NCBI RefSeq assembly: GCF_963675165.1
Contig: NC_087387.1
Coordinates: 5,172,990 to 5,236,989, forward strand
DNA length: 64,000 nucleotides
Direction of reading: 5' to 3'
Source: Halichondria panicea
Taxonomy: Eukaryota > Porifera > Demospongiae > Suberitida > Halichondriidae
Positions 1-64,000 of this stretch are shown piece by piece. The stretch's first letter is position 1. Each line of letters begins with the position of its first letter. A program made the position numbers and the translations under genes. The notes beneath the pieces were generated by a model that saw only the letters and a program-made list of their open reading frames with translations, made no database searches and was not told the origin of the DNA.

Positions 1-2486
1 GTCGGTGAACTCTGTGACCTTTCACCCCCGAGAGTCACTAATAGCGTCCGGGTCAGGTGATAATACTGTACACATCTGGAACACAAGCGTGAGCACGCCA
101 CACAGAATGGAGAAAAATGTGAGTGTAGAGTTGAAATGAATTATGTTGGCTTTGATAGTGCTCATAAACTTGAGTTAGGATTGTGTATTCTCATAATACC
201 TACTATATACATGTACATGTACTAATGATGCGTTGATTCTTTTCGGATAGAAATGAAAAAAGAAGCATGGGATTATATCCTTGCTTAACTTTACTCTTAT
301 ACTTTCCTTAGAGCGCTATACACATTGCGTACATTTCCATTTCAAGAATGTTCTGTACCAGTTTGTATTTTACTTAGCACGTACCAATGGATCCTATTAT
401 ATATACACTGTATAATTATTTCTCTCTCTGCTGTTTCAGCGATCGTTTGACTCGTCTGGTGATGAACGTAACTGCTCGGATGAGGAGGTGGTTGAACCTG
501 CAGCTGAAATGATGACTCAGCAATCCTCTCCTGCCGCTAATGTCAAACATCCCTTCATCACACTCACAGCTCACAAAGGTGAGAGCTAGAGAAGAGCTAG
601 AGGGGCACTTCTGTTTGCCAAATGTATAGTGTTCCCTTTTCATACCTGAATCTACACTTACATGTACATGCAAACTAATGTACCAATTCGTAAATACAAT
701 TTACTGTCCTTTTGTGGATGAGTACAATTAAACCACTGAAAATACGAATTGTGCTTTTCCGAGCAGTGCCCAGTATAGAGATCGAGCTTGTTCTATTCTC
801 TCGTGGAATTTATTATATTATGACAGTCTGTGAGTGATCTTGGCTTCATGTATTGTATTGTATTGTCAAATAGCGTGCATTTAACACACCCTGTCCCTCC
901 TCCAGCCCCAGTGATTAGTTGTGACTGGATGTCAGAGGGTAAGAAGTTAGTGAGTGGTTCATGGGACAGGACTGCCAAACTGTGGGACTTCGAGTCCTCT
1001 CAAGTCATCCACTCTCTGGAAGGTGAGGATCACCTTTAGGAGTGTGGAGTGACTAAGCATCGTTTCTCTACCGTATGCCTCAAGGAGAGAAATGCTACTG
1101 CACTTATAACACATAGTTGATGTCTTGTCCCTTGGTAGTTAGTTCATCTCATTAACACAAGCCTGAATTAAACTGCAAATTACTTTTGACAATACCATTG
1201 TCTTCATTGTTATTATTCCTATTGTCTTTCATTCCATTGTAGTCAGTTCACATGGTGGATGTAGTTCTATAAGTCATTTCGATGCAATTGCTCACTTTAC
1301 CCCCCCCCCCCCCCCCTCACACACACACAGGTCACGACCTTGAGTTGACCCATGTCTGTGCCCATCCCACTCAACAACTGCTCGTTACCTCATCAGAGGA
1401 TGCGACTTTTAGACTCTGGGACTTCCGAGCTCCGCCCATTCACTCAGTGAACGTATTTCAGGGACACTCTAAACCTGTCAACTCGGCAGCTTTCAGTAGC
1501 CGAGAGTACGTTGTTAGCGGCTCTGATGATCACTCTATTAAGGTGTGTAGGTGTGGTGGGTGGGTGGGTGAGGGAGTGTGTTCCAAGTCGTAAAATCAGC
1601 ATGCAGGCTCCGTTGTAATGAACAAGTGATAGCATGTTCCTACCCCAATACAAAAACCTCTGCATAACGGATATTTCTACCATTTTCAGGTTTCACTATA
1701 AAATGATACTGTGATAATGTTTTCTTTTGTGTTAGATATGGGATCTCCGTAACATGAGGGCACCTGTGGACTCAGTCAGACTAGAGTGTGGAGTGAACAG
1801 GTGAGCAGAGCCACCAGCATGCAGTGTATTGTGTTATTCAACTCCACATGATTGTACATGTTACATGCATGTATACTTTGTATCTTTAACATGATCACGC
1901 AGTACAAAAGATCCATCACTCTGTATTCTGTACACTCTATACCACTACACCCACTTTTCCAGGATCTCGATCAGCCATGATGAGAGGGGGGTGTTGGCTG
2001 TGCCTCTGGATAATGGACACATTAAACTGTACGACCTTGCAGGGACCAGACTAGCCAGCCTGCCCAGGAGGAATAGACAGGTGAGCTGCTGCATGTATAC
2101 CGAAATGTTGTACATGTATCTGATACATGTAGGTTTCATATAATTATTTATAATTATGCCAAGAAATCTGCAGATGCATTTGAGGTCAGCTGACTGCATG
2201 TGTTTCTTAAGAAATAAATGTTAGAATCACCAATACAGCATTGAATTAAGTTTTGCTAGACATATACAACACACTGTATTAGTGTGTGGTATACGTCAGT
2301 CTGCACGGTTATACATGCATGTAGCATTGTATTGTGTATATGTGACTGTATACTATTGTGCAGGGACATCGGAGGATGGTGTACAGTGTGGCATGGTCAT
2401 GTGACAGTCATGTGACTCCTGACCGCTGCAATCTCTTCTCCTCTGGGTTCGATAACAAGGTGGTGGGCTGGAAGATCTCCTGGTGA
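1..2486 (+). CDS. WDR37: WD repeat-containing protein 37, C-terminal part (7 exons)
   Basis: Spliced gene entering from the left edge. Exons read as 1-118, 440-578, 906-1022, 1331-1542, 1736-1800, 1963-2080 and 2364-2486, all with GT-AG borders and matching phases; TGA is at 2484-2486. The product is a WD40 propeller: repeats with [39 protein letters not shown] and [15 protein letters not shown], an acidic linker between the first and second, and the end [11 protein letters not shown] then [15 protein letters not shown]. The [31 protein letters not shown] and CNLF..GFD..V.GW signatures are those I know from WDR37. WDR37 proteins are conserved scaffold-like WD40 proteins in animals; the vertebrate one partners PACS proteins. 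The N-terminal exons lie outside the window. No frame breaks seen. Introns are 160-330 bases. Confidence 0.9.
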
Positions 2487-2506
2487 ACTGTTAATTGGAA
2501 TTTATC

Positions 2507-2512
2507 AATAAA
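2507..2512 (+). promoter_or_regulatory. polyadenylation signal AATAAA of WDR37
   Basis: AATAAA 21 bases after the WDR37 stop codon, followed by a T-rich stretch. This is the expected position for a compact 3' UTR. Confidence 0.6.
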
Positions 2513-2766
2513 TTACTGTTTTACTTTCTGTTACATTCTGTTCTGTACATTTCCTGGGCAAGTAGAAGTTTTATGAGACATTTTGAAAACATTCTGCATA
2601 GGCCAATATAATTCCATTGAAGATGCAAGCTTTTGTGCAATGATAGATCAGATCTATAGGTCTAAATACAAGACCACTTTTTGCAATATATGGCTGGTAT
2701 ATAGAGGTACACAATTATTACAAGAACAGAATCAGTGGTCTCAATTAATGCCAAGGTATATAAGCT

Positions 2767-2990
2767 GACTTAGGTGTTTCAAGGATAGTGAATATTCAGC
2801 CTGGTTGGTTGGCTAGCTGCCACTATGACTAATACCCCTGCCATGGCAATGGTCTGTACATGCCACCAGAGGCAATCCAATCATGCAAGAGGAAGGAGCC
2901 GCACAATACAAAACAGCCATAATTATAATATTATACTCCTTTAATTTGGTGTGGTATCTCCGTTCACAACACAAACTTTCCCAAACCTGC
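2767..2990 (+). pseudogene. fragment of a kinase-Kelch gene (activation-segment region)
   Basis: The stretch matches bases 6124-6333 of the first kinase-Kelch gene: D-L-G-V-S-R-I-V-N-I-Q-P-G is readable at its start, then the match continues through the activation segment, APE-like region and the following helix, but with indels and stops. Nothing else of the gene is present: no N-lobe, no catalytic loop, no Kelch. It is the relic of a copy that stood 5' of the present tandem pair. It contains an insertion of TATAATTAT-like sequence. Not functional. Confidence 0.8.
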
Positions 2991-3134
2991 AACATAATAA
3001 TTATACTGCAACTATGATCCGATTTCAACATGCAGAGTGAGACATACATTACTGTCAAAAACCATATAATACAGCCTTGCTCTACGTACATAGGGTAGAG
3101 ATAGAGGTAAAAACATGCACACATTACATTACAT

Positions 3135-3193
3135 TAGTCTCATGAATCAGCCGCACCTTTGGACACCAAAGGTGCGGCTGATTCATGAGACTA
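3135..3193. mobile_element. 59-bp perfect foldback element with 9-bp target duplication
   Basis: Two 28-base arms (3135-3162 and 3166-3193) are exact reverse complements around the 3-base loop ACA. The arm begins TAGTCTCATGAATCAGCC. The element is flanked by exact 9-base direct repeats ACATTACAT (3126-3134 and 3194-3202). The paralogous segment at about 4812-4822 lacks it. Termini (TAG...CTA) and TSD length match the other foldbacks of the window. Too short to code for anything. Confidence 0.88.
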
Positions 3194-3478
3194 ACATTAC
3201 ATCCACTGGAAAAAAGAACAAGTGTGTCCACAGGTGCATGCTGACTATACCATCCTCTACTATTTCTTGCCCTTTGATTTGCTCAACTTCACCAGGAAAA
3301 GTTCTTGATAACAATTAATAATTTATGCACAAAGTGCATGGGCTGCGGCTGCTGCTCTAAACTGTATTCTCAGTATAGACATGTGCTGTCAGTGTGTGTA
3401 GGTCTATATACAATGGCTATGTGCTACCACATAGTCACTGTATAACGAGGTATTTTGCACATAATTATGGCTGCCTTA

Positions 3479-3904
3479 CACCGTAATTGATGTAATTACA
3501 GCGCCAGAAAAAATTAATTCCACTTCTGAGTGGCGCATCTTTAGAGCACAAAAAATTGCGTTCAACCCAAGCTGGCGCCTAACAACAGCTAGTATAGAAT
3601 TTGTAGACAAAATGGGCGTGGTCTAGCTCAGTTTCACTTGCAAGCTGCACCGTTAACCCGCGTTGAGAGCTAAATGACTTGTGAACAACGTTCATTGACT
3701 GTAGCTATGGGTTAGACAACTGTTTAGAAGTGAAGGAAGTCAAAAATGAAGGATGATTGTCTTGATGTCTCAAACAAGCTTTTTTATAAGCGCCAGAAAA
3801 AAATAATTCCAACAACGGTTGGCGCTTTTTTGGGACCTAAAAAATTATGCTGATGCTGACGTGGCGGTTAAATTATAGTGGCGCTGTAATTACATCAATT
3901 ACGG
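3479..3904. mobile_element. 426-bp MITE with TA target duplication (Tc1/mariner-like size class)
   Basis: Inverted ends of about 24 bases (CCGTAATTGATGTAATTACA then GCGCC on the left, the reverse complement ending at 3904) enclose non-coding DNA. A sub-repeat starting GCGCCAGAAAAAA occurs at 3501 and 3791. TA dinucleotides flank the element (3477-3478 and 3905-3906), and copy B of the segmental duplication has CCTTATACTG at 5094-5103, which is exactly the empty TA site. This makes the borders secure. Superfamily is inferred from the TA duplication only. Confidence 0.85.
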
Positions 3905-4565
3905 TATACTGTTATCCTCAGTGACCAAGCAGCACAGATTATAGGCTAGTAATATATTCTGTATACTGGAAGTTTAGATCTAAATAATTATTATAGCCAT
4001 TGATTCTCAACTCAACCTCCAATTAGGCTGTACTGTGACTCCACTGCTCAGAATAGACTTCTCTAGGCTAGGGAGGCCCTATATCACTATAGGGGGCCTA
4101 TACCGCTAGTGCAACAGCCCCCCCCCCAACACCCCAAATCGCTAACGTTTTATGGCCGGGGGCGGGGTCCCCCATTTCAGCGCCCCCGGGCCCTAAAACG
4201 CTAGTGATTTGGGGCCCCCCCACGGCCCTATTTCACTAGCGCCCCTCCAGCGATGCCCCCACTTATAACTTGCAGTGTAGATGGTATCTATGCTTGTAGC
4301 CTCAGCCTCATGGTCTAAGTAAATCTAGATGTCCCTTGCTGACTAGATCTTGCACAGTACTTACTCATAATTAGCTCTCTTGCTGACTAAGTGCAGAGTT
4401 TAATAACACCATGACTTGCAGGTGCTATTGGCTAATGTTAGGCTAGCTATACCAGAGCAGGAAGATGTAGATCTATCCTCAATACTTTAACTGAACTCGA
4501 GAAAGTTGTTATTTTATGCCCCTGTTATCAGTTACGGAATAAATTACTGTTCCTTTAACTGGCTC

Positions 4566-4765
4566 NNNNNNNNNNNNNNNNNNNNNNNNNNNNNNNNNNN
4601 NNNNNNNNNNNNNNNNNNNNNNNNNNNNNNNNNNNNNNNNNNNNNNNNNNNNNNNNNNNNNNNNNNNNNNNNNNNNNNNNNNNNNNNNNNNNNNNNNNNN
4701 NNNNNNNNNNNNNNNNNNNNNNNNNNNNNNNNNNNNNNNNNNNNNNNNNNNNNNNNNNNNNNNNN
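4566..4765. other. assembly gap, 200 N
   Basis: Exactly 200 N between the two copies of the segmental duplication; the round size suggests a placeholder. Open frames read across it are meaningless. Confidence 0.98.
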
Positions 4766-5348
4766 AAACCATAGAGCCTTGCTCTACGTACATAGGGCTG
4801 AGATAGAGATAATAAAACACACATGGAAAAAAGAACAAGTGCATGTGTCAACAGGTGGCTGACTACCATGCATCCTCCACAATTTCTTGCTCTTTGATTT
4901 GCAGTTTATTCTCAACTTCACCAGGAAAAGTTTTTGATAACAAAGTGCATGGGCTGCGGCTGCTGCTTGTATTCTCAGTATTATAATTATGCTCAGCCTA
5001 TATGAATGCATGCATGCATGTGCTGTGTATACAATGGCTATGTGCTGCCACACTGTAACACAGACCTTATTTTGCACATAATTATGGCTGCCTTATACTG
5101 TTATCGTCAGTGACCAAGCAGCACAGATTATAGGCTAGTAATATATTCTGTATTGGAGTTTAGATCTACATAAACATTATAGCCATTGATTCTCAACTTA
5201 ACCTCCTATTACTGTTGTGCTGGCTTGACTCCACTGCTCAGAATAGACTTCTCTAGGGGGGCCCTATAATCACTAAGGGGGGTGTATACCGCTAGTGCAA
5301 TGGGGGCCCCCTTACACCCCAAAATCGCTAGCGTTTTAGGGCCGGGGG
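4766..5348. repeat. segmental duplication, copy B
   Basis: Partner of 3060-4240, reduced by absence of the two copy-A insertions. It ends in the GC-rich tract TTAGGGCCGGGGG into which the 5349-5457 element has inserted, and it abuts the promoter of the first kinase-Kelch gene. No gene seen. Confidence 0.8.
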
Positions 5349-5457
5349 TAGCCTCAATCCCAGGCCGAGTTTTCGCTTTTATAACGGCTAGGCGAACAAC
5401 TGATCCCAGGCCGAGTTTTCGCTTTTATAACGGTTATGTAAACAACTTTCGAGGCTA
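5349..5457. mobile_element. 109-bp foldback-family element, 10-bp target duplication
   Basis: Begins TAGCCTCAATCCCAGGCC and ends CGAGGCTA. The inner unit CGAGTTTTCGCTTTTATAAC is present twice in direct orientation instead of as a palindrome, so this copy is rearranged. Direct repeats GGGCCGGGGG (5339-5348, 5458-5467) flank it, and copy A has an uninterrupted GGCCGGGGG at 4155-4163. It sits about 110 bases upstream of a kinase start codon. Confidence 0.8.
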
Positions 5458-5517
5458 GGGCCGGGGGCCCCAAAATAAGGGGGGCGCGCTTCTACACCGG
5501 TACCGTGTACCTCATTT

Positions 5518-5527
5518 GCGCATGCGC
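5518..5527. promoter_or_regulatory. GCGCATGCGC palindrome, NRF1-like site, upstream of kinase gene 1
   Basis: The palindrome lies 42 bases upstream of the ATG at 5569. It matches the core of the animal NRF1 consensus (TGCGCATGCGCA). The second kinase-Kelch gene has the same motif close upstream. That it drives transcription is inference. Confidence 0.45.
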
Positions 5528-5568
5528 TCCTACGCATAACAAGATACGCCTACATAATTATTTGCAAG

Positions 5569-8251
5569 ATGGCTGGTAGAGACAACAGAATCACCGCTCC
5601 CGAATTGGAGCAGTTCATAGTCGCTACAGTTCAGTTGACTGGACGTGTACTAGGAGCAGGTGCTTATGGCAGCGTGGAGGAGGTGGAGATACCTGGAGCA
5701 ACGGTAGCTGCCAAAAAAATGCATCAACAGCTTGTCAACCTGGGCTCTCCACAGCAGGTACAGGTAGCTCTAGCCAGCCATTGGATAATTTATTGCCTCA
5801 CAGGTTAAGAAGTGGGTGACTGATTTTGTGGAGGAGTGTAAGCTGATGAGCCAGCTCCGTCACCCTCATATAGTACAGTTCCTAGGGGTGTGCTATCTGC
5901 CTGGATCGCAACTCCCCGTCTTACTAATGGAGAAGCTACAAACTAGCCTCGATAGTCTTCTAGAAACGAGCCTCAACATCTCTATTGACCTCAAAGTGCA
6001 CCTTCTGACGGGGACTGGCCGAGGGGTGGTCTATCTGCACAGCTGCACTCCACCCATTGCCCATCGTGATCTGTCTGCCAAGAACATTCTAGTCGATAAC
6101 GGTCTCAATGCCAAGATAGCAGACTTGGGTGTTTCAAGAATTGTAAACATTCAGCCTGGCCGGCTAGCTGCCTCGATGACTCAAATGCCAGGCACTGGTG
6201 TGTACATGCCACCAGAGGCAGCTCAAGAGGAAGGAGTTACACAATACAACACTGCCATAGACATCTTCTCCTTTGGTGTAGTATCTCTGTTCACACTGAC
6301 GCAAACCTTTCCAAGAAATCTCAAACCTGCCAGTTATCGGGACTCTGTCACTCGCCTGGTCTTAGGACGAACAGAAGTTGAACGTCGTGAAGATTATATA
6401 CAGCCAATGATAGCAGATCTTGGTGAGAACCATCCCCTTGTCCAGTTGACCCTCAATTGTCTGGAGTATGATCAAGAAGATCGACCATCTGCTGTGGTGG
6501 TGTTGACACAATTGGAGAAGGTTGGAACAACACTCTCTCAGAACTGCACCCAGACCAAGCTGGAACTGATTCAAAAAGTTGCTGCGAAGGATGAAAGGAT
6601 AAAAGATGCTGAAAGAGTTGCCAATGAGAAGCAAGCTCAAATTGCAGCACTGGAAAAATTGCACTTTGAGGAAATCAAACAAAGAGATGCAGGAATTTAT
6701 CCATTTCAGAGTGAAATGTTCAAAGTATCAGGCCAAGTTAACCAACTATTACACCAAATCTCTGTGAAAGATACTCAAAGTATTCGATTGCAATCAGTTA
6801 TCAATGAGAAACAAGAGCAAGTCCGTGGACTGGAAGAGCTGACTACTCTCCAACGAGAGCAGTTGGAAGTTCAACACAGAGAAATTGCTGATCTCTCCAA
6901 TGCCGTGAAGTCTCTACGGATACAGCATCAGGAGGACCAACCTCAGGGCTCAGAGCAGAAAGAGGTGACTGCATTAAATGCAGCTACATATCGGGAGAAG
7001 GCGAGTGGGTTCCCTTTACCGAAGTATAATACGTATTGTATAGGAATTCCTTTTACTGATCAAAGTTGTGTATGCATTGTTCGACGTATATACAATGCAC
7101 TAAAATAGTGATTACACTTATGCACTCACCTTCTCCGTATAGTAAGATCGACGAGCTATAGACATTTAATTGTCATTGTTTATACTGAGACAATACTTCT
7201 GTACAATCTTTGATGAAGTTGATGTACATAAATTATAAGTACAATAACACTCACCACTTTGATATTTATACGCACGTTTTAGTTGTGTGCATGCAGTTAT
7301 TTTAATATCTTGTCTCCATTTGTATTACAGACAATCACAGACAAAGTTCTAAAACCATTCAAGAATGTTACGAGCGCTGGAATTGAAGTGCTACCACACA
7401 AGTCGACCACATCCGTTCCAACCAGCATCACATTCGACTGGAAAAAATGGAAAATACCACGGGGGATGGACGTGACAGATCTACCTGTGGCTATGAATGA
7501 GAAACTGTACATGAGCGGCTGGGGTAGCTGTCCTGAGACGGTGCTAGTGTACACACCAGAACAGGATAATTGGGGTGAACTGCCACCTCCTCCAGTACGC
7601 GGCTTCACCGTAGCAACACTGGGAGGTCAACTGCTAGTGGTTGGCGGTAGAGATGATTCTACTAATGGCAAATACACAAATACCATCCTAACAATCGATG
7701 AGCGCTCTCGACAATGGGTTCAGACACTTCCCCCCATGCCAACTGCATTTCCCAATCCACGCGTACTAGCATATCAGGAGCATTTGATCGTTGTTAGTGG
7801 GGAAAGCGGTCACAAGCATTTAAAAGTAACCATTTACAATCAAGTAATGTGGATTAAGGTTGAACAGCCGAAATTGTCAGGTTTAAGAAGTCCAGTGCTT
7901 ATTGAAGATACACTGTATTTAATTGGAGATGACAATTTCAGTACCGCATTAATATTGCGAGCGCATGTGCCCACTCTCATATCTGGAGCCAAAACTGGAA
8001 TATGGGAAGATTTTCGTAAAACTCTTTACAAGTCGAGCCTGGTTGCTATTGACAACACCCTGATGGCTGTAGGGGGGGTCGATAATGATATTGAACCTGA
8101 ACTAAGACGTGAAAGATACGATATACGTAATCTTAACAGCCGTGCCATAGTCGGTCGCCTCCCTAAGCCAATGAAGCATTGTAAGTGCGCAGTAGTCTCT
8201 GGAAAACTGTTCCTAATTGACGACCTCAGTGAAGTTTATGTCAGTTGCTGA
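5569..8251 (+). CDS. protein kinase - coiled coil - Kelch fusion, gene 1
   Basis: Three exons: 5569-5757, 5804 to about 6964, 7331-8251; about 756 residues. The first intron is only 46 bases. The kinase has the glycine loop GAGAYGSVEE, lysine in VAAKK, catalytic loop HRDLSAKNILVD, DLG in place of DFG (ADLGVSRI), and PPEAA for the APE motif; all core catalytic residues are present, so activity is likely. It resembles TKL-type kinases. A heptad-rich stretch of about 130 residues follows. The last exon holds four to five Kelch blades (LLVVGGR, WVQTLPPMP, TLMAVGG). The exon 2 donor is uncertain: GTGACT after 6964 keeps phase 0; a GC donor after 7000 is an alternative, and reading through ends at 7108 without Kelch. 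The start ATG matches that of gene 2. Kelch propellers usually bind proteins, so a substrate-docking role is plausible. Confidence 0.82.
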
Positions 8252-8552
8252 AAAAACTTGTATAGAAAGTAGTTTTCTTGTTTTTATACGTCTATTCATT
8301 TGCTTGTGATATATATACACAGTGGGCAGCTAAAATGTACAAGCACTGCATGGAGATTGAAAGATGCATTAGTCAATCCATTCCTCTATGCATGCCTGCA
8401 AAATCGGCCTGGGGTTGAGGCTACAGACACAGTATTTTTTTTTCCGTGTAATATCAAAACAATACAAATGTACAAAAGCAACAGACCAAAAGATAAGAGG
8501 GGGGGGGGGGGCATACAGTTTAGCGGATACCATCCGCTGAAGGCGGTATCTT
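8252..8552. other. intergenic stretch after kinase gene 1
   Basis: AT-rich, with a 12-base G run near 8500 and a small hairpin GCGGATACC/GGCGGTATC just before the 8553-9136 element. I see no coding sequence. Confidence 0.6.
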
Positions 8553-9136
8553 AGGCCACAACAAGAGGTAGTTCTGTTTCTGGTCAGGTTGCTTCCCTGA
8601 ATAGGTGAGGCCAGGAGGGACAACAGCAACTGAGCCACACATATTTGCAGTGTCATCACTTTTTTATTTTTCACAGTTTGTCTTTAAAAACGGTTTACAA
8701 TACAATAATAACATCTAAATAACATACAGGAAGAGGTATTTTAGGCTTTGGCAACCAGAACATTGAACTAAGAATTGTCTCTATATCAAACACACCTATA
8801 TAATTATGTCATTGCACTAGCTTGAGCCATTGTACGTGCTCGCTCTGTATCAAAGCAAAAAAGCAAAATGAGACCACATAATTATTGTGTTAGCATAATA
8901 ACATCTTTCATTGCAAATTACAAGATAGTATATACATTAATACAAGATACAAGCACTAGCTTACTGAATATTGAATTGTTGTAGGTGCTGTACATGTAAT
9001 TATTGTAACACCCACTCAATCTAAAGTGAGTGGGTGTGGTTTGCGCATGCGCATTAGGTGTGTTGCTGAAAAAACAGACCAGTGAAATATTGAGCGGCGG
9101 ATGGACCAGAAACAGAACTACCTCTTGTTGTGGCCT
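8553..9136. mobile_element. 584-bp element with 33-bp inverted ends
   Basis: AGGCCACAACAAGAGGTAGT and 13 further bases at 8553-8585 recur inverted at 9104-9136. The interior is non-coding and holds a hairpin ACACCCACTCA/TGAGTGGGTGT at 9008-9036. No clear target duplication was found, so the ends may have decayed. It lies between the two kinase genes, which suggests it arrived after the tandem duplication, as nothing like it precedes gene 1. Confidence 0.7.
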
Positions 9137-9154
9137 TAGGCATGCGCATGCGCA
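9042..9154. promoter_or_regulatory. two TGCGCATGCGCA palindromes upstream of kinase gene 2
   Basis: Exact 12-base palindromes at 9042-9053 and 9143-9154, 148 and 47 bases before the ATG at 9201. They equal the NRF1 consensus of animals. Gene 1 has the 10-base core at nearly the same distance. Conservation of the motif while surrounding promoter DNA differs is the argument for function. Confidence 0.5.
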
Positions 9155-9200
9155 TGTATAGGAATAATCAGTGATCACCCCATTTCTTGCAAGATCAGAG

Positions 9201-11699
9201 ATGGCTAGAGACAACAGGATCACTGCTCCTGAGTTGGAACAGTTCATAGTCGCTACAGTTCAGTTGACTGGACGCGTTCTAGGAGCAGGTGCTTATGGCA
9301 GTGTGGAAGAGGTGGAGATACCTGGAGCAACAGTAGCTGCCAAAAAATTGCACCAACAGCTTGTCAACCTGGGTTCTCCACAGCAGGTAATCCATTATAG
9401 ATGTAGCTAAAAATTTAATCGTCAATTTTGTCTAACAGATTGAGAAATGGGTGACTGATTTCGTGGAGGAGTGTAAGCTGATGAGCCAGCTCCGTCACCC
9501 TCATATAGTACAGTTCCTGGGGGTGTGCTATCTGCCTGGATCGCAACTCCCCGTACTACTAATGGAGAAGCTACAAACCAGCCTCGACAACCTTCTGGAA
9601 ACGAGCCCCAACATCTCTATTGACCTCAAAGTGCACCTTTTGATGGGGACTGGCCGAGGGGTGGTCTATCTGCACAGCCGCACTCCACCCATTGCCCATC
9701 GTGATCTGTCTGCCAAGAACATTCTAGTCGATAACGGTCTCAATGCAAAGATAGCAGACTTGGGTGTTTCTAGGATTGTGAACATTCAGCCTGGTCGGCT
9801 AGCTGCCTCGATGACTCAAATGCCAGGCACTGGTGTGTACATGCCACCAGAGGCAGCTCAAGAGGAAGGGATCACACGATACAACACTGCCATAGACATC
9901 TTCTCCTTTGGTGTAGTATCTCTGTTCACACTGACGCAAACCTTCCCAAAGGAGATCAAGCCTTCAACATATCGAGATCCTGCTACTCGAAGGATTGTTG
10001 GCCGATCAGAAATCGAACGGCGTGAAAAGTACATAGTGCCGATGACAGCAGATCTTGGTGAGACCCACCCCCTAGTCCAGTTGACCCTCGATTGTCTGGA
10101 GTATGATCAAGAAGATCGACCATCTGCTGTGGTGGTGTTGAGACGTTTGAAGGAGGTTGGAACAACACTCCCTCAGAACTGCACCCAGACCAAGCTGGAA
10201 CTGATTCAACAGGTTTCTGTGAAAGAAGAAGAACTGCAAGTTGCTGAAACAGTTACCAATAAGAAGCAAGCTCAAATTTCAGCAATGGAAAAACTACACA
10301 TAGAGGAAATCAAACAAAGAGATGAAGGAATCAATCACCTTCAGAGAGAAATCGCTCTAATTCGACAACAAAAAGATGCCCAAAACAGTCGATTGCAGGA
10401 AGTTGTTGATCGTCTTCAAACGGAGAATCGAGAGCAAGTTCGTCGACTGGAAGAACAAACTTTTCTCTTACCAAATCAGTTCAAACCGTGCATTGAATCA
10501 GATTGTCTCTCCAATGGAGTGGGGTCTCAGCCTCGGGAGAACCAACCTCAGGGCTCAGGACAGGGAGACTTCCCCGTGCCTAAACCTAGGAAAAAGGTGC
10601 ATGGGGATATTCATTCTCTTATGCATGTAAATTTAATTGATCACAGGTATAAGTTAGTCATGCAGTTGTGCCTTGTGTATAAGCACAATACTATACCACT
10701 CAACTTAACATGATTGTACAGTTTACAGTTTTACTTAAGTAATCTCCGCTTGTATTTTTACAGACAACCACAAACAAAATCCTGAAAGCACTTACCAACA
10801 ATTCGAGCATTCCGCTACCATATAAGTCAATCATACAATCAACTGTTCCGGTTGCCATCTCCTTCAACCAGACAAAATCCAAGGAACTGCCACTGGGGAT
10901 GAATTCATGCGATCAACCTGTGATTATGAATGGGAAGCTGTACATGAAAGGTGTGAATAACTTTACTCGGACTGTGCTAGTATACACACCAGAACAGGAT
11001 ATTTGGGATGAGCTACCACCTCCTCCAATATGGGATTTCACTGTAGCAACACTGAGCGGTCGACTGCTAGTGGTTGGAGGTAGAGACAAATCTACTTTAT
11101 TGAAAACAAATACCATCTTAGCTTTCGATAAGCGCTCTCGACGATGGGTCCAGTCACTTCCCCCCATGCCCGTAGCAATAGCATGGCCTGCAGTCGCTGG
11201 ATATCAGGACCATCTGATTGTTGTCGGTGGACGTAACACAAGCTACAACAAGACAGATGATGTGAATATTCTTGACACTAACAGTAATATATGGATCACA
11301 GCTGAACCACTTCCCAGCACTGATGACTACATGACTTCGATAATTGGAGATGCACTGTATCTTGTAGGTCAAGACACTATGCAAGTATTTCGAGCTCATA
11401 TACCCTCCCTAATTTTGCGCACCAGTACTGTTGTGTGGGAATCCGTCGCAAGGGTACCATTCTATTGGTCGTCTCCCATTGCCATTGGCAGCACTCTCAT
11501 GGTTCTAGGTGGTCGTAGTGGTATTTTCGGAGGAGTTAACATTACATCGAGCATCCATATGCACAGTCCGGCCAAAGACAAGTGGACTTTTTGTGGTGAC
11601 ATTCACAAGCCAATAGAGCGGTGTCACTGCATTGAACTATCAGGCAAAGTATACCTACTTGATGGTTCAAGTTCAATAGCTGTTTACACAGTAACGTAA
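9201..11699 (+). CDS. protein kinase - coiled coil - Kelch fusion, gene 2
   Basis: Exons 9201-9386, 9439-10596 and 10764-11699, all phase 0; about 759 residues. The first intron is 52 bases. It is a close tandem paralogue of the gene at 5569: kinase parts are nearly identical (GAGAYGSVEE, VAAKK, HRDLSAKNILVD, ADLGVSRI, YMPPEAA), while the coiled coil and Kelch parts have diverged. Here the exon 2 donor is clear (PRKK followed by GTGCAT). Kelch motifs include LLVVGGRD, WVQSLPPMP, LIVVGGRN, LYLVGQD and LMVLGGR. The ATG at 9201 is chosen because it aligns with gene 1; an upstream in-frame start at 9171 is not supported by the paralogue. Predicted cytoplasmic; no signal or membrane segment. Confidence 0.88.
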
Positions 11700-11769
11700 C
11701 CCTATTATGCATGTAGATCCTTATAAACACTTCTCGAGTATAAACATGTACATACAACGTCATGAAAAC

Positions 11770-11775
11770 AATAAA
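11770..11775 (+). promoter_or_regulatory. polyadenylation signal of kinase gene 2
   Basis: AATAAA 71 bases after the stop, followed by a GT-rich segment (GTGTTGACTGTC), as expected for a cleavage site. Confidence 0.6.
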
Positions 11776-12476
11776 GTGTTGACTGTCATTATTCGTTTGA
11801 ATTCTACATTAATAAGTCATGGATAGTTTATCAGTGGAAGTGCATGGTCCCCCACTCTTCATAGCTGGTTTATATCACCAATCAGATTAGCTAATACAAA
11901 TCAGCGAGAGGTAGACACAGATGTATAACATGTAAAAAATATAATTCATAGCAAGTTACTCAATGCGTGTGGTCCAGCCTTGCCAGTGCCGCCTGCTTTC
12001 GACCGCCCAAGTTTGAGCAATGAAGTTCTGTTGGTCATTATAGGTCCCACACATTGACAAATACCACAAGTGGGACCTGCATTGGAGTGCTGATCTGTGC
12101 ATACGACTATATACCATGCACAATACTGACATATACATGTATGACCAGCCGAGTGCTATGACACATGGTACATTGTAGACTAGTCGTTAGCAAAACCTCA
12201 TAATTATGCTCTGCTATAATTATATAATGTATGAACCTCTCACATGGAGTATTACACATGCACTGACTGAGCGCGAGCCAACAGAGCATGCATGCAATAG
12301 TACAATGTCTGTCTCAAAAGGACACGCAACCGCAAAAGGACGCCCTCAAAAACACGTAAGGAGGTCACTACTTGTGCAGTTGACCCTTGTGACCTCTCTC
12401 AGCTACTTAACTTGTTGGAAGGAGGTGGTTTTGAAGTTAACTGCTGACCAGATCGCTTAGTCTGCGCACCCAGAAG
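11776..12476. other. intergenic stretch and probable COX7A-like promoter
   Basis: About 700 bases with several short open frames on both strands but no recognisable protein. The last 150 bases are less AT-rich and probably hold the 5' UTR and promoter of the gene at 12477. Confidence 0.5.
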
Positions 12477-13084
12477 ATGGATCAGTATTTCTATAAACCC
12501 AATACTGTTAAATCCTATCAGAGAATATTCCAGGTGTGGCAAAAATAATTATATAGACAGCATGCCAATATTTAATTTGTGGCTACCGTAAGACCTCGAT
12601 TTAAGGCGACACTTTTTAATGATTACGATTTGCGAAAGTAGAGTTTTAATGTACACAAAAAAAAAGAATTTATATGGTGCTATATGGGCGAAATGTCCAA
12701 GTGTCGCATATTTAGAGGGTCGCCTTAAATAGAGGTTTTACGTATTTGTTATAGTAGGTTATTGTATGTGCATGTGTGTATATCTCAGGTGTAGTGTGAC
12801 CTTGTGTGTTTATACTAATAACCTACATGGTACGGGTGGCTACTGCATGTTTAAAAGCCGGTGTCTGCATGCTCATTAATTAGAATAGCCACATGTCCAC
12901 CAATTTTAAGCGCATGATAATTATATAAACATTTTCTCTGCAGATTGGAAATGTCCCTGTTTTCCTAAAAGGAAGAACAGATCGTTTCATTTATCGTTCA
13001 GCAATGGCTCTGAGTTCTGTTGGGATAATATTAACACTCGCCGGTGTTGGAATGATGGCAACTGGTCTGATGAGAAAGAAATGA
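12477..13084 (+). CDS. cytochrome c oxidase subunit 7A-like protein (two exons, 65 aa)
   Basis: Exon 1 (12477-12533) encodes MDQYFYKPNTVKSYQRIFQ; exon 2 (12944-13084) begins IGNVPVFLKG and ends GLMRKK. The join is phase 0 with GT-AG borders. The pattern FQ..x-P-V-x-L-K-G-x-x-x-D-x-x-x-Y-R-x-x-M-A-L followed by a single hydrophobic helix and a basic tail is that of COX7A/COX7A2L, small single-helix subunits of mitochondrial complex IV that also help form supercomplexes. The protein is short: no obvious cleavable presequence, unlike vertebrate COX7A. The intron carries a 157-bp MITE (12586-12742). Confidence 0.75.
12586..12742. mobile_element. 157-bp MITE in the COX7A-like intron
   Basis: Imperfect inverted ends (CCGTAAGACCTCGATTTAAG against the complement of the right end, about 20 of 23 matching) flanked by TA (12584-12585, 12743-12744). 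Same size class and CCGTA-type terminus as the elements at 3479, 28422 and 32590. Confidence 0.75.
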
Positions 13085-13679
13085 ACAATTCATTCTTCTT
13101 TAGTTAGAGTTATTTATAAATTATGTCATTCGTGTTCATGGCACAACCTTTTTGTTGTATGTTCAGTGTGTATGTTCAGTGTGTAGAATTATTTTGTGTA
13201 CGATGCATGTCAATGATGCAACGATCATATTTACCTAGTACCTATAGCGATATAATTATTATAAGCTGATTAATTTTATTGTGAACTTGACTAGTACGGG
13301 GGGGGGGGGGGGGCAGACCTTTTCTCAGCTATTTGCCCCCGAACTATTAGCTGGCTAGCCTCGATTCCAGGCCACTCTCAATTGTGAGAGTGGCCTGGAA
13401 TCGAGGCTGAGTTCAAAATTCATATAAGTATCGCCGCCCTCTAATAAAGGTTTTATTTGTTGTTCCCATGATTGGCTGCTATTTATAGTATACGTGTCAG
13501 TGATGCAGCGCAGTAGATCTATTGAGCTTGATTGAGTTTCACAGGTAGGTGTGTCACAGTTAATATTATGTATGGTCATATTACAACCTACTACTACTAG
13601 AGTCTACTATACTACTGCATGAAACTATAAGTGTGCCATCAATTGCTACAAAAACCATTTACACCGTTAGGTTCCAAAA
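13085..13679. other. intergenic stretch with G run and foldback
   Basis: Contains a 15-base G run near 13297, the palindrome 13357-13408, and AT-rich DNA upstream of the membrane-protein start at 13680. No coding sequence recognised. Confidence 0.6.
13357..13408. mobile_element. 52-bp perfect foldback, GCCTCGATTCC type
   Basis: 24-base arms (AGCCTCGATTCCAGGCC then ACTCTCA) around the loop ATTG are exact reverse complements. Same terminal sequence as the elements at 26564, 51557 and 53074. I find no target duplication here, so the flanks may have changed. Confidence 0.72.
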
Positions 13680-14603
13680 ATGGATCGCTCCACGAATGTT
13701 TCCATTTTGCTGCTCTCAATTCTCGTGCTTTGGGAGTGTTACACGTCATCCCCTAGTCTGGATCATATCTTCCCTTACATTAGAGTTTCTAACACTTACA
13801 GCGATGTCTATATCTCTCTCTCCAAAGTCATGGCTATGTTTTTGGCACCTATAGTTGTTATACTATGCTATTGTCTCTTCTGGAAGATTGCAAATGGCTG
13901 CGTGTCTCTGATTGAGAATTTGGCACTGTTGAGCTGTGCTTGTGTGCTGTGCAGTGGTAGTGGACTACATATTGCATGTGTTACGGCTGAAACTAATATT
14001 CGTGATTTGGGATTGACAGCTGTAGAATCATTGAGTGCTCTACTTGACTTTATTCATGAGTATTGGTCGCACAATTCCATGTTGTTTGGGTTTTTTGGAA
14101 TGATGCTATTCATAACTTGGAAAGAAACAGTTTATGTATCGATTGCAAACTCTGACAAAAAGGACAACGATGATGCACATGAAAATGCACATGAAAATAC
14201 AACTGAAAGGGGTGGCTACAATAAAAGTTCTTTGAAACAAAGAAAATTACAAAATTCACGATCTGATAGTGAGCCATCCCATAATAGTGTGAATCCCATT
14301 AACAGGCCTAGGCAACTAGGTCTCTTATATGGACTCTATAATAATGTGGTGATACAATGGATACTGCCACTGCAAGCTGGACTGTTTTTATCAGTGTTTT
14401 CACGTCGAACCAGTACCGAAATCATCACCACTTGTTTCTACGTTGGAATTCTCGTTATAATGACTCTAGCCCGATCAAAACATTCTCTTATGCGAGTGTT
14501 TAGAAGCTCGGAGCTCACTGTATTGAGTGTGATGGTCAAGATTGCTTTAGTTGGTCTGCTCACATTGTGTATAGAAATGCTAGGTGTTGCCAACTTGAAC
14601 TAA
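13680..14603 (+). CDS. multi-pass membrane protein of unknown family (307 aa)
   Basis: Single open frame from ATG 13680. The N terminus (ILLLSILVLWECYT) could be a signal peptide or first helix. At least six further hydrophobic helices follow: VMAMFLAPIVVILCYCLFW, NLALLSCACVLCSGSGL, MLFGFFGMMLFI, ILPLQAGLFLSVF, IITTCFYVGILVIM and VLSVMVKIALVGLLTLC. A polar, charged loop of about 60 residues (DKKDNDDAHENAHEN...) splits the helices. Polar residues in or beside helices stand out: GSGLHIACVTAETN and LLDFIHEYWSHN, which could be a metal- or substrate-binding set. I do not recognise the family. The C-terminal codons and stop lie in a tandem duplication. Confidence 0.7.
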   Translation: MDRSTNVSILLLSILVLWECYTSSPSLDHIFPYIRVSNTYSDVYISLSKVMAMFLAPIVVILCYCLFWKIANGCVSLIENLALLSCACVLCSGSGLHIACVTAETNIRDLGLTAVESLSALLDFIHEYWSHNSMLFGFFGMMLFITWKETVYVSIANSDKKDNDDAHENAHENTTERGGYNKSSLKQRKLQNSRSDSEPSHNSVNPINRPRQLGLLYGLYNNVVIQWILPLQAGLFLSVFSRRTSTEIITTCFYVGILVIMTLARSKHSLMRVFRSSELTVLSVMVKIALVGLLTLCIEMLGVANLN

Positions 14604-14659
14604 AGGCTAATAATTTAGAAATGCTAGGTGTTGCCAACTTGAACTAAAGGCTAATAATT
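14572..14659. repeat. 44-bp tandem duplication covering the stop codon
   Basis: TAGAAATGCTAGGTGTTGCC and the next 24 bases occur twice head to tail (14572-14615 and 14616-14659) with no mismatch. The first copy encodes the last ten codons and stop of the 307-residue protein; the second lies in the 3' UTR. Exact identity implies a recent event. Confidence 0.9.
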
Positions 14660-15848
14660 ATATGCTAGTATGTAACCAAAGAGCCGTATATATATAATAC
14701 TGTACAACAGTGAGTATTGATTTTGTTACAGATAATAATTATACATGTTTATTGTTGCAATGACGTGTCAGTTAATGTTCATGGATGATAATTATATGTG
14801 TAAGAACGATGCGACCTTTATAAACAATTCTAGTGACAGGTAGCTAGTGCTTTGTTTGCAGTTATAAATGAATGCTATAATTATAGCATTTAGTGTTCAA
14901 AGTGGTTCGGGTATTGAGACGGGAGGGGGGGGGGTATTGCAAGATACTGTAGTATAATTATTATGTGGGTGTCTATAAAAACAGTTACTACACATAACAT
15001 TTGACGCCCACTTAAATGTGGTCAATTAAAATTCCACATGTCAAACTAGATATCAAACTAGGTATCACTGTCCAACAAACACAAGCGCATGCAAATGAGT
15101 GGCAGTGCTCTAAATGCAGAAAAAACAGCTGGCTGCAGCACTCCTGTTTTATCTCAATAATTTGGTTACCTCTAGATCTCACACGCAATTGCCCTCTTCT
15201 ACTCCTATAGTCTATACTACTGTAAGATTTACAGTGGGTATAAATTGAGGGAGAGTACAAATTTTTACAGCTGCAGCTTCTGACGGGAAATTTAAGAGTG
15301 GTCTCCTTAAACTATAGTAACACAAACTTGCAGCTGCCGCTCCCCGCAATATTTATTCCATAAAATTTGAAAAAGTAGCTTTACTTGCACATGCAGTCCT
15401 TGAAATTGTACATGTATATACTAGCATGCATGTGCATTGCCCAAAATGAACGACAGAAAGAATATTAACAGTGTGTAAAAGAGCCCATGCAGTGCAGTCG
15501 AATGCAGAACAGTATGTAATTATCAGGACACAATGTCAAGCAAAATATGTGTAAGAATTAATTATGCAGGAGCCAGTCTGTTTGAAATAACAGAATTGTG
15601 CATGCATGGTTATGCTATTTCAGGGTCCAACAGTACAATAAGCGGCCATGTGACAGCTGCATGCATGCACTGCCATATACAGAACCCCGTTATGTACATG
15701 GACTGTTAGACTATTGTAGTCGTATACAATGGATATTACTACACGTGTATGACACAACAATAAGTTGAACTGTGTTTCCTGCCAAACCGGCAAGAAGTAA
15801 GCTATACATTAATGATTATTTAACTCAAGTTACTCGATTGATTGGATC
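14660..15848. other. intergenic, nothing recognised
   Basis: AT-rich DNA with a G run near 14924 and a short hairpin ATGCTATAATTATAGCAT at about 14871. Short open frames on both strands have no recognisable content. Confidence 0.55.
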
Positions 15849-15861
15849 CTATATATATAAG
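15849..15861 (+). promoter_or_regulatory. TATA-like box before the Kunitz gene
   Basis: CTATATATATAAG lies 9-20 bases before the ATG at 15870. This is very close for a TATA box, so either the leader is extremely short or the true start lies downstream; the signal peptide fits the annotated start. Confidence 0.4.
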
Positions 15862-15869
15862 CACCGACA

Positions 15870-16498
15870 ATGAAGACCCTTAAACTAGATCTACTCACGA
15901 TAGCTCTGATTGTACTGTTAATTATTCTGTCCTTGGATTCGACTCACGCTCAATCACAGGATTCGACAATGAAATGTCTTGAAAACATCGATTATTGGCA
16001 TTCAGAAAATTATCTAGAAGAGGTATTTAAATGCTTTACACAAAAAAGCATATCTAAGACGCACAACGTCTATGACTACGATGTAATTGAACGCTTTATG
16101 CAAAAATACAGACGAAGTAGGGTAAGTATTGAAACTTACAAAGCTCTGATGAATGCTGAATTAAATCGTTTGGAGGGAAAAACAGTTCCAAATCGTAAGC
16201 TTGATTACATTATAATCAGATAGACTATACACATATATTATATCAATCCTGCTCGTTAATTTTATAGTTATATGCACAAAATAATAATGACTGCATGCGT
16301 GTGTCCCATTCAGGTATAAATACCTGCTCAGTGCTACCAAACCCAGGACCCTGTCAAGGTTTTATGTACCGCTATTTTTACAATGTCAATACTAAGCAAT
16401 GTGAGGGCTTTTGGTATGGAGGTTGCCGAGGAAATGCAAACAACTTTATAACCTGCCAACAGTGTAAAATTGTGTGTGGTGGAGTTTGTGTACTGTAA
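15870..16498 (+). CDS. secreted protein with C-terminal Kunitz domain (169 aa)
   Basis: Exon 1 15870-16194, exon 2 16314-16498, joined in phase 1 across GT-AG borders. A signal peptide is clear (LLTIALIVLLIILSLDSTHA). A middle region of about 85 residues with charged helices and two cysteines has no match I know. The C-terminal 55 residues form a Kunitz/BPTI domain with the six cysteines in order: CSVLPNPGPC, KQC, WYGGC, ITC, IVC, and the GPC...F..F.YGGC.GN.N.F frame. Spacing between cysteines 5 and 6 is altered by an extra CQQC cysteine, and a further GGVC follows. Kunitz proteins usually inhibit serine proteases in a substrate-like way; target unknown. The P1 site after GPC is Q, not K or R, so trypsin inhibition is not assured. 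Confidence 0.8.
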
Positions 16499-18501
16499 GG
16501 AAGTTATAATAATTATAACAGTTGTCTGTGTCTTATTCCACTTGTATAATACTTCACATACATATATAATTAATGAAAAATGGAAGGCAAGATTATACAG
16601 AACGCCCTAAACACTCTGAAAACATTTGTAATTCTACTGATATAATTATAACCGGATACACCAGAAGACAACATATTAAACTCTTTGTCCTCTTGAGATT
16701 AATAGTCATATCAGTATAAAGGGACACAATTCTATAGATGATACGATAGATGCATCTCCACCCCCCATCACCCTTTCACCTGCAGACTGCTGATGATGAG
16801 ACACATGTCGAGCTGCTTGCATGGTGGGTCAGTATATAAAACCTCAGGGGGTTTTAGAGTTGTCGCACTAACTTAGTATAATGTGGGCTTTCAGGTGGGC
16901 CAAAAAAACACTAATTATGACCACATGTTACAGACAGACTTCACTGCTAGTATATGTACACACTTAGCAAGAGACAGTTATAGCTGCATGATATACTTAA
17001 TGTACATGATTTAAAACAACACCACTTTAATTATATACAGGTGAAGCTTTGCATGCGATCACCGTGAAAAAAGTCAGAGGACAATGATCACAAAATGGAC
17101 GATTCTTTGTCAGCAACTATACAGTTTGTGGACCGTCTCTCTCACCTGACATCAGAGAAAAAGAACTCTATATACATGGAAAGTGCTCTCAACAGTGGAA
17201 AAATTAAAGTGACATTTATATTGGCAATTTCAGACGGGAAAAGTTGAGAGGTACAAACGAAAAACTATATAAGTTGTATAATTATGCCATGCATAGCTAA
17301 ATAAACAGTATATACAAGATATAGCTAATAATCAGGCAAGCACACAATACACAGGCCAAATCTCAAAGGTATACACAGAATCATCATCATGCATAAACAG
17401 AAAAAATAAATCGGTTGTATCTGAAACAGTACGTCTATATTCTACTGTAATGTGCTGTCCCAGCTCCATTTAATATGTCTGTATAAAACTGCATGGATTG
17501 CCTGCTCTCCCATGCACATGCAATGAAGTTTTATACTGCATAATGTTGGCTGGGAGTATACCTGCATATATACATGCATGCACTATAACTTGTATAATTA
17601 TAGGAGGGTTGATGCATGCATCTGTATATAAATATGCCCGTCACTTCTATTTCAACTGTGTATATATTAGTACAACCAGTAGGTTGTACATAGGATTGAC
17701 AGTGCAGTAGTGTGTGTTTTCAATTATTGCACAAAATTTGACTTGTGTTTAGACTGCTCTATTTCTGCAGGGAAGGGCCACAGCAAGAAACTGAGTTGAC
17801 AGATAGCTTAGTTAGCCTTTTATCTGTCTAAATGTGTGATATTATACTCTATGAATATTCTCATGCATTACTATTGATATTTGAAAAATTGCACTATTTT
17901 CATATTTCACCGCGTTTCGTCTGACTGACTAAGTAAGTAAGTAAGTAAGTTAGTAAGTAAGTAACTTTCTTGGAAAGCATTTCCTCCTTGTACAGACATG
18001 TTCAGAAGATTCTAGATACAGCCTCTAGTCGACTAGAACCCGGACCATGGGCGTTTTTCTCAGAATTGCGTCCGCTTCCAAGAGGCAGATGACCTCTCAG
18101 GCTCCACTTTTCTTACCTACGCAATTCCGCCATCTTTAAATGACTGCCACAGCAACACACATGGCAACTTATGAGATGGGCGTGGCTGGTTAAGCTGCAT
18201 TGTGACATCGATCGGTACACAAACAGTCCCTAGTCCTTTTCTCCAACTTCTCTCCATTCTCAACTCAGATATGCTACTGGCTAGATCTACCATAGGCCTC
18301 CATGCTTTTGCACTTTGAAGTATACACTCTAGTATTTAACATGCATAGATAAATGAATGTGTTCATAATTATATTCCAGTCTGCATGGCCTGTCTTCTCT
18401 TCTCTTCTTGAACTTCTCTTGCTTCTTGACATTTCTCTTAGGCATTTCACATTTCATTATTGAAGAGTATAAAAATACTGCTGTACTGAAAAAGAAAGGG
18501 A
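16499..18501. other. 2-kb intergenic stretch; AAGT microsatellite
   Basis: Mostly AT-rich. An AAGT-type microsatellite lies at about 17930-17963. A 50-codon open frame begins at ATG 17094 (start MDDSLSATIQFVDRL), not assignable and possibly a lone exon. I see no transposon ends here. Confidence 0.5.
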
Positions 18502-19003
18502 ATCAAACTAAAAAAACATTTGCAATGTGAACGTTGCTAGGATTGCCAGGAAAAGAAAAGCGCGAAAAAGCAAAGAAACAAGAAATTCGGCGAGTGCATA
18601 ACTCCATTCCGTTACAACGCCATGAACATGTACAGCCGAGTGGCCTACTGTTGATAATGATTTTAGAATCAAAATACAAGTTGGGTAAAAATGAACCGCG
18701 AATAACTGAATTCACAATCATCCACCCACACATCCAACACTTGCATGTTTGCTCAACACTGTAAGGGGAAAACATCACGAACATTATATAGCTTGCAAAA
18801 AATTCACTATAATTTAAAAATTACTGAAGGATTGGCCAGGAAAAGCACAAAACGAACAAAAAATTGAAACAGTACATGTGAATGAAGTTGTAACGGATTG
18901 GAGTTATGCACTCGCCGAATTTCTTGTTTCTTTGCTTTTTCGCGCTTTTCTTTTCCTGGCAATCCTAGCAACGTTCACATTGCAAATGTTTTTTTAGTTT
19001 GAT
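18502..19003. mobile_element. about 500-bp element with about 115-bp inverted repeats
   Basis: The left arm (from ATCAAACTAAAAAAACATTT to about 18621) recurs inverted at about 18884-19003 with very few mismatches, through GCGCGAAAAAGCAAAGAAAC and ACTCGCCGAATTTCTTG. The loop of about 260 bases is non-coding. No target duplication is visible. Open frames of 76 and 93 codons here come from the arms and are not genes. Confidence 0.8.
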
Positions 19004-19009
19004 ATAGTA

Positions 19010-19110
19010 TAAGGTTTTGGAATGCGCTGCCCATTATTAACCTGGACCTATCTACTTCGTCTATCAATTAACTGATCTATCACTTCACAAAACACTTGCA
19101 AGTCATCCTC
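19010..19110 (+). pseudogene. possible non-LTR retrotransposon tail
   Basis: The frame reading FWNALPIINLDLSTSS resembles the xWNxLP segment near the end of many LINE reverse-transcriptase proteins. Very short and directly followed by other sequence. Weak call. Confidence 0.3.
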
Positions 19111-19159
19111 AAATAATTATATTCCCGGTGCTTCCACTCGATCCGAGGCCAGTGAAGGA

Positions 19160-19738
19160 GGCTAGTACAGCTCGGTTCAAACTATTTACAGTATCTATGT
19201 GGCCCAAAATTAATGCCGGACAGAAAGAATTGACAGTGTGTGAAGGAGCCATCAAGATTGCCGTCTTAATGGCGGTTTCAACTATTCAGTCCAATGTTAT
19301 GAATTTCAATTTGACTTCGTTAATGGAGCTGGGACGGCTGGAGGTCTACTAGCAATAAGCGTAACAATTCTTTGTGGACAACTGACTGTCCTAATGTGGC
19401 TTAAAAAAAAGATTGCCATTTCGAAAAGTAAACAGAAAAAGAAACATTTCAAAATTCTGTCTATTCTTGTATCTTTAACTCTTGGTATAATCTTCTACTT
19501 GTTGAGTGTGATCAAGTTTTTCGATATAGTAGATATACTGCCATACCTAGTAACTACCTAAGCACTTTCTTCCCCTCTTGATTCTTTCATCCTACCCGCT
19601 ACACAAGAACACTCGGCTATCCACTGACCCACCCGGAAGAGGACAGTCCAGGACCTGATTCTTACCGTGACTTTTATGGAGGATGCCCATGACATAGAAG
19701 AGCAGCCAATGAGAACAAGGGCACATACTACTATCTGA
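19160..19738 (+). pseudogene. five-helix membrane-protein family, fragment 1
   Basis: C-terminal part of the family represented intact at 21183 and 33196, but of the divergent subgroup also seen at 28975, 31097 and 42851. The hallmark NGAGTAGGLLAISVTILCGQ is readable near 19326 and the common tail (STDP.EEDSPGPDSY then EEQPMRTRAHTTI) ends at 19738. Frameshifts and stops break it, and the first half is missing. Upstream bases 19138-19170 carry a worn end of the TAGCCTC family (GAGGCCAGTGAAGGAGGCTA). Confidence 0.75.
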
Positions 19739-19797
19739 ACACAGCGAGCTATAAAGCATAGCATGACTGAAGTATTGCTGCATGTGTACTAGGATAC

Positions 19798-20384
19798 TAG
19801 ACTTGCCAGCCAGCGGCCCTTCCTCGGGGTAAGGGACTGGCCTATCTGAGTGCGTTACCTGAATCTGGTAATGACCAATCAGAGTGCAGTATCGATGTCA
19901 TGTGACATTCTTACGCCCACAGTATTGCTTAGTTAATTTCTTTGTGGTAGAATGCATGATAATAACAAAATAATGGATGGGCAAGACTGTGCTAGTGCAA
20001 GATTAAGCGACCAAGCAGAGCTTATCAATCAAGCTGCAATTGAGACAAATCCTCCAGTGACTTTAGTATGTAAATGATTTGCACCACTTGTCTTACATTG
20101 GAGAAAATCTTTCCAGTCTGGGGATGGAAAGGGCTTGACAGTATAGCCTTCTACCACCAGTCTGATTGAGACTGTCTCAATGTTTCTTGGTTTCTCTGCC
20201 ACAAACTAAGCAAGGGGAGCTTATTTGTAATTGTGCTATTTGCAACCCACGCATATCAGACATTACAAACCACATGATGATGTCATACATATGTCATGCA
20301 ACTCATTAAAATTCCACCTGCACAACTCTCAGATAGGCAATCCACCAGTCCCTTACCCCGAGGAAGGGCTGGCTGGCGAGTCTA
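19798..20384. mobile_element. 587-bp element, TAGACT ends, 9-bp target duplication
   Basis: Inverted ends of about 55 bases: TAGACTTGCCAGCCAGC on the left, the complement of TAGACTCGCCAGCCAGC on the right, continuing through CCCTTCCTCGGGGTAAGGGA. Exact direct repeats CTAGGATAC flank it (19789-19797, 20385-20393). The interior is non-coding. The TAG terminus and 9-bp duplication place it with the small foldbacks; MULE-like is the best superfamily guess. Confidence 0.85.
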
Positions 20385-20393
20385 CTAGGATAC

Positions 20394-21182
20394 CTTATAG
20401 ATGTTTGCACAAATTAATGATTCAGAACTTACTAATCATGTGCAGCCAATGACATCCATCAAGTCCAGTCATGTGAGACTGTATACTTGCACAGTAAAGT
20501 AAGTTGTTATTGCACACTATATAGATGACTTGTGTGATTCATCACCACAAAAGTGCAGCTTGAAGCTTTTTCCACGCCCTACACTGGATTGTTCCTACCC
20601 CATACTACTAGATCTACAACCTTCTTCGTCCCACACTGGATTGTTCAGCCATCCTACTTGAAAACTAGCTTGAACAGAGTTTTCAGACTTAGCTATAGCC
20701 AACGTGTTTTTAATGCTGGTGCACTCGAATTATGCAGTATGATACTGGCTACACTCGAGTATTACGTGTAACCTCGAGCATTAATTTCATCATCTTCTTG
20801 CACACAATAAAACTTATTGCTAGCTAAGTGTGATATTATTACTAGAAATGCACATTGTATAGTGATGTAATTTTTGTTGACGTATGACATGCACATGAAT
20901 TGTATCATGCATCTGTATAACAATGGTTGCACATTCAATAGAATGAAGCAGTATATAGAATATGCTATGGTGATCAAGTTTTGTTGATGTAAGACTTATA
21001 CTGAATTGTGGATTGTTGTTAAAACTCTACAATTTCCATCAGTCTAAGCTAACTAAACAGTACAGATGCACGACACACTAAAGCATGCAAACACACTTCT
21101 CAATTCTTAAAACAGTCAGACTACCTACTAATAAATCGATAGCCTTTTGTATTGAAGATTCAATTTCATCAGAGAAATAATC
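20394..21182. other. upstream region of the membrane-protein gene
   Basis: No gene recognised. A short internal repeat CACTGGATTGTTC occurs at about 20582 and 20635. The last 100 bases probably contain the promoter of the gene at 21183. Confidence 0.45.
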
Positions 21183-22088
21183 ATGGATAATATCAAGCTG
21201 AAACAGAGTGTCTATTTCTACTCTCTCTACCCTCCAGTTGCTTTGGGTGTAATTTCTCTAATTGCCTGCTATATCATACTTGCCCTGTACCTAGTCTGCT
21301 GTCGTCATGTCCACAAGAGCTCTAAACACGTACCAGGAATCATCAACTGTCTAATTAAGATAACCTTCCGAGGAAGTTTCACAAAGAATCAAAATAATGA
21401 AGAGAAGAGCGAACTTCGATTGTTCGGCTACCAAGTACCAGCTGGGCTTATAAACTCGTTGGGACTAATTTCAATGATTGTGTGGGTAGGAGTAGCGGCA
21501 GCATTCTGGATTGTACTAATTGGGCAAAATCAGAGCATTTTGCATCCTGAAAACTGCGACAACAAATCTTCGACAGTTATAGTGGATTGCGAGCCCATCT
21601 CATACAATAAAGTGTCTCTGGACTACGTGAGAGCTCTCGGAGCCGCTGGGGGTCTGCTAGTACTAACCACCGTCATACTGCAAGGTCAAACTATCGTACT
21701 AATGTGGATGATGAAAAAAAGTCAAACTAAGAATCGCCAAATTCGACGTTGCTGGAAACTTGCTCTAGTAATGGTAGTGTCTGTGCCTCTAGGGATCGAG
21801 GTGTTACTGCTTTCAGGCGCTTCTATTGGCATGATTTTCTTTGAACTGTACAATAGTATACAGCATTGGATACAGTTTGGATCTTTCGTGATCGCTGTAT
21901 TTCAGTCAACTTATTTCTCAAGTATCACCGTCTACTTTACATGGAAAAGGAGAACGGCTCTTCCCAGGGTCAGCGATATCGAGCAGGGGATGGAGTTGCC
22001 ATCGGTGATGAGAGGTACGATGGCTGGTAGCAATGGTGACGGCAGGTTTGGGACGAGTGATAATTTGACTAGTCCTTTAATGAGCTGA
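21183..22088 (+). CDS. five-helix membrane protein, intact member 1 (301 aa)
   Basis: Uninterrupted frame from ATG 21183. Five hydrophobic helices: VALGVISLIACYIILALYLV, LGLISMIVWVGVAAAFWIV, LGAAGGLLVLTTVILQG, LALVMVVSVPLGIEVLLLSG and FGSFVIAVFQSTYFSSITVY. A cysteine pair frames the extracellular-looking loop between helices 2 and 3 (PENCDNKSS and VDCEP) with N-glycosylation sites. The tail is cytoplasmic-looking and polar. The most conserved segment in the family is GA.GGLL..T.ILQGQ then MW..KK. I know no named domain; five helices is unusual and topology should be tested. A nearly identical paralogue is at 33196. ATTAAA at 22141 may serve polyadenylation. Confidence 0.82.
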   Translation: MDNIKLKQSVYFYSLYPPVALGVISLIACYIILALYLVCCRHVHKSSKHVPGIINCLIKITFRGSFTKNQNNEEKSELRLFGYQVPAGLINSLGLISMIVWVGVAAAFWIVLIGQNQSILHPENCDNKSSTVIVDCEPISYNKVSLDYVRALGAAGGLLVLTTVILQGQTIVLMWMMKKSQTKNRQIRRCWKLALVMVVSVPLGIEVLLLSGASIGMIFFELYNSIQHWIQFGSFVIAVFQSTYFSSITVYFTWKRRTALPRVSDIEQGMELPSVMRGTMAGSNGDGRFGTSDNLTSPLMS

Positions 22089-22152
22089 AACAGTAAATTA
22101 AGATGAATATTATTCACACACTATTCACTGTTCGACATGTATTAAACAAGCT

Positions 22153-22246
22153 ACGGTGGCCCTGAGCGCAAGTTATACTGTAGCTAAGGTAGTTGAACTA
22201 TCAAGTAGCTAAGGTGAACTACTAGTATAGCGCTCAGGGCCACCGT
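22153..22246. mobile_element. 94-bp MITE, 8-bp duplication (hAT-like)
   Basis: Perfect 17-base inverted ends ACGGTGGCCCTGAGCGC. Flanks AACAAGCT (22145-22152) and AACAAGCA (22247-22254) match at 7 of 8 bases, consistent with a hAT-type 8-bp duplication. The interior contains a second direct repeat TAGCTAAGGT. Confidence 0.75.
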
Positions 22247-22254
22247 AACAAGCA

Positions 22255-22639
22255 GTAATACAGTACATGCATGTACACTCATTGCTGTCAACACTATTAT
22301 TTGGATACCATGCATGCATGATGTACTCTGACACTACACCTAAGAACTAGACAGCCTTGCACAATCAAAGAGTGTTGACTACTACTGGCTACTAAGTTTG
22401 TAATTGTGGCCTGCACATACTTTTTTATAATTATGCAGATATTGCAGGATTTATACAAGTTAAAGTAAACTATTATTATATATAGGAGACCGATAAAGAT
22501 TGCAGTCAGACCAGCACTTAGAAGAAGATTATGATCACAGCATGACAAACACTATGCATATATATAGCTGCGTATAAACGCATGCACTGAGTAGCTAGAA
22601 GGTATAAGCAATTAGCATCAACACTTTAATTAGGAAAAG
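22255..22639. other. intergenic, nothing recognised
   Basis: AT-rich gap between the MITE and the 3' end of the minus-strand gene. No gene or repeat ends seen. Confidence 0.5.
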
Positions 22640-24038
22640 TTACTTAATAAATATATCTACAAGTTCAAATGGTGTGTCATCTTCACTTTGAATTGGGAAT
22701 ACCTTACACAACCTCAACTCGATATCGTCAGTAGTTGGCTGATCCAGTTGCTTGCAGAACCACGGTGGGTTGTTGAACTCACAGCAAGTACTGTTACTCC
22801 CGCATCCCTGACCGTCCCACAGTGGATCATCAGAGTAGAGAAGGGTGGCATTGTAATTCGTATCTTCTTTGGCTGTATCACAGAAATAGCTGTTTCCCAC
22901 CCAAGGTGGAATAGTGATATTCCGTAAATAATAGCCATCATTATTTGTGAGCATGCACGGGCAAACGTTAGCAACTTGAAAGTTTCGATCCATTGGTAGA
23001 TTTTTGCCTAGAGCTCCTACAAAAGACCAAATATGTTGCCGTGGTGATGTCCCATGTGTAAGAAGTATGCCCTCAACATAGGCATCATCTATACTTTGTG
23101 AAGAAACTCGAAATAAAAACGGTGCAAATCCATTAGGTGATCCGTATTGGTAACTAATAACTCTACCACATACACGGGAGTACTCGGTTCCATGCACAGG
23201 GAAAGTAGAAGAAACACATTCACCAGTAAATTCTTCAGGCCTCCCGCATGTTCGTAATGGTTTCTCCGTCCTGTTAATAGTTTGGAATCCATCGGGGCAG
23301 TGATGACTAGGATCTGTCATGTCGATGTGAGCTATCCTCATCCAACCACCACTTGTGTCACAGCTGCAATTCCTGAGAGTAGCATCGCAATAAACCTTCG
23401 TCAATGAACAACTTCCATTAATAGACCTCAGCATCCAGAACTCTCCTGAAGTGTTTCTGAAATGTCGTTAAAGGAGCTTATCGGAGTTAAGAACCTAGTC
23501 GACAAAACTTGCTCCTCTAGACCTCGAAACTTAGCCGAGTGTTTTCAATCGCTTTAAGCGCAGAGTCTCATTAATCGCACTTGACTCCATCTGTAAACTA
23601 TAAAAGGCATTGTTAATCTCATTGCGAACTGTTCCATTCAATTCCACTTCTAACTCCATTATTCGAGTTGTCAAACTCTTTATTTGATCTTGATATTTGA
23701 CATTTAGAGCATGAATATCTTCGGCAGTATTGTTATGAAGAGCTTGAATATCCTCTGATATGCATGGTAGCACTCTGGAACTGACCGTAAGTAAAGAAGG
23801 AGACAGCAAGAAGGACCGACACTATAGCTATCACAAAGGTCAAAATGATCACAACTCTTAAGTTAGAGCATTTCTTTGGATTTGCCGGAAATTCTTGCTT
23901 CTGGAACACATTCTTTACAACGGATACGTCAGGTACGACGGCATAAGTGTCATCAATAATTATTTCTGTTGCTGTTTCTACCACATTTTCGTGTTTCACA
24001 GCTGCATCATTTTTTATGGTCTCTATATCATCCAACAA
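22640..24038 (-). pseudogene. type II membrane protein with cysteine-rich ectodomain, frameshifted
   Basis: Reading right to left: a cytoplasmic tail of about 55 residues, one membrane helix (VVIILTFVIAIVSVLLAVSFF), a coiled-coil stalk (EDIQALHNNTAEDIHALN, IKSLTTRIMELEVELNG), then a 264-residue ectodomain that is still open, with WMRIAHIDMTDPSHHCP, VCGRVISYQYGSPNGF, VEGILLTHGTSPRQHIW, DPLWDGQGC and PPWFCKQL. This ectodomain recurs in sponges and cnidarians in my memory, without a standard name; a surface receptor or adhesion role is inference. Against the partial copy at 46270-46835, this copy has +4 (TGCA, 23761-23764), +2 (near 23560), and two single-base losses (near 23527 and 23457). No ATG opens the tail frame. 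I therefore call it broken, though the long open ectodomain implies recent loss or sequencing error. Confidence 0.75.
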
Positions 24039-25411
24039 GTCATAACTTCATCTGTTTGTGAAGTGGCGCTATTGCTGTAGCCGACAGTGTTGTAGGCTGA
24101 TCTCCATGCATCGACTCTTATAATCCTATAGAATTCTGGGCTACAACTAGAGACCTCACGTTAAGATACATGTATGCATGCAATTACACTACTGATTAAA
24201 CAAGTATGTAAAAACTGTTTAACATGTATCAGTAATTGCATGAGCACAAACGTAACACATGCCAATACCTGGAATGTAGCAGGAATGATCGATGATGCAA
24301 TGATTTGTTGCCTGTGGCCACCGTGCAAATCCACTGTATTGTTATGTTACTCTTGTAATCTTTGATCTGCATGGCTTAATACACTTTGTTACCCAGTGAG
24401 TGGGCAGATCAAAGCAATCCAGTGCTCTGTATATGGCATGTTTCTTCACTACCATAGCAACCATATAATTATTATGGCATAATGCACTGGGATTATATGC
24501 ACTTGCACTGTGTGTAAATGCAGTAGATTTTGAGAAAGAATCTACTTATGCCTCACCCTCCCACCCAATAACTCATTAAATTTTGGTCCCTTTCATAGGC
24601 TACTATAGGAAAAAAACCTAAAATTTTACTATGAAATTCAGCAAAAGTAATGAACAATTCCATTCAAAACACATGTCTTTTATTACAATTTATAGGGGAA
24701 AAAAATTGACCAATCAGAAGAGTTTGACGTCATTGGGGAACAAGTTAGTTATTGCAGGCGCCCTCGTGCAACTGAACATGCCATATATATATTGCACTGG
24801 CGCAGCATAATTCCCTCGGGGCCTGCGACTCGTGCTGGGCAATAACTAATACATACTAGGGGTTGGTAGATTATGCTGGCATAATTTTGAGCATAATAGG
24901 CACATTTTTTGGTGAGAATTATGCTGGCATAATAGGCACCTTTATAACAATTGAGAATAATAGGCAGATTTTGGAAGTACAGGTCAGTATGAATCATAGT
25001 ATAAACATTTCGTAGGCTGATGGTTGTGATGTATAAGTATACTGATCATGATGGTTAATTTATCTCCATGGCATTTTGTATTATAATAAAATAGAGCCAT
25101 TATTTATATTTTTATGTTACTTGTGCCGCTCGATATAATTATTATACATTGAGCTTTCAAAACTGTGTCAATACAGTACAAGAGGGCTTATTTTCGCGAG
25201 GGTATGGTACGTACATGGCTATAAGTGCCACAAGCTGTTTATTGGCCCGTAGTGGATTGTGAGGTTATATTCCTTTGATCTCAGAGATCAAAAGGCAGAT
25301 ACAGGCATGCTGTTTGTGTACATGCCAGTAATGATACAAGAGTACCCATGCACAAACATATAGACTACAGCAGCTGTAAGAACATGCACATTTAAGCATG
25401 AGGTATAAATA
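24039..25411. repeat. non-coding duplicated block (with 46836-47440)
   Basis: Bases 24385-25411 match 46836-47440 in order (CCCAGTGAGTGGG..AGATCAAAGCAATCC, GATTATATGCACTTGCACTG, TCAATACAGTACAAG, TTATTGGCCCGTAGT, AGTACCCATGCACAAACATA). A dispersed unit (about 24706-24846: GACCAATCAGAAGAGTTTGA to GTGCTGGGCAATAA) recurs at 27990-28102. Repeated GCATAATAGGCAC units lie at 24880-24970. No gene seen. Confidence 0.75.
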
Positions 25412-25611
25412 NNNNNNNNNNNNNNNNNNNNNNNNNNNNNNNNNNNNNNNNNNNNNNNNNNNNNNNNNNNNNNNNNNNNNNNNNNNNNNNNNNNNNNNNN
25501 NNNNNNNNNNNNNNNNNNNNNNNNNNNNNNNNNNNNNNNNNNNNNNNNNNNNNNNNNNNNNNNNNNNNNNNNNNNNNNNNNNNNNNNNNNNNNNNNNNNN
25601 NNNNNNNNNNN
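25412..25611. other. assembly gap, 200 N
   Basis: Exactly 200 N. It begins where the duplicated block would continue into the Death-domain/caspase-like gene (GAGGTATAAA junction, as at 47431). Confidence 0.98.
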
Positions 25612-25667
25612 TATACTTTTCGTGTGTACTAACTCACAGTAGCTGAAAGAGTTCTGTCTTGGCTCGA

Positions 25668-25938
25668 GCGGCCCTTCTTGTCAAAAATGGTGATTTTGCT
25701 CCATTTTGCTGCTCTTTGCCCGTTTTTGCTGACGTAAGCAATGATATTCATTGATTTGTGACATCACAAATCATCTTGTCTTTATTTGCTACATCCAAGC
25801 TCATGTGATGTCTAACCTGCAACTACACCCAGTTAATCAGTCATAATGTGTCACAGGGGCGTGGCAATTTACACTACTACGCAACAGAAACCAAGAAAAT
25901 CAGCTAAAATCACCATTTTTGACAAGAAGGGCCGCTCT
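25668..25938. mobile_element. 271-bp MITE, GAGCGGCCC ends
   Basis: Inverted ends of about 32 bases (GAGCGGCCCTTCTTGTCAAA and on) at 25668-25699 and about 25907-25938. Interior non-coding. No certain target duplication. Confidence 0.75.
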
Positions 25939-26554
25939 AGCAAAGAAGAGACTGGTCTAGCTCCTGTAAGTTAGTACAAATGAAAAGTATACTATTGGAG
26001 TACATGCTCTCCAAAAATCAGACCTTAACTAGCATGAACTCGAAAAATCAATGCCTAACACATTTGGCACTATAAATTTACAAAACTTTGTATATCTCAG
26101 AACTTACTAGTAGCCTGCACTTCCGTAAGAGCTCAAAAGATGCGCAAGGTAATGAAGTACTTGCATAACAAATTTCAGATCTTAACTCAAACATATAAGA
26201 TAGTTTCATGCCTAACATATTTTTAATGTACACATGTTGTAGCAGCCATCTTGGAGTGATGATGTCATATGATGTAACAGGTGGTGGTCCAATGGAAGCG
26301 CCAAGAGTTGAACTTTCAGTACCTGCACTCAAATTGTTCCAATCACATTTAGTTTAGAAGATATTCACAAAAACGTAAAAAATCAAAAGTTCTACTCTCT
26401 TTGGTTGTTGCACTGTACTGCTTCTTAGCTACACATCTTTCTTTGCTAGGAGCTGATAATGAAAGTAATTTAAAATTAATTAGATTTTGGTTCCGCGGTG
26501 GGCGGTACTACGTATGAAATCATCACCGCGGCTATTCGGTTAAGTGCAGTACGT
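25939..26554. other. intergenic, nothing recognised
   Basis: No gene and no transposon ends. A short inverted pair CCGCGGTG/CACCGCGG lies at about 26493 and 26522. Confidence 0.5.
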
Positions 26555-27034
26555 GGATGAAATTAGCCTCGATCCCAGGCCGATCTGTCTCTAATTGAAC
26601 GCTAGGTCGCCTCCTTGGCCTGGTATTGATTGTATCTGGGCGTTATCTGGGCGTGACCGGAAACTGGTAAGTATCAGCTATGTACTGTAAAATCTTCAGT
26701 TCATCACAGTTGCTAAAAATACAGTGATATAATGATATGACACTAGAAATTAATACTGTGCACAGCAGTACTGCGTCCATAATAAATGCAGATGTTTAGA
26801 AGCGAAGATCTCAAACAAGAGCTTCCAGAAAGACTTAATAATTAGAACAAAGATTATGTGTTCACAGTGCATCAAGAGAGTAGAATCCTGACGTCACTGG
26901 TCAGGATAGCAACCACAAGTGTTGAAATAGCCATTCCACGTCAGTAGTTTTAGTGCAGGTAGTTCTATAAGATCGGACCCTTGGGAAGGACACGAGTGGC
27001 ACTGGGGCATCCTCTTTCAATGAGTTCACACCCA

Positions 27035-27434
27035 TCAACTAGGAAGAGTACGACGGGGGTTGGAGGGGAAGGTTCCATTTTGCTCCTGTATACAAATTAG
27101 TATGAACTTAAATTCACCATTCCACTATACATTTTGTAACTCACAGTGATGGTCCACACAAAACTAGCCACGATCCCAGGCCGCACTTCCTTGAAGGCCG
27201 GTGAAGGAGGCTAACACAACACCAGTGCCAGTGCCGTAATGTCATATCTTGATCCAGATACCAAGGATTGGGCTATAGGCTATAGTGTAAAATTTCCAAT
27301 GATGAAAGGGTATTATTGATTTATATCGCTCACCTTGACAATACATCCCAGGCCCAGCCACTTGTGGACACCCCTGAGCATAGTATACAAGAGATCGATG
27401 GCCAGAGTCTGAGGATAGACTCTACCAAGTGTAT
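27035..27434 (-). pseudogene. two exon-like blocks captured in the 1309-bp element
   Basis: Minus strand. Block 1 (27434 to 27334) is bounded by CAG and GTGAGC and reads TLGRVYPQTLAIDLLYTMLR then GVHKWLGLGCIVK. Block 2 starts at 27085 after TATACAG and continues in phase 0 (EQNGTFPSNPRR) to a stop at about 27035. Another frame of block 2 is open for 37 codons. The protein is not recognised. A 49-bp foldback sits in the intron between them. Whether it is expressed cannot be judged from sequence. Confidence 0.45.
27165..27213. mobile_element. 49-bp TAGCC foldback nested in the larger element
   Basis: Begins TAGCCACGATCCCAGGCC, ends GGCCGGTGAAGGAGGCTA. Flanks ACACAAAAC and ACACAACAC agree at 8 of 9 bases. 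Among the shortest of the family seen here. Confidence 0.65.
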
Positions 27435-27989
27435 CTGGCAATCAATGGTCTAATCAAGCGCTTGTATTAAATTGTGTAGTCAATCAAAAGTAGCCACTGA
27501 TAGCAGAAACTTGAGAACCTAGGTCTGTTCTTTCACAAGAGTGATGCTCCTTCTTCCTTCGCACAAGACAGCTCCTCACACTCTAGCTAGCTAAGCCTAT
27601 ATCTATGACAAACTAAACTTGCAAAGAATAGACCTATGACACGGAGTTCTTTGTGATTTAACGGTGATTTTACGGAGTAAGTATGCTTACATACACTATT
27701 AGTGTTTCTATTCGCTCCACCTTGCTCAGGTATTCGCTCTTTTTTAGCGAATACCTGAGCAACCACAGCAACCACAGCACATGCCCAGATACACGCCCAG
27801 ATACAATCAATACCAGGCCGAGGAGGCGACCTAGCGTTTAATTAGAGACGGATCGGCCTGGGATCGAGGCTAGGATGAAATCTGCTGCCCCACCATCCCA
27901 CCTCAAACGGTCCCTTATATAGGCTCCTTCCTTTTAGACTAGTTGTGGGAAGCAAAACTAATCAAAACACCATGTCTGTTATCTATAGA

Positions 27990-28102
27990 CCAATCAGAAG
28001 AGTTTGAAGGCGCCCTCGTGCAACATGACTGGAGCAAATGCCGAGGGCATTATGTCATCCAGTGCAATATATATCATGTTGCACTCGTGCTGGGCAATAA
28101 TA
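27990..28102. repeat. dispersed repeat, second copy of 24706-24846
   Basis: Shares CCAATCAGAAGAGTTTGA, GGCGCCCTCGTGCAAC and CTCGTGCTGGGCAATAA with 24706-24846. Non-coding. Confidence 0.65.
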
Positions 28103-28124
28103 ACACCTTGAACCGTTTCTTCTA

Positions 28125-28420
28125 TGATATTAAACTTCCCCTTCTAATTTTTTCAATCTTAGACTAACTCGGCAATTCACTGACCCAAAAGAGGGTGGAA
28201 CAGCTGGTGGTCTACTGGCCATAAATTTTACCCTGATATAGGACAATTTATGCAGTATGCAAATGTGGCTTAAAAAGATATCACTATAGTTTTATCTATA
28301 TAGTGATGTCTTTTTTGACAATAATTATTATAAAATCCTTTCTGCTTTATCGGTATTCGTTCCGTTGAGTGTCGAGATATTTTTCCTTGGGTTAAGTGTT
28401 TATAATCTTCTAAGCTCGAT
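28125..28420 (+). pseudogene. five-helix membrane-protein family, scrambled fragment 2
   Basis: Tail-type sequence (ATTCACTGACCCAAAAGAGG) is followed, out of normal order, by the helix-3 segment GGTCTACTGGCCATAA and ATGTGGCTTAAAAA. An internal deletion or rearrangement is needed to explain the order. The right border is the 28422 MITE. Confidence 0.6.
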
Positions 28421-28421
28421 A

Positions 28422-28629
28422 CCGTATTACTAGAATGTTTTGCGAGCATCAAACATTTGCGAACTTTGCGAGGGTTGATCAATTCGCAACAATAAAATCC
28501 GCAAAACCTAAATTATTACTAGTAAATACACACGATCCTTGCCAGAACGAGATCGCAACGGGTCACATTTTTTGCTGAATTGGCTCATTCGCAAAGGTTT
28601 TTCATCAGCAAAATATTCTAGTAATACGG
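28422..28629. mobile_element. 208-bp MITE with TA duplication, CCGTATTAC ends
   Basis: Ends CCGTATTACTAGAATGTTTT and its near-complement (GCAAAATATTCTAGTAATACGG) flanked by TA at 28420-28421 and 28630-28631. Inside, GCGAA/TTCGC motifs are frequent. Non-coding. Confidence 0.8.
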
Positions 28630-28974
28630 TAAAAATAAGTTAAAACTGATCAATAATACATGCACACTAATAATAAAAGAAGATATTATTCGAAGGGTTT
28701 AGGATTTTGAAACTATTATATTGCAGGTATAATTATACCATGGCTAAAATGTGGGAGGTGATTTACACGCATAATGGTATTCATGATGGTATTCGTTGCA
28801 ATAAGTCAGTGGGGCCACGCATGAAAGGAACCATAACTGCATGCATACTACTATATATATATAGAGTATCTAATCGGGTGTGCCAACATTGTTCAGTGAC
28901 ACATTAAGCTGTATCTTAAGAATAGCTAGAAACTAAGCAATATAATACACAAGGAGATACAGTGTATATATTCA

Positions 28975-29917
28975 ATGGATCCGATGGATTTGATGGACTT
29001 TCCTCAGGTTTGGTTCTACTATCTTGTATCTTGCTCCGGTGGTTTTTTTATTTGCGACCTTTATGATCCTTGATATCACCATCGTAACAATAATTTCGAT
29101 TAGAAAGTCATGGAACAAGCCGATACCAGCTGTTTGGAGAGCCATTATTGATATAACCTTGACCGGGGGACTTAAGAGAAAAACAACTAAAGATGGCAGA
29201 ACACAATACTTTATATTTGATTACCCGGTGACTCCAAAGTATGTTTGAGCAATTGAAATATTCGCAATAGCATTATGGCTATCTCTACTAGCCACTTTCT
29301 GGCTGAATTTTATAATTAAAGTTACAAGCAATTGCAATGTAAGAATAGATTGTTTCCTTGATGGTCATAAAATTCCAAAATTCCAAAAAGACTGTGATTC
29401 GGTTGTTGACAATAGCTCATTAATGCAATTACACTGTTACGAATTTCAATCTGACCTCGTCAACGGAGCTGGGACGGCTGGAGGTCTACTAGCAATAACC
29501 GTAACAATACTTTATGGACAACTCAGTGCATAAGCATGGCTTGAGAAAAAGAGATCAAAATCTAGAAGAAAACGCAAGAAGAGGTGTTTGAAGCTTCTGT
29601 CGTATCTATTAGGAGTTGTTCCCTTGGTTTTCATAGCATTGCTTAATTACTACGTTAGGTGTGATAAAAATTGTATTACTTAACAGTGGAAGTGTATTTA
29701 CTGCCTTACCCAACTACCTAAATGTAATCTTCTATTTGTCCCCACTTCAAGTTATCTCAATCTACCCACTTGCAAGAGAACTCGGCTATCCACTGACCCA
29801 GAAGAGGGCAGTCCAGGACCCAATTCCAACACTCTTATGGAGGGTGGCTATGTGTCCATTAATGACAATTACACGGAAGAACAGCCAATGAGAACGAGGG
29901 CACACACTACTATCTGA
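28975..29917 (+). pseudogene. five-helix membrane-protein family, nearly full-length pseudogene 3
   Basis: ATG 28975 to TGA 29917. Recognisable parts are helix 1, PTPAVWRAIIDITLTGGLKR, FDYPVTPKYV then a TGA at 29246-29248, the cysteine loop, and NGAGTAGGLLAITVTILYGQ. A second stop (TAAGCATGG near 29531) and frameshifts follow. The common tail is present. The 220 bases upstream match those of the copy at 31097, so promoter and gene were duplicated together. Confidence 0.8.
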
Positions 29918-31096
29918 ACAAAAGCGAGCTAGCGTCACGACTGTATATATACATAGCACGCAGATGTCTACTATATATTTCACTATGGTAATTGCCAATC
30001 TAATAAAGGGGGTGAGAATGCAGTGAATTATTATTATTTGTAAGACAAACTATTAGTGCCAGAGTGATGAATTAGGTTTCTTATACCACCATATGGACTG
30101 GTGCAAGGACACTGCGTATATACAACTCACTTGTACGAGGATTGATTAGAGCATGCATGCATGTATATACAAGACGACTATAAGCGATTTAAAGTTTAGG
30201 GGGGAAGTTTGAAAAGGAACTGGCGCACTAGCGCAAAAAATGTGAGGTCACCACTCCAACTTCCGGTCACCACACCCCCTATATTGTTTGTTGTTGGTGC
30301 CTATTAGCGATGTATATACTCCTGTCAATGTGCATTGACAGGGAACTCTATGTAACTTGGTATGCTGTGACACTTATAGCGTAACAATTGAGGAAGAATT
30401 GCATGGTTGAGTGAGTATAGTCTCGCAGGCCAGTTCTTTTATCGGGGAGAAAATATCTGGCAAATTACACCTGAGCTACTTATGCAGCAGTAGTCTAAGT
30501 GGCTGTTTGCATTACTGGATAAGTGGTTGTGGTTAGACGAACAATTAATGATTAATGTGTGAACCACATAATTATGTGAACCACATAATTATAGATTTGC
30601 CAAACACAATTTAACTAGCAAGCAGGTGTGGCTGTGCGGTTTCAATGTGCAGCTCACTACAGACGCGTATCAGCTACTTAGAGCGTCACTATAATTATTT
30701 GTGGCGCCATCACACACAATTTAATATGGCATTGTGGGGTCCGGTTTCTGCGAGATTATTGAGTTGAGTGAGTGATACATAGTTTTAAAAACTGCAATAT
30801 AAAACAAAGGTATATATGAGGATTTACATTAAACACATTTATGCATGTACTTATACCAATTAATGGGTCAATGATGCTAACTTGTGGGAGGTGATTGTCT
30901 AGCACACTCATAATGGTATTCATGATGGTATTTGTTGGGACACGCATGAGAATAACCACAAATGCATACTATACAAATAATTATAGTATCTAATGCATGG
31001 GGGTGTCCCAACATTGTTCAGTGACACGTACATGAAGCTATCTTAAGAATGAGAAAGTGAGCAGTCATAATTATACCAAGAAGATCGATATATTCA
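29918..31096. other. intergenic; duplicated promoter region
   Basis: About 30880-31080 matches 28755-28965 (TGGGAGGTGATT, ATGGTATTCATGATGGTATT, CAACATTGTTCAGTGACAC), i.e. the upstream region shared by two paralogues. A direct repeat GTGAACCACATAATTAT occurs twice at 30561-30594. No other gene seen. Confidence 0.6.
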
Positions 31097-31958
31097 ATGG
31101 ATTTGTTGGGCTCTCCTCACGTTGAGACGTACTATCTCGTACAGTATGTTCCAGTGGTAGTGCTATTTTCAACCTTCTTGATCCTTCATGTCACCATTGC
31201 AATAATTACTGTGATTAGAAAGTCATGGAACAACAGCTGAGAATGGTAGGAAACGGTATTTCTTGTTTGGGTACCCATGCAGTCACTCCAGATATGTTCG
31301 AGGTGTGGGAATATTTATGGTGTCATTATGGCAATCTCTACTTGTCACTTTCTGGTTGTATTTTATAATCGAGGTTACAGAACAATGTAGGAATGGAATT
31401 GATTGATTGTTTTAGAGTTGTTTCTAATTCTAAAATAGAAGATTGTCGCGATGTCGATGATTTCAACGACTCTATCCATTGTTATGAATTTCAATTTGAC
31501 TTCATTAATGGAGCTGGGACGGCTGGAGGTGTACTCGCTATAAGCGTAACGATTCTTTATGGACAACTGACTGCACAAATGTGGCTTAAGAAAAAAATAT
31601 TCGAATCGGAAAGTAAACATAAAAAAGGTGCTTCAAAGCTTCGACTTGTTTATTAGTAGTTGTACCTTTGGCTGTCTTGACAATCTTTCTAGCGTTAAGT
31701 TTGTACAAATATGTAGATTCAATCTCTAAAAGAAGATTGACTGCCATACCTAACTATTTAAACGCTGTGTTCTATTTATCTCCCCTTCAAATTCTTTCAT
31801 TCTTCCCACTGTGCAAGAAAACTCGGCTATCCACTGACCCAGAAGAGGACAGTCCAGGACCTGATTCTTACACTCTTATGGAGGATGGTCATGAGTCCAT
31901 TAATGACAATTACATGGAAGAACAGCCAATGAGAACAAGGGCACATACTACTATCTGA
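31097..31958 (+). pseudogene. five-helix membrane-protein family, pseudogene 4
   Basis: ATG 31097 to TGA 31958. A deletion of about 80 bases fuses SWNN to ENGRKR; a TGCA insertion at 31278-31281 shifts the frame in the GYPVTP segment. NGAGTAGGVLAISVTILYGQ and the tail STDPEEDSPGPDSYTLMEDG remain open. Otherwise similar to 28975 and 42851. Confidence 0.8.
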
Positions 31959-32056
31959 ACATGGCGAGCTATGTATAATTATTACGCCTATACTGTGTGT
32001 ATATATATATATAAACTAGTAAATATGTAATAGTTGTGACACATGCACAGTGCCAC

Positions 32057-32143
32057 ATGGGATATATTGGCTCAGTAGTGACTTAGGCCCGAGGGCCGCA
32101 GGCCTCGAGGGCAAAGGCACTACTGAGCCAATAATATATCCAA
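32057..32143. repeat. 87-bp inverted repeat
   Basis: GGGATATATTGGCTCAGTAGTG pairs with CACTACTGAGCCAATAATATATCC; the loop is GC-rich (GGCCCGAGGGCCGCAGGCC). Probably a foldback MITE; no target duplication seen. Confidence 0.65.
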
Positions 32144-32529
32144 TGTGCGCACGAGTGAGCTGTGTCACAACTGATTTGTTGCATTCATTCCTTTCCGAGA
32201 ACACATCACTCCTTTTATAGGACAACTAGTTTGTAACTACTTGTGACGGCTGTGGAATGCACCAGACGCATGAAAAACGTTTTCTGCCTATATACCACTG
32301 AATACTGTTAACAGTGTTATATATAAAAGGGACCGTTTCAGGTTACTGGGTGGAGGGTTACTGGGTGGAGGGTGGGCTTTAGGTAATTTCAGCCATACTG
32401 TGCCAGTATCTAGATAGTGGCACAGTTCACCATCTGACATGTGCCATATGGCAGATATTGGCACAGTGTTTCCTTTGATCTGCCCACTCAAAATGCAACA
32501 AAGCTATAACATTCCTTACCTATAAACAC

Positions 32530-32889
32530 TTTCTTCTATTAACTTCCCCTCCTATTCTTTCAATCTTAGACTACCCACACACTATTATACCGTATAGCGG
32601 GTAATTTTCGTGGGGTAAAATATTCGTTCTTTTCGTGGGCAAGCTGATCTCCACGAAATTTTAACGTAGGCGTGGCTTACCGGAACGTAGAAATGCAGGC
32701 AGGCAACGAGACTAAACACTCACGAAAACCACCGTTTCTCGAGTTGACCGAATTTTTTACCCCACGAAAATTACCCGCTATACGGTATGCAAGAAAACCT
32801 GGCAATCCACTGACCCTGAACCCAGGCAATTCACTGACCCAGAAGCCCATGCAAGACCTGATTCAAAATTATAGTGATGTTGATTTATG
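32530..32889 (+). pseudogene. five-helix membrane-protein family, tail fragment 5
   Basis: TCCTATTCTTTCAATCTTAG before and TGCAAGAAAACC..CAATCCACTGACCC after the 32590-32785 MITE match the tail of the family, so the MITE interrupted it. GGCAATTCACTGACCC is then repeated. Only the last about 50 codons are represented. Confidence 0.65.
32590..32785. mobile_element. 196-bp MITE with TA duplication, CCGTATAGCGGG ends
   Basis: Ends CCGTATAGCGGGTAATTTTC then GTGGGGTAAA, mirrored at the right, flanked by TA (32588-32589, 32786-32787). Relatives: a solo left end at 53637 and a worn copy at 59807-59963. It split a membrane-protein pseudogene. Confidence 0.85.
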
Positions 32890-33195
32890 ATATGCACATG
32901 ACTTTAAAGATGTGGATTGTGTCAAAATTCAAACTGCATGTATAATTATACTTTCAGTTTAAACAATATAGATAACATAATAGCTAACTACAGTACACAG
33001 ATCGATGATACACTATCAGAAACAGGAAGCACATGCACAATATATACATACAAATGGTAAGTTTAAACATCAACTATGGACTATTATATATACGTTGAAA
33101 CATCAACTATAATTTTTATAGACCGTATATTTAATTATATACGATAGCCTCCCCATTCGATTATCAAGACTCAACTTCAGCAAGCAAACAATCAT

Positions 33196-34107
33196 ATGGA
33201 TAAAATCAAACTGAAACAACTTGTCTATTTCTACTCTCTCTACCCTCCAGTTGCTTTGGTTGTAATTTCTCTAGTTGTCTGCTATATCACACTTGCCCTG
33301 TACCTAGTCTGCTGTCGTCATGTCCACAAGAGCTCTAAATACGTACCAGGAATCATCACCTGTCTAATTAAGATAACATTCCGAGGAAGTTTCACAAAGC
33401 ACAATAAAGAAGAAAGGAGTGAACTTAGATTGTTTGGCTACCATGTACCAGCTGGGCTAATAAACTCGTTGGGACTAATTTCAATGATTGTATGGGTGGG
33501 AGTAGCGGCAGCATTCTGGATGGTGTTGATTGGAAAAAATCACAGCATTTTGTATCCTGAAAACTGCAATAACGAATCTTCTACAACTATATTGGATTGC
33601 GAGCCCATCCAATACAATCATTTATCTCTGGACTACGTGAGAGCTCTCGGAGCCGCTGGGGGTCTGCTAGTACTAACCACCGTCATACTGCAAGGTCAAA
33701 CTATCGTACTAATGTGGATGATGAAAAAAAGTCGTACTAAGAATCGCCAAATTCGCCGTTGCTGGAAACTTGCTCTAGTAATGGTAGTGGCTGTGCCTCT
33801 AGGGATCGAGGTGTTACTGTTTTCAGGCGCTTCTACTGGCATGATTTTTTTTAAACTGTACGATAGTATACAGCACTGGATACAGTTTGGATCTTTTGTG
33901 ATCGCAGTTTTTCAGTCAACCTATTTCTCAAGTATCACCATCTATTTCACATGGAAAAGGAGAACAGCTCTTCCCAGGGTCAGCGATATCGAGCAGGGGA
34001 TGGAGTTGCCATCGGTGACGAAACAAAACGGAGGTACGATGGCTGATAGCAATGGTGATGGTGGGTTTGGGAATCGTAATGATTTGACTAATCCCTTAAT
34101 GGGCTGA
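33196..34107 (+). CDS. five-helix membrane protein, intact member 2 (303 aa)
   Basis: Uninterrupted frame from ATG 33196, close to the gene at 21183 along its whole length, including the upstream TCAACTTCAGCAAG/TTCAATTTCATCAG region. Same five helices (for example VALVVISLVVCYITLALYLV, LGAAGGLLVLTTVILQG, FGSFVIAVFQSTYFSSITIY), same cysteine pair (PENCNNESS, LDCEP), same polar tail with EQGMELPSV. An extra KQNGG is the main length difference. Most changes between the two are conservative, which suggests both have been kept by selection. Function unknown. Confidence 0.83.
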   Translation: MDKIKLKQLVYFYSLYPPVALVVISLVVCYITLALYLVCCRHVHKSSKYVPGIITCLIKITFRGSFTKHNKEERSELRLFGYHVPAGLINSLGLISMIVWVGVAAAFWMVLIGKNHSILYPENCNNESSTTILDCEPIQYNHLSLDYVRALGAAGGLLVLTTVILQGQTIVLMWMMKKSRTKNRQIRRCWKLALVMVVAVPLGIEVLLFSGASTGMIFFKLYDSIQHWIQFGSFVIAVFQSTYFSSITIYFTWKRRTALPRVSDIEQGMELPSVTKQNGGTMADSNGDGGFGNRNDLTNPLMG

Positions 34108-35251
34108 AATAGTAAATCCATGGCATATTATAATATGCAACACTATAAATATTCATCATTAATTTTTGTGAACTACATGTATACTGAATTGAATAATAAT
34201 ATTGTATAATACACGTGCACTCAACAAAGAACGTTTGTGCATGCATGCACTATTATAATTAGTGCAAATCATTATGGTATAATTTAATCACCATGCAGGG
34301 AAAAGAATAAGCAACAACTGAAAAAACATGTATGTGTGATAGATTAGTGTACATGCAGTGTTACATGCAGTATTAAATTACAGATACGTAGTTTATAAAT
34401 CTGGTATTCCCTTGGCACTAGAAGTACTTTCAGGTACACAGTACAATTACTTTCACTTTAGGACACATTTAGAGAAGAGCAACTGGTACACAATTTTCAG
34501 ATACCGAGTGCCTGTACAATGTTCCCCAGGTACGACGATGCGTACTATCCTGCATGGGGAACAATGTACATGCAGGTACATGTACTCGGTATCTCTAAAT
34601 TGTGTACCAGTTACTGTGTATATCTTTCTTTAAATGGGAAACAGTGTGGCTTTGCAGCTCTTTGCTCACTATTGCAACTACCATAGCGCTCTAGTGCAGA
34701 GCTAACTACTAAGTAGAATAGCTAAGTATATCAACAAATTCTGCTACGCAAGAGTCTGAAGAGTCTCCAACAGCCTTCAAAGTAAGCAAAAGTATAGCCA
34801 TGACTATATTTAGCAATTCCACAAATTTCAATCTGACTAGAAGCCTTACAGAAACTTTTACTTTCACTTTCACTTCATAATTATTGTTGAGCAGTTGCAG
34901 CAGTATATACACACACACACAGACAGACACAAACAATACACACTACTGTATACCTCGCTGCGCATGCGTAACCGAGGCATATAATGAACATGCTGGAATA
35001 ATCGAGCTGCAGCAAAGTTCTAATGTGCAATCAAAGGTTAAACGTGGGTGTTTTTGTGGGCATTTCTTACAGTATGAAGTTTGGTGAGTCTGAGAGTAGT
35101 GCATGCGAGTAATTACATGCCCTCTTCTCTTATACGCCCTTGGTCATACACATGTGCTAAAATTACAATCTTCTACAACTGCATAATAATTATTATGATT
35201 CCTAAATGCAGTCTTTTTAGAGAGGTTATAATAGCACAACTATATACTGAC
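34108..35251. repeat. intergenic with hairpin and a dispersed 350-bp repeat
   Basis: An imperfect inverted repeat at about 34480-34612 has arms with GGTACACAATTT and GATACCGAGT around GTTCCCC. From 34650 to 34990 a repeat begins GCTCTTTGCTCACTATTGCA, includes TCTAGTGCAGAGCTAACTAC, has a CA microsatellite, and ends GCATGCGTAACCGAGGCATA; relatives are at 46060-46270 and 52044-52400. No gene seen. Confidence 0.65.
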
Positions 35252-37370
35252 CTTTCTGAGAGAGTTAAACAAGGAGTGTTGACCCAGCCTGGGGGCGTGT
35301 ACTGCCGAGAACATGAGGTCTTGCAGACATTGTTCCTCTATCTGACGGAGGTACGGCCCAGAGGACAGACGCCACGCCCTCAAATACACCTCCCTATACG
35401 TCTCCAGGAGGGGGATGCATCAAACAACAACAAAATAATAATAAAAACCAAGTAATTATGTTCTGCAAACAATGCTCATAATACGTTTGTAAGGCTATTT
35501 TGACTCCATAGGATTCCAGAAAACAAACAATATACATTACATGCATTGTAGCTCGTTAGCTGTAAAATAAGCTATAAAAAAAATATGCACTGACTCACTT
35601 AGACATGTATGGTATTTGGTACTTGATGGTTTGGTGGAGGTCCTCTACAAAGGACGGATGCATACCAAACAGGAAACTCAAGAACTTGCGGCCCTAGGGG
35701 AGGTAGATTAAAGCGGGTTAATTAATACAGGACAAGTGTATTGACAATTATAACGGAGAGAGCTATATCAATGTAGATTCTGGTAATTTCTCCACAGAAG
35801 GGCCTGAAATTAACAGGAAACCGAGGCAGGTATAACCTAGCTGGTGATCAACAATATTATTGTTCTGAATGTATGGTAGTTTCTATATATACCTTTCCCT
35901 ATATAGCCCTAAAACTTACATACTATACTTATAGGACTATAAACTATAGTTCAAAGTTGTTTCCTGCAAAATTATATTACGAAGTAAACAGATCGAATAG
36001 GAATAATATATTTTTGCATCTATCCCACACAGAGAAACTTCATAATTATGTCTGATCTTGGTACCAGCAAGAAGTAGAGTCTAACTAGCTACTCACTATT
36101 ACATATAAACTGCATGCTTTCTTCAGATGATTATTTTAGCTATACTGCACATGATCAAACTCTTCATTCTGGGTGGGCTTATTATTGAGTCAAAATACCC
36201 TTGTGCAAGAACTTCGAAGCAAAAGGAGGATAGGCGTACTTTCAAGATGGGCATATTTTTGTTCGCGAGGGTACGGTAAACTAACACAAACAATAAACTA
36301 GTCTCACTTCTTCAGTATTAATATAGAGTGGTTGCAGTGTGGCTGATAGTAACATGGCTTTGAATGGCTCGGCTGAAATATCCTCAAAGTCCAGTAGAAG
36401 GAATGCTTGTCTCATCGACCACACCCTCTTGACATCAGCAGCCTGAGTGTAGGAGGGGGTGGGGGGATGGTCAATTATTGTAAGCAATAATTTTAATCAC
36501 AATAATTATTCATCACAGAATTTTATAGAATCGGATTCGGTTAGAATCTGAAATCTATTGGTAGCTTTATGAGGCACACTTGGGTCAATGAGAGATATAG
36601 TATTCTGCTTTTTGCTTAAATAAAATTATATTTAAAGTGAGGTGAAAAGGATTGTAATTAAGCAAACATCTGAATGAGCTTATTTAGATTACCAGAGCTC
36701 CATCAGTAAGAGATCTTGCCACTATATAGAGGAGTGTGTGTGGTACTAGCCCCTCCCTATCTTCACGCTCTGTACACCACCACCCTCTGAAAGGGGACGA
36801 GGTATATGATCTGGGTACAATTGCAAATCATTCAATGTATATACGGAAACATCAGGCAATAATTTTCCTTTTCCATGATTACACTTTCAGAAAAGTTAGA
36901 AGAGGTACCATACTCAATGCAATGAAAATATATAATGCTAAAGCTATATGCGACCGTTTTAGTGTGCTCACCGCACTTCATTTTTTACAGTATACTGATT
37001 AGCAGTATACTGAAGTACTAGTTAGTTAGCACTATAGATTTCCAATTAAAAGCTGCAGCATCTCACTATGCAGGATTTGCAGCGTGTCTCGTAGCGGTGT
37101 AGGTGTCACTGGGTCATCCGTTCCCATGGCAGCCTGGATTAGCATTATAATTCCACTGAGCACACACAGAGCTCTCTCACTCAAAGCCTCCTGCTGGGAA
37201 GGGAGGAGGGGCATACAATGAACACCATTCAATTGCTATGAATGTGATAATAAATTCCTCCCATTCCTCCTCACCTCTTCCTCCCCCAACCACTGCTGAC
37301 ACAGTCTAAAAACAGCATCCCATAGTGGAGTCGCTTGCTTCTTGGGTATAGGGCTTGGAAAAACTCAACC
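35252..37370 (-). pseudogene. NCAPG2: condensin-2 subunit G2 fragment (N-terminal region exons)
   Basis: Minus strand, in order: about 37370-37275 (TPLWDAVFRLCQQWLGEEE), 37193 to about 37040 (RALCVLSGIIMLIQAAMG, PLRDTLQILHSEMLQLL), 36786-36693 (LVPHTLLYIVARSLTDGAL), 36442-36308 (AADVKRVWSMRQAFLLLDFE), 35693-35599 (GRKFLSFLFGMHPSFVEDLH) and about 35420-35252 (REVYLRAWRLSSGPYLRQIE, QDLMFSAVHAPR). The series follows the order of known NCAPG2 proteins (ADV..LWR..QAL..FD, GRRFLS.LF...F...IH.TIK, EIYFRAWK.ASG, QDFMF). NCAPG2 is a HEAT-repeat subunit of condensin II in the nucleus. Both ends are missing: 5' of the first exon stands a decayed Gypsy element, and no downstream exons follow. Some junctions are not canonical (end of exon 2, start of the last exon). 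Most likely a duplicated fragment. Confidence 0.8.
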
Positions 37371-37371
37371 A

Positions 37372-39420
37372 AGTTGAAGGTATCAGCTTTGGATCTCTAC
37401 AGGCAGAAACATACCGGCAAATCATAGCAATCAAGACACTAGCCCTCCCTGGGACTCCAAGAGAGCTCATCTTTGCGGAGTCGGTATAGAGACAGCGAAA
37501 AATCATTTTCAACTGAAACCATCGCCTATCATCAAACGCTTCGAGTTTAACACAAGGTGTCAAAATGAAGGAGAATCTGTGGTTAGCTTTGTGACGGCTT
37601 TGCGAAAATTTGCCGAGTATTGTGATTATGGGATTATGGTGCCGTATTGAATAATATGCTTCGACACAGAATTGTGTGTGGCATACGCAGCAAATGAGTG
37701 CAATAAAGGCTACTGCAGGAGGCTGGGTTGACCTTCGAAAGAGCTTTGGAGATTGCCCAAGCTACAGAGACAGCAGAGAATGACTCCAAGCGGCTATAAG
37801 TAAAAGATAAACCTATTTCAGAAGGAGACGAGAAGCCAGTCTACAAGGTACAGCAGCATCCTCGACGAGGCCGGAGACCACAAGAAAGGGGAAGACAAGC
37901 ATTCGAGAAGACTTGTTACCGATGTGGAGGCAAGAACTCAGCAGCTCAGTGCAAGTTCAAAGAATATGAGTGCCATTTCTGTCACAAGGCCTTGCCTCAG
38001 TTTGTCGCAAAAGAAAAGACAATGTATCTGAAGAAAGCGCAAAAACAGTGAGGACAGTCCAGGTGACGAATATTATTTACACAGTATTGGTGGAGGAAGT
38101 ACAGACCCAATATTAGTGGAGATTTCATTGAATGGGACTGATGTCCAGATGGAAGTCGATACAGGAGCATCTGTCTCGCTTATTAGCGAAGAAACTTTGA
38201 GCTTAATAAAGAACGAAAACACGTGTATCACTAAGGTGAAAGACAAGCTTCTCACCTATACGGGGGAACGAATTGCCGTACTGGGCACAGTCAATGTTGA
38301 AGTCCAATATAGGGGTGAAACGCACACCATACCCGAGCGCACCAACCTTTGCTAGGGCTGTCAAAAGTGCAACTTGAGTGGCAACGCATTCTAACGATTC
38401 TACCTGAACGTATACAGACTTCAAGACATTCTAGACGAGCATTAAGATGTATTCAGACCAGAACTGGGGAAGATGAAGGGTGTCAAAACCAAGATCCATA
38501 TAATTATGGAGGCATAAGAAACACCCAAGTTCTTTAAGGCCAAAACTGTGCCGTATTCAATGCGGGCTAAACTGGAAAAGGAGTTGGACCAGCTACAGTC
38601 TCTGGGAGTGATCAAACCAGTCCAATTTTCAGATTGGGCAACGCCCGTAGTTCCTGTCAACAAGGACGATGGACGGGTACGACTATGTGGAGACTACAAA
38701 GTCACACTGAATCGAAGCTGAAGGTGGATAAGTATCCCCTACGAGAATTGAGGATCTTTTTGCTTCTCTTTCTGGTGGAAAGAAGTTCACAAAGCTATAC
38801 CTGAAACATGCGTACCAGCAGATTGAACTGGACGAGGAGTCAAAACCATTAACAACCATTAACACGCACAAAGGTCTATTTCAGTACGATCGCTTACCTT
38901 TTGGAGTTTCGTCCGCACCATCAATTTTTCAACGAGTGATGGAAAATCTATTGCAAGGGATACCTGGAGTGTGTATCTACATAGACGACATATTGATCAC
39001 AGGTCACACGGAAGAGGAGCACTTGGAGCACCTGACAGAAGTCCTTACCAGATTGTCAAAAGCTGGGCTCACCCTCAAGAAGGCAAAGTGCTCATTCTTT
39101 TTGGATTCGGTGGAGTACCTTGGACACATAATCAGCAAGGATGAACTGCACACATCGGAGTCGAAGGTCAAGGCTGTTTTAGAGGCACCCTCTCCGAAGA
39201 ATGTGCCAGAGCTGAGGTCGTTTTTAGGTATTGTGAATTATTACGGCAAGTTTCTGCCCGACCTGGCCTCTGCTCTGGCTCCACTATATGCCCTACTCCA
39301 GAAGAAGAAGAAGTGGAAATGGGGTTCAAAACAACAACAAGCCTTTAACCATGTGAAGAACCTCCTGAATGCCTCAAGAGTACGAGTTCATTTCGAACAA
39401 GTTACCGTTGGTTCTGTCGT
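37372..39420 (+). mobile_element. decayed Ty3/Gypsy element, gag to RNase H start
   Basis: Plus strand. Gag (ESVVSFVTALRKFAEYCDYG), a zinc-knuckle-like segment (CYRCGGKNSAAQCKF), aspartic protease (MEVDTGASVSLISEE, 38145-38190), reverse transcriptase (GVIKPVQFSDWATPVVPV, then YIDDILITGHTEEEHLEH, 38936 on), and the connection domain (LRSFLGIVNYYGKFLPDLA) ending in the first residues of RNase H. Many stops and frameshifts; no LTRs, no integrase. Old insertion or partial copy. It directly abuts the NCAPG2 fragment. Confidence 0.85.
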
Positions 39421-39541
39421 GCTGAAAAAGAAGAGAAACAATATTGCACTTGTTTCTTTATCTTGCAGTTTATACCAATACATGCAGTATAACTTTGTAA
39501 GTGAGCCAAACAACAGGTATTCTGCATGGTAATAAGTCTTA

Positions 39542-39862
39542 GCTGTGAGCTGGCTAAGGCTATGGCTATATAGAGTCACTTTCAATTTGTTTTATTGTCT
39601 TTTTATTGCCAAAGCTTTTCCTCGCATTACGTTGACTAGGTAGCCCTATAGTAAAATACCAGTATAACGTCTGATTTGACGTCTGGTTTGATGTCTGGGT
39701 ATCACATGTTAGGTGTTCATTTTGTCTATAAAGTCACTATTTGTTTTTATTATTTTTTGTCCTGATGAATCGCTCAATGCGAGGAAAAGCTTTGACAATA
39801 AAAAGACAATAAAACAAATTGAAAGTGACTCTATATAGCCATAGCCTTAGCCAGCTCACAGC
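39542..39862. mobile_element. 321-bp MITE with about 85-bp inverted ends and TA duplication
   Basis: Left arm from GCTGTGAGCTGGCTAAGGCT through TTTATTGCCAAAGCTTTTCC recurs inverted before 39862 with one or two mismatches. TA at 39540-39541 and 39863-39864. Non-coding. Lies just after the decayed Gypsy element. Confidence 0.82.
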
Positions 39863-39989
39863 TATTTACCTAAAGTACATGAGGTATAAAGAATGAATGC
39901 TATGTGCACACACGCACACACCTTGCATGCTGACTGTTTGTTGCATGGTATGATCTCATGTGCTGTTATTATTATGCCGTGCAATTTGT

Positions 39990-40211
39990 AAAAAATATAA
40001 AAATTTGTTCAAACATAATTACACATACAGAGTCAATTTGGAGTTTCTCACTTGACTCAGGTGATAGTTCAGTCTTGAGCTTCTTAGTTGGTTGTTCCAG
40101 TAGATGTGATTGCTCAACGATTGATAGTCCACCTAGACGTGATAGAGTATCGGACTCCTCTAATGTTGGGAGTGAGGCATGATGTGAAGTGTGTGAATAC
40201 ATTATAGACAT
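39990..40211 (-). CDS. conserved 3' open frame overlapping the caspase-like gene end
   Basis: Starts MSIMYSHTSHHASLP and runs through EESDTLSRLGGLSI and LEQPTKKLKTELSPESSEK. It overlaps the last codons of the caspase-like frame in another phase. In the second gene copy (47619-47819) the same frame is kept although the copies differ by a 9-base indel, a multiple of three. It may be the true C-terminal exon reached by alternative splicing or by a frame change. Low certainty on how it is expressed. Confidence 0.45.
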
Positions 40212-42650
40212 GTGACTATACCTTGTGATCCGCTGTGAGTTTCCATTAGATCAGATCTACGAGGATGCAAGTAGACTGGCTCCTTGAGATGGTCGATCAC
40301 AGTCATGGTAGCAGTGTGTGGAAGCTTGTCGCTAATTGAAGTAAAGATCTCTTGCACAGATATAGAAGGGTGTGCCAGTTTGTCCTCTACGATGCGTGTC
40401 ACCCTCAACCTATCACCGAGATCATCGCATGCAATATAACCAACAATGTAATTTTGCCCGAATGGTTCAATGAAATGTAGAGGTTCAGAAAAGTTTGAAA
40501 TAATAAACAGGAATATCTTTGGGTTGTCAGCAAGGTGTGTGGCCATAGGAGGGAATAGTGGTGCTATAATATCTTCCTTGATGTTGATGTAACCACATTC
40601 AGTGAGCAAAATAAGATTATCCCTTCCAACTCCAGATACCATCACTATTATGGGATGGTGTTTCAGCTCCACAAGATCTACAGCTTGCATGTGTGACTTT
40701 AGGGATAGTATATCTCGAGGCTCGTAAACAGCAAATCTCAATTTCCTCGTGAGCACGTCCGTTAGGTCCAACAACGATAATACAACAATAACCAGTCCAC
40801 GATGATTAGGTCCGAGATTGATTGTTCGCTTCATTTCATCTGCTATCCTTTGATGTGGTTTAAGAGAGGTCACAGCTCCAGCTTCAATCATAGGACTACC
40901 AGATCCTGATTGACCTGATTGACTAACCTGTAGAGAAAAAATTCATCGAATAAGGGGAAAAATTAAACACATACCTTTGTCATTGGATAGAGACATTCTC
41001 CTTCAAGTGATAGCTTGAGAATATTGTTGCTTAAACAGAACGAAGACTTTTTCTGCACTTGATCACTGATCATTGCTCCTACAGCAGCAGGAACTAGCCA
41101 TGTAACCAGTAGTGAGCTCTCCTGAAGGTCAAACAAAGAAAGGGCTAGCTGGGAGAGCAAGAAATCACTAGCAAAACGTTTCCTGTACGTCTCTAGATTT
41201 TCAAGAGTTGCAGTCTGAACATCAACATCAAACTTCACTGTTAGACGAGAGTGATTTGCAGGAGGATCTGAAATTTTCGGAAGATGGTCAAGTGCTTCGC
41301 TAACGGGCGTTTTCATTCTGAACTGTCTCATGTCTTCTGCATAGCTGCTCATGTCTCGTTTCAGACTATCACTACCAAATTGCTCTATGATATGCTCAAG
41401 AAGGCTGAAATCAATAAAGCTTAAGTAGAAATTGAGATGCAGAAAGATGCTTTCGTTTGACTTAGCTTCTTCAAACAAGAAATACTTCGATATGATAAAA
41501 TCTTTGTTTTCGTTTTGTGATAGGGCATGGTAAATTCATGAGTGTTTGGCGGAACTCAGTCACAGGTATTCGTTTCTCAGTTATCTCCTCGAGAGCTATC
41601 TTTCGTAGATCCCTAAACCTCCTATCAAATTCTTTTATGAGGTCAGCAGTTGTAGTGCCTAATAAAATTAATGACATGCATACCATTATATCAAAAGTAC
41701 GTTAAAAGATTGCCTGTCGCCAAGGAACTCGGTTCAACTGGGTCACTGATCAGTGGCCCTGTCAGAGGTGATACCTTAATGTTACTATTATAGACGAGTA
41801 GTAATTTCAGATTTTTCTCTGTTTTTTAGGGTACTAATTTTGGCGGATTTGACAAATTTATTACCACAATAATAATTATCTCAAAAGATGTACAAGTATG
41901 AGTTTTAAGGTTGAATAGAGTCAAAAAAGGGCTAGCTTGCTTAGCATACTCTCAAAAGTACATCCAAAAGTACATTAAAAAAAAAAAAGAAGAAAAAAAC
42001 TATTTTTTTTTTAATGAGATTCTTAATTGCGTTTTATTATTAGCGCCTACTTAATTTACAAATTCGCAGTATATACCTGTTTATAATAGTAACAATAAGG
42101 TAGTCTATCTATGGTCATGAGGAACATAATATAAAGTGCTTGATAATGTTGAATCCATAATTATACTGAGCTACTAACCTGGTGCAGGTGACAAGGACAC
42201 AGCCTCTTCTTTATTCAGCTCACTGGCTTGTGACTGGATGACTGGAGCACAAGAAATGATGAAAACACAGATTGTAGCTGTTTATAAAGTAACTCACAAG
42301 TCCTACACACTTGGTCAGCCAAAGCTCCTTCACGACAACCAATCAAAATCTCCAACAACGACCGATAAGCGAAGTCACGGATGACATTTTCCCATTTTCT
42401 CAAAGCTTCACACATGGCCAGTTGATTGCCATTACGCTTAGAGGCAATGGTCTCTAGATCTGCTATATCGGCATTATTGAGATCAAACCCTGGCTTTCTA
42501 TAAACAAACTTATCATAGCTGCCAAGTAAACCAGCCAGGCTCCACAATTGTTTATGCTCAATTCTTTTGTCTAGCTGGGTGTCTGTTACCCCAGTCTTCT
42601 GCTTCAGAATGTCGATATCAATATTGAGTTGGCTATCATGATCTTGTAGC
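40202..42650 (-). CDS. Death domain - helical domain - inactive caspase-like protein, copy 1
   Basis: Minus strand exons: about 42650-42298 (Death domain: LWSLAGLLGSYDKFV, ADIADLETIASKRNGNQLAM, ALRKWE), about 42238-42178, about 41661-40975 (TTADLIKEFDRRFRDL, then FYLSFIDFSLLEHIIEQFG, LLVTWLVPAAV), and 40927-40202 (caspase-like). The last exon has the p20 and p10 layout: HRGLVIVVLS, HPIIVMVSGVGRDNLILLTE, GYINIKEDIIAPLF, PKIFLFIISNF, NYIVGYIACDD, VQEIFTSISDKL. The catalytic His (SHG) is replaced by SGV and the catalytic Cys (QACxG) by IISNF, so it cannot act as a caspase; a FLIP-like decoy role is inference. One extra A near 41512 shifts the frame relative to copy 2 and may be a sequencing error. 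The start codon is uncertain, as a 25-base difference disrupts the ATG frame used in copy 2. The middle FxLLExII domain recurs in sponge and cnidarian proteins without a name I know. Confidence 0.75.
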
Positions 42651-42660
42651 CATTGTGTAT

Positions 42661-42850
42661 AGATCTATATAGATCTAGATACACACCTTATTTCTGCATT
42701 CCTAATTAATTATGCCTCGAGGCGTAGCCGCATGTGGGATATGACTGTGCGCGTAGCCATCCCCGGATGTTTTCTATTTGAACGCTAGGTCGATAACATA
42801 CAGCACTGTTTCACACTATAGTAGCTCCTCTAGTTTCTATAAGGGAAAAA
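42661..42850. other. junction of the Death-domain gene and pseudogene 6
   Basis: Contains TATGCCTCGAGGCGTAGCCG, shared in part with 50100, and TTGAACGCTAGGTCG, a piece of the TAGCCTCG transposon family. Nothing else seen. Confidence 0.5.
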
Positions 42851-44062
42851 CTGATATCGATATTGTGGTCTACCAAGTTCTATTGTATATTCCTTCTATA
42901 TGCGATCCTATCTGTGCCTGTGTATATATACACATACTTCTCCGCAAAGTCACAGAACAAGCCAACAGCAGCAGCTTGGAGAGCCATCATTAACATCACT
43001 TTGATTGGTGGTCTAAAGAATGAGACTACTGAGAATGGCAGGAAGTGGTACTCTTTGTTTGGGTACCCAGTCATCCCAAAATATGTTCGAGCTATTGGAA
43101 TATTTGCAATAGCACTATGGCTATCTCTATAGCAGCCACTTTCTGGTTGAATTTTATGATCAAGAATACATACAAAATAATACAAAATAATACAAAAGAA
43201 TGTAGGAATGGAATTGACTGTTTCTTTGATAATAGTTCAAGAATACCCGATTGTCGCGATGTCGATAGTGTCAACCTGAGAATCCAGTGTTATCAATTTG
43301 ATTTCGTCAATGGAGCTGGGACGGCTGGAGGTATACTTGCTAAAACCATAACAATTATTTTATGGACAATTGAGTGCACAAATGTGGCTCAATAAAAACA
43401 TTTCCAAATCAGAAAGTAAACAAAAAATAAGAAGAGGTGTTTCAAAGCTCTGTCTTATCTACTCTAGGATTTGTACCTACAGTAGACTCTCGTTATTCCG
43501 GCTCTCTGAAGTACGGCCACCTCGATATACCGGCCATTTGGCTTGGCACGGAATGCTAGCTATATGTTTACTGCACAAAACTCACCCTGAAGTACGGCCA
43601 CTCGCTATTCCGTTAACCGGCCAGTGCTGGCTGTCCCAAACAAGGTTTTCAATGTAATTTTATACTTATATTACCGCCGGATATGACGTTTGGGTGTGGT
43701 TTAACAAATAAAATTGGATTACACTTAAATAGAGAACAGAATGATTCTTAAGCCGCGGCTATTTCCTGAGATGCAGCCACCTCGTTATTCCGGCCAAGCT
43801 GCATGGTCCCAAGGGTGACCTGATTAACGAGAGTCTACTGTATATGGTTGTCATTACAACCTTTCTTCTGTTAAGCATAATAAAGATTATTCTTATACTG
43901 CCATGCCTAATTACCTAAACGCTCTCCTTTATGTAATCCCTCTTCTAATTCTTTCATCCTACCCGCTGTGCAAGAAAACTCGGCTATCCATGCACTGACC
44001 CAGAAGAGGGCAGTCCAGTACCTGATTTTTATACACTCTTGAGTAGAAGACGGCGATCATAA
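42851..44062 (+). pseudogene. five-helix membrane-protein family, pseudogene 6, split by a MITE
   Basis: Includes WRAIINITLIGGLKNETTEN, FGYPVIPKYVRAIGIFAIAL and NGAGTAGGILA. A 361-bp pogo-like MITE (43480-43840) is inserted in the helix-4 region. A TGCA insertion (43991-43994) shifts the tail frame. The tail ends in EDGDH and passes without a stop into Kelch sequence at about 44063. Confidence 0.8.
43480..43840. mobile_element. 361-bp pogo/Tigger-like MITE
   Basis: Ends CAGTAGACTCTCGTTATTCC and complement (TGATTAACGAGAGTCTACTG), flanked by TA (43478-43479, 43841-43842). CAGT-type ends with CTCGTTA and TA duplication are characteristic of Tigger/pogo elements. A relative is at 61302-61683. 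No transposase. Confidence 0.88.
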
Positions 44063-44754
44063 GTACCTCACCATAGCAACACTGAGGGGTCAACTGATAG
44101 TGGTCGGAGGTGAGGACAAGTCTACTAAAGAGATAACGAATACCATCCTAACATTCGATGAGAGCTCTCGACAATGGGTCCAGTCACTTTCCCCCATGCC
44201 AAAAGCATTAATGTGCCCAGAAGTTCTTGGATATCAAGACCATCTGATTGCTATCGGTGGACGTGACTTAGAGGACCATAAGATATCTGATGTGAACATT
44301 CTGGATACCAGAAACAAATGGATCACAGCCGAACCACTTCCCAGCACTGATGATGTCTACAGCACTTGCCTAATTGGAGACACACTGTATCTTGTAGGTA
44401 AACGCACTAAAGCAGTGTTTCGAGCTCATGTACCCTCCCTCATATCACGAGCCAGTTCTGGTGTGTGGGAATCTGTTGCAAATGTTCCATTTTATTGGTC
44501 GTCTCCCATCGCCATCGGTAACACTCTCCTGAATGCGGGGGTAGTAGTGATGAAGAGCTAGGAGATAATGCTATCTCAAGTATCCATCTGTACGATCCCA
44601 CCAAAGACCAGTGGACACAATGTAGTAACCTTCCAAAGAAATGTACAGCTATCATTGCATTGAACTGTCTGGCAAACTGTATGTACTTGGTGGTGATATA
44701 AGTAGCGGCACTATAAAATATGTGTACTCATCAATCCCGTCCATTACACATTAA
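44063..44754 (+). pseudogene. Kelch-only fragment of a kinase-Kelch gene
   Basis: Closest to the Kelch exon of gene 2: LIVVGGEDKST, NTILTFDESSRQWVQSLSPM, DHLIAIGGRD, STCLIGDTLYLVGK, HVPSLISRASSGVWE. One long frame stays open to 44561, then a frameshift; the remaining blade can be followed to TAA 44752-44754. The kinase and coiled coil are absent. It is joined directly to the tail of the membrane-protein pseudogene. Confidence 0.85.
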
Positions 44755-46269
44755 TAGTTAAGATGTGTGAGTTTTTATTTTTGTAAAATTAAATGTTATG
44801 ACTGACAGTTCATGGGAAAACGTGGTGTATACAGGGAATATTTTGTGTGAATTGAGTGTGTTTCTTGTTTATGATAATTATCATGTTGACGAAATTGAAA
44901 GTGTATTATGGTTGACATAATGGGTCGTTTTCCTGTTTTAAGGCAAGTTGGGCCTATTTTATAGACGCTTCAGTGACTTCCTGCATGTGAACTACCCTTA
45001 AAAGAAGAAACTTGAAATTAAGAATGTGAAAAACAATAAAGTTATTTCTGATCTTCCCATACAGGATATCTATAATTATAAGGTACACTACTAAGGCACA
45101 CTACTAATGGTACATTAATAACTGTTAACAAAACTAAGGGCACCAATAACTATAGTCCTCAGTGTGTATACGTGTATGTAATAGTTGTACCATGGGTGTA
45201 TTGGATTTGTACTACCAAGGGCAGTTCTATGTATTCCCCAAGGGAATACATAGAACTGCACGAGGTAGTAAAATAACAATACAAACGCATGCAGATATCC
45301 ACGGTACAGGTTACTGCTGGTAGCTTGTACTATGAACACGTATTGGAATTAAAAGCTGTTATCCAACCCATTTACAACTGAGTAGTATAGTAAACACTCT
45401 TTGATCCCTGCCGTGCATGCACTGTGCACATTTTGTGTGCATGTGCTTGCGCTTGATAAACCACATTTAGAACTTCAGTCACAGTATAGTGTTGTAAAAA
45501 AGAGAGGCTCCTTTATGGGTGGAGGTGGGCTTTAGGCTGACCACAGTCAGTGCCCTATATAGGGTACATGAATGTACACCCTAGTAGGGTACATGGGATT
45601 TGTACCCTGGAGTATCCTGAGAGTTTCAATGGATATTCCTTAGTGTCAGAGCACATCATCACGGTACAAATAGCTATGTAAGTGCGTATCATGGTAATTT
45701 TATTAATACACTGCATGTATGACTGTAATAACTTTTTTCCTATAGAATAATGATATATATAAATATAAAAGAGAAGTCTATTCTGCAGGACAGAGGAATT
45801 CAATTAGAGAACGTTGATAATTATTTTGTTCCATTTTTGTACCATTGAAAACAAGAAAATGCTTGTCACAAATGGTGCAATCTGATTGGTTACTGAGAGG
45901 TCCCTTATTTTACTTAGAGACCTCAGTAGAGGTCTTCTACGGAGGTTCATTATAATTATGTACTTGCCTATGGAAATGTATGTTGAAGTTATAGTAACCA
46001 TGCAATACTGCATCATAAAAATTATTGTCATAAAAATTAATTTTTTATTGACTGTGTTCTGCAGTGCAGCTTTGCAGCTTTTATCTCACTCTTGCAGCTA
46101 CCGATAGCTAGTGCGCGCTCTAGTGCAGAGCTAATTACTAAGTATAGAATAGCAACTTTCTATTAGCAATTTTTGCTATGCATGATTCTCAAGAGACGGA
46201 AACGGCCTTCAATGTGACTTTTTATGTAGACTTAGCCAGAGCGAAGCTTTAATGTTGCTTGAGACTTGT
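44755..46269. other. intergenic with hairpin 45221-45259 and repeat pieces
   Basis: GCAGTTCTATGTATTCCC pairs exactly with GGGAATACATAGAACTGC around a 3-base loop (45221-45259), with TACTACC/GGTAGTA pairing further out. Around 45505-45550 a piece GGGTGGAGGTGGGCTTTAGG recurs at 32350-32380. From 46060 a copy of the 34650 repeat begins. No gene seen. Confidence 0.6.
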
Positions 46270-46835
46270 AGAAACGTTTCTCCGTCCTGTTAATAGTTTT
46301 GAATCCATCGGGGCAGTGATGACTAGGATCTGTCATGTCGAGATGTGAGCTATCCTCATCCAAGCACCACTTGTGTCACAGCTGCAATTCCTGAGAGTAG
46401 TATCGCAATAAACCTTCGTCAATGAACCACTGCCATTAATAGACCTCAGCATCCAGAACTCTCCTGGAGTGTTTTCTGGAATGTCGTTACAGGAGCTGAT
46501 TGGAGTTAAGAACCTAGTCGACAAAACTTGCTCCTCTAGGCCTCGAAGACTTAGCCGAGTGTTTTCAATCACTTTAAGCAGAGTCTCATTAATCGCACTT
46601 TACTCCATCTGTAAACTATGAAAGGCATTGTTTATCGCGAACTGTTCAATTCAATTCCACTTCTAACTCCATTATTCGAGTTGTCAAACTCTTTATTTGA
46701 TCTTGATATTTGACATTTAGAGCATGAATATCTTCGGCAGTATTGTTATGAAGAGCTTGAATATCCTCTGATATGGTAGCACTCTGGAACTGACCGTAAG
46801 TAAAAAAGGAGACAGCAAGAAGGACCGACACTATG
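46270..46835 (-). pseudogene. partial copy of the type II membrane-protein gene
   Basis: Duplicate of 23270-23815: membrane helix end (VLLAVSFFTYGQFQSATISE), coiled coil, NTRLSLRGLEEQVLSTRFLT, TPGEFWMLRSING. Most of the ectodomain and the cytoplasmic tail are missing, so it cannot be functional, yet it lacks the four frameshifts present in the longer copy over the shared part. Confidence 0.8.
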
Positions 46836-47440
46836 TTGCCCAGTGAGTGGGAAGATCAAAGCAATCCAGTGCTCTGTATATGGCATTTTCTTCACTATAC
46901 CATAGCAACCATATATTGCACTGCATTATATGGCATAATGCACTGGGATTATATGCACTTGCACTGTGTGTAAATGCAGTAGATTTTGAGAAAGAAATCT
47001 ACTTATGCCTTACCCTCCCACCCTAAATTTTGATCCCTTTCATAGACTACTATGAAGAAAACCTAAAACGTTACTATGAAATTCAGCAAAAGTAATGAAT
47101 TCACTAAAATTCCATTCAAAACAATTTTAGAGAAAAATTGAAAAAAAGCCCATCTTGTACTGTATTGACACAGTTTGGAAAGCTCAATGTACTGTGTCAA
47201 TACAGTACAAGGTGGGCTTATTTTTGCGAGGGTACTGTACGTACATGGCTATGAGTGCAACAAGCTGTTTATTGGCCCGTAGTAGATTGTGAGGTTATAT
47301 TCCTTTGATTTCAGAGATCAAAAGGCAGATACAGGCATGCTGTTTGTGTACATGCCAGTAATGATACAAGAGTACCCATGCACAAACATATAGACCATAC
47401 AGCAGCTGTAAGAACATGCACATTTAAGCATGAGGTATAA
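46836..47440. repeat. non-coding duplicated block, partner of 24385-25411
   Basis: Same order of tracts as 24385-25411. It carries a perfect hairpin at about 47154-47213 (CTTGTACTGTATTGACACAG and complement) of which only the right arm exists at 25165-25185. It runs without a break into the second Death-domain gene copy. Confidence 0.8.
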
Positions 47441-47618
47441 AGAATGAGTGCTATGTGCACACATGCACACACCTTGCATGCTGACTGTTTGTTGCATGGT
47501 ATGATCTCATGTGCTGTTATTATTATACCATGCAATTTGTACAAAAATATAAAAAATTTTTTCAAACAGAATTACATATACAGATATACAGGTAAGTTGA
47601 AGATGCATGAGGTAAGCA

Positions 47619-50036
47619 CTATAAGTCTTCATCAATTTGGCGTTTCTCACTTGACTCAGGTGATAGTTCCGTCTTGAGCTTCTTAGTTGGTTGCTCCAGT
47701 AGATGTGATTGCTCAATGATTGATAGCCCACCTAAACGTGATAGAGTATCGGACTCCTCAGATGATTCTAATTTTGGGAGTGAGGCATGATGTGAAGTGT
47801 GTGAATACATTATAGACATGTGACTATACCTTGTGATCCGCTGTGAGTTTCCATTAGCTCAGATCTACGAGGATGCAAGTAGACTGGCTCCTTGAGACGG
47901 TCGATCATAGTAATGGTAGTAGTGTGTGGAAGCTTGTCGCTAATTGAAGTAAAGATCTCTTGCACAGATATAGAAGGGTGTGCCAGTTTGTCCTCTACGA
48001 TGCGTGTCACCCTCAACCTATCACCGAGATCATCGCATGCAATATAACCAACAATGTAATTTTGCCCGAATGGTTCAATGAAATGTAGAGGTTCAGAAAA
48101 GTTTGAAAATAATAAACAGGAATATCTTTGGGTTGTCAGCAAGGTGTGTGGCAATAGGAGGGAATAGTGGTGCCATAATAATTATCTTCCTTGATGTTAA
48201 TGTAACCACATTCAGTGAGTAGAATAAGATTATCCCTTCCAACTCCAGATACCATCACTATTATGGGATGATGTTTCAGCTCCACAAGATCTACAGCTTG
48301 CATGTGTGACTTTAGGGATAGTATATCTCGAGGCTCGTAAACAGCAAATCTCAATTTCCTCGTGAGCACGTCCGTTAGGTCCAACAACGATAATACAACA
48401 ATAGCCAGTCCACGATGATTAGGTCCAAGATTGATTGTTCGCTTCATTTTATCTGCTATCCTTTGATGTGGTTTAAGAGAGGTCACAGCTCCAGCTTCAA
48501 TCATAGGACTACCAGATCCTGATTGACCTGATTGACTAACCTGTAGAGAAAAAATTCACCGGATAAGGGGAAAAATTAAACACATACCTTTGTCATTGGA
48601 TAGAGACATTCTCCTTCAAGTGATAGCTTGAGAATATTGTTGCTTAAACAGAATGAAGACTTTTTCTGCACTTGATCACTGATCATTGCTCCTACAGCAG
48701 CAGGAACTAGCCATGTAACCAGTAGTGAGCTCTCCTGAAGGTCAAACAAAGAAAGGGCTAGCTGGGAGAGCAAGAAATCACTAGCGAAACGTTTCCTGTA
48801 CGTCTCTAGATTTTCAAGAGTTGCAGTCTGAACATCAACATCAAACTTCACTGTTAGACGAGAGTGATTTGCAGGAGGATCTGAAATTTTCGGAAGATGG
48901 TCAAGTGCTTCGCTAACGGGCGTTTTCATTCTGAACTGTCTTATGTCTTCTGTATAGCTGCTTATGTCTCGTTTCAGACTATTACTGCTCTATGATATGC
49001 TCAAGAAGGCTGAAATCAATAAAACTTAGGTAGAAATTGAGATGCAGAAAGATGCTTTCGTTTGACTTAGCTTCTTCAAACAAATACTTTGATATGATAA
49101 AATCTTTGTTTTCATTTGTGATAGGGCATGGTAAATTCATGAGTGTTTAGCGGAACTCAGTCACAGGTATTCGTTTCTCAGTTATCTCCTCGAGAGCTAT
49201 CTTTCGTAGATCCCTAAACCTCCTCCTATCAAATTCTTTTATGAGGTCAGCAGTTGTAGTGCCTAATAAAATTAATGAAATGTATACATACCATATCAAA
49301 AGTACGTTAAAAGATCACCTGTCGATCGCCAAGGAATTCGGTTCAACTGGGTCACTGTCAGAGGTGATCCCTTAATGTTACTATTATAGACGGGTAGTAA
49401 TTTTAGCGTTTTTAGATTTTTCTCTGTTTTTTAGGGTACTAATTTTGTGCGTACTTAATTTACAAATTCGCTGAAATTAGTACCCATTTATAATAGTAAC
49501 AATAAGGTAGTCTATCTATGGTCATGAGGAACATAATATAAAGTGCTTGATAATGTTGAATCCATAATTATACTGAGCTACTAACCTGGTGCAGGTGACA
49601 AGGACACAGCCTCTTCTTTATTCAGCTCACTGGCTTGTGACTGGATGACTGGAGCACAAGAAATGATGAAAACACAGATTGTAGCTGTTTATAAAGTAAC
49701 TCACAAGTCCTACACACTTGGTCAGCCAAAGCTCCTTCACGACGACCAATCAAAATCTCCAACAACGACTGATAAGTGAAGTCACGGATGATATTTTCCC
49801 ATTTCCTTAAAGCTTCACACATGGCCATGCAGTTGATTACCATTACGCTTAGAGGCAATGGTCTTCAGATCTGCTATATCGGCATTATTGAGATCAAACC
49901 CTAGCTTTCTAACAAACTTATCATAGCTGCCAAGTAAACCAGCCAGGCTCCACAATTTTTCCTGCTCAATTCTTAGGTCTAGCTGGGTGTCTGTTACCCC
50001 AGTCTTCTGCTTCTGAGTGTCGATATCAATAGCCAT
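47619..50036 (-). pseudogene. Death domain - inactive caspase-like gene, copy 2
   Basis: Copy of 39990-42650 with the ATG at 50036 (MAIDIDTQKQKTG). Breaks relative to copy 1: TGCA insertion at 49828-49831 in the Death domain, 8-base loss near 48987, 4-base gain near 48178 and one extra A near 48108 in the caspase-like part. At the site where copy 1 has an extra A, this copy is in frame (PCPITNENKDFIISKY). Same SGV and non-cysteine active-site replacements. The duplication reaches upstream to GAGGTATAAAGAATG (47431), as in copy 1 (39882). Confidence 0.82.
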
Positions 50037-51547
50037 TGTGTATACTACCTAGATACACCCCTTATTTTGCAATTCCACCACAACATTCCTAATTAATTAT
50101 GCCTCGAGGCACAACAACAGAACTCCTTCTGAACTCAAGTACAAGAAAGCGTTTGACTTTTTAGTGTGTAATTGCACACATGAATGTGGCCCACACAGTT
50201 GCATGTCTGCTTTAATGGTGATAGTTTCAGTCCAGGAACATCAGCATGTAGGATGATACATGTATATTCCAGCTCATCTAACAAGGCAGGCTTTCTTGAA
50301 CTGCTCTAACCCTGAAGTTGCATTCCAACGATGAGATTCATTAAACGTATTGTATCTATGAAACTGGGCTAGGGGAAATGTCTGTACAAACTAACAGGAG
50401 GAGCAAGGTTAGGGGGAAGGAGGTGTATACTGTTAACAATCCTTGGCAAGTAAGCTGCTCTGACCTCCTGCAGGCGTGCCTATGTGATCTCAGGCTCAGA
50501 AGGTCCCCATCTGAGCTCCTCTTACCTACTGTATATAGGCTTGCTTGTGGCCTCAGGAGTCTCTGTGTCATGTTTAGTCTTCGTTGCTGAGTGTAGCTAG
50601 CTCTTGTGCCCATGCGCAGCTTTCACGTAAAAGTTGGTAAAAGGTCACGAGTACAAAAAAACAAATATCGTGCCGGTCCATGACACACACAGTCACACAC
50701 ACACACACACACAGACAAAATTGCAACCTTCATCACTAGGAAGGGACTCGCTTCGCTCGCCCCAATTAGTAGCTCCTCCACACACATGCACACACACATA
50801 CTGATACCATTGCCCCGGAATCACAGGGAGACATACTACACTCAACAAAATTGTTAATAGTTCTATTCAGCAAGCTTTAGGTGATCTCACTGAAGTGTTT
50901 AAAACGGTGGGATCTTCAAGACAACAGCTAGATGAGCGTGGCCCGCCTCAAAAAAGGGAGACGGGTTGCAGCCCTATCTAGCATTCGTTCTGCTGCAGAA
51001 AAACATGGCAGCACCAATCAGATTGCACATTACTTAAGCAGTTTACATTCAGGAATGCATTAGCACCAATCAGATTGTATCATCCGACACAACGAAATCA
51101 GGGTAACAGAGGTGTGCCATGAAGTCAGCATCAAGCCAGATCTGCAACCGGTCACAGGAGAAACGTTTCAGGGAGCCTCTGCCATCACACAAGATAGGGC
51201 AAGACTAGACGTCGCCATGAGCGGATTCTGGGGAGGTAGGCATGAAAGAACCTTCTGTGACGTGAGTGTTCAACCCACATGCTTGCTCAAACAGAAACAC
51301 TAATCTCACCGCTTGCTATTGAAAACACGAAAGACTGAAGAAGAACGCCTACGAACAAAGAGTCAGGGAGGTAGAGCATGCCTCGTTCACACCCCTGGTT
51401 TTCTCGGCAACAGGCGGACTCGGAACTGAGGCAATTACTTTTTATAAGCGCCTAGCCTGTCTCCTGGCTTCCAAGAGAAATGTTGAGATGTCGCCTCACC
51501 TTCTCCTTGTTGAGATCCTCAATTCGCTGCATCAGGGGAGCACGCTC
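50037..51547. other. intergenic; CA microsatellite, unassigned short frame
   Basis: ACAC microsatellite at about 50684-50713. A frame around 50845-50980 reads NKIVNSSIQQALGDLTEVFK and could be an exon or transposon relic; not recognised. Other short frames have no content I can assign. Confidence 0.45.
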
Positions 51548-51556
51548 GCATCCAGG

Positions 51557-51661
51557 TAGCCTCGACCCCAGGCCGATCCGTCTCCAATTGAACGCTAGGT
51601 CGCCTACTAGTATTTTTCAACTTTGTTCTATTAAAAAAAAATCGGCCTGGGACCGAGGCTA
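51557..51661. mobile_element. 105-bp TAGCCTCG element, 9-bp target duplication
   Basis: Starts TAGCCTCGACCCCAGGCC, ends GGCCTGGGACCGAGGCTA. Exact duplications GCATCCAGG at 51548-51556 and 51662-51670. The left half carries the GAACGCTAGGTCGCC segment also seen near the ends of the 1309-bp element, so this is an internal-deletion derivative. Confidence 0.88.
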
Positions 51662-51670
51662 GCATCCAGG

Positions 51671-52497
51671 ATGCTTCGTAAGATCTCCTGTAGACCTAAT
51701 GAGTGCCGAATGTGGCCTCATGGCTGTAACTAACTGGAATCTCACAATTAGTGTGATCAATAATTATTTTACTGTTTGTACATGTATTGAACTGCACTTG
51801 TGTTTATCATAACTAAAAAAATGAAAGCACCGCGGGTGCTGATGCCTCGGTGGAGGTGCCAAAGCTACATAACATAAAACTACTAATAGCTGGCTTTTAT
51901 ACACACATTGATTATTATTATCATGATGAACATCTTTTATTTTGCTGCATGCAATCAACCGAATAGTGGGTAATGATCAACCATGATTGTTGTTAAAAAA
52001 GGTCGATGCCAAAAGTTCAAGTCTAAAATTAATGGCTGCAAGTCAACAGAGCCTTTCAGCTCTCTGCTCACTCTTGCAGCTACCAATAGATAGTGTTCTA
52101 GTGCAGAGCTAACTACTAAGTAGAGTAGTAACACTCGGTGAACAAGTTTTGCTACGGACTCTTCCGAAAAGGCTGCAATGGCATTCCAAGTAAGCAAAAC
52201 TAGGCATAACTCGAGAACGAAGCATTATTTTGCAAATCCACGAATTAAGATCCAAGTAAACATGACTAGAAGCCTATAGAAACTCTTACTTGCACTTGAT
52301 TCATCCTTGAGCAGCTGTAGCGGTCTACACACACACACACACACACAGACACACAAACACACTACCCGTATACCTCGCTTGCGCATGCGCACCGAGGCAT
52401 AAAAATCAGCCCTTACGTAATGCATTTGTTGGCTTCCCAGCCTCTCCCCTTCTCCGCAGCAAGCTGAGCTTTGTGGTTAGAGGCGCGGTTAATATTA
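51671..52497. repeat. intergenic with dispersed 350-bp repeat
   Basis: 52044-52400 is related to 34650-34990: GCTCTCTGCTCACTCTTGCA, GTGCAGAGCTAACTACTAAG, TGACTAGAAGCCT, a CA tract and GCGCATGCGCACCGAGGCAT. Nothing coding. Confidence 0.65.
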
Positions 52498-53329
52498 TAG
52501 AGGTTATGCAGATCCGCCCACTTCCGGCCAAAACTCCCTAAAACTCATTAATTAGGGGGCGTGGTTACATACGTCCGCCATTTTGAGTGGCAAAAAGCAC
52601 GAGTGGCAAGCAGTAGCAATGTTATTTGCAAAAGTTTGCAACTCTACTATGGCTGAGTGTGATGCAGGGAGAGTCTCCAACTACTTTCAAGAACTAGAAA
52701 ATAGGGTGCTATAAAGCTATCATGTCAAGAAAAGGAGCATAAACAACAAGACAATGGATAAACCATGCAAACCAATTGACTGAATTGTAGATTTATAGAG
52801 CTGCACACACATGTTTGTCTATTGCACTGATTTCTGTTTCCATATCATGTTTATGTTCAGTATCTCTGGAGAGAGAGCGTCTTGACTCTTTCTGCCTGTG
52901 ATAGAGTGAATAACAAAACGGTAGTTTTGCAACTTTTATGCTCCCCATTCTTTCTCTTGACTGCAGCTAACCATCAACTATAGCGTTCTAGATATAGAAG
53001 AAAGCAATACAATGATAGTCTTGATCCTTTAGAGTGTCTGATTGCATTACCAACAGTGTAGCAGCTCTAACCGTAGCCTCGATCCCAGGCCGAGTTTTCG
53101 CTTTTATAACGGTTAGGCGAACAATTCGCCTAACCGTTATAAAAGCGAAAACTCGGCCTGGGATCGAGGCTACTCTAACCGTAGCTCAACTTTTAGCATG
53201 TAGCCTACGTATCAAGGTACTTTTTGCCACTCAAAATGGCGGACATATGTAATCACGCCCCCTTTCCAAGAGTTTTTATGTGGCCACACCCCTTTTTGGC
53301 AGGAAGTGGGCGGATCTGCATAACCTCTA
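52498..53329. mobile_element. 832-bp element with long inverted ends and TA duplication
   Basis: Ends TAGAGGTTATGCAGATCCGC and complement, continuing for about 115 bases including GTCCGCCATTTTGAGTGGC. TA at 52496-52497 and 53330-53331. Contains the nested 99-bp foldback. No transposase frame seen. Confidence 0.8.
53074..53172. mobile_element. 99-bp perfect foldback, 9-bp target duplication
   Basis: 48-base arms are exact reverse complements around CAA; the arm starts TAGCCTCGATCCCAGGCC. Exact duplications CTCTAACCG at 53065-53073 and 53173-53181. Nested in the 52498-53329 element. Perfect pairing and exact duplications suggest youth. Confidence 0.92.
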
Positions 53330-54167
53330 TAGTTAGTGGCTGCAACCTGACTCTTTGGAGGCGGGCCACGCCCATCTAGACAACAGCATCGATGATGACG
53401 CAGTGACTGCTCTTATTACGTATTTACCTTCGCATTGAGGAATGGATATTGATCTAGATGATAATCTCGTGAGTACAGAGACATCGACATTTGAAGGTAA
53501 GACCACAGTAAGTGTATTGTATGAAAAGAATACTTTGAGGAAGGCATCATTATTATAGCACATGCAGAGTCCCCTTTAATTTTTGGTATAACGTATACTA
53601 CACATATAATTGACACTCTAGATGATAGTTTATATACCGTATAGCGGGTATATTTCGAGGGTATAAATTTTCGCGGATGAACCTCTATAAAGGATTTTGC
53701 GGAGTTTATTTTCGTGGTCTGAGTTTCAGCCTTTTGGCGCATGCGCACATCAACTGCAGCTGTGCCTCCACACCATTAGCCTCGAATCCAGACCTAGCCT
53801 GTATGAATGCCAGAGGTAAAAGTACTTACATTGTCTGAGTGTATGACCTGCTGTATCATGCATGATGTTAATTCTTGTTACGAACAATAATTGCCAATTT
53901 CATCTGTCAATTTGCTGTATACTGTCATACCCTTTTTGATCTAAAAGTCGTAAAATGCATGCGTTCACTGATGGATGTAATATTTATACATGTCTCCTTG
54001 CAATCACAGCACACTAGTACTAATTCTATTAGTGAGGATACGGACTTTAATTAAAGCTACTGATGAAGATCTGAATGCACTAAAGGAGGATATGTCCCCT
54101 ACAGCTAGTCAGGATTCCACAGCTGCTACTGATATTTCCAAACTAACCAGCCAAAAACAACAGCTAC

Positions 54168-54290
54168 TGTAACGTTAGTATGCTATCTCAGGCTACTCAA
54201 GATCAAGTAGACTTAACTGCCATAGAACACGAGGACTGGTCCCCAGACCAGTCTATATATAGATCTCACAAATCATAAGATAACGTCACA
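54168..54290 (-). repeat. 3' LTR of the Gypsy element, 123 bp
   Basis: Begins TGTGACGTTATCTTATG and ends CTAACGTTACA read on the minus strand; TG...CA ends. Identical to 58521-58643 as far as I can compare. Unusually short for an LTR. Confidence 0.93.
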
Positions 54291-54300
54291 TCTCCCCTCT
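54291..54300 (-). other. polypurine tract
   Basis: Minus strand AGAGGGGAGA directly upstream of the 3' LTR, the usual plus-strand primer position. Confidence 0.75.
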
Positions 54301-54532
54301 AATAATAAGAGTGTGGCTTCCAAACACAGCTAGCTAAATAACAAAACAAAACCAAACAACGGTCCCACCAATACATAACATAACATAAGTAATAAGTACG
54401 TAACATAAGTAACATAATCTAAGTACTAAGCGTTAAATCAGGTACCAACTAATTACCAATCACTGTCCTGTTCCGTTCTTACGAGGGAGCGTAGCTTACT
54501 AACCAGTCTGGTTGTTTTCTGTTCCGCTGTGA

Positions 54533-57500
54533 TCACCGAATTGGTATGCTTGCCGGCTGTGCAGGTAGTTCCTCTGTGTCGGGAACTGATTCCGGATACG
54601 CCTCTTCTTGACTTGGTGTGCAGTCTCCTTCTTGAAGAGGCATTTCCATGGTCTCAGGGGCATCTAGGATATGCCTTCGGTTCCGTTCGAATGTACCGCG
54701 TTCTGTTTCAACTTGGTACCGCCGGGGACCCACTAATCCAGAGCATACTGCAGGTGTCCACTTGCTTTGCCCCGGTAGCTTCATTCGCACAGCATCTCCA
54801 CCTCTTAGTGGTTTCAGTACCTTTCCTTGATGATCATAGTATTTTCTTTGTTTGGCTTTTTGCTTGTTGATATCATCCGCATCCTGGGTTGTTGAGTACT
54901 TTGGTTTGAGTAAACTTCCCGTCATTGGAAGTCTTGTCCGACACCGTCTACCCAGGAAGCGTTGAGCGGGGCTTGTTGTCATTCCCTCTGAAGGTGTATT
55001 TCTCCAATCTAGCAAAGCTAGAAATTCCAATTTGCGTGATTCTCGACATTTCTTAAAGAGGCGTTTCACTGTTTTAACGGCATTCTCGGCCTTGCCGTTT
55101 GACTGTGGGTATCGGGGTGATGATGTGATGTGCTCAAAATTCCACTGCTTTGAGAATTTTGCAAACTCTTCGGATGCAAATTGGGGTCCGTTGTCCGAGA
55201 TCACAATGTCAGGTACCCCATACCTAGCAAACATTGACTTTAGAGCCTTTGTGACATCGCCTGATGTGGTTTTGTTGAGATTCTCTACCTCAATGTAGTT
55301 GCTGAAGTAATCAGTGACCACGAGTAGCGTGCGTCCATTCAGTTTGCAGAGATCTGCCCCAACCTTGTTCCAGGGTCTGGCGGCAAACTGGTGTTGGGCA
55401 AGTGGTTCTTGGCTCTGCTCAGGTCGGTATGATAGGCAGATATCGCATTTGGATATATATTCCTTCAGTTCCGTGCTCATTCGAGGCCAGTACATGCATT
55501 CTCTTGCCCTACGAAGACAACCGTCAATGCCAATGTGCGTCTCATGGACGACTTCCATCATTTTCTTTCTCAAGGGGCGAGGTATGACTAACTGTGTGCC
55601 CTTGAAAACTAGTTCGTCTTGTACCGTGAGTTCGTCACGTATGTCGAAATAGGGGTGGACCAATTCTGTAACTTCGGACTTGGAGTCTGGCCAGCCTTGT
55701 CGGATGGTGCTACTAAGCGCTTGGCTTACATGGTCTTGTCCGGCCACTTGTTTTAGCTCTTGTAGTTGGTCTTCTGGAATAGCCAATGTCATGGTGTGAT
55801 CAACTTCTTCCAGAGACAGAACAAAATCACTTGTGTTCATCGTCGGAAGGAATGCTCTGCTCAGTGTGTCAGCAAGGAACATATCTGGCCCTTTCTTGTA
55901 TATCACCTTCAGATTGAAGTTCTGCAGTCTGAGCAGCATTCTCTGCAGCCGATTCGGTGCTTTGTTGAGGGGTTTGAGTGCAATTGGCACTAGCGGCTGG
56001 TGATCAGTTTCCACAGTCACGGCTTCTCGCCCATAGACGTAATACTCAAAATGCTCACATGCAAATACAATGGCCAACAGCTCCTTCTCGATTTGGGCAT
56101 AGCGGGTTTCTGCCTCTGTAAGAGCCCGTGAGGCATAGGCCACGGGTTGTCCATTCTGCATAAGTGCTGCGCCTAACCCAAACTGTGAGGCGTCACACTG
56201 GAGGGTGACTTCTTCTTTCACATTGTAGTATCTCAACACCGGCGTCTTTGTGACATTTTTCTTAATTGTCTCGAATGCTTCCTGTTGAGTAGGTCCCCAG
56301 TTCCAAACTGTTTCTTTTTGGGTGAGTTCTCTCAGAGGCTTCGTGACATCGCTGAGGTGAGGCATGAATTTGCTGAGATATTGTACAAACCCTAACAGTC
56401 GCTGTACTGCTGCAACATCTTCGGGTGTCGGCATATCCCGGACTGCCTGAACTTTGTGTGGATCCACTTGGAGCCCTTGGGCGGTGGCTACGTGTCCAAT
56501 GAAGGGTACTTTGGGAAGTCTCAGTCGGATCTTACTCGCATTCAGCTTTAAGTAGCGTTCCTTGCATCGTTCCAGAAAAGCCATCAGGTTCTGATCGTGA
56601 TCTGCAGTTGCCTGTTCTTCAGTACGGCCAAATCCCACTACAATGAAGTCATCAGCTATGACTTCAATTCCTTTGAGGCCCTCAATCACCTCATGCATCT
56701 TCCGCTGGAATACCTCGGGTGCTGAAGAAATTCCAAATGGCGAACGTTTCCATCGGTATCGGCCAAATGGGGTGTTGAAGGTAGTAAGTCGGGACGAGTC
56801 TTCATCCAATGGGATGTGCCAGAATCCATTTCTGACATCCAAAATGGAGAAACACTTTGCTCCATATAAGCGTGTTGCAATTTCCTCAATTGTTGGTAGG
56901 GGGTAATGTTCTCTTTGGACTGCTTTGTTTAATTCTTTGGGATCCAAACAAATACGCAATTTTCCGTCCTTTTTGGGGACTACTACTACAGAGCTTACCC
57001 ATGGGGTTGGTTCAGTTACTGAGGTGAGTATGTCTTGGTTCTCGAGGTCTTCGAGGGTCGACTTCAGACGGTCTCGAAGTGCCACAGGCACCTTTCTGGG
57101 TGGATGTTGGACTGGTGCCTGTTGTGGGTCAATCCGTATGTGGTACTCTCCTTCAAGGCAACCAACTCCTTCCTTAAACACTTGGGGGTACAGTTCGATC
57201 AGTTCCGTTTGTGTAACAGGTTGTTTTCCAGTGCTTACTGCATATACCGAGGCTCCACCCGTATCTGGTTTGTTCAATGAATCATTGTCTAGGTACGTAA
57301 CCACGTTCATACCTATGCACGCTTTCCGTCCCAGGAGTGGTCGCATCTGGATTCCATCTACCAGCTTACAGTCTATACGGTGTTTCGCTTTTCCCCTCCG
57401 AACACTAAGGATTATCTTTCCCACCACTGGAAGAGTCGAACCGCCATAGGCGACTATCTTGCCCGTGGTTTTCGTGATGTTCTTTAGGTATGGGTCTTTA

Positions 57501-58435
57501 GCGGCTTTCTTGTACACGTCCACTGGTATTACATTGCACTGAGCTCCTGTGTCAGCTTGAAACCGCATGAAGTTTCCACTCTCCAGTTTTAGTGTTATGA
57601 GCTGTGAGTCGTCGGGATCGTGTGCTAGAGCACTTGTGTGGTAAACTTCGTCTTCACTGTCTTGTTCTTCCACTTGTTTGATCGAGGCTGACTGACCCTT
57701 CTGGCGACACTTCACGGCAAAATGGTTTAGTTTGTGGCATTTGTTGCAGGTCTTGCCAAATGCTGGGCATGATTCTTTTGTACGGAATGCGTGTTTTCGG
57801 CCACACATCCAACATTCCTTCACCTTTCGTCGATCCTCTTCCGTAGTTTTTCTGACTGAGTGTATTGCCATCTCTTGAGGTTCTACTAGCTTCAGTTGTT
57901 GTGATGTACTTTCTGCTGCTCGGCAAATTTCATCAGTTTTTTGTAAAATGAGATTCGACTCTCGCAGTAGTCTCTCACGCACCTTGGCATCTCGTATGCC
58001 AAAAACCAAACGGTCTCTAAGTATTTCGTTTGGTGTTATTGTACCAAATCCACACTCAGCTGACAACTTCCTCAATGCTGTCCGGTAGTGATCGTATGCT
58101 TCTGTGGCTTCTTGTGTTCTGCGGTTAAACTTATACCGCTCGAATGGTATGTTCTTTCTTGGTTCGCAGTATGCCTGGAATTTCTCTAACACTCGGTTTA
58201 TGAGTGTTGAATCACCAGCAGTGTCCCAAGTGAACGTCGAGTAGACCTCTCGTGCTTCCTCGCCAATCACTGTCAACAGCGTAGCCACCTGGACTGACTC
58301 ATCTTTGGTGTTCAATGTCGTGGCTATAGAGTAGTTGCTCCAGGCTGCCTTGAATCTTCTCCACCTCTCTCCGGCTTGTGCATCGTGTATTTCCAATGCT
58401 GTGGGTGGTGGTAGCATGTAGCCACCAGCAGCCAT
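54533..58435 (-). CDS. Gag-Pol polyprotein of the Gypsy element (1300 aa)
   Basis: One open frame from ATG 58435. In order: capsid-like Gag (about 1-200), zinc knuckles (CWMCGRKHAFRTKESC, CNKCHKLNHFAVKC; about 210-250), aspartic protease (FQADTGAQCNVIP; about 293), reverse transcriptase (LRICLDPKELNKA, FGISSAPEVFQRKM, VIADDFIVVG with the DD pair; about 440-640), RNase H (LQCDASQFGLGAAL, VETDHQPL; about 740-860), integrase with HHCC zinc finger (HETHIG, CDICLSYRP) and DDE core (GADLCKL, ISDNGPQF, NGKAENAV; about 1000-1150), then a chromatin-facing C-terminal tail. Gag and Pol are fused without frameshift. All catalytic residues I looked for are present, so the element may be autonomous. No envelope frame. 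Confidence 0.95.
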   Translation of the reverse strand: MAAGGYMLPPPTALEIHDAQAGERWRRFKAAWSNYSIATTLNTKDESVQVATLLTVIGEEAREVYSTFTWDTAGDSTLINRVLEKFQAYCEPRKNIPFERYKFNRRTQEATEAYDHYRTALRKLSAECGFGTITPNEILRDRLVFGIRDAKVRERLLRESNLILQKTDEICRAAESTSQQLKLVEPQEMAIHSVRKTTEEDRRKVKECWMCGRKHAFRTKESCPAFGKTCNKCHKLNHFAVKCRQKGQSASIKQVEEQDSEDEVYHTSALAHDPDDSQLITLKLESGNFMRFQADTGAQCNVIPVDVYKKAAKDPYLKNITKTTGKIVAYGGSTLPVVGKIILSVRRGKAKHRIDCKLVDGIQMRPLLGRKACIGMNVVTYLDNDSLNKPDTGGASVYAVSTGKQPVTQTELIELYPQVFKEGVGCLEGEYHIRIDPQQAPVQHPPRKVPVALRDRLKSTLEDLENQDILTSVTEPTPWVSSVVVVPKKDGKLRICLDPKELNKAVQREHYPLPTIEEIATRLYGAKCFSILDVRNGFWHIPLDEDSSRLTTFNTPFGRYRWKRSPFGISSAPEVFQRKMHEVIEGLKGIEVIADDFIVVGFGRTEEQATADHDQNLMAFLERCKERYLKLNASKIRLRLPKVPFIGHVATAQGLQVDPHKVQAVRDMPTPEDVAAVQRLLGFVQYLSKFMPHLSDVTKPLRELTQKETVWNWGPTQQEAFETIKKNVTKTPVLRYYNVKEEVTLQCDASQFGLGAALMQNGQPVAYASRALTEAETRYAQIEKELLAIVFACEHFEYYVYGREAVTVETDHQPLVPIALKPLNKAPNRLQRMLLRLQNFNLKVIYKKGPDMFLADTLSRAFLPTMNTSDFVLSLEEVDHTMTLAIPEDQLQELKQVAGQDHVSQALSSTIRQGWPDSKSEVTELVHPYFDIRDELTVQDELVFKGTQLVIPRPLRKKMMEVVHETHIGIDGCLRRARECMYWPRMSTELKEYISKCDICLSYRPEQSQEPLAQHQFAARPWNKVGADLCKLNGRTLLVVTDYFSNYIEVENLNKTTSGDVTKALKSMFARYGVPDIVISDNGPQFASEEFAKFSKQWNFEHITSSPRYPQSNGKAENAVKTVKRLFKKCRESRKLEFLALLDWRNTPSEGMTTSPAQRFLGRRCRTRLPMTGSLLKPKYSTTQDADDINKQKAKQRKYYDHQGKVLKPLRGGDAVRMKLPGQSKWTPAVCSGLVGPRRYQVETERGTFERNRRHILDAPETMEMPLQEGDCTPSQEEAYPESVPDTEELPAQPASIPIR

Positions 58436-58500
58436 TGTCACTCTTCGTATTTGGTGTCTATGGCTAGGGCTGTCGTCTACACTGTTTCTTGGACCTCCTT

Positions 58501-58520
58501 GAATCCCACCGCTGCCACCA
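58501..58520 (-). other. primer-binding site, tRNA-Leu type
   Basis: Just inside the 5' LTR; the plus strand reads GAATCCCACCGCTGCCACCA, the 3' end of animal tRNA-Leu with CCA. This fixes the priming tRNA and the element's orientation. Confidence 0.85.
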
Positions 58521-58643
58521 TGTAACGTTAGTATGCTATCTCAGGCTACTCAAGATCAAGTAGACTTAACTGCCATAGAACACGAGGACTGGTCCCCAGA
58601 CCAGTCTATATATAGATCTCACAAATCATAAGATAACGTCACA
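58521..58643 (-). repeat. 5' LTR of the Gypsy element, 123 bp
   Basis: Twin of 54168-54290 with no difference seen. The adjacent exon remnant GCTACAAA and donor GTAAGC follow at 58644. Confidence 0.93.
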
Positions 58644-59624
58644 GCTACAAAGTAAGCACTTTGCATGTTGTTAATTGCCCTTATTATTTTGTATGTAGTT
58701 GATTGTTGTAATAATTATGTCCTATTTATGTATGCAGTAGACCCGTTATCTTTTCCTTCGCAAGGTTTGCCTATTAAACAGTAAAGAGAGACACTGCATG
58801 AAGTCACTAATGAGCAGCTTGACACAACAGTAGAAGAAACACACCTCTCTGAAATGTCGTCACAATCTGATAGCACCCATAACGACTATCTTGAGGAGCA
58901 AGGCCTCTCATCTGGACAGCAATGTGACGTGAGGAGTTGTGCATTCGTACCCGGCACTCAGACTGATGATCATGATGTCATGAACGCTCCTAAGGACTCT
59001 AACACAACAAAAACCCCCGAAGAAGTACCTATAATTTGAGTAAGTTGAATACTGTAGCTGTCTCTTGATGTCCATTAGCTACCACTTTTGCGTCACCATG
59101 AAAGATACTCCACAAACATTACATGGTAGCTGCATGCATTCCCTTTCTTATTGCCTTCGAGTGGATAGTACAACAAACCTGCATGTTAAGTTCGATAATA
59201 ATTATTAGTGAATACATCCACATGTCAATTAAAACTCAAGTGCATGTTTGAAGGCTTATTGGTGCATATACATTTGTACGGCACACAGCGGCACAACATA
59301 CTATACGTGCTTGCGCCACCTTTCGTTGTGTCATGTGTTTGTTGTTACTTTTTACAGGCCTGACCATTGAACCACTAAAAGGAGAAGCTAAAGTCACTGA
59401 TGACCATGCAGCTTAACACAAGAGTAAAAGAATTAGACCTTCCTAAATTATCTTCATATTTCGACAACATCCATGACGGCTATCTTGAGAAGCTGGGCCT
59501 GTCATCTGGACAGCAAACTGACGTGAGAGATCGCACATTCGTACATGGTACTCACGCTGGAATGTTGCGGGCTCTGAAATACTAGCTGGACAGAGTTTTT
59601 GCAGAGGGCACGTTCAGAGCTCTG

Positions 59625-59680
59625 TTGCCTCGAACCAGGCCACTTTAGAAGACGCTTTTCCCTGCGGCCTGGGTAGGCAA
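59625..59680. mobile_element. 56-bp foldback inserted in the Death-domain exon
   Basis: Begins TTGCCTCGAACCAGGCC, ends GGCCTGGGTAGGCAA. Exact duplications AGAGCTCTG at 59616-59624 and 59681-59689. Removing the element plus one duplication restores the Death-fold frame, so borders are certain. The ends differ at base 2 (TTG, not TAG) from the main family. Confidence 0.88.
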
Positions 59681-59806
59681 AGAGCTCTGCTACTCATCTT
59701 ACTCTCCCTGGACAAAGGAGACGTTGCTATCAAGGTGGCCCAGTACTTGTCAGACAAAGGTGAGTTCCATCCATACAGTGCATGCACAGTCTTAGTCTTA
59801 GTGATA

Positions 59807-59963
59807 CCGTACAGGTAATTTCGTATGCATCGCCCAATTAAATTACTTTGTATTTTAAATATTCGTATATACCAGGATAGTTACTATTGCGGTAGTAGTT
59901 TTAATGCTCTACTGACAATACGAACATTTTTTTACCATACGAAAATAACCCGCTATATATACA
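59807..59963. mobile_element. worn copy of the CCGTATAGCGGG MITE
   Basis: GGTAATTTCGTA near the left and TACGAAAATAACCCGCTATA near the right correspond to the ends of the 32590 element. Ends are degraded. Confidence 0.55.
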
Positions 59964-60091
59964 GTATATAGATGCAAAAATAATAGGCTACTAGATTTAA
60001 ACTAACATATTTGTGAAAGTGACATTTTGAATCTTGCTCATGAAGCTCTTATATATAGACAAGTGGTACGTCACATGAGAGAGGCCTCTAT
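59964..60091. other. short spacer
   Basis: AT-rich; nothing recognised. Confidence 0.4.
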
Positions 60092-62466
60092 CAGGGGCAG
60101 ATCCAGGATTCTTGATAGGGAGGAGCTAAAAATCTTTTAACTCACGTACAATGTGTTTCCTGCATGACTCATCAATAATTGTTCATGCTCAGTAATAAAC
60201 TGGGTGTGGCCATGATAATGTAACCGTAGCTACGTGCTATCCAGTGCATGCAGTGTGTTGATAGCAGTCGAACGGCCAAGGCAGTTTTTTAATTAAAAAC
60301 AGGAAGTGCTTCCTGTCACTCAATCTGGCTTGTGGTTTTGAGCTTGTAAACTTGCAATGACTTCTACCTACTATATTATATTTGCACATACTATTTATGC
60401 CAATATCATATGCTATTCATATTCTATAGAATGTGTGCTTTTTAAAGAGTCTAAAATGATAGCTACACAGTCATCTATCAGCACACAGTTGGCATTGTTT
60501 GATGGTTACTAACATTTTGTGGTTTTGACCTACCTCCACACTAAGCGTTATAAAATCAGTTCCCAATATGCTATTGACTGGAGACTTGGAATATCATTAG
60601 TTTAATAGCTAAGCATGAAACTGATCGAACGTTGTGCTGTTTTACAGACAGTATTTATTATAGAGCCTACCCATAATTGCTCACTATAAGTGGGTAATTT
60701 GACACACAACTCAATGCTTGTTGGCCAAACAACAATATGTAAGGTGCATATGATACATTTCAACAAACACAGAAGGTAATAAGAATAAATGTTTGTCTAG
60801 AAGTAGTGTTGGAGTCTCACAGCGGTGATGTCCTGTCATTCAGAGGCTTGATATCACCTACAATGTATAAAAGCGAGAATTGAATATAACTGTGATAATA
60901 CACACTGTGTTTTTTACCCTCCTAACCATCAACATACTGAACGGCTTGAAAGAAATTTATCTATAATTATGTGCTTGACTCCAAACCCTGAAAGTATTAA
61001 TCATGCAACGTGAAGAAAGCAACACATTCATTTGTATATATATATTCATATTGTATATACTTCAGCCGCTTTTGTGACTCGAGAATGATTCTTTTATTAA
61101 TTCTTTGACAGGTTAGCCTCTTTTTTGGACAGATTCAACAGAAGCCCCAGGCAGCATAAGTAATACAATAGACTACATGTAGTCAAGCTGCATGTTGCAG
61201 TGAGATGTATACCTATATCAAGAAACTATGGATTTATGAAATCTTTTCCCCACAAAAGTGTGTTTGGATACTTCTAGTTAATTTACACGGGGCACAGCGA
61301 ACAGTAGACTCTCGTTAATCTGGCCGCCCTTGGGACAATGCAGCTTCACCGGAATAGCGAGGTGGCTGTATTTCAGAAAATAACCACGGCTAAAAAAACG
61401 ACCCTACCTCGAATCTAAAGACAAATTTTGCGGTATCAGTATACTCTATATACTTAAGTGTAATCCAATTTTATCTTCTATACCAAAACGTCATATCCGG
61501 CCATAATAAAATACCTAGTTTGGGGAAGCCAGTAACTGGCCAGTATATAAGGAATAGCGAGTGGCCGCATTTCAGGGCGAGTGTTGTCCAGTAAACATCT
61601 ATATATAGCCAGCAATCTGTGCCAAACCAAATGACCGGTATATCGAGGTGGCCGTACATCAGACAGCCAGAGTCTATACAGTAAATACGGGACAGAATTT
61701 GGACTCTAATACACCATGATACCTTTTTGTGACTTGTCCAGATACTGGAAGAGAGTGAGCACAATGGGTATCCTCAGTGTATGTTCACAAGAAAATAGCG
61801 AATATCTTCAGTGGTGATTGACATCAACGCTGAGGACATTGAACAATTGTATCACTGAAGCAAATGAAACCATGTATAAACTATTATACACAATTCATGG
61901 TATATACATGACAGTCACTGTGCAGGTTTTATGCAGTCAGCCCAGTCAACCACACACTAATTAATGCTGTTTTATGACCACTCATAACTTTTAATTCATG
62001 CATGGAAACAGGATGAATATAAATCTAAAACAAGTAAGAAGCTTACTTTTACAGTACTCATTGATCAGATCTGCTTCATATGCTTGGGAACTGAAAATAT
62101 AACGCTGGTAGCTACCGCACTAAAATGTAGTTGTCTTCTTTGACACTGTGTAGTGTGGCTTCTGTAAGAGCATTTGCCTCGAGTGATGCCTCAAACTGTA
62201 GCTCTTGTGATGGATACGATAGTCACAGTTCCTCTAGAATATTCTCTTCTGCACAATGCAGTACTGAAGTCAACCCTCTTTCTCGAACTAACTCAACCAA
62301 TGATGTAATGCATAATGCATACTTAAATAAGTGTACGGCATTTACATTGAACTTCCGGGTCTTGGCCGTTCGACTGATAGCTAGCTCTAGATTCTATTCT
62401 TCAGGCTTGTCATCAAGGCCAGGGGGGTGCTCAAGCCCCCAAAGCTCCCCACTGGATCCGCTACTG
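60092..62466. mobile_element. about 2.4-kb hAT-like element remnant
   Basis: Left end CAGGGGCAGATCCAGGATTC, right end the complement of CAGTAGCGGATCCAGTGGGG; CAGGGGCGGATCCAG is a typical hAT terminus. Subterminal inverted motifs GTCGAACGGCCAAG (60267) and CTTGGCCGTTCGAC (62362) support the pairing. Only TCTAT is shared by the flanks, so the 8-bp duplication is not intact. A minus-strand frame near 62130-62330 (ELQFEASLEANALTEATLHS) may be a relic of coding DNA. The interior is otherwise non-coding and holds a pogo-like MITE. Confidence 0.55.
61302..61683. mobile_element. pogo/Tigger-like MITE, second copy
   Basis: CAGTAGACTCTCGTTAATCT at the left; right end worn (CCAGAGTCTATACAGTA). Internal tracts GGCCGTAC, ACGTCATATCCGGCC and TGTAATCCAATTTTAT match the 43480 element. 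Confidence 0.75.
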
Positions 62467-62894
62467 TCTATATAGTATGCTTTTAAAATACACAATTAAT
62501 AATACTATTACAGTATAATATTATACTGACCTCCAATTGATGGCAGATGTCACATGACTTAAGAAATACCTACTACCATCCTAAATTTTCCTGCGTTACC
62601 TTGAAGCACCCAGATTTCTCCCCAGCTGAATTAATAATGGACAAAGAATTGCTTCAGCCTTGTCATTTGGATTTGTTTTGTACTGAGTTTGGTCTGCATG
62701 AGTTTGAATGTCGTTTGTGTAACTGTTTTTGTACTGAACTTGAGTTTTTTTGTGTAACTATTTTTATACTGACATAAGTTTTCTGTACTTTGCAGTATAG
62801 TTATTGTTGGCATTGGTTGTCAATGAAATAATAATAACTATGTAGATCGTTTTTGGACTATAGACCTCTGCGACCATGTCCGTGTCTATGTCCG
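62467..62894. other. intergenic, nothing recognised
   Basis: AT-rich; short frames only. The repeated TTTGTACTGA/TTTTTGTGTAACTG units at 62676-62775 are a weak internal repeat. Confidence 0.45.
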
Positions 62895-62984
62895 GTGTCC
62901 GTGTCCGTGTCCGTGTCCGTGTCCGTGTCCGTGTCCGTGTCCGTGTCCGTGTCCGTGTCCGTGTCCGTGTCCGTGTCCGTGTCC
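62895..62984. repeat. hexamer array (GTGTCC) x 15
   Basis: Fifteen perfect head-to-tail GTGTCC units, with degenerate units just before. Open frames of alternating D-T or R-T on the minus strand come only from this repeat. Not a telomere motif of animals (TTAGGG) and not a CRISPR array. Confidence 0.95.
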
Positions 62985-63066
62985 TGCTTTTCCATGCACC
63001 CACCATGATCTAAACAAAGCTGCATGGGAGAATCCCTTGCTTGCATATAATTATATTGGACTGTGT

Positions 63067-63177
63067 CAGAGGAGGTACGACAGGCGTGGTGCAGCTCAAG
63101 CAATTAGCCTCAATTCAGCTATAACACAGGGCGTGGGCGGATAATTAGTATTCACTGTGCCTGTCGTACCTCCTCTG
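63067..63177. mobile_element. 111-bp foldback element, 9-bp target duplication
   Basis: Perfect 19-base inverted ends CAGAGGAGGTACGACAGGC. Exact duplications GGACTGTGT at 63058-63066 and 63178-63186. Inside lies TTAGCCTCAATTCAGC, a piece of the TAGCC family. Different ends, same duplication length. Confidence 0.85.
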
Positions 63178-63186
63178 GGACTGTGT

Positions 63187-64000
63187 ACCATTATGTAAGT
63201 AAACAAAGCTGGGAGGGGGAAGTCTCTTGCTTGCTTCACCACACATATAGCAATATGCGAGTTGTTAAGGGCACCAAAAAGCATGGAAACAAGCGAGCGG
63301 GAGAAAACTATGTGTCAATCTGTCACAACGTTGTAGACAACAGTGTAGACACTGTATTTATTTATATAGAAGATACATTCACCCGTACATGTGTTAATCA
63401 TTATAGACACCTATATTGCTGTACAAGATCATTCTGTTAATAAAATTGCTTACAAAGGTGCATATACAAACTGTTCTGTATTATGTCGTGGACCTCCAAC
63501 AAAGCTTTATCAATTTCATTCCGCATGCATGCATGCACGTAAAACCAGGAGCAAATTGCATGTGCTGTCCCAGTGTGTATATGGCTCTATATCATTGCAT
63601 AAAAACCACCTTGTCATTAACGTGGAAAATATTAATAGGCCAGTAGCTTTAAGAATATACATTATGCACGTGAATGATGTTGTGACAGATTGACCATGCA
63701 TAGATACTATTAGTAAAACCAGTAGGTTTTACCATAGATAGAGTAGAAGAGGGATTGGAAACGGAAGTACCCTCGAAGTATACCATCCGTGTATCTCTGC
63801 GGTTTTAATCGAGGCTTACTTTTTAACACGAGGGCTAAACATGAATAATTCATGAGAATTGTTTTGCTCTCTGTAAGAAGTCCACGAGCAGTTCTGCTGC
63901 TAAACATCAACTTTCTCTAATACTTGAGGCCATTTGGGACACAGGACACTATTTAGGTACAAAGCCTTAGCTATATCAAAGGCACTATAGGAACACAAGC
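63187..64000. other. right edge, nothing assigned
   Basis: Open frames on both strands (for example 63183-63440 and 63391-63693) have no recognisable domain or splice pattern. TGCATGCATGCA occurs at about 63524. No transposon ends seen. Confidence 0.45.

What the first reader, a model, noticed from the sequence alone, without database searches (positions are those of the whole stretch)
3126..63186. A clan of ultra-short foldback transposons with 9-bp target duplications
Eight elements share exact or near-exact 9-bp (once 10-bp) flanking duplications: 3135-3193, 5349-5457, 19798-20384, 26564-27872, 27165-27213, 51557-51661, 53074-53172, 59625-59680, plus 63067-63177 with other ends. Most begin TAG and end CTA; lengths run from 49 to 1309 bp. 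The 9-bp duplication is seen directly. MULE-like transposition is inferred from duplication length. Elements this short, with almost no loop, are unusual: they are nearly all terminal repeat.
Basis: partly seen in the sequence, partly recalled or inferred. Interest (0 to 1): 0.88.

Follow-up and report, generated by a model that had tools for sequence, protein, structure and literature searches.

The report
Ultra-short foldback transposons, mostly just ends
This genome carries tiny transposon copies, 36 to 68 bases long and made almost only of the two transposon ends, most of them flanked by their own nine-base insertion scar; they seem to arise when longer elements lose everything between their ends.

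Summary
In detail: the listed elements are inverted-repeat insertions flanked by 9-bp (sometimes 10-bp) target duplications. The end TAGCCTCGATCCCAGGCC occurs 5,750 + 5,833 times genome-wide (reversed control 8 + 9). In 288 kb examined, TAG...CTA pairs had 9-bp duplications 21 times (18 without re-counts), 10-bp twice, 8-bp never.

Beyond the finding: copies of 36-68 bp with exact 9/10-bp duplications lie at 20 distinct sites; four 59-bp copies are letter-identical at sites with different duplications. Lengths are bimodal: in one family 18 listed pairs are 58-66 bp and 21 are 292-320 bp, none between; in another 8 are 58-68 bp and 8 are 543-3,491 bp, none between. Short copies are fusions of the two ends of the longer form, joined at a family-specific distance from the tips, with several to many different junctions.

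Best reading: non-autonomous cut-and-paste transposons that repeatedly collapse to their two ends; at least one collapsed form probably then moved as a unit. MULE origin is unproven: MULEs here make 9-bp duplications too, but 0 of 6 clusters with resolved ends (of 13) has TAG ends. A 3,491-bp copy with perfect ends is the best lead to the transposase.

The parts
3135..3193 (.). Family A ultra-short element, 59 bp, 28-bp arms and 3-nt loop, duplication ACATTACAT
5349..5457 (.). Scrambled family B copy, 109 bp, exact 10-bp duplication
13356..13409 (.). 54-bp clan palindrome (right end CTG instead of CTA), no duplication
19798..20384 (.). 587-bp element, ends TAGACTYGCCAGCC, duplication CTAGGATAC
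26564..27872 (.). 1,309-bp element, 80-bp inverted ends 96% alike, duplication GGATGAAAT
27165..27213 (.). 49-bp element nested in 26564-27872, duplication 8 of 9, seen again in L111
50929..53378 (.). 2,450-bp element, ends TAGATGRGCGTGGCCCGCC, duplication GACAACAGC; host of the next two
51557..51661 (.). 105-bp element, duplication GCATCCAGG, nested
53074..53172 (.). Family B short element, 99 bp, 48-bp arms and 3-nt loop, duplication CTCTAACCG, nested
59625..59680 (.). 56-bp element with TTGCCT ends, duplication AGAGCTCTG
63067..63177 (.). 111-bp element with CAGAGGAGG ends, duplication GGACTGTGT; a relative in L023 also has 9 bp

Best explanation
These are non-autonomous cut-and-paste DNA transposons of one clan (ends mostly TAG-N-CTC..., 9-bp, sometimes 10-bp, target duplications). 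Shown: families A and B have a longer non-coding form (317 bp and about 1.1 kb) and an ultra-short form that is its two inverted ends fused, the joint lying 27-34 bp (A) or mostly 40-55 bp (B) from each tip; families A and C show no lengths between the short and the long class. Shown: short forms lie between their own exact duplications at many sites, and one 59-bp form has the same junction at 8 target sites. Inferred: transposase holds both ends, the DNA between them is lost, and the ends are joined at the edge of what the protein covers; the collapsed form is inserted as a unit, at once or in later rounds. Such an element would not need to bend its two ends together. The transposase is unidentified.
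For: Exact 9/10-bp duplications at 20 distinct sites for copies under 70 bp (list). The 59-bp unit at 8 target sites, 4 copies identical letter for letter. Two-state lengths: 18 pairs of 58-66 bp against 21 of 292-320 bp; 8 of 58-68 bp against 8 of 543-3,491 bp. Eight junctions among 20 family A copies, each with 0-2 shared letters; about 12 centres among 15 family B copies. Long forms have the same kind of duplication and short and long share a purine-first target taste (68 of 92 ends, p = 5e-6; 37 of 54 and 30 of 36).
Against: No transposase with these ends was found. Most family B short copies have their own centre, which collapse in place also predicts. The same 59-bp junction could recur because it has 2 shared letters. 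A variant letter (G10A) shared by 59-bp copies at two sites (L125, L126) is also present in a 292-bp copy, so it does not prove amplification of the short unit. Of 20 short family A copies 5 lack a good duplication (8/9, 7/9, 7/9, 5/9, 3/9). The joint distance differs between families (27-34 and 40-55 bp), which a single protein footprint does not explain by itself. The 28-letter search pattern sets the lower arm limit in family A. In family B one 708-bp copy lies between the classes.
Confidence: 0.55

Rival explanations
1. Collapse in place: only the longer elements move; after insertion the interior is lost by end joining or aborted gap repair, leaving the two ends between the old duplication. 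The ultra-short copies never move.
For: Many different junctions, mostly one per site in family B, and 0-2 shared letters in family A; end segments repeated as in template switching (5349-5457, L002).
Against: One 59-bp junction at 8 target sites, 4 copies identical; a 99-bp junction at two sites (L147, L148); no intermediates in families A and C; short family B copies have 10-bp duplications more often than long ones (7:6 against 10:1 for 9:10 bp, Fisher p = 0.078).
Confidence: 0.25
2. Ordinary MITE bursts: a few short masters formed once each and were copied many times; different centres are later mutations.
For: Four identical 59-bp copies; same junction in L143 and L077, in L139 and L140, in L134-L136.
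Against: Eight junctions in family A and about 12 centres in family B that are joins at different places, not point changes.
Confidence: 0.15
3. Hairpin or single-strand movers (REPIN/IS200-like): the foldback itself is the mobile form.
For: The 59- and 99-bp forms fold almost perfectly, -34.7 and -63.5 kcal/mol as DNA.
Against: Such movers make no 9-bp duplications (recalled knowledge); members hundreds of bases long share the ends and duplications; 27165-27213 and 59625-59680 fold weakly.
Confidence: 0.03
4. The mover is a MULE: the clan are MULE MITEs driven by a MULE present in this genome.
For: MULEs here make 9- or 10-bp duplications; published range 8-11 bp (PMC6446971, passages). This concerns the transposase and can be true together with the best explanation.
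Against: 0 of 6 MULE clusters with resolved ends has TAG ends; 7 of 13 are unresolved; no PF10551 or PF21056 match inside the 3,491-bp copy.
Confidence: 0.45

Closest known systems
Tm1 Mutator/Foldback family of root-knot nematodes (PMC3169594; abstract and passages seen)
   Same: Mostly 9-bp duplications (8-10 bp in 45 of 53 complete elements), foldback ends, many MITE-like deletion derivatives.
   Different: Tm1 ends are composite with an internal ~14-bp repeat and end in other letters; clan ends here have no tandem repeats, and the short forms are two ends fused.
MITEs in general (PMC6171319; passages seen)
   Same: Non-coding, inverted ends, target duplications, many copies.
   Different: Given there as generally 50-800 bp; here down to 36 bp, with a two-state length distribution.
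Yeast mitochondrial GC42 palindromic clusters (PMC4478555; passages seen)
   Same: Mobile palindromes of about 42 bp flanked by short direct repeats.
   Different: Mitochondrial; the direct repeats there are AG or ACT, not 9 bp.
Rehavkus and Phantom MULEs (PMC6446971; passages seen)
   Same: 9-bp (Rehavkus) or 8-10-bp (Phantom) duplications; a minisatellite beside the transposase, as in the 9-kb element found here.
   Different: The TAG clan itself has no minisatellite and no known transposase.

Membership tests
MITE (non-autonomous TIR DNA transposon) | Inverted ends and target duplications of fixed length | tested here: met
MITE (non-autonomous TIR DNA transposon) | No coding capacity | tested here: met
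   No frame of 120 aa or more lies inside the listed window elements; tblastn with 139 frames from transposase loci found no remnant in 8 longer elements
MITE (non-autonomous TIR DNA transposon) | Shares ends with an autonomous element | tested here: inconclusive
   Only a lead: 3,491-bp copy at C16:2989248-2992738 with perfect ends and an 8-of-9 duplication; interior not read
MULE superfamily | Target duplication of 8-11 bp | tested here: met
   9 bp mostly, 10 bp sometimes; range from PMC6446971 passages
MULE superfamily | MULE-type DDE transposase in an element with the same ends | tested here: inconclusive
   0 of 6 clusters with resolved ends; 5 searched without result, 2 not extended
Foldback (FB/Tm1 type) | Long inverted ends built of tandem repeats | tested here: not met
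   Clan ends show no tandem repeats by eye; the separate 9-kb MULE does have them
Introners (PMC9860276, passages seen) | Insertion creates a spliced intron in coding sequence | not tested
   No transcript data were available

The most novel reading that the evidence does not exclude
Loop trimming inside the transposition complex: while a transposase holds both ends of an excised element, the DNA between them is degraded to the protein's edge and rejoined, and the resulting two-end micro-transposon (down to 36 bp) is inserted with a normal 9-bp stagger. This would be a standing route by which transposons lose their whole interior in one step, and would explain transposons too short to bring their ends together by bending.
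Probability: 0.3. Interest if true: 0.82.

Novelty: new variant of a known kind. Interest (0 to 1): 0.62.

Why it matters
How MITEs arise, and how short a DNA transposon can be, are open questions. Here two families show a two-state length distribution and two show many different end fusions, and units of 59 and 36 bp carry intact target duplications. That makes the birth of minimal elements testable by comparing individuals, and suggests a natural lower size limit for a transposase that pairs its ends. Repeat finders with a 50-bp floor would miss part of the class.

Tried and rejected
Transposase hunt: PF10551, PF20700, PF12762, PF01609 and PF21056 were searched in the whole genome, and ends were sought in the loci fetched by inverted-repeat plus duplication scans. 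No gene with TAG...CTA ends and a shared duplication was found; only some of the listed gene matches were fetched with both flanks. The PF20700 gene L066 lies between TACAGTAGACTCTCG ends without a direct duplication. Other transposase superfamilies (hAT, P and so on) were not searched. Protein remnants: 139 reading frames against eight longer clan elements gave only matches to short clan copies lying inside two of the frames. The clan end in bacterial and viral collections: 2 and 0 exact hits; two is about what chance gives for a 19-mer in 257 billion bases (the estimate is mine). L098 looked like inverted flanks but is an insertion near the centre of another palindrome. TAG ends 77 and 99 bp beyond the two 9-kb MULE copies are not their ends: no matching duplication on the left in the stretch held. 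A library or assembly palindrome artefact is unlikely because it would make no target duplications (inference). Papers: searches; in the titles listed and passages read I saw no description of 36-68-bp two-end nuclear transposons, which is not proof of absence.
Full report
THE OBSERVATION. The nine intervals were read back. Seven have exact 9-bp flanking duplications, one (5349-5457) has an exact 10-bp duplication, and one (27165-27213) matches 8 of 9. A scan of the window found six 9-bp elements against 0, 0, 0 in three block shuffles, and added 50929-53378, 2,450 bp. Genome-wide (131 Mb, 39 contigs) the 18-letter end TAGCCTCGATCCCAGGCC has 5,750 forward and 5,833 reverse matches at up to 3 mismatches; the same letters read backwards have 8 and 9. 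Over 43 stretches totalling 288 kb, TAG...CTA pairs gave duplications of 9 bp 21 times, 10 bp twice, 7 bp once, 5 bp three times, and 6, 8, 11, 12 and 13 bp never; 3 of the 21 are re-counts. The stretches were partly chosen for the ends or for transposase genes.

A SAMPLE OF SITES. Of 48 sites with the exact 18-letter end, all on contig C1 and + strand (40 fetched for this, and L001-L008), 11 had a right end with a duplication (6 exact at 9 bp, 3 exact at 10 bp, 2 with 1-2 mismatches), 8 had a right end without one, and 29 had no right end within the stretch. Sixteen of the 29 fall into two sequence groups, which I take to be the 1.1-kb form in its two orientations; for these a 45-letter stretch near the expected right end gave 7 exact 9-bp duplications, 1 exact 10-bp, 1 at 8 of 9, and 7 with none found. 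In one of the seven (L113) the stretch began at the duplication, so the element's right end itself was not seen.

ONE CLAN. Ends vary (TAGCCTCG, TAGTCTCA, TAGTCTCG, TAGACTCG, TAGATGRG) but share TAG, the 9-bp stagger and the target taste: in 46 hand-compiled duplications the outer position is a purine on 68 of 92 ends (p = 5e-6); hand-sorted, 37 of 54 for short and 30 of 36 for long elements. 63067-63177 has other ends (CAGAGGAGG) but also a 9-bp duplication, as has its relative in L023. That one transposase serves all of them is inference.

ULTRA-SHORT COPIES. Family A (3135-3193) is 59 bp: two 28-bp arms and a 3-nt loop. The 59-letter unit occurs at 9 places with at most 3 mismatches, control 0. 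Flanks show 8 target sites, seven with exact 9-bp and one (L123) with exact 10-bp duplication; L122 (8 of 9) has the same left flank as L126 and is counted with it. Four copies are identical in all 59 letters at sites with four different duplications (window, L119, L120, L121). A 36-bp form, two 18-bp ends with no loop, occurs at 8 places with at most 3 mismatches, control 0. Six share the target GCAACTTCC with the same flanks, an insertion inherited inside a MULE family (5 exact, L131 disturbed); in L014 a 57-bp relative sits at the same target. One more (L127) lies at its own target, ATTGTATCT, exact; the eighth (L128), a perfect palindrome, has no duplication. Counting copies under 70 bp with an exact 9- or 10-bp duplication among those I examined gives 21 copies at 20 target sites (list).

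TWO STATES, NOTHING BETWEEN. The 28-letter family A end has 58 forward and 55 reverse matches at up to 2 mismatches, control 0. One hundred of the 113 are listed; they form 39 pairs: 58 bp x4, 59 x7, 60, 61 x3, 62 x2, 66, then 292, 303, 307, 312, 316 x2, 317 x13, 319, 320; 22 listed ends stay unpaired. A third family, C (end TAGTCTCGCGAGCAGCCGTCGAAGGG; 23 + 24 matches, control 0), gives 16 pairs: 58, 59, 64, 64, 65, 68, 68, 68, then 543, 551, 623, 624, 624, 632, 1,129 and 3,491 bp; 15 ends stay unpaired. The long family A form is about 317 bp; of 3 read, 2 have exact 9-bp duplications and one 8 of 9. Family B is less clean: besides about 100 bp and about 1.1 kb, a 708-bp copy without duplication was seen (L005).

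WHAT THE SHORT COPIES ARE. Aligned to the two arms of the long form, all 20 short family A copies consist of 27-33 bp of one arm and 28-34 bp of the other, with 0-2 shared letters at the joint and 8 different junctions. The 59-bp junction, with 2 shared letters, is the commonest. In family B, 15 short copies were aligned to the 1.1-kb form, whose inverted ends reach 86 bp in L076. Fourteen keep 40-55 bp of each arm; L102 has a damaged right end. There are about 12 different centres, counting four near-identical ones as one; overlaps run from 3 shared letters to several extra ones, and L002 has about 20 extra. Copies such as 5349-5457 and L002 repeat end segments, as template switching would. 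So the short copies are end-to-end fusions made many times. Of the 20 family A short copies, 13 have exact 9-bp, 1 exact 10-bp and 1 exact 8-bp (L137) duplications; 5 do not: L122 8 of 9, L136 and L140 7 of 9, L138 5 of 9, L139 3 of 9. Of the 15 family B short copies 7 have exact 9-bp and 6 exact 10-bp duplications; L102 and L104 do not.

MECHANISM. Two orders of events fit: collapse before or during insertion, or collapse in place. For insertion as a unit speak one junction at 8 sites and a tendency of short family B copies to 10-bp duplications (9:10 = 7:6, against 10:1 for long family B, Fisher p = 0.078, and 31:1 for the others compiled, p = 0.0012). That comparison is hand-compiled, was made after seeing the data, leaves out 5349-5457 (10 bp; with it p = 0.042), and one 9-bp case (in E21) sits in a 9-bp tandem array. 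For collapse in place speaks the uniqueness of most family B centres. I prefer collapse of transposase-held ends followed by insertion. The joint lies at a family-specific distance from the tips although the inverted ends run further, and families A and C show no intermediates, which random internal deletion would leave. That a protein sets the distance is inference. The lower limit of arm length in family A is set by the 28-letter pattern; the missing 67-291-bp class is not.

WHO MOVES THEM. MULE genes in this genome (31 PF10551 matches; 30 loci in 13 clusters) make 9- or 10-bp duplications, but the six clusters with resolved ends have CGCTGTG (two), GGGRTTGGCT (two; 10 or 8 bp), GGGATWGACTAAG (10 bp) or ACAAGTGGCTAAATGC ends. 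The last is a 9.0-kb element (8,961 and 9,038 bp, duplications GTGTTTTAG and TGTTTCTAG) with an intact 809-aa MULE frame and inverted arms of 9-bp minisatellite. One Merlin-type locus (L075) has an 8-bp duplication and other ends. The 3,491-bp family C member has perfect 26-letter ends and flanks ACCATCGAC/ACCATTGAC, and none of the five families searched has a listed match inside it.

KNOWN RELATIVES. Tm1 of root-knot nematodes (PMC3169594, abstract and passages) is closest in duplication length and in its MITE-like deletion derivatives; MITEs are described as generally 50-800 bp (PMC6171319, passages); yeast mitochondrial GC42 (PMC4478555, passages) is closest in size. MULE duplications are 8-11 bp, and Rehavkus has 9 bp and a minisatellite (PMC6446971, passages). 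I class this as a new variant of a known kind.

Noticed in passing
L019 with flanks (C2:973549-982509) and L021 with flanks (C8:3134831-3143868): Two copies, about 98% alike, of a 9-kb foldback MULE with inverted arms of a 9-bp minisatellite, an intact 809-aa MULE frame and a 285-aa frame on the other strand that looks to me like a P-loop ATPase. The C2 copy lies just upstream of a PRPF6-like coding stretch (both names are mine, from the letters).
   Followed up: partly
L014 positions 222-341 (C17): A 57-bp and a 36-bp clan element side by side at one target: GCAACTTCC-element-GCAACTTCC-element-GCAACTTCC, as if the duplication of one was reused as the target of the other.
   Followed up: partly
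window 54533-58540, minus strand: A 1,335-aa open frame with reverse transcriptase, RNase H and integrase domains, a Ty3-like retrotransposon by its domains.
   Followed up: no
window 5789-11699, plus strand: Two neighbouring frame pairs, each a protein kinase followed by a Kelch-repeat protein, alike in order and size: a tandem duplication.
   Followed up: no
window 4566-4765 and 25412-25611: Two 200-base stretches read N; nothing was inferred about them.
   Followed up: no
C16:2989248-2992738: The longest clan member found, 3,491 bp with perfect 26-letter ends and an 8-of-9 duplication, a candidate for the autonomous element.
   Followed up: partly
L012 with flanks, position 6673 in gene orientation (C1): A TAGCCTCGATT end directly abuts the 9-bp duplication (TAGAAATAT) of a CGCTGTG-type MULE, as if the clan element used the same target.
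   Followed up: no
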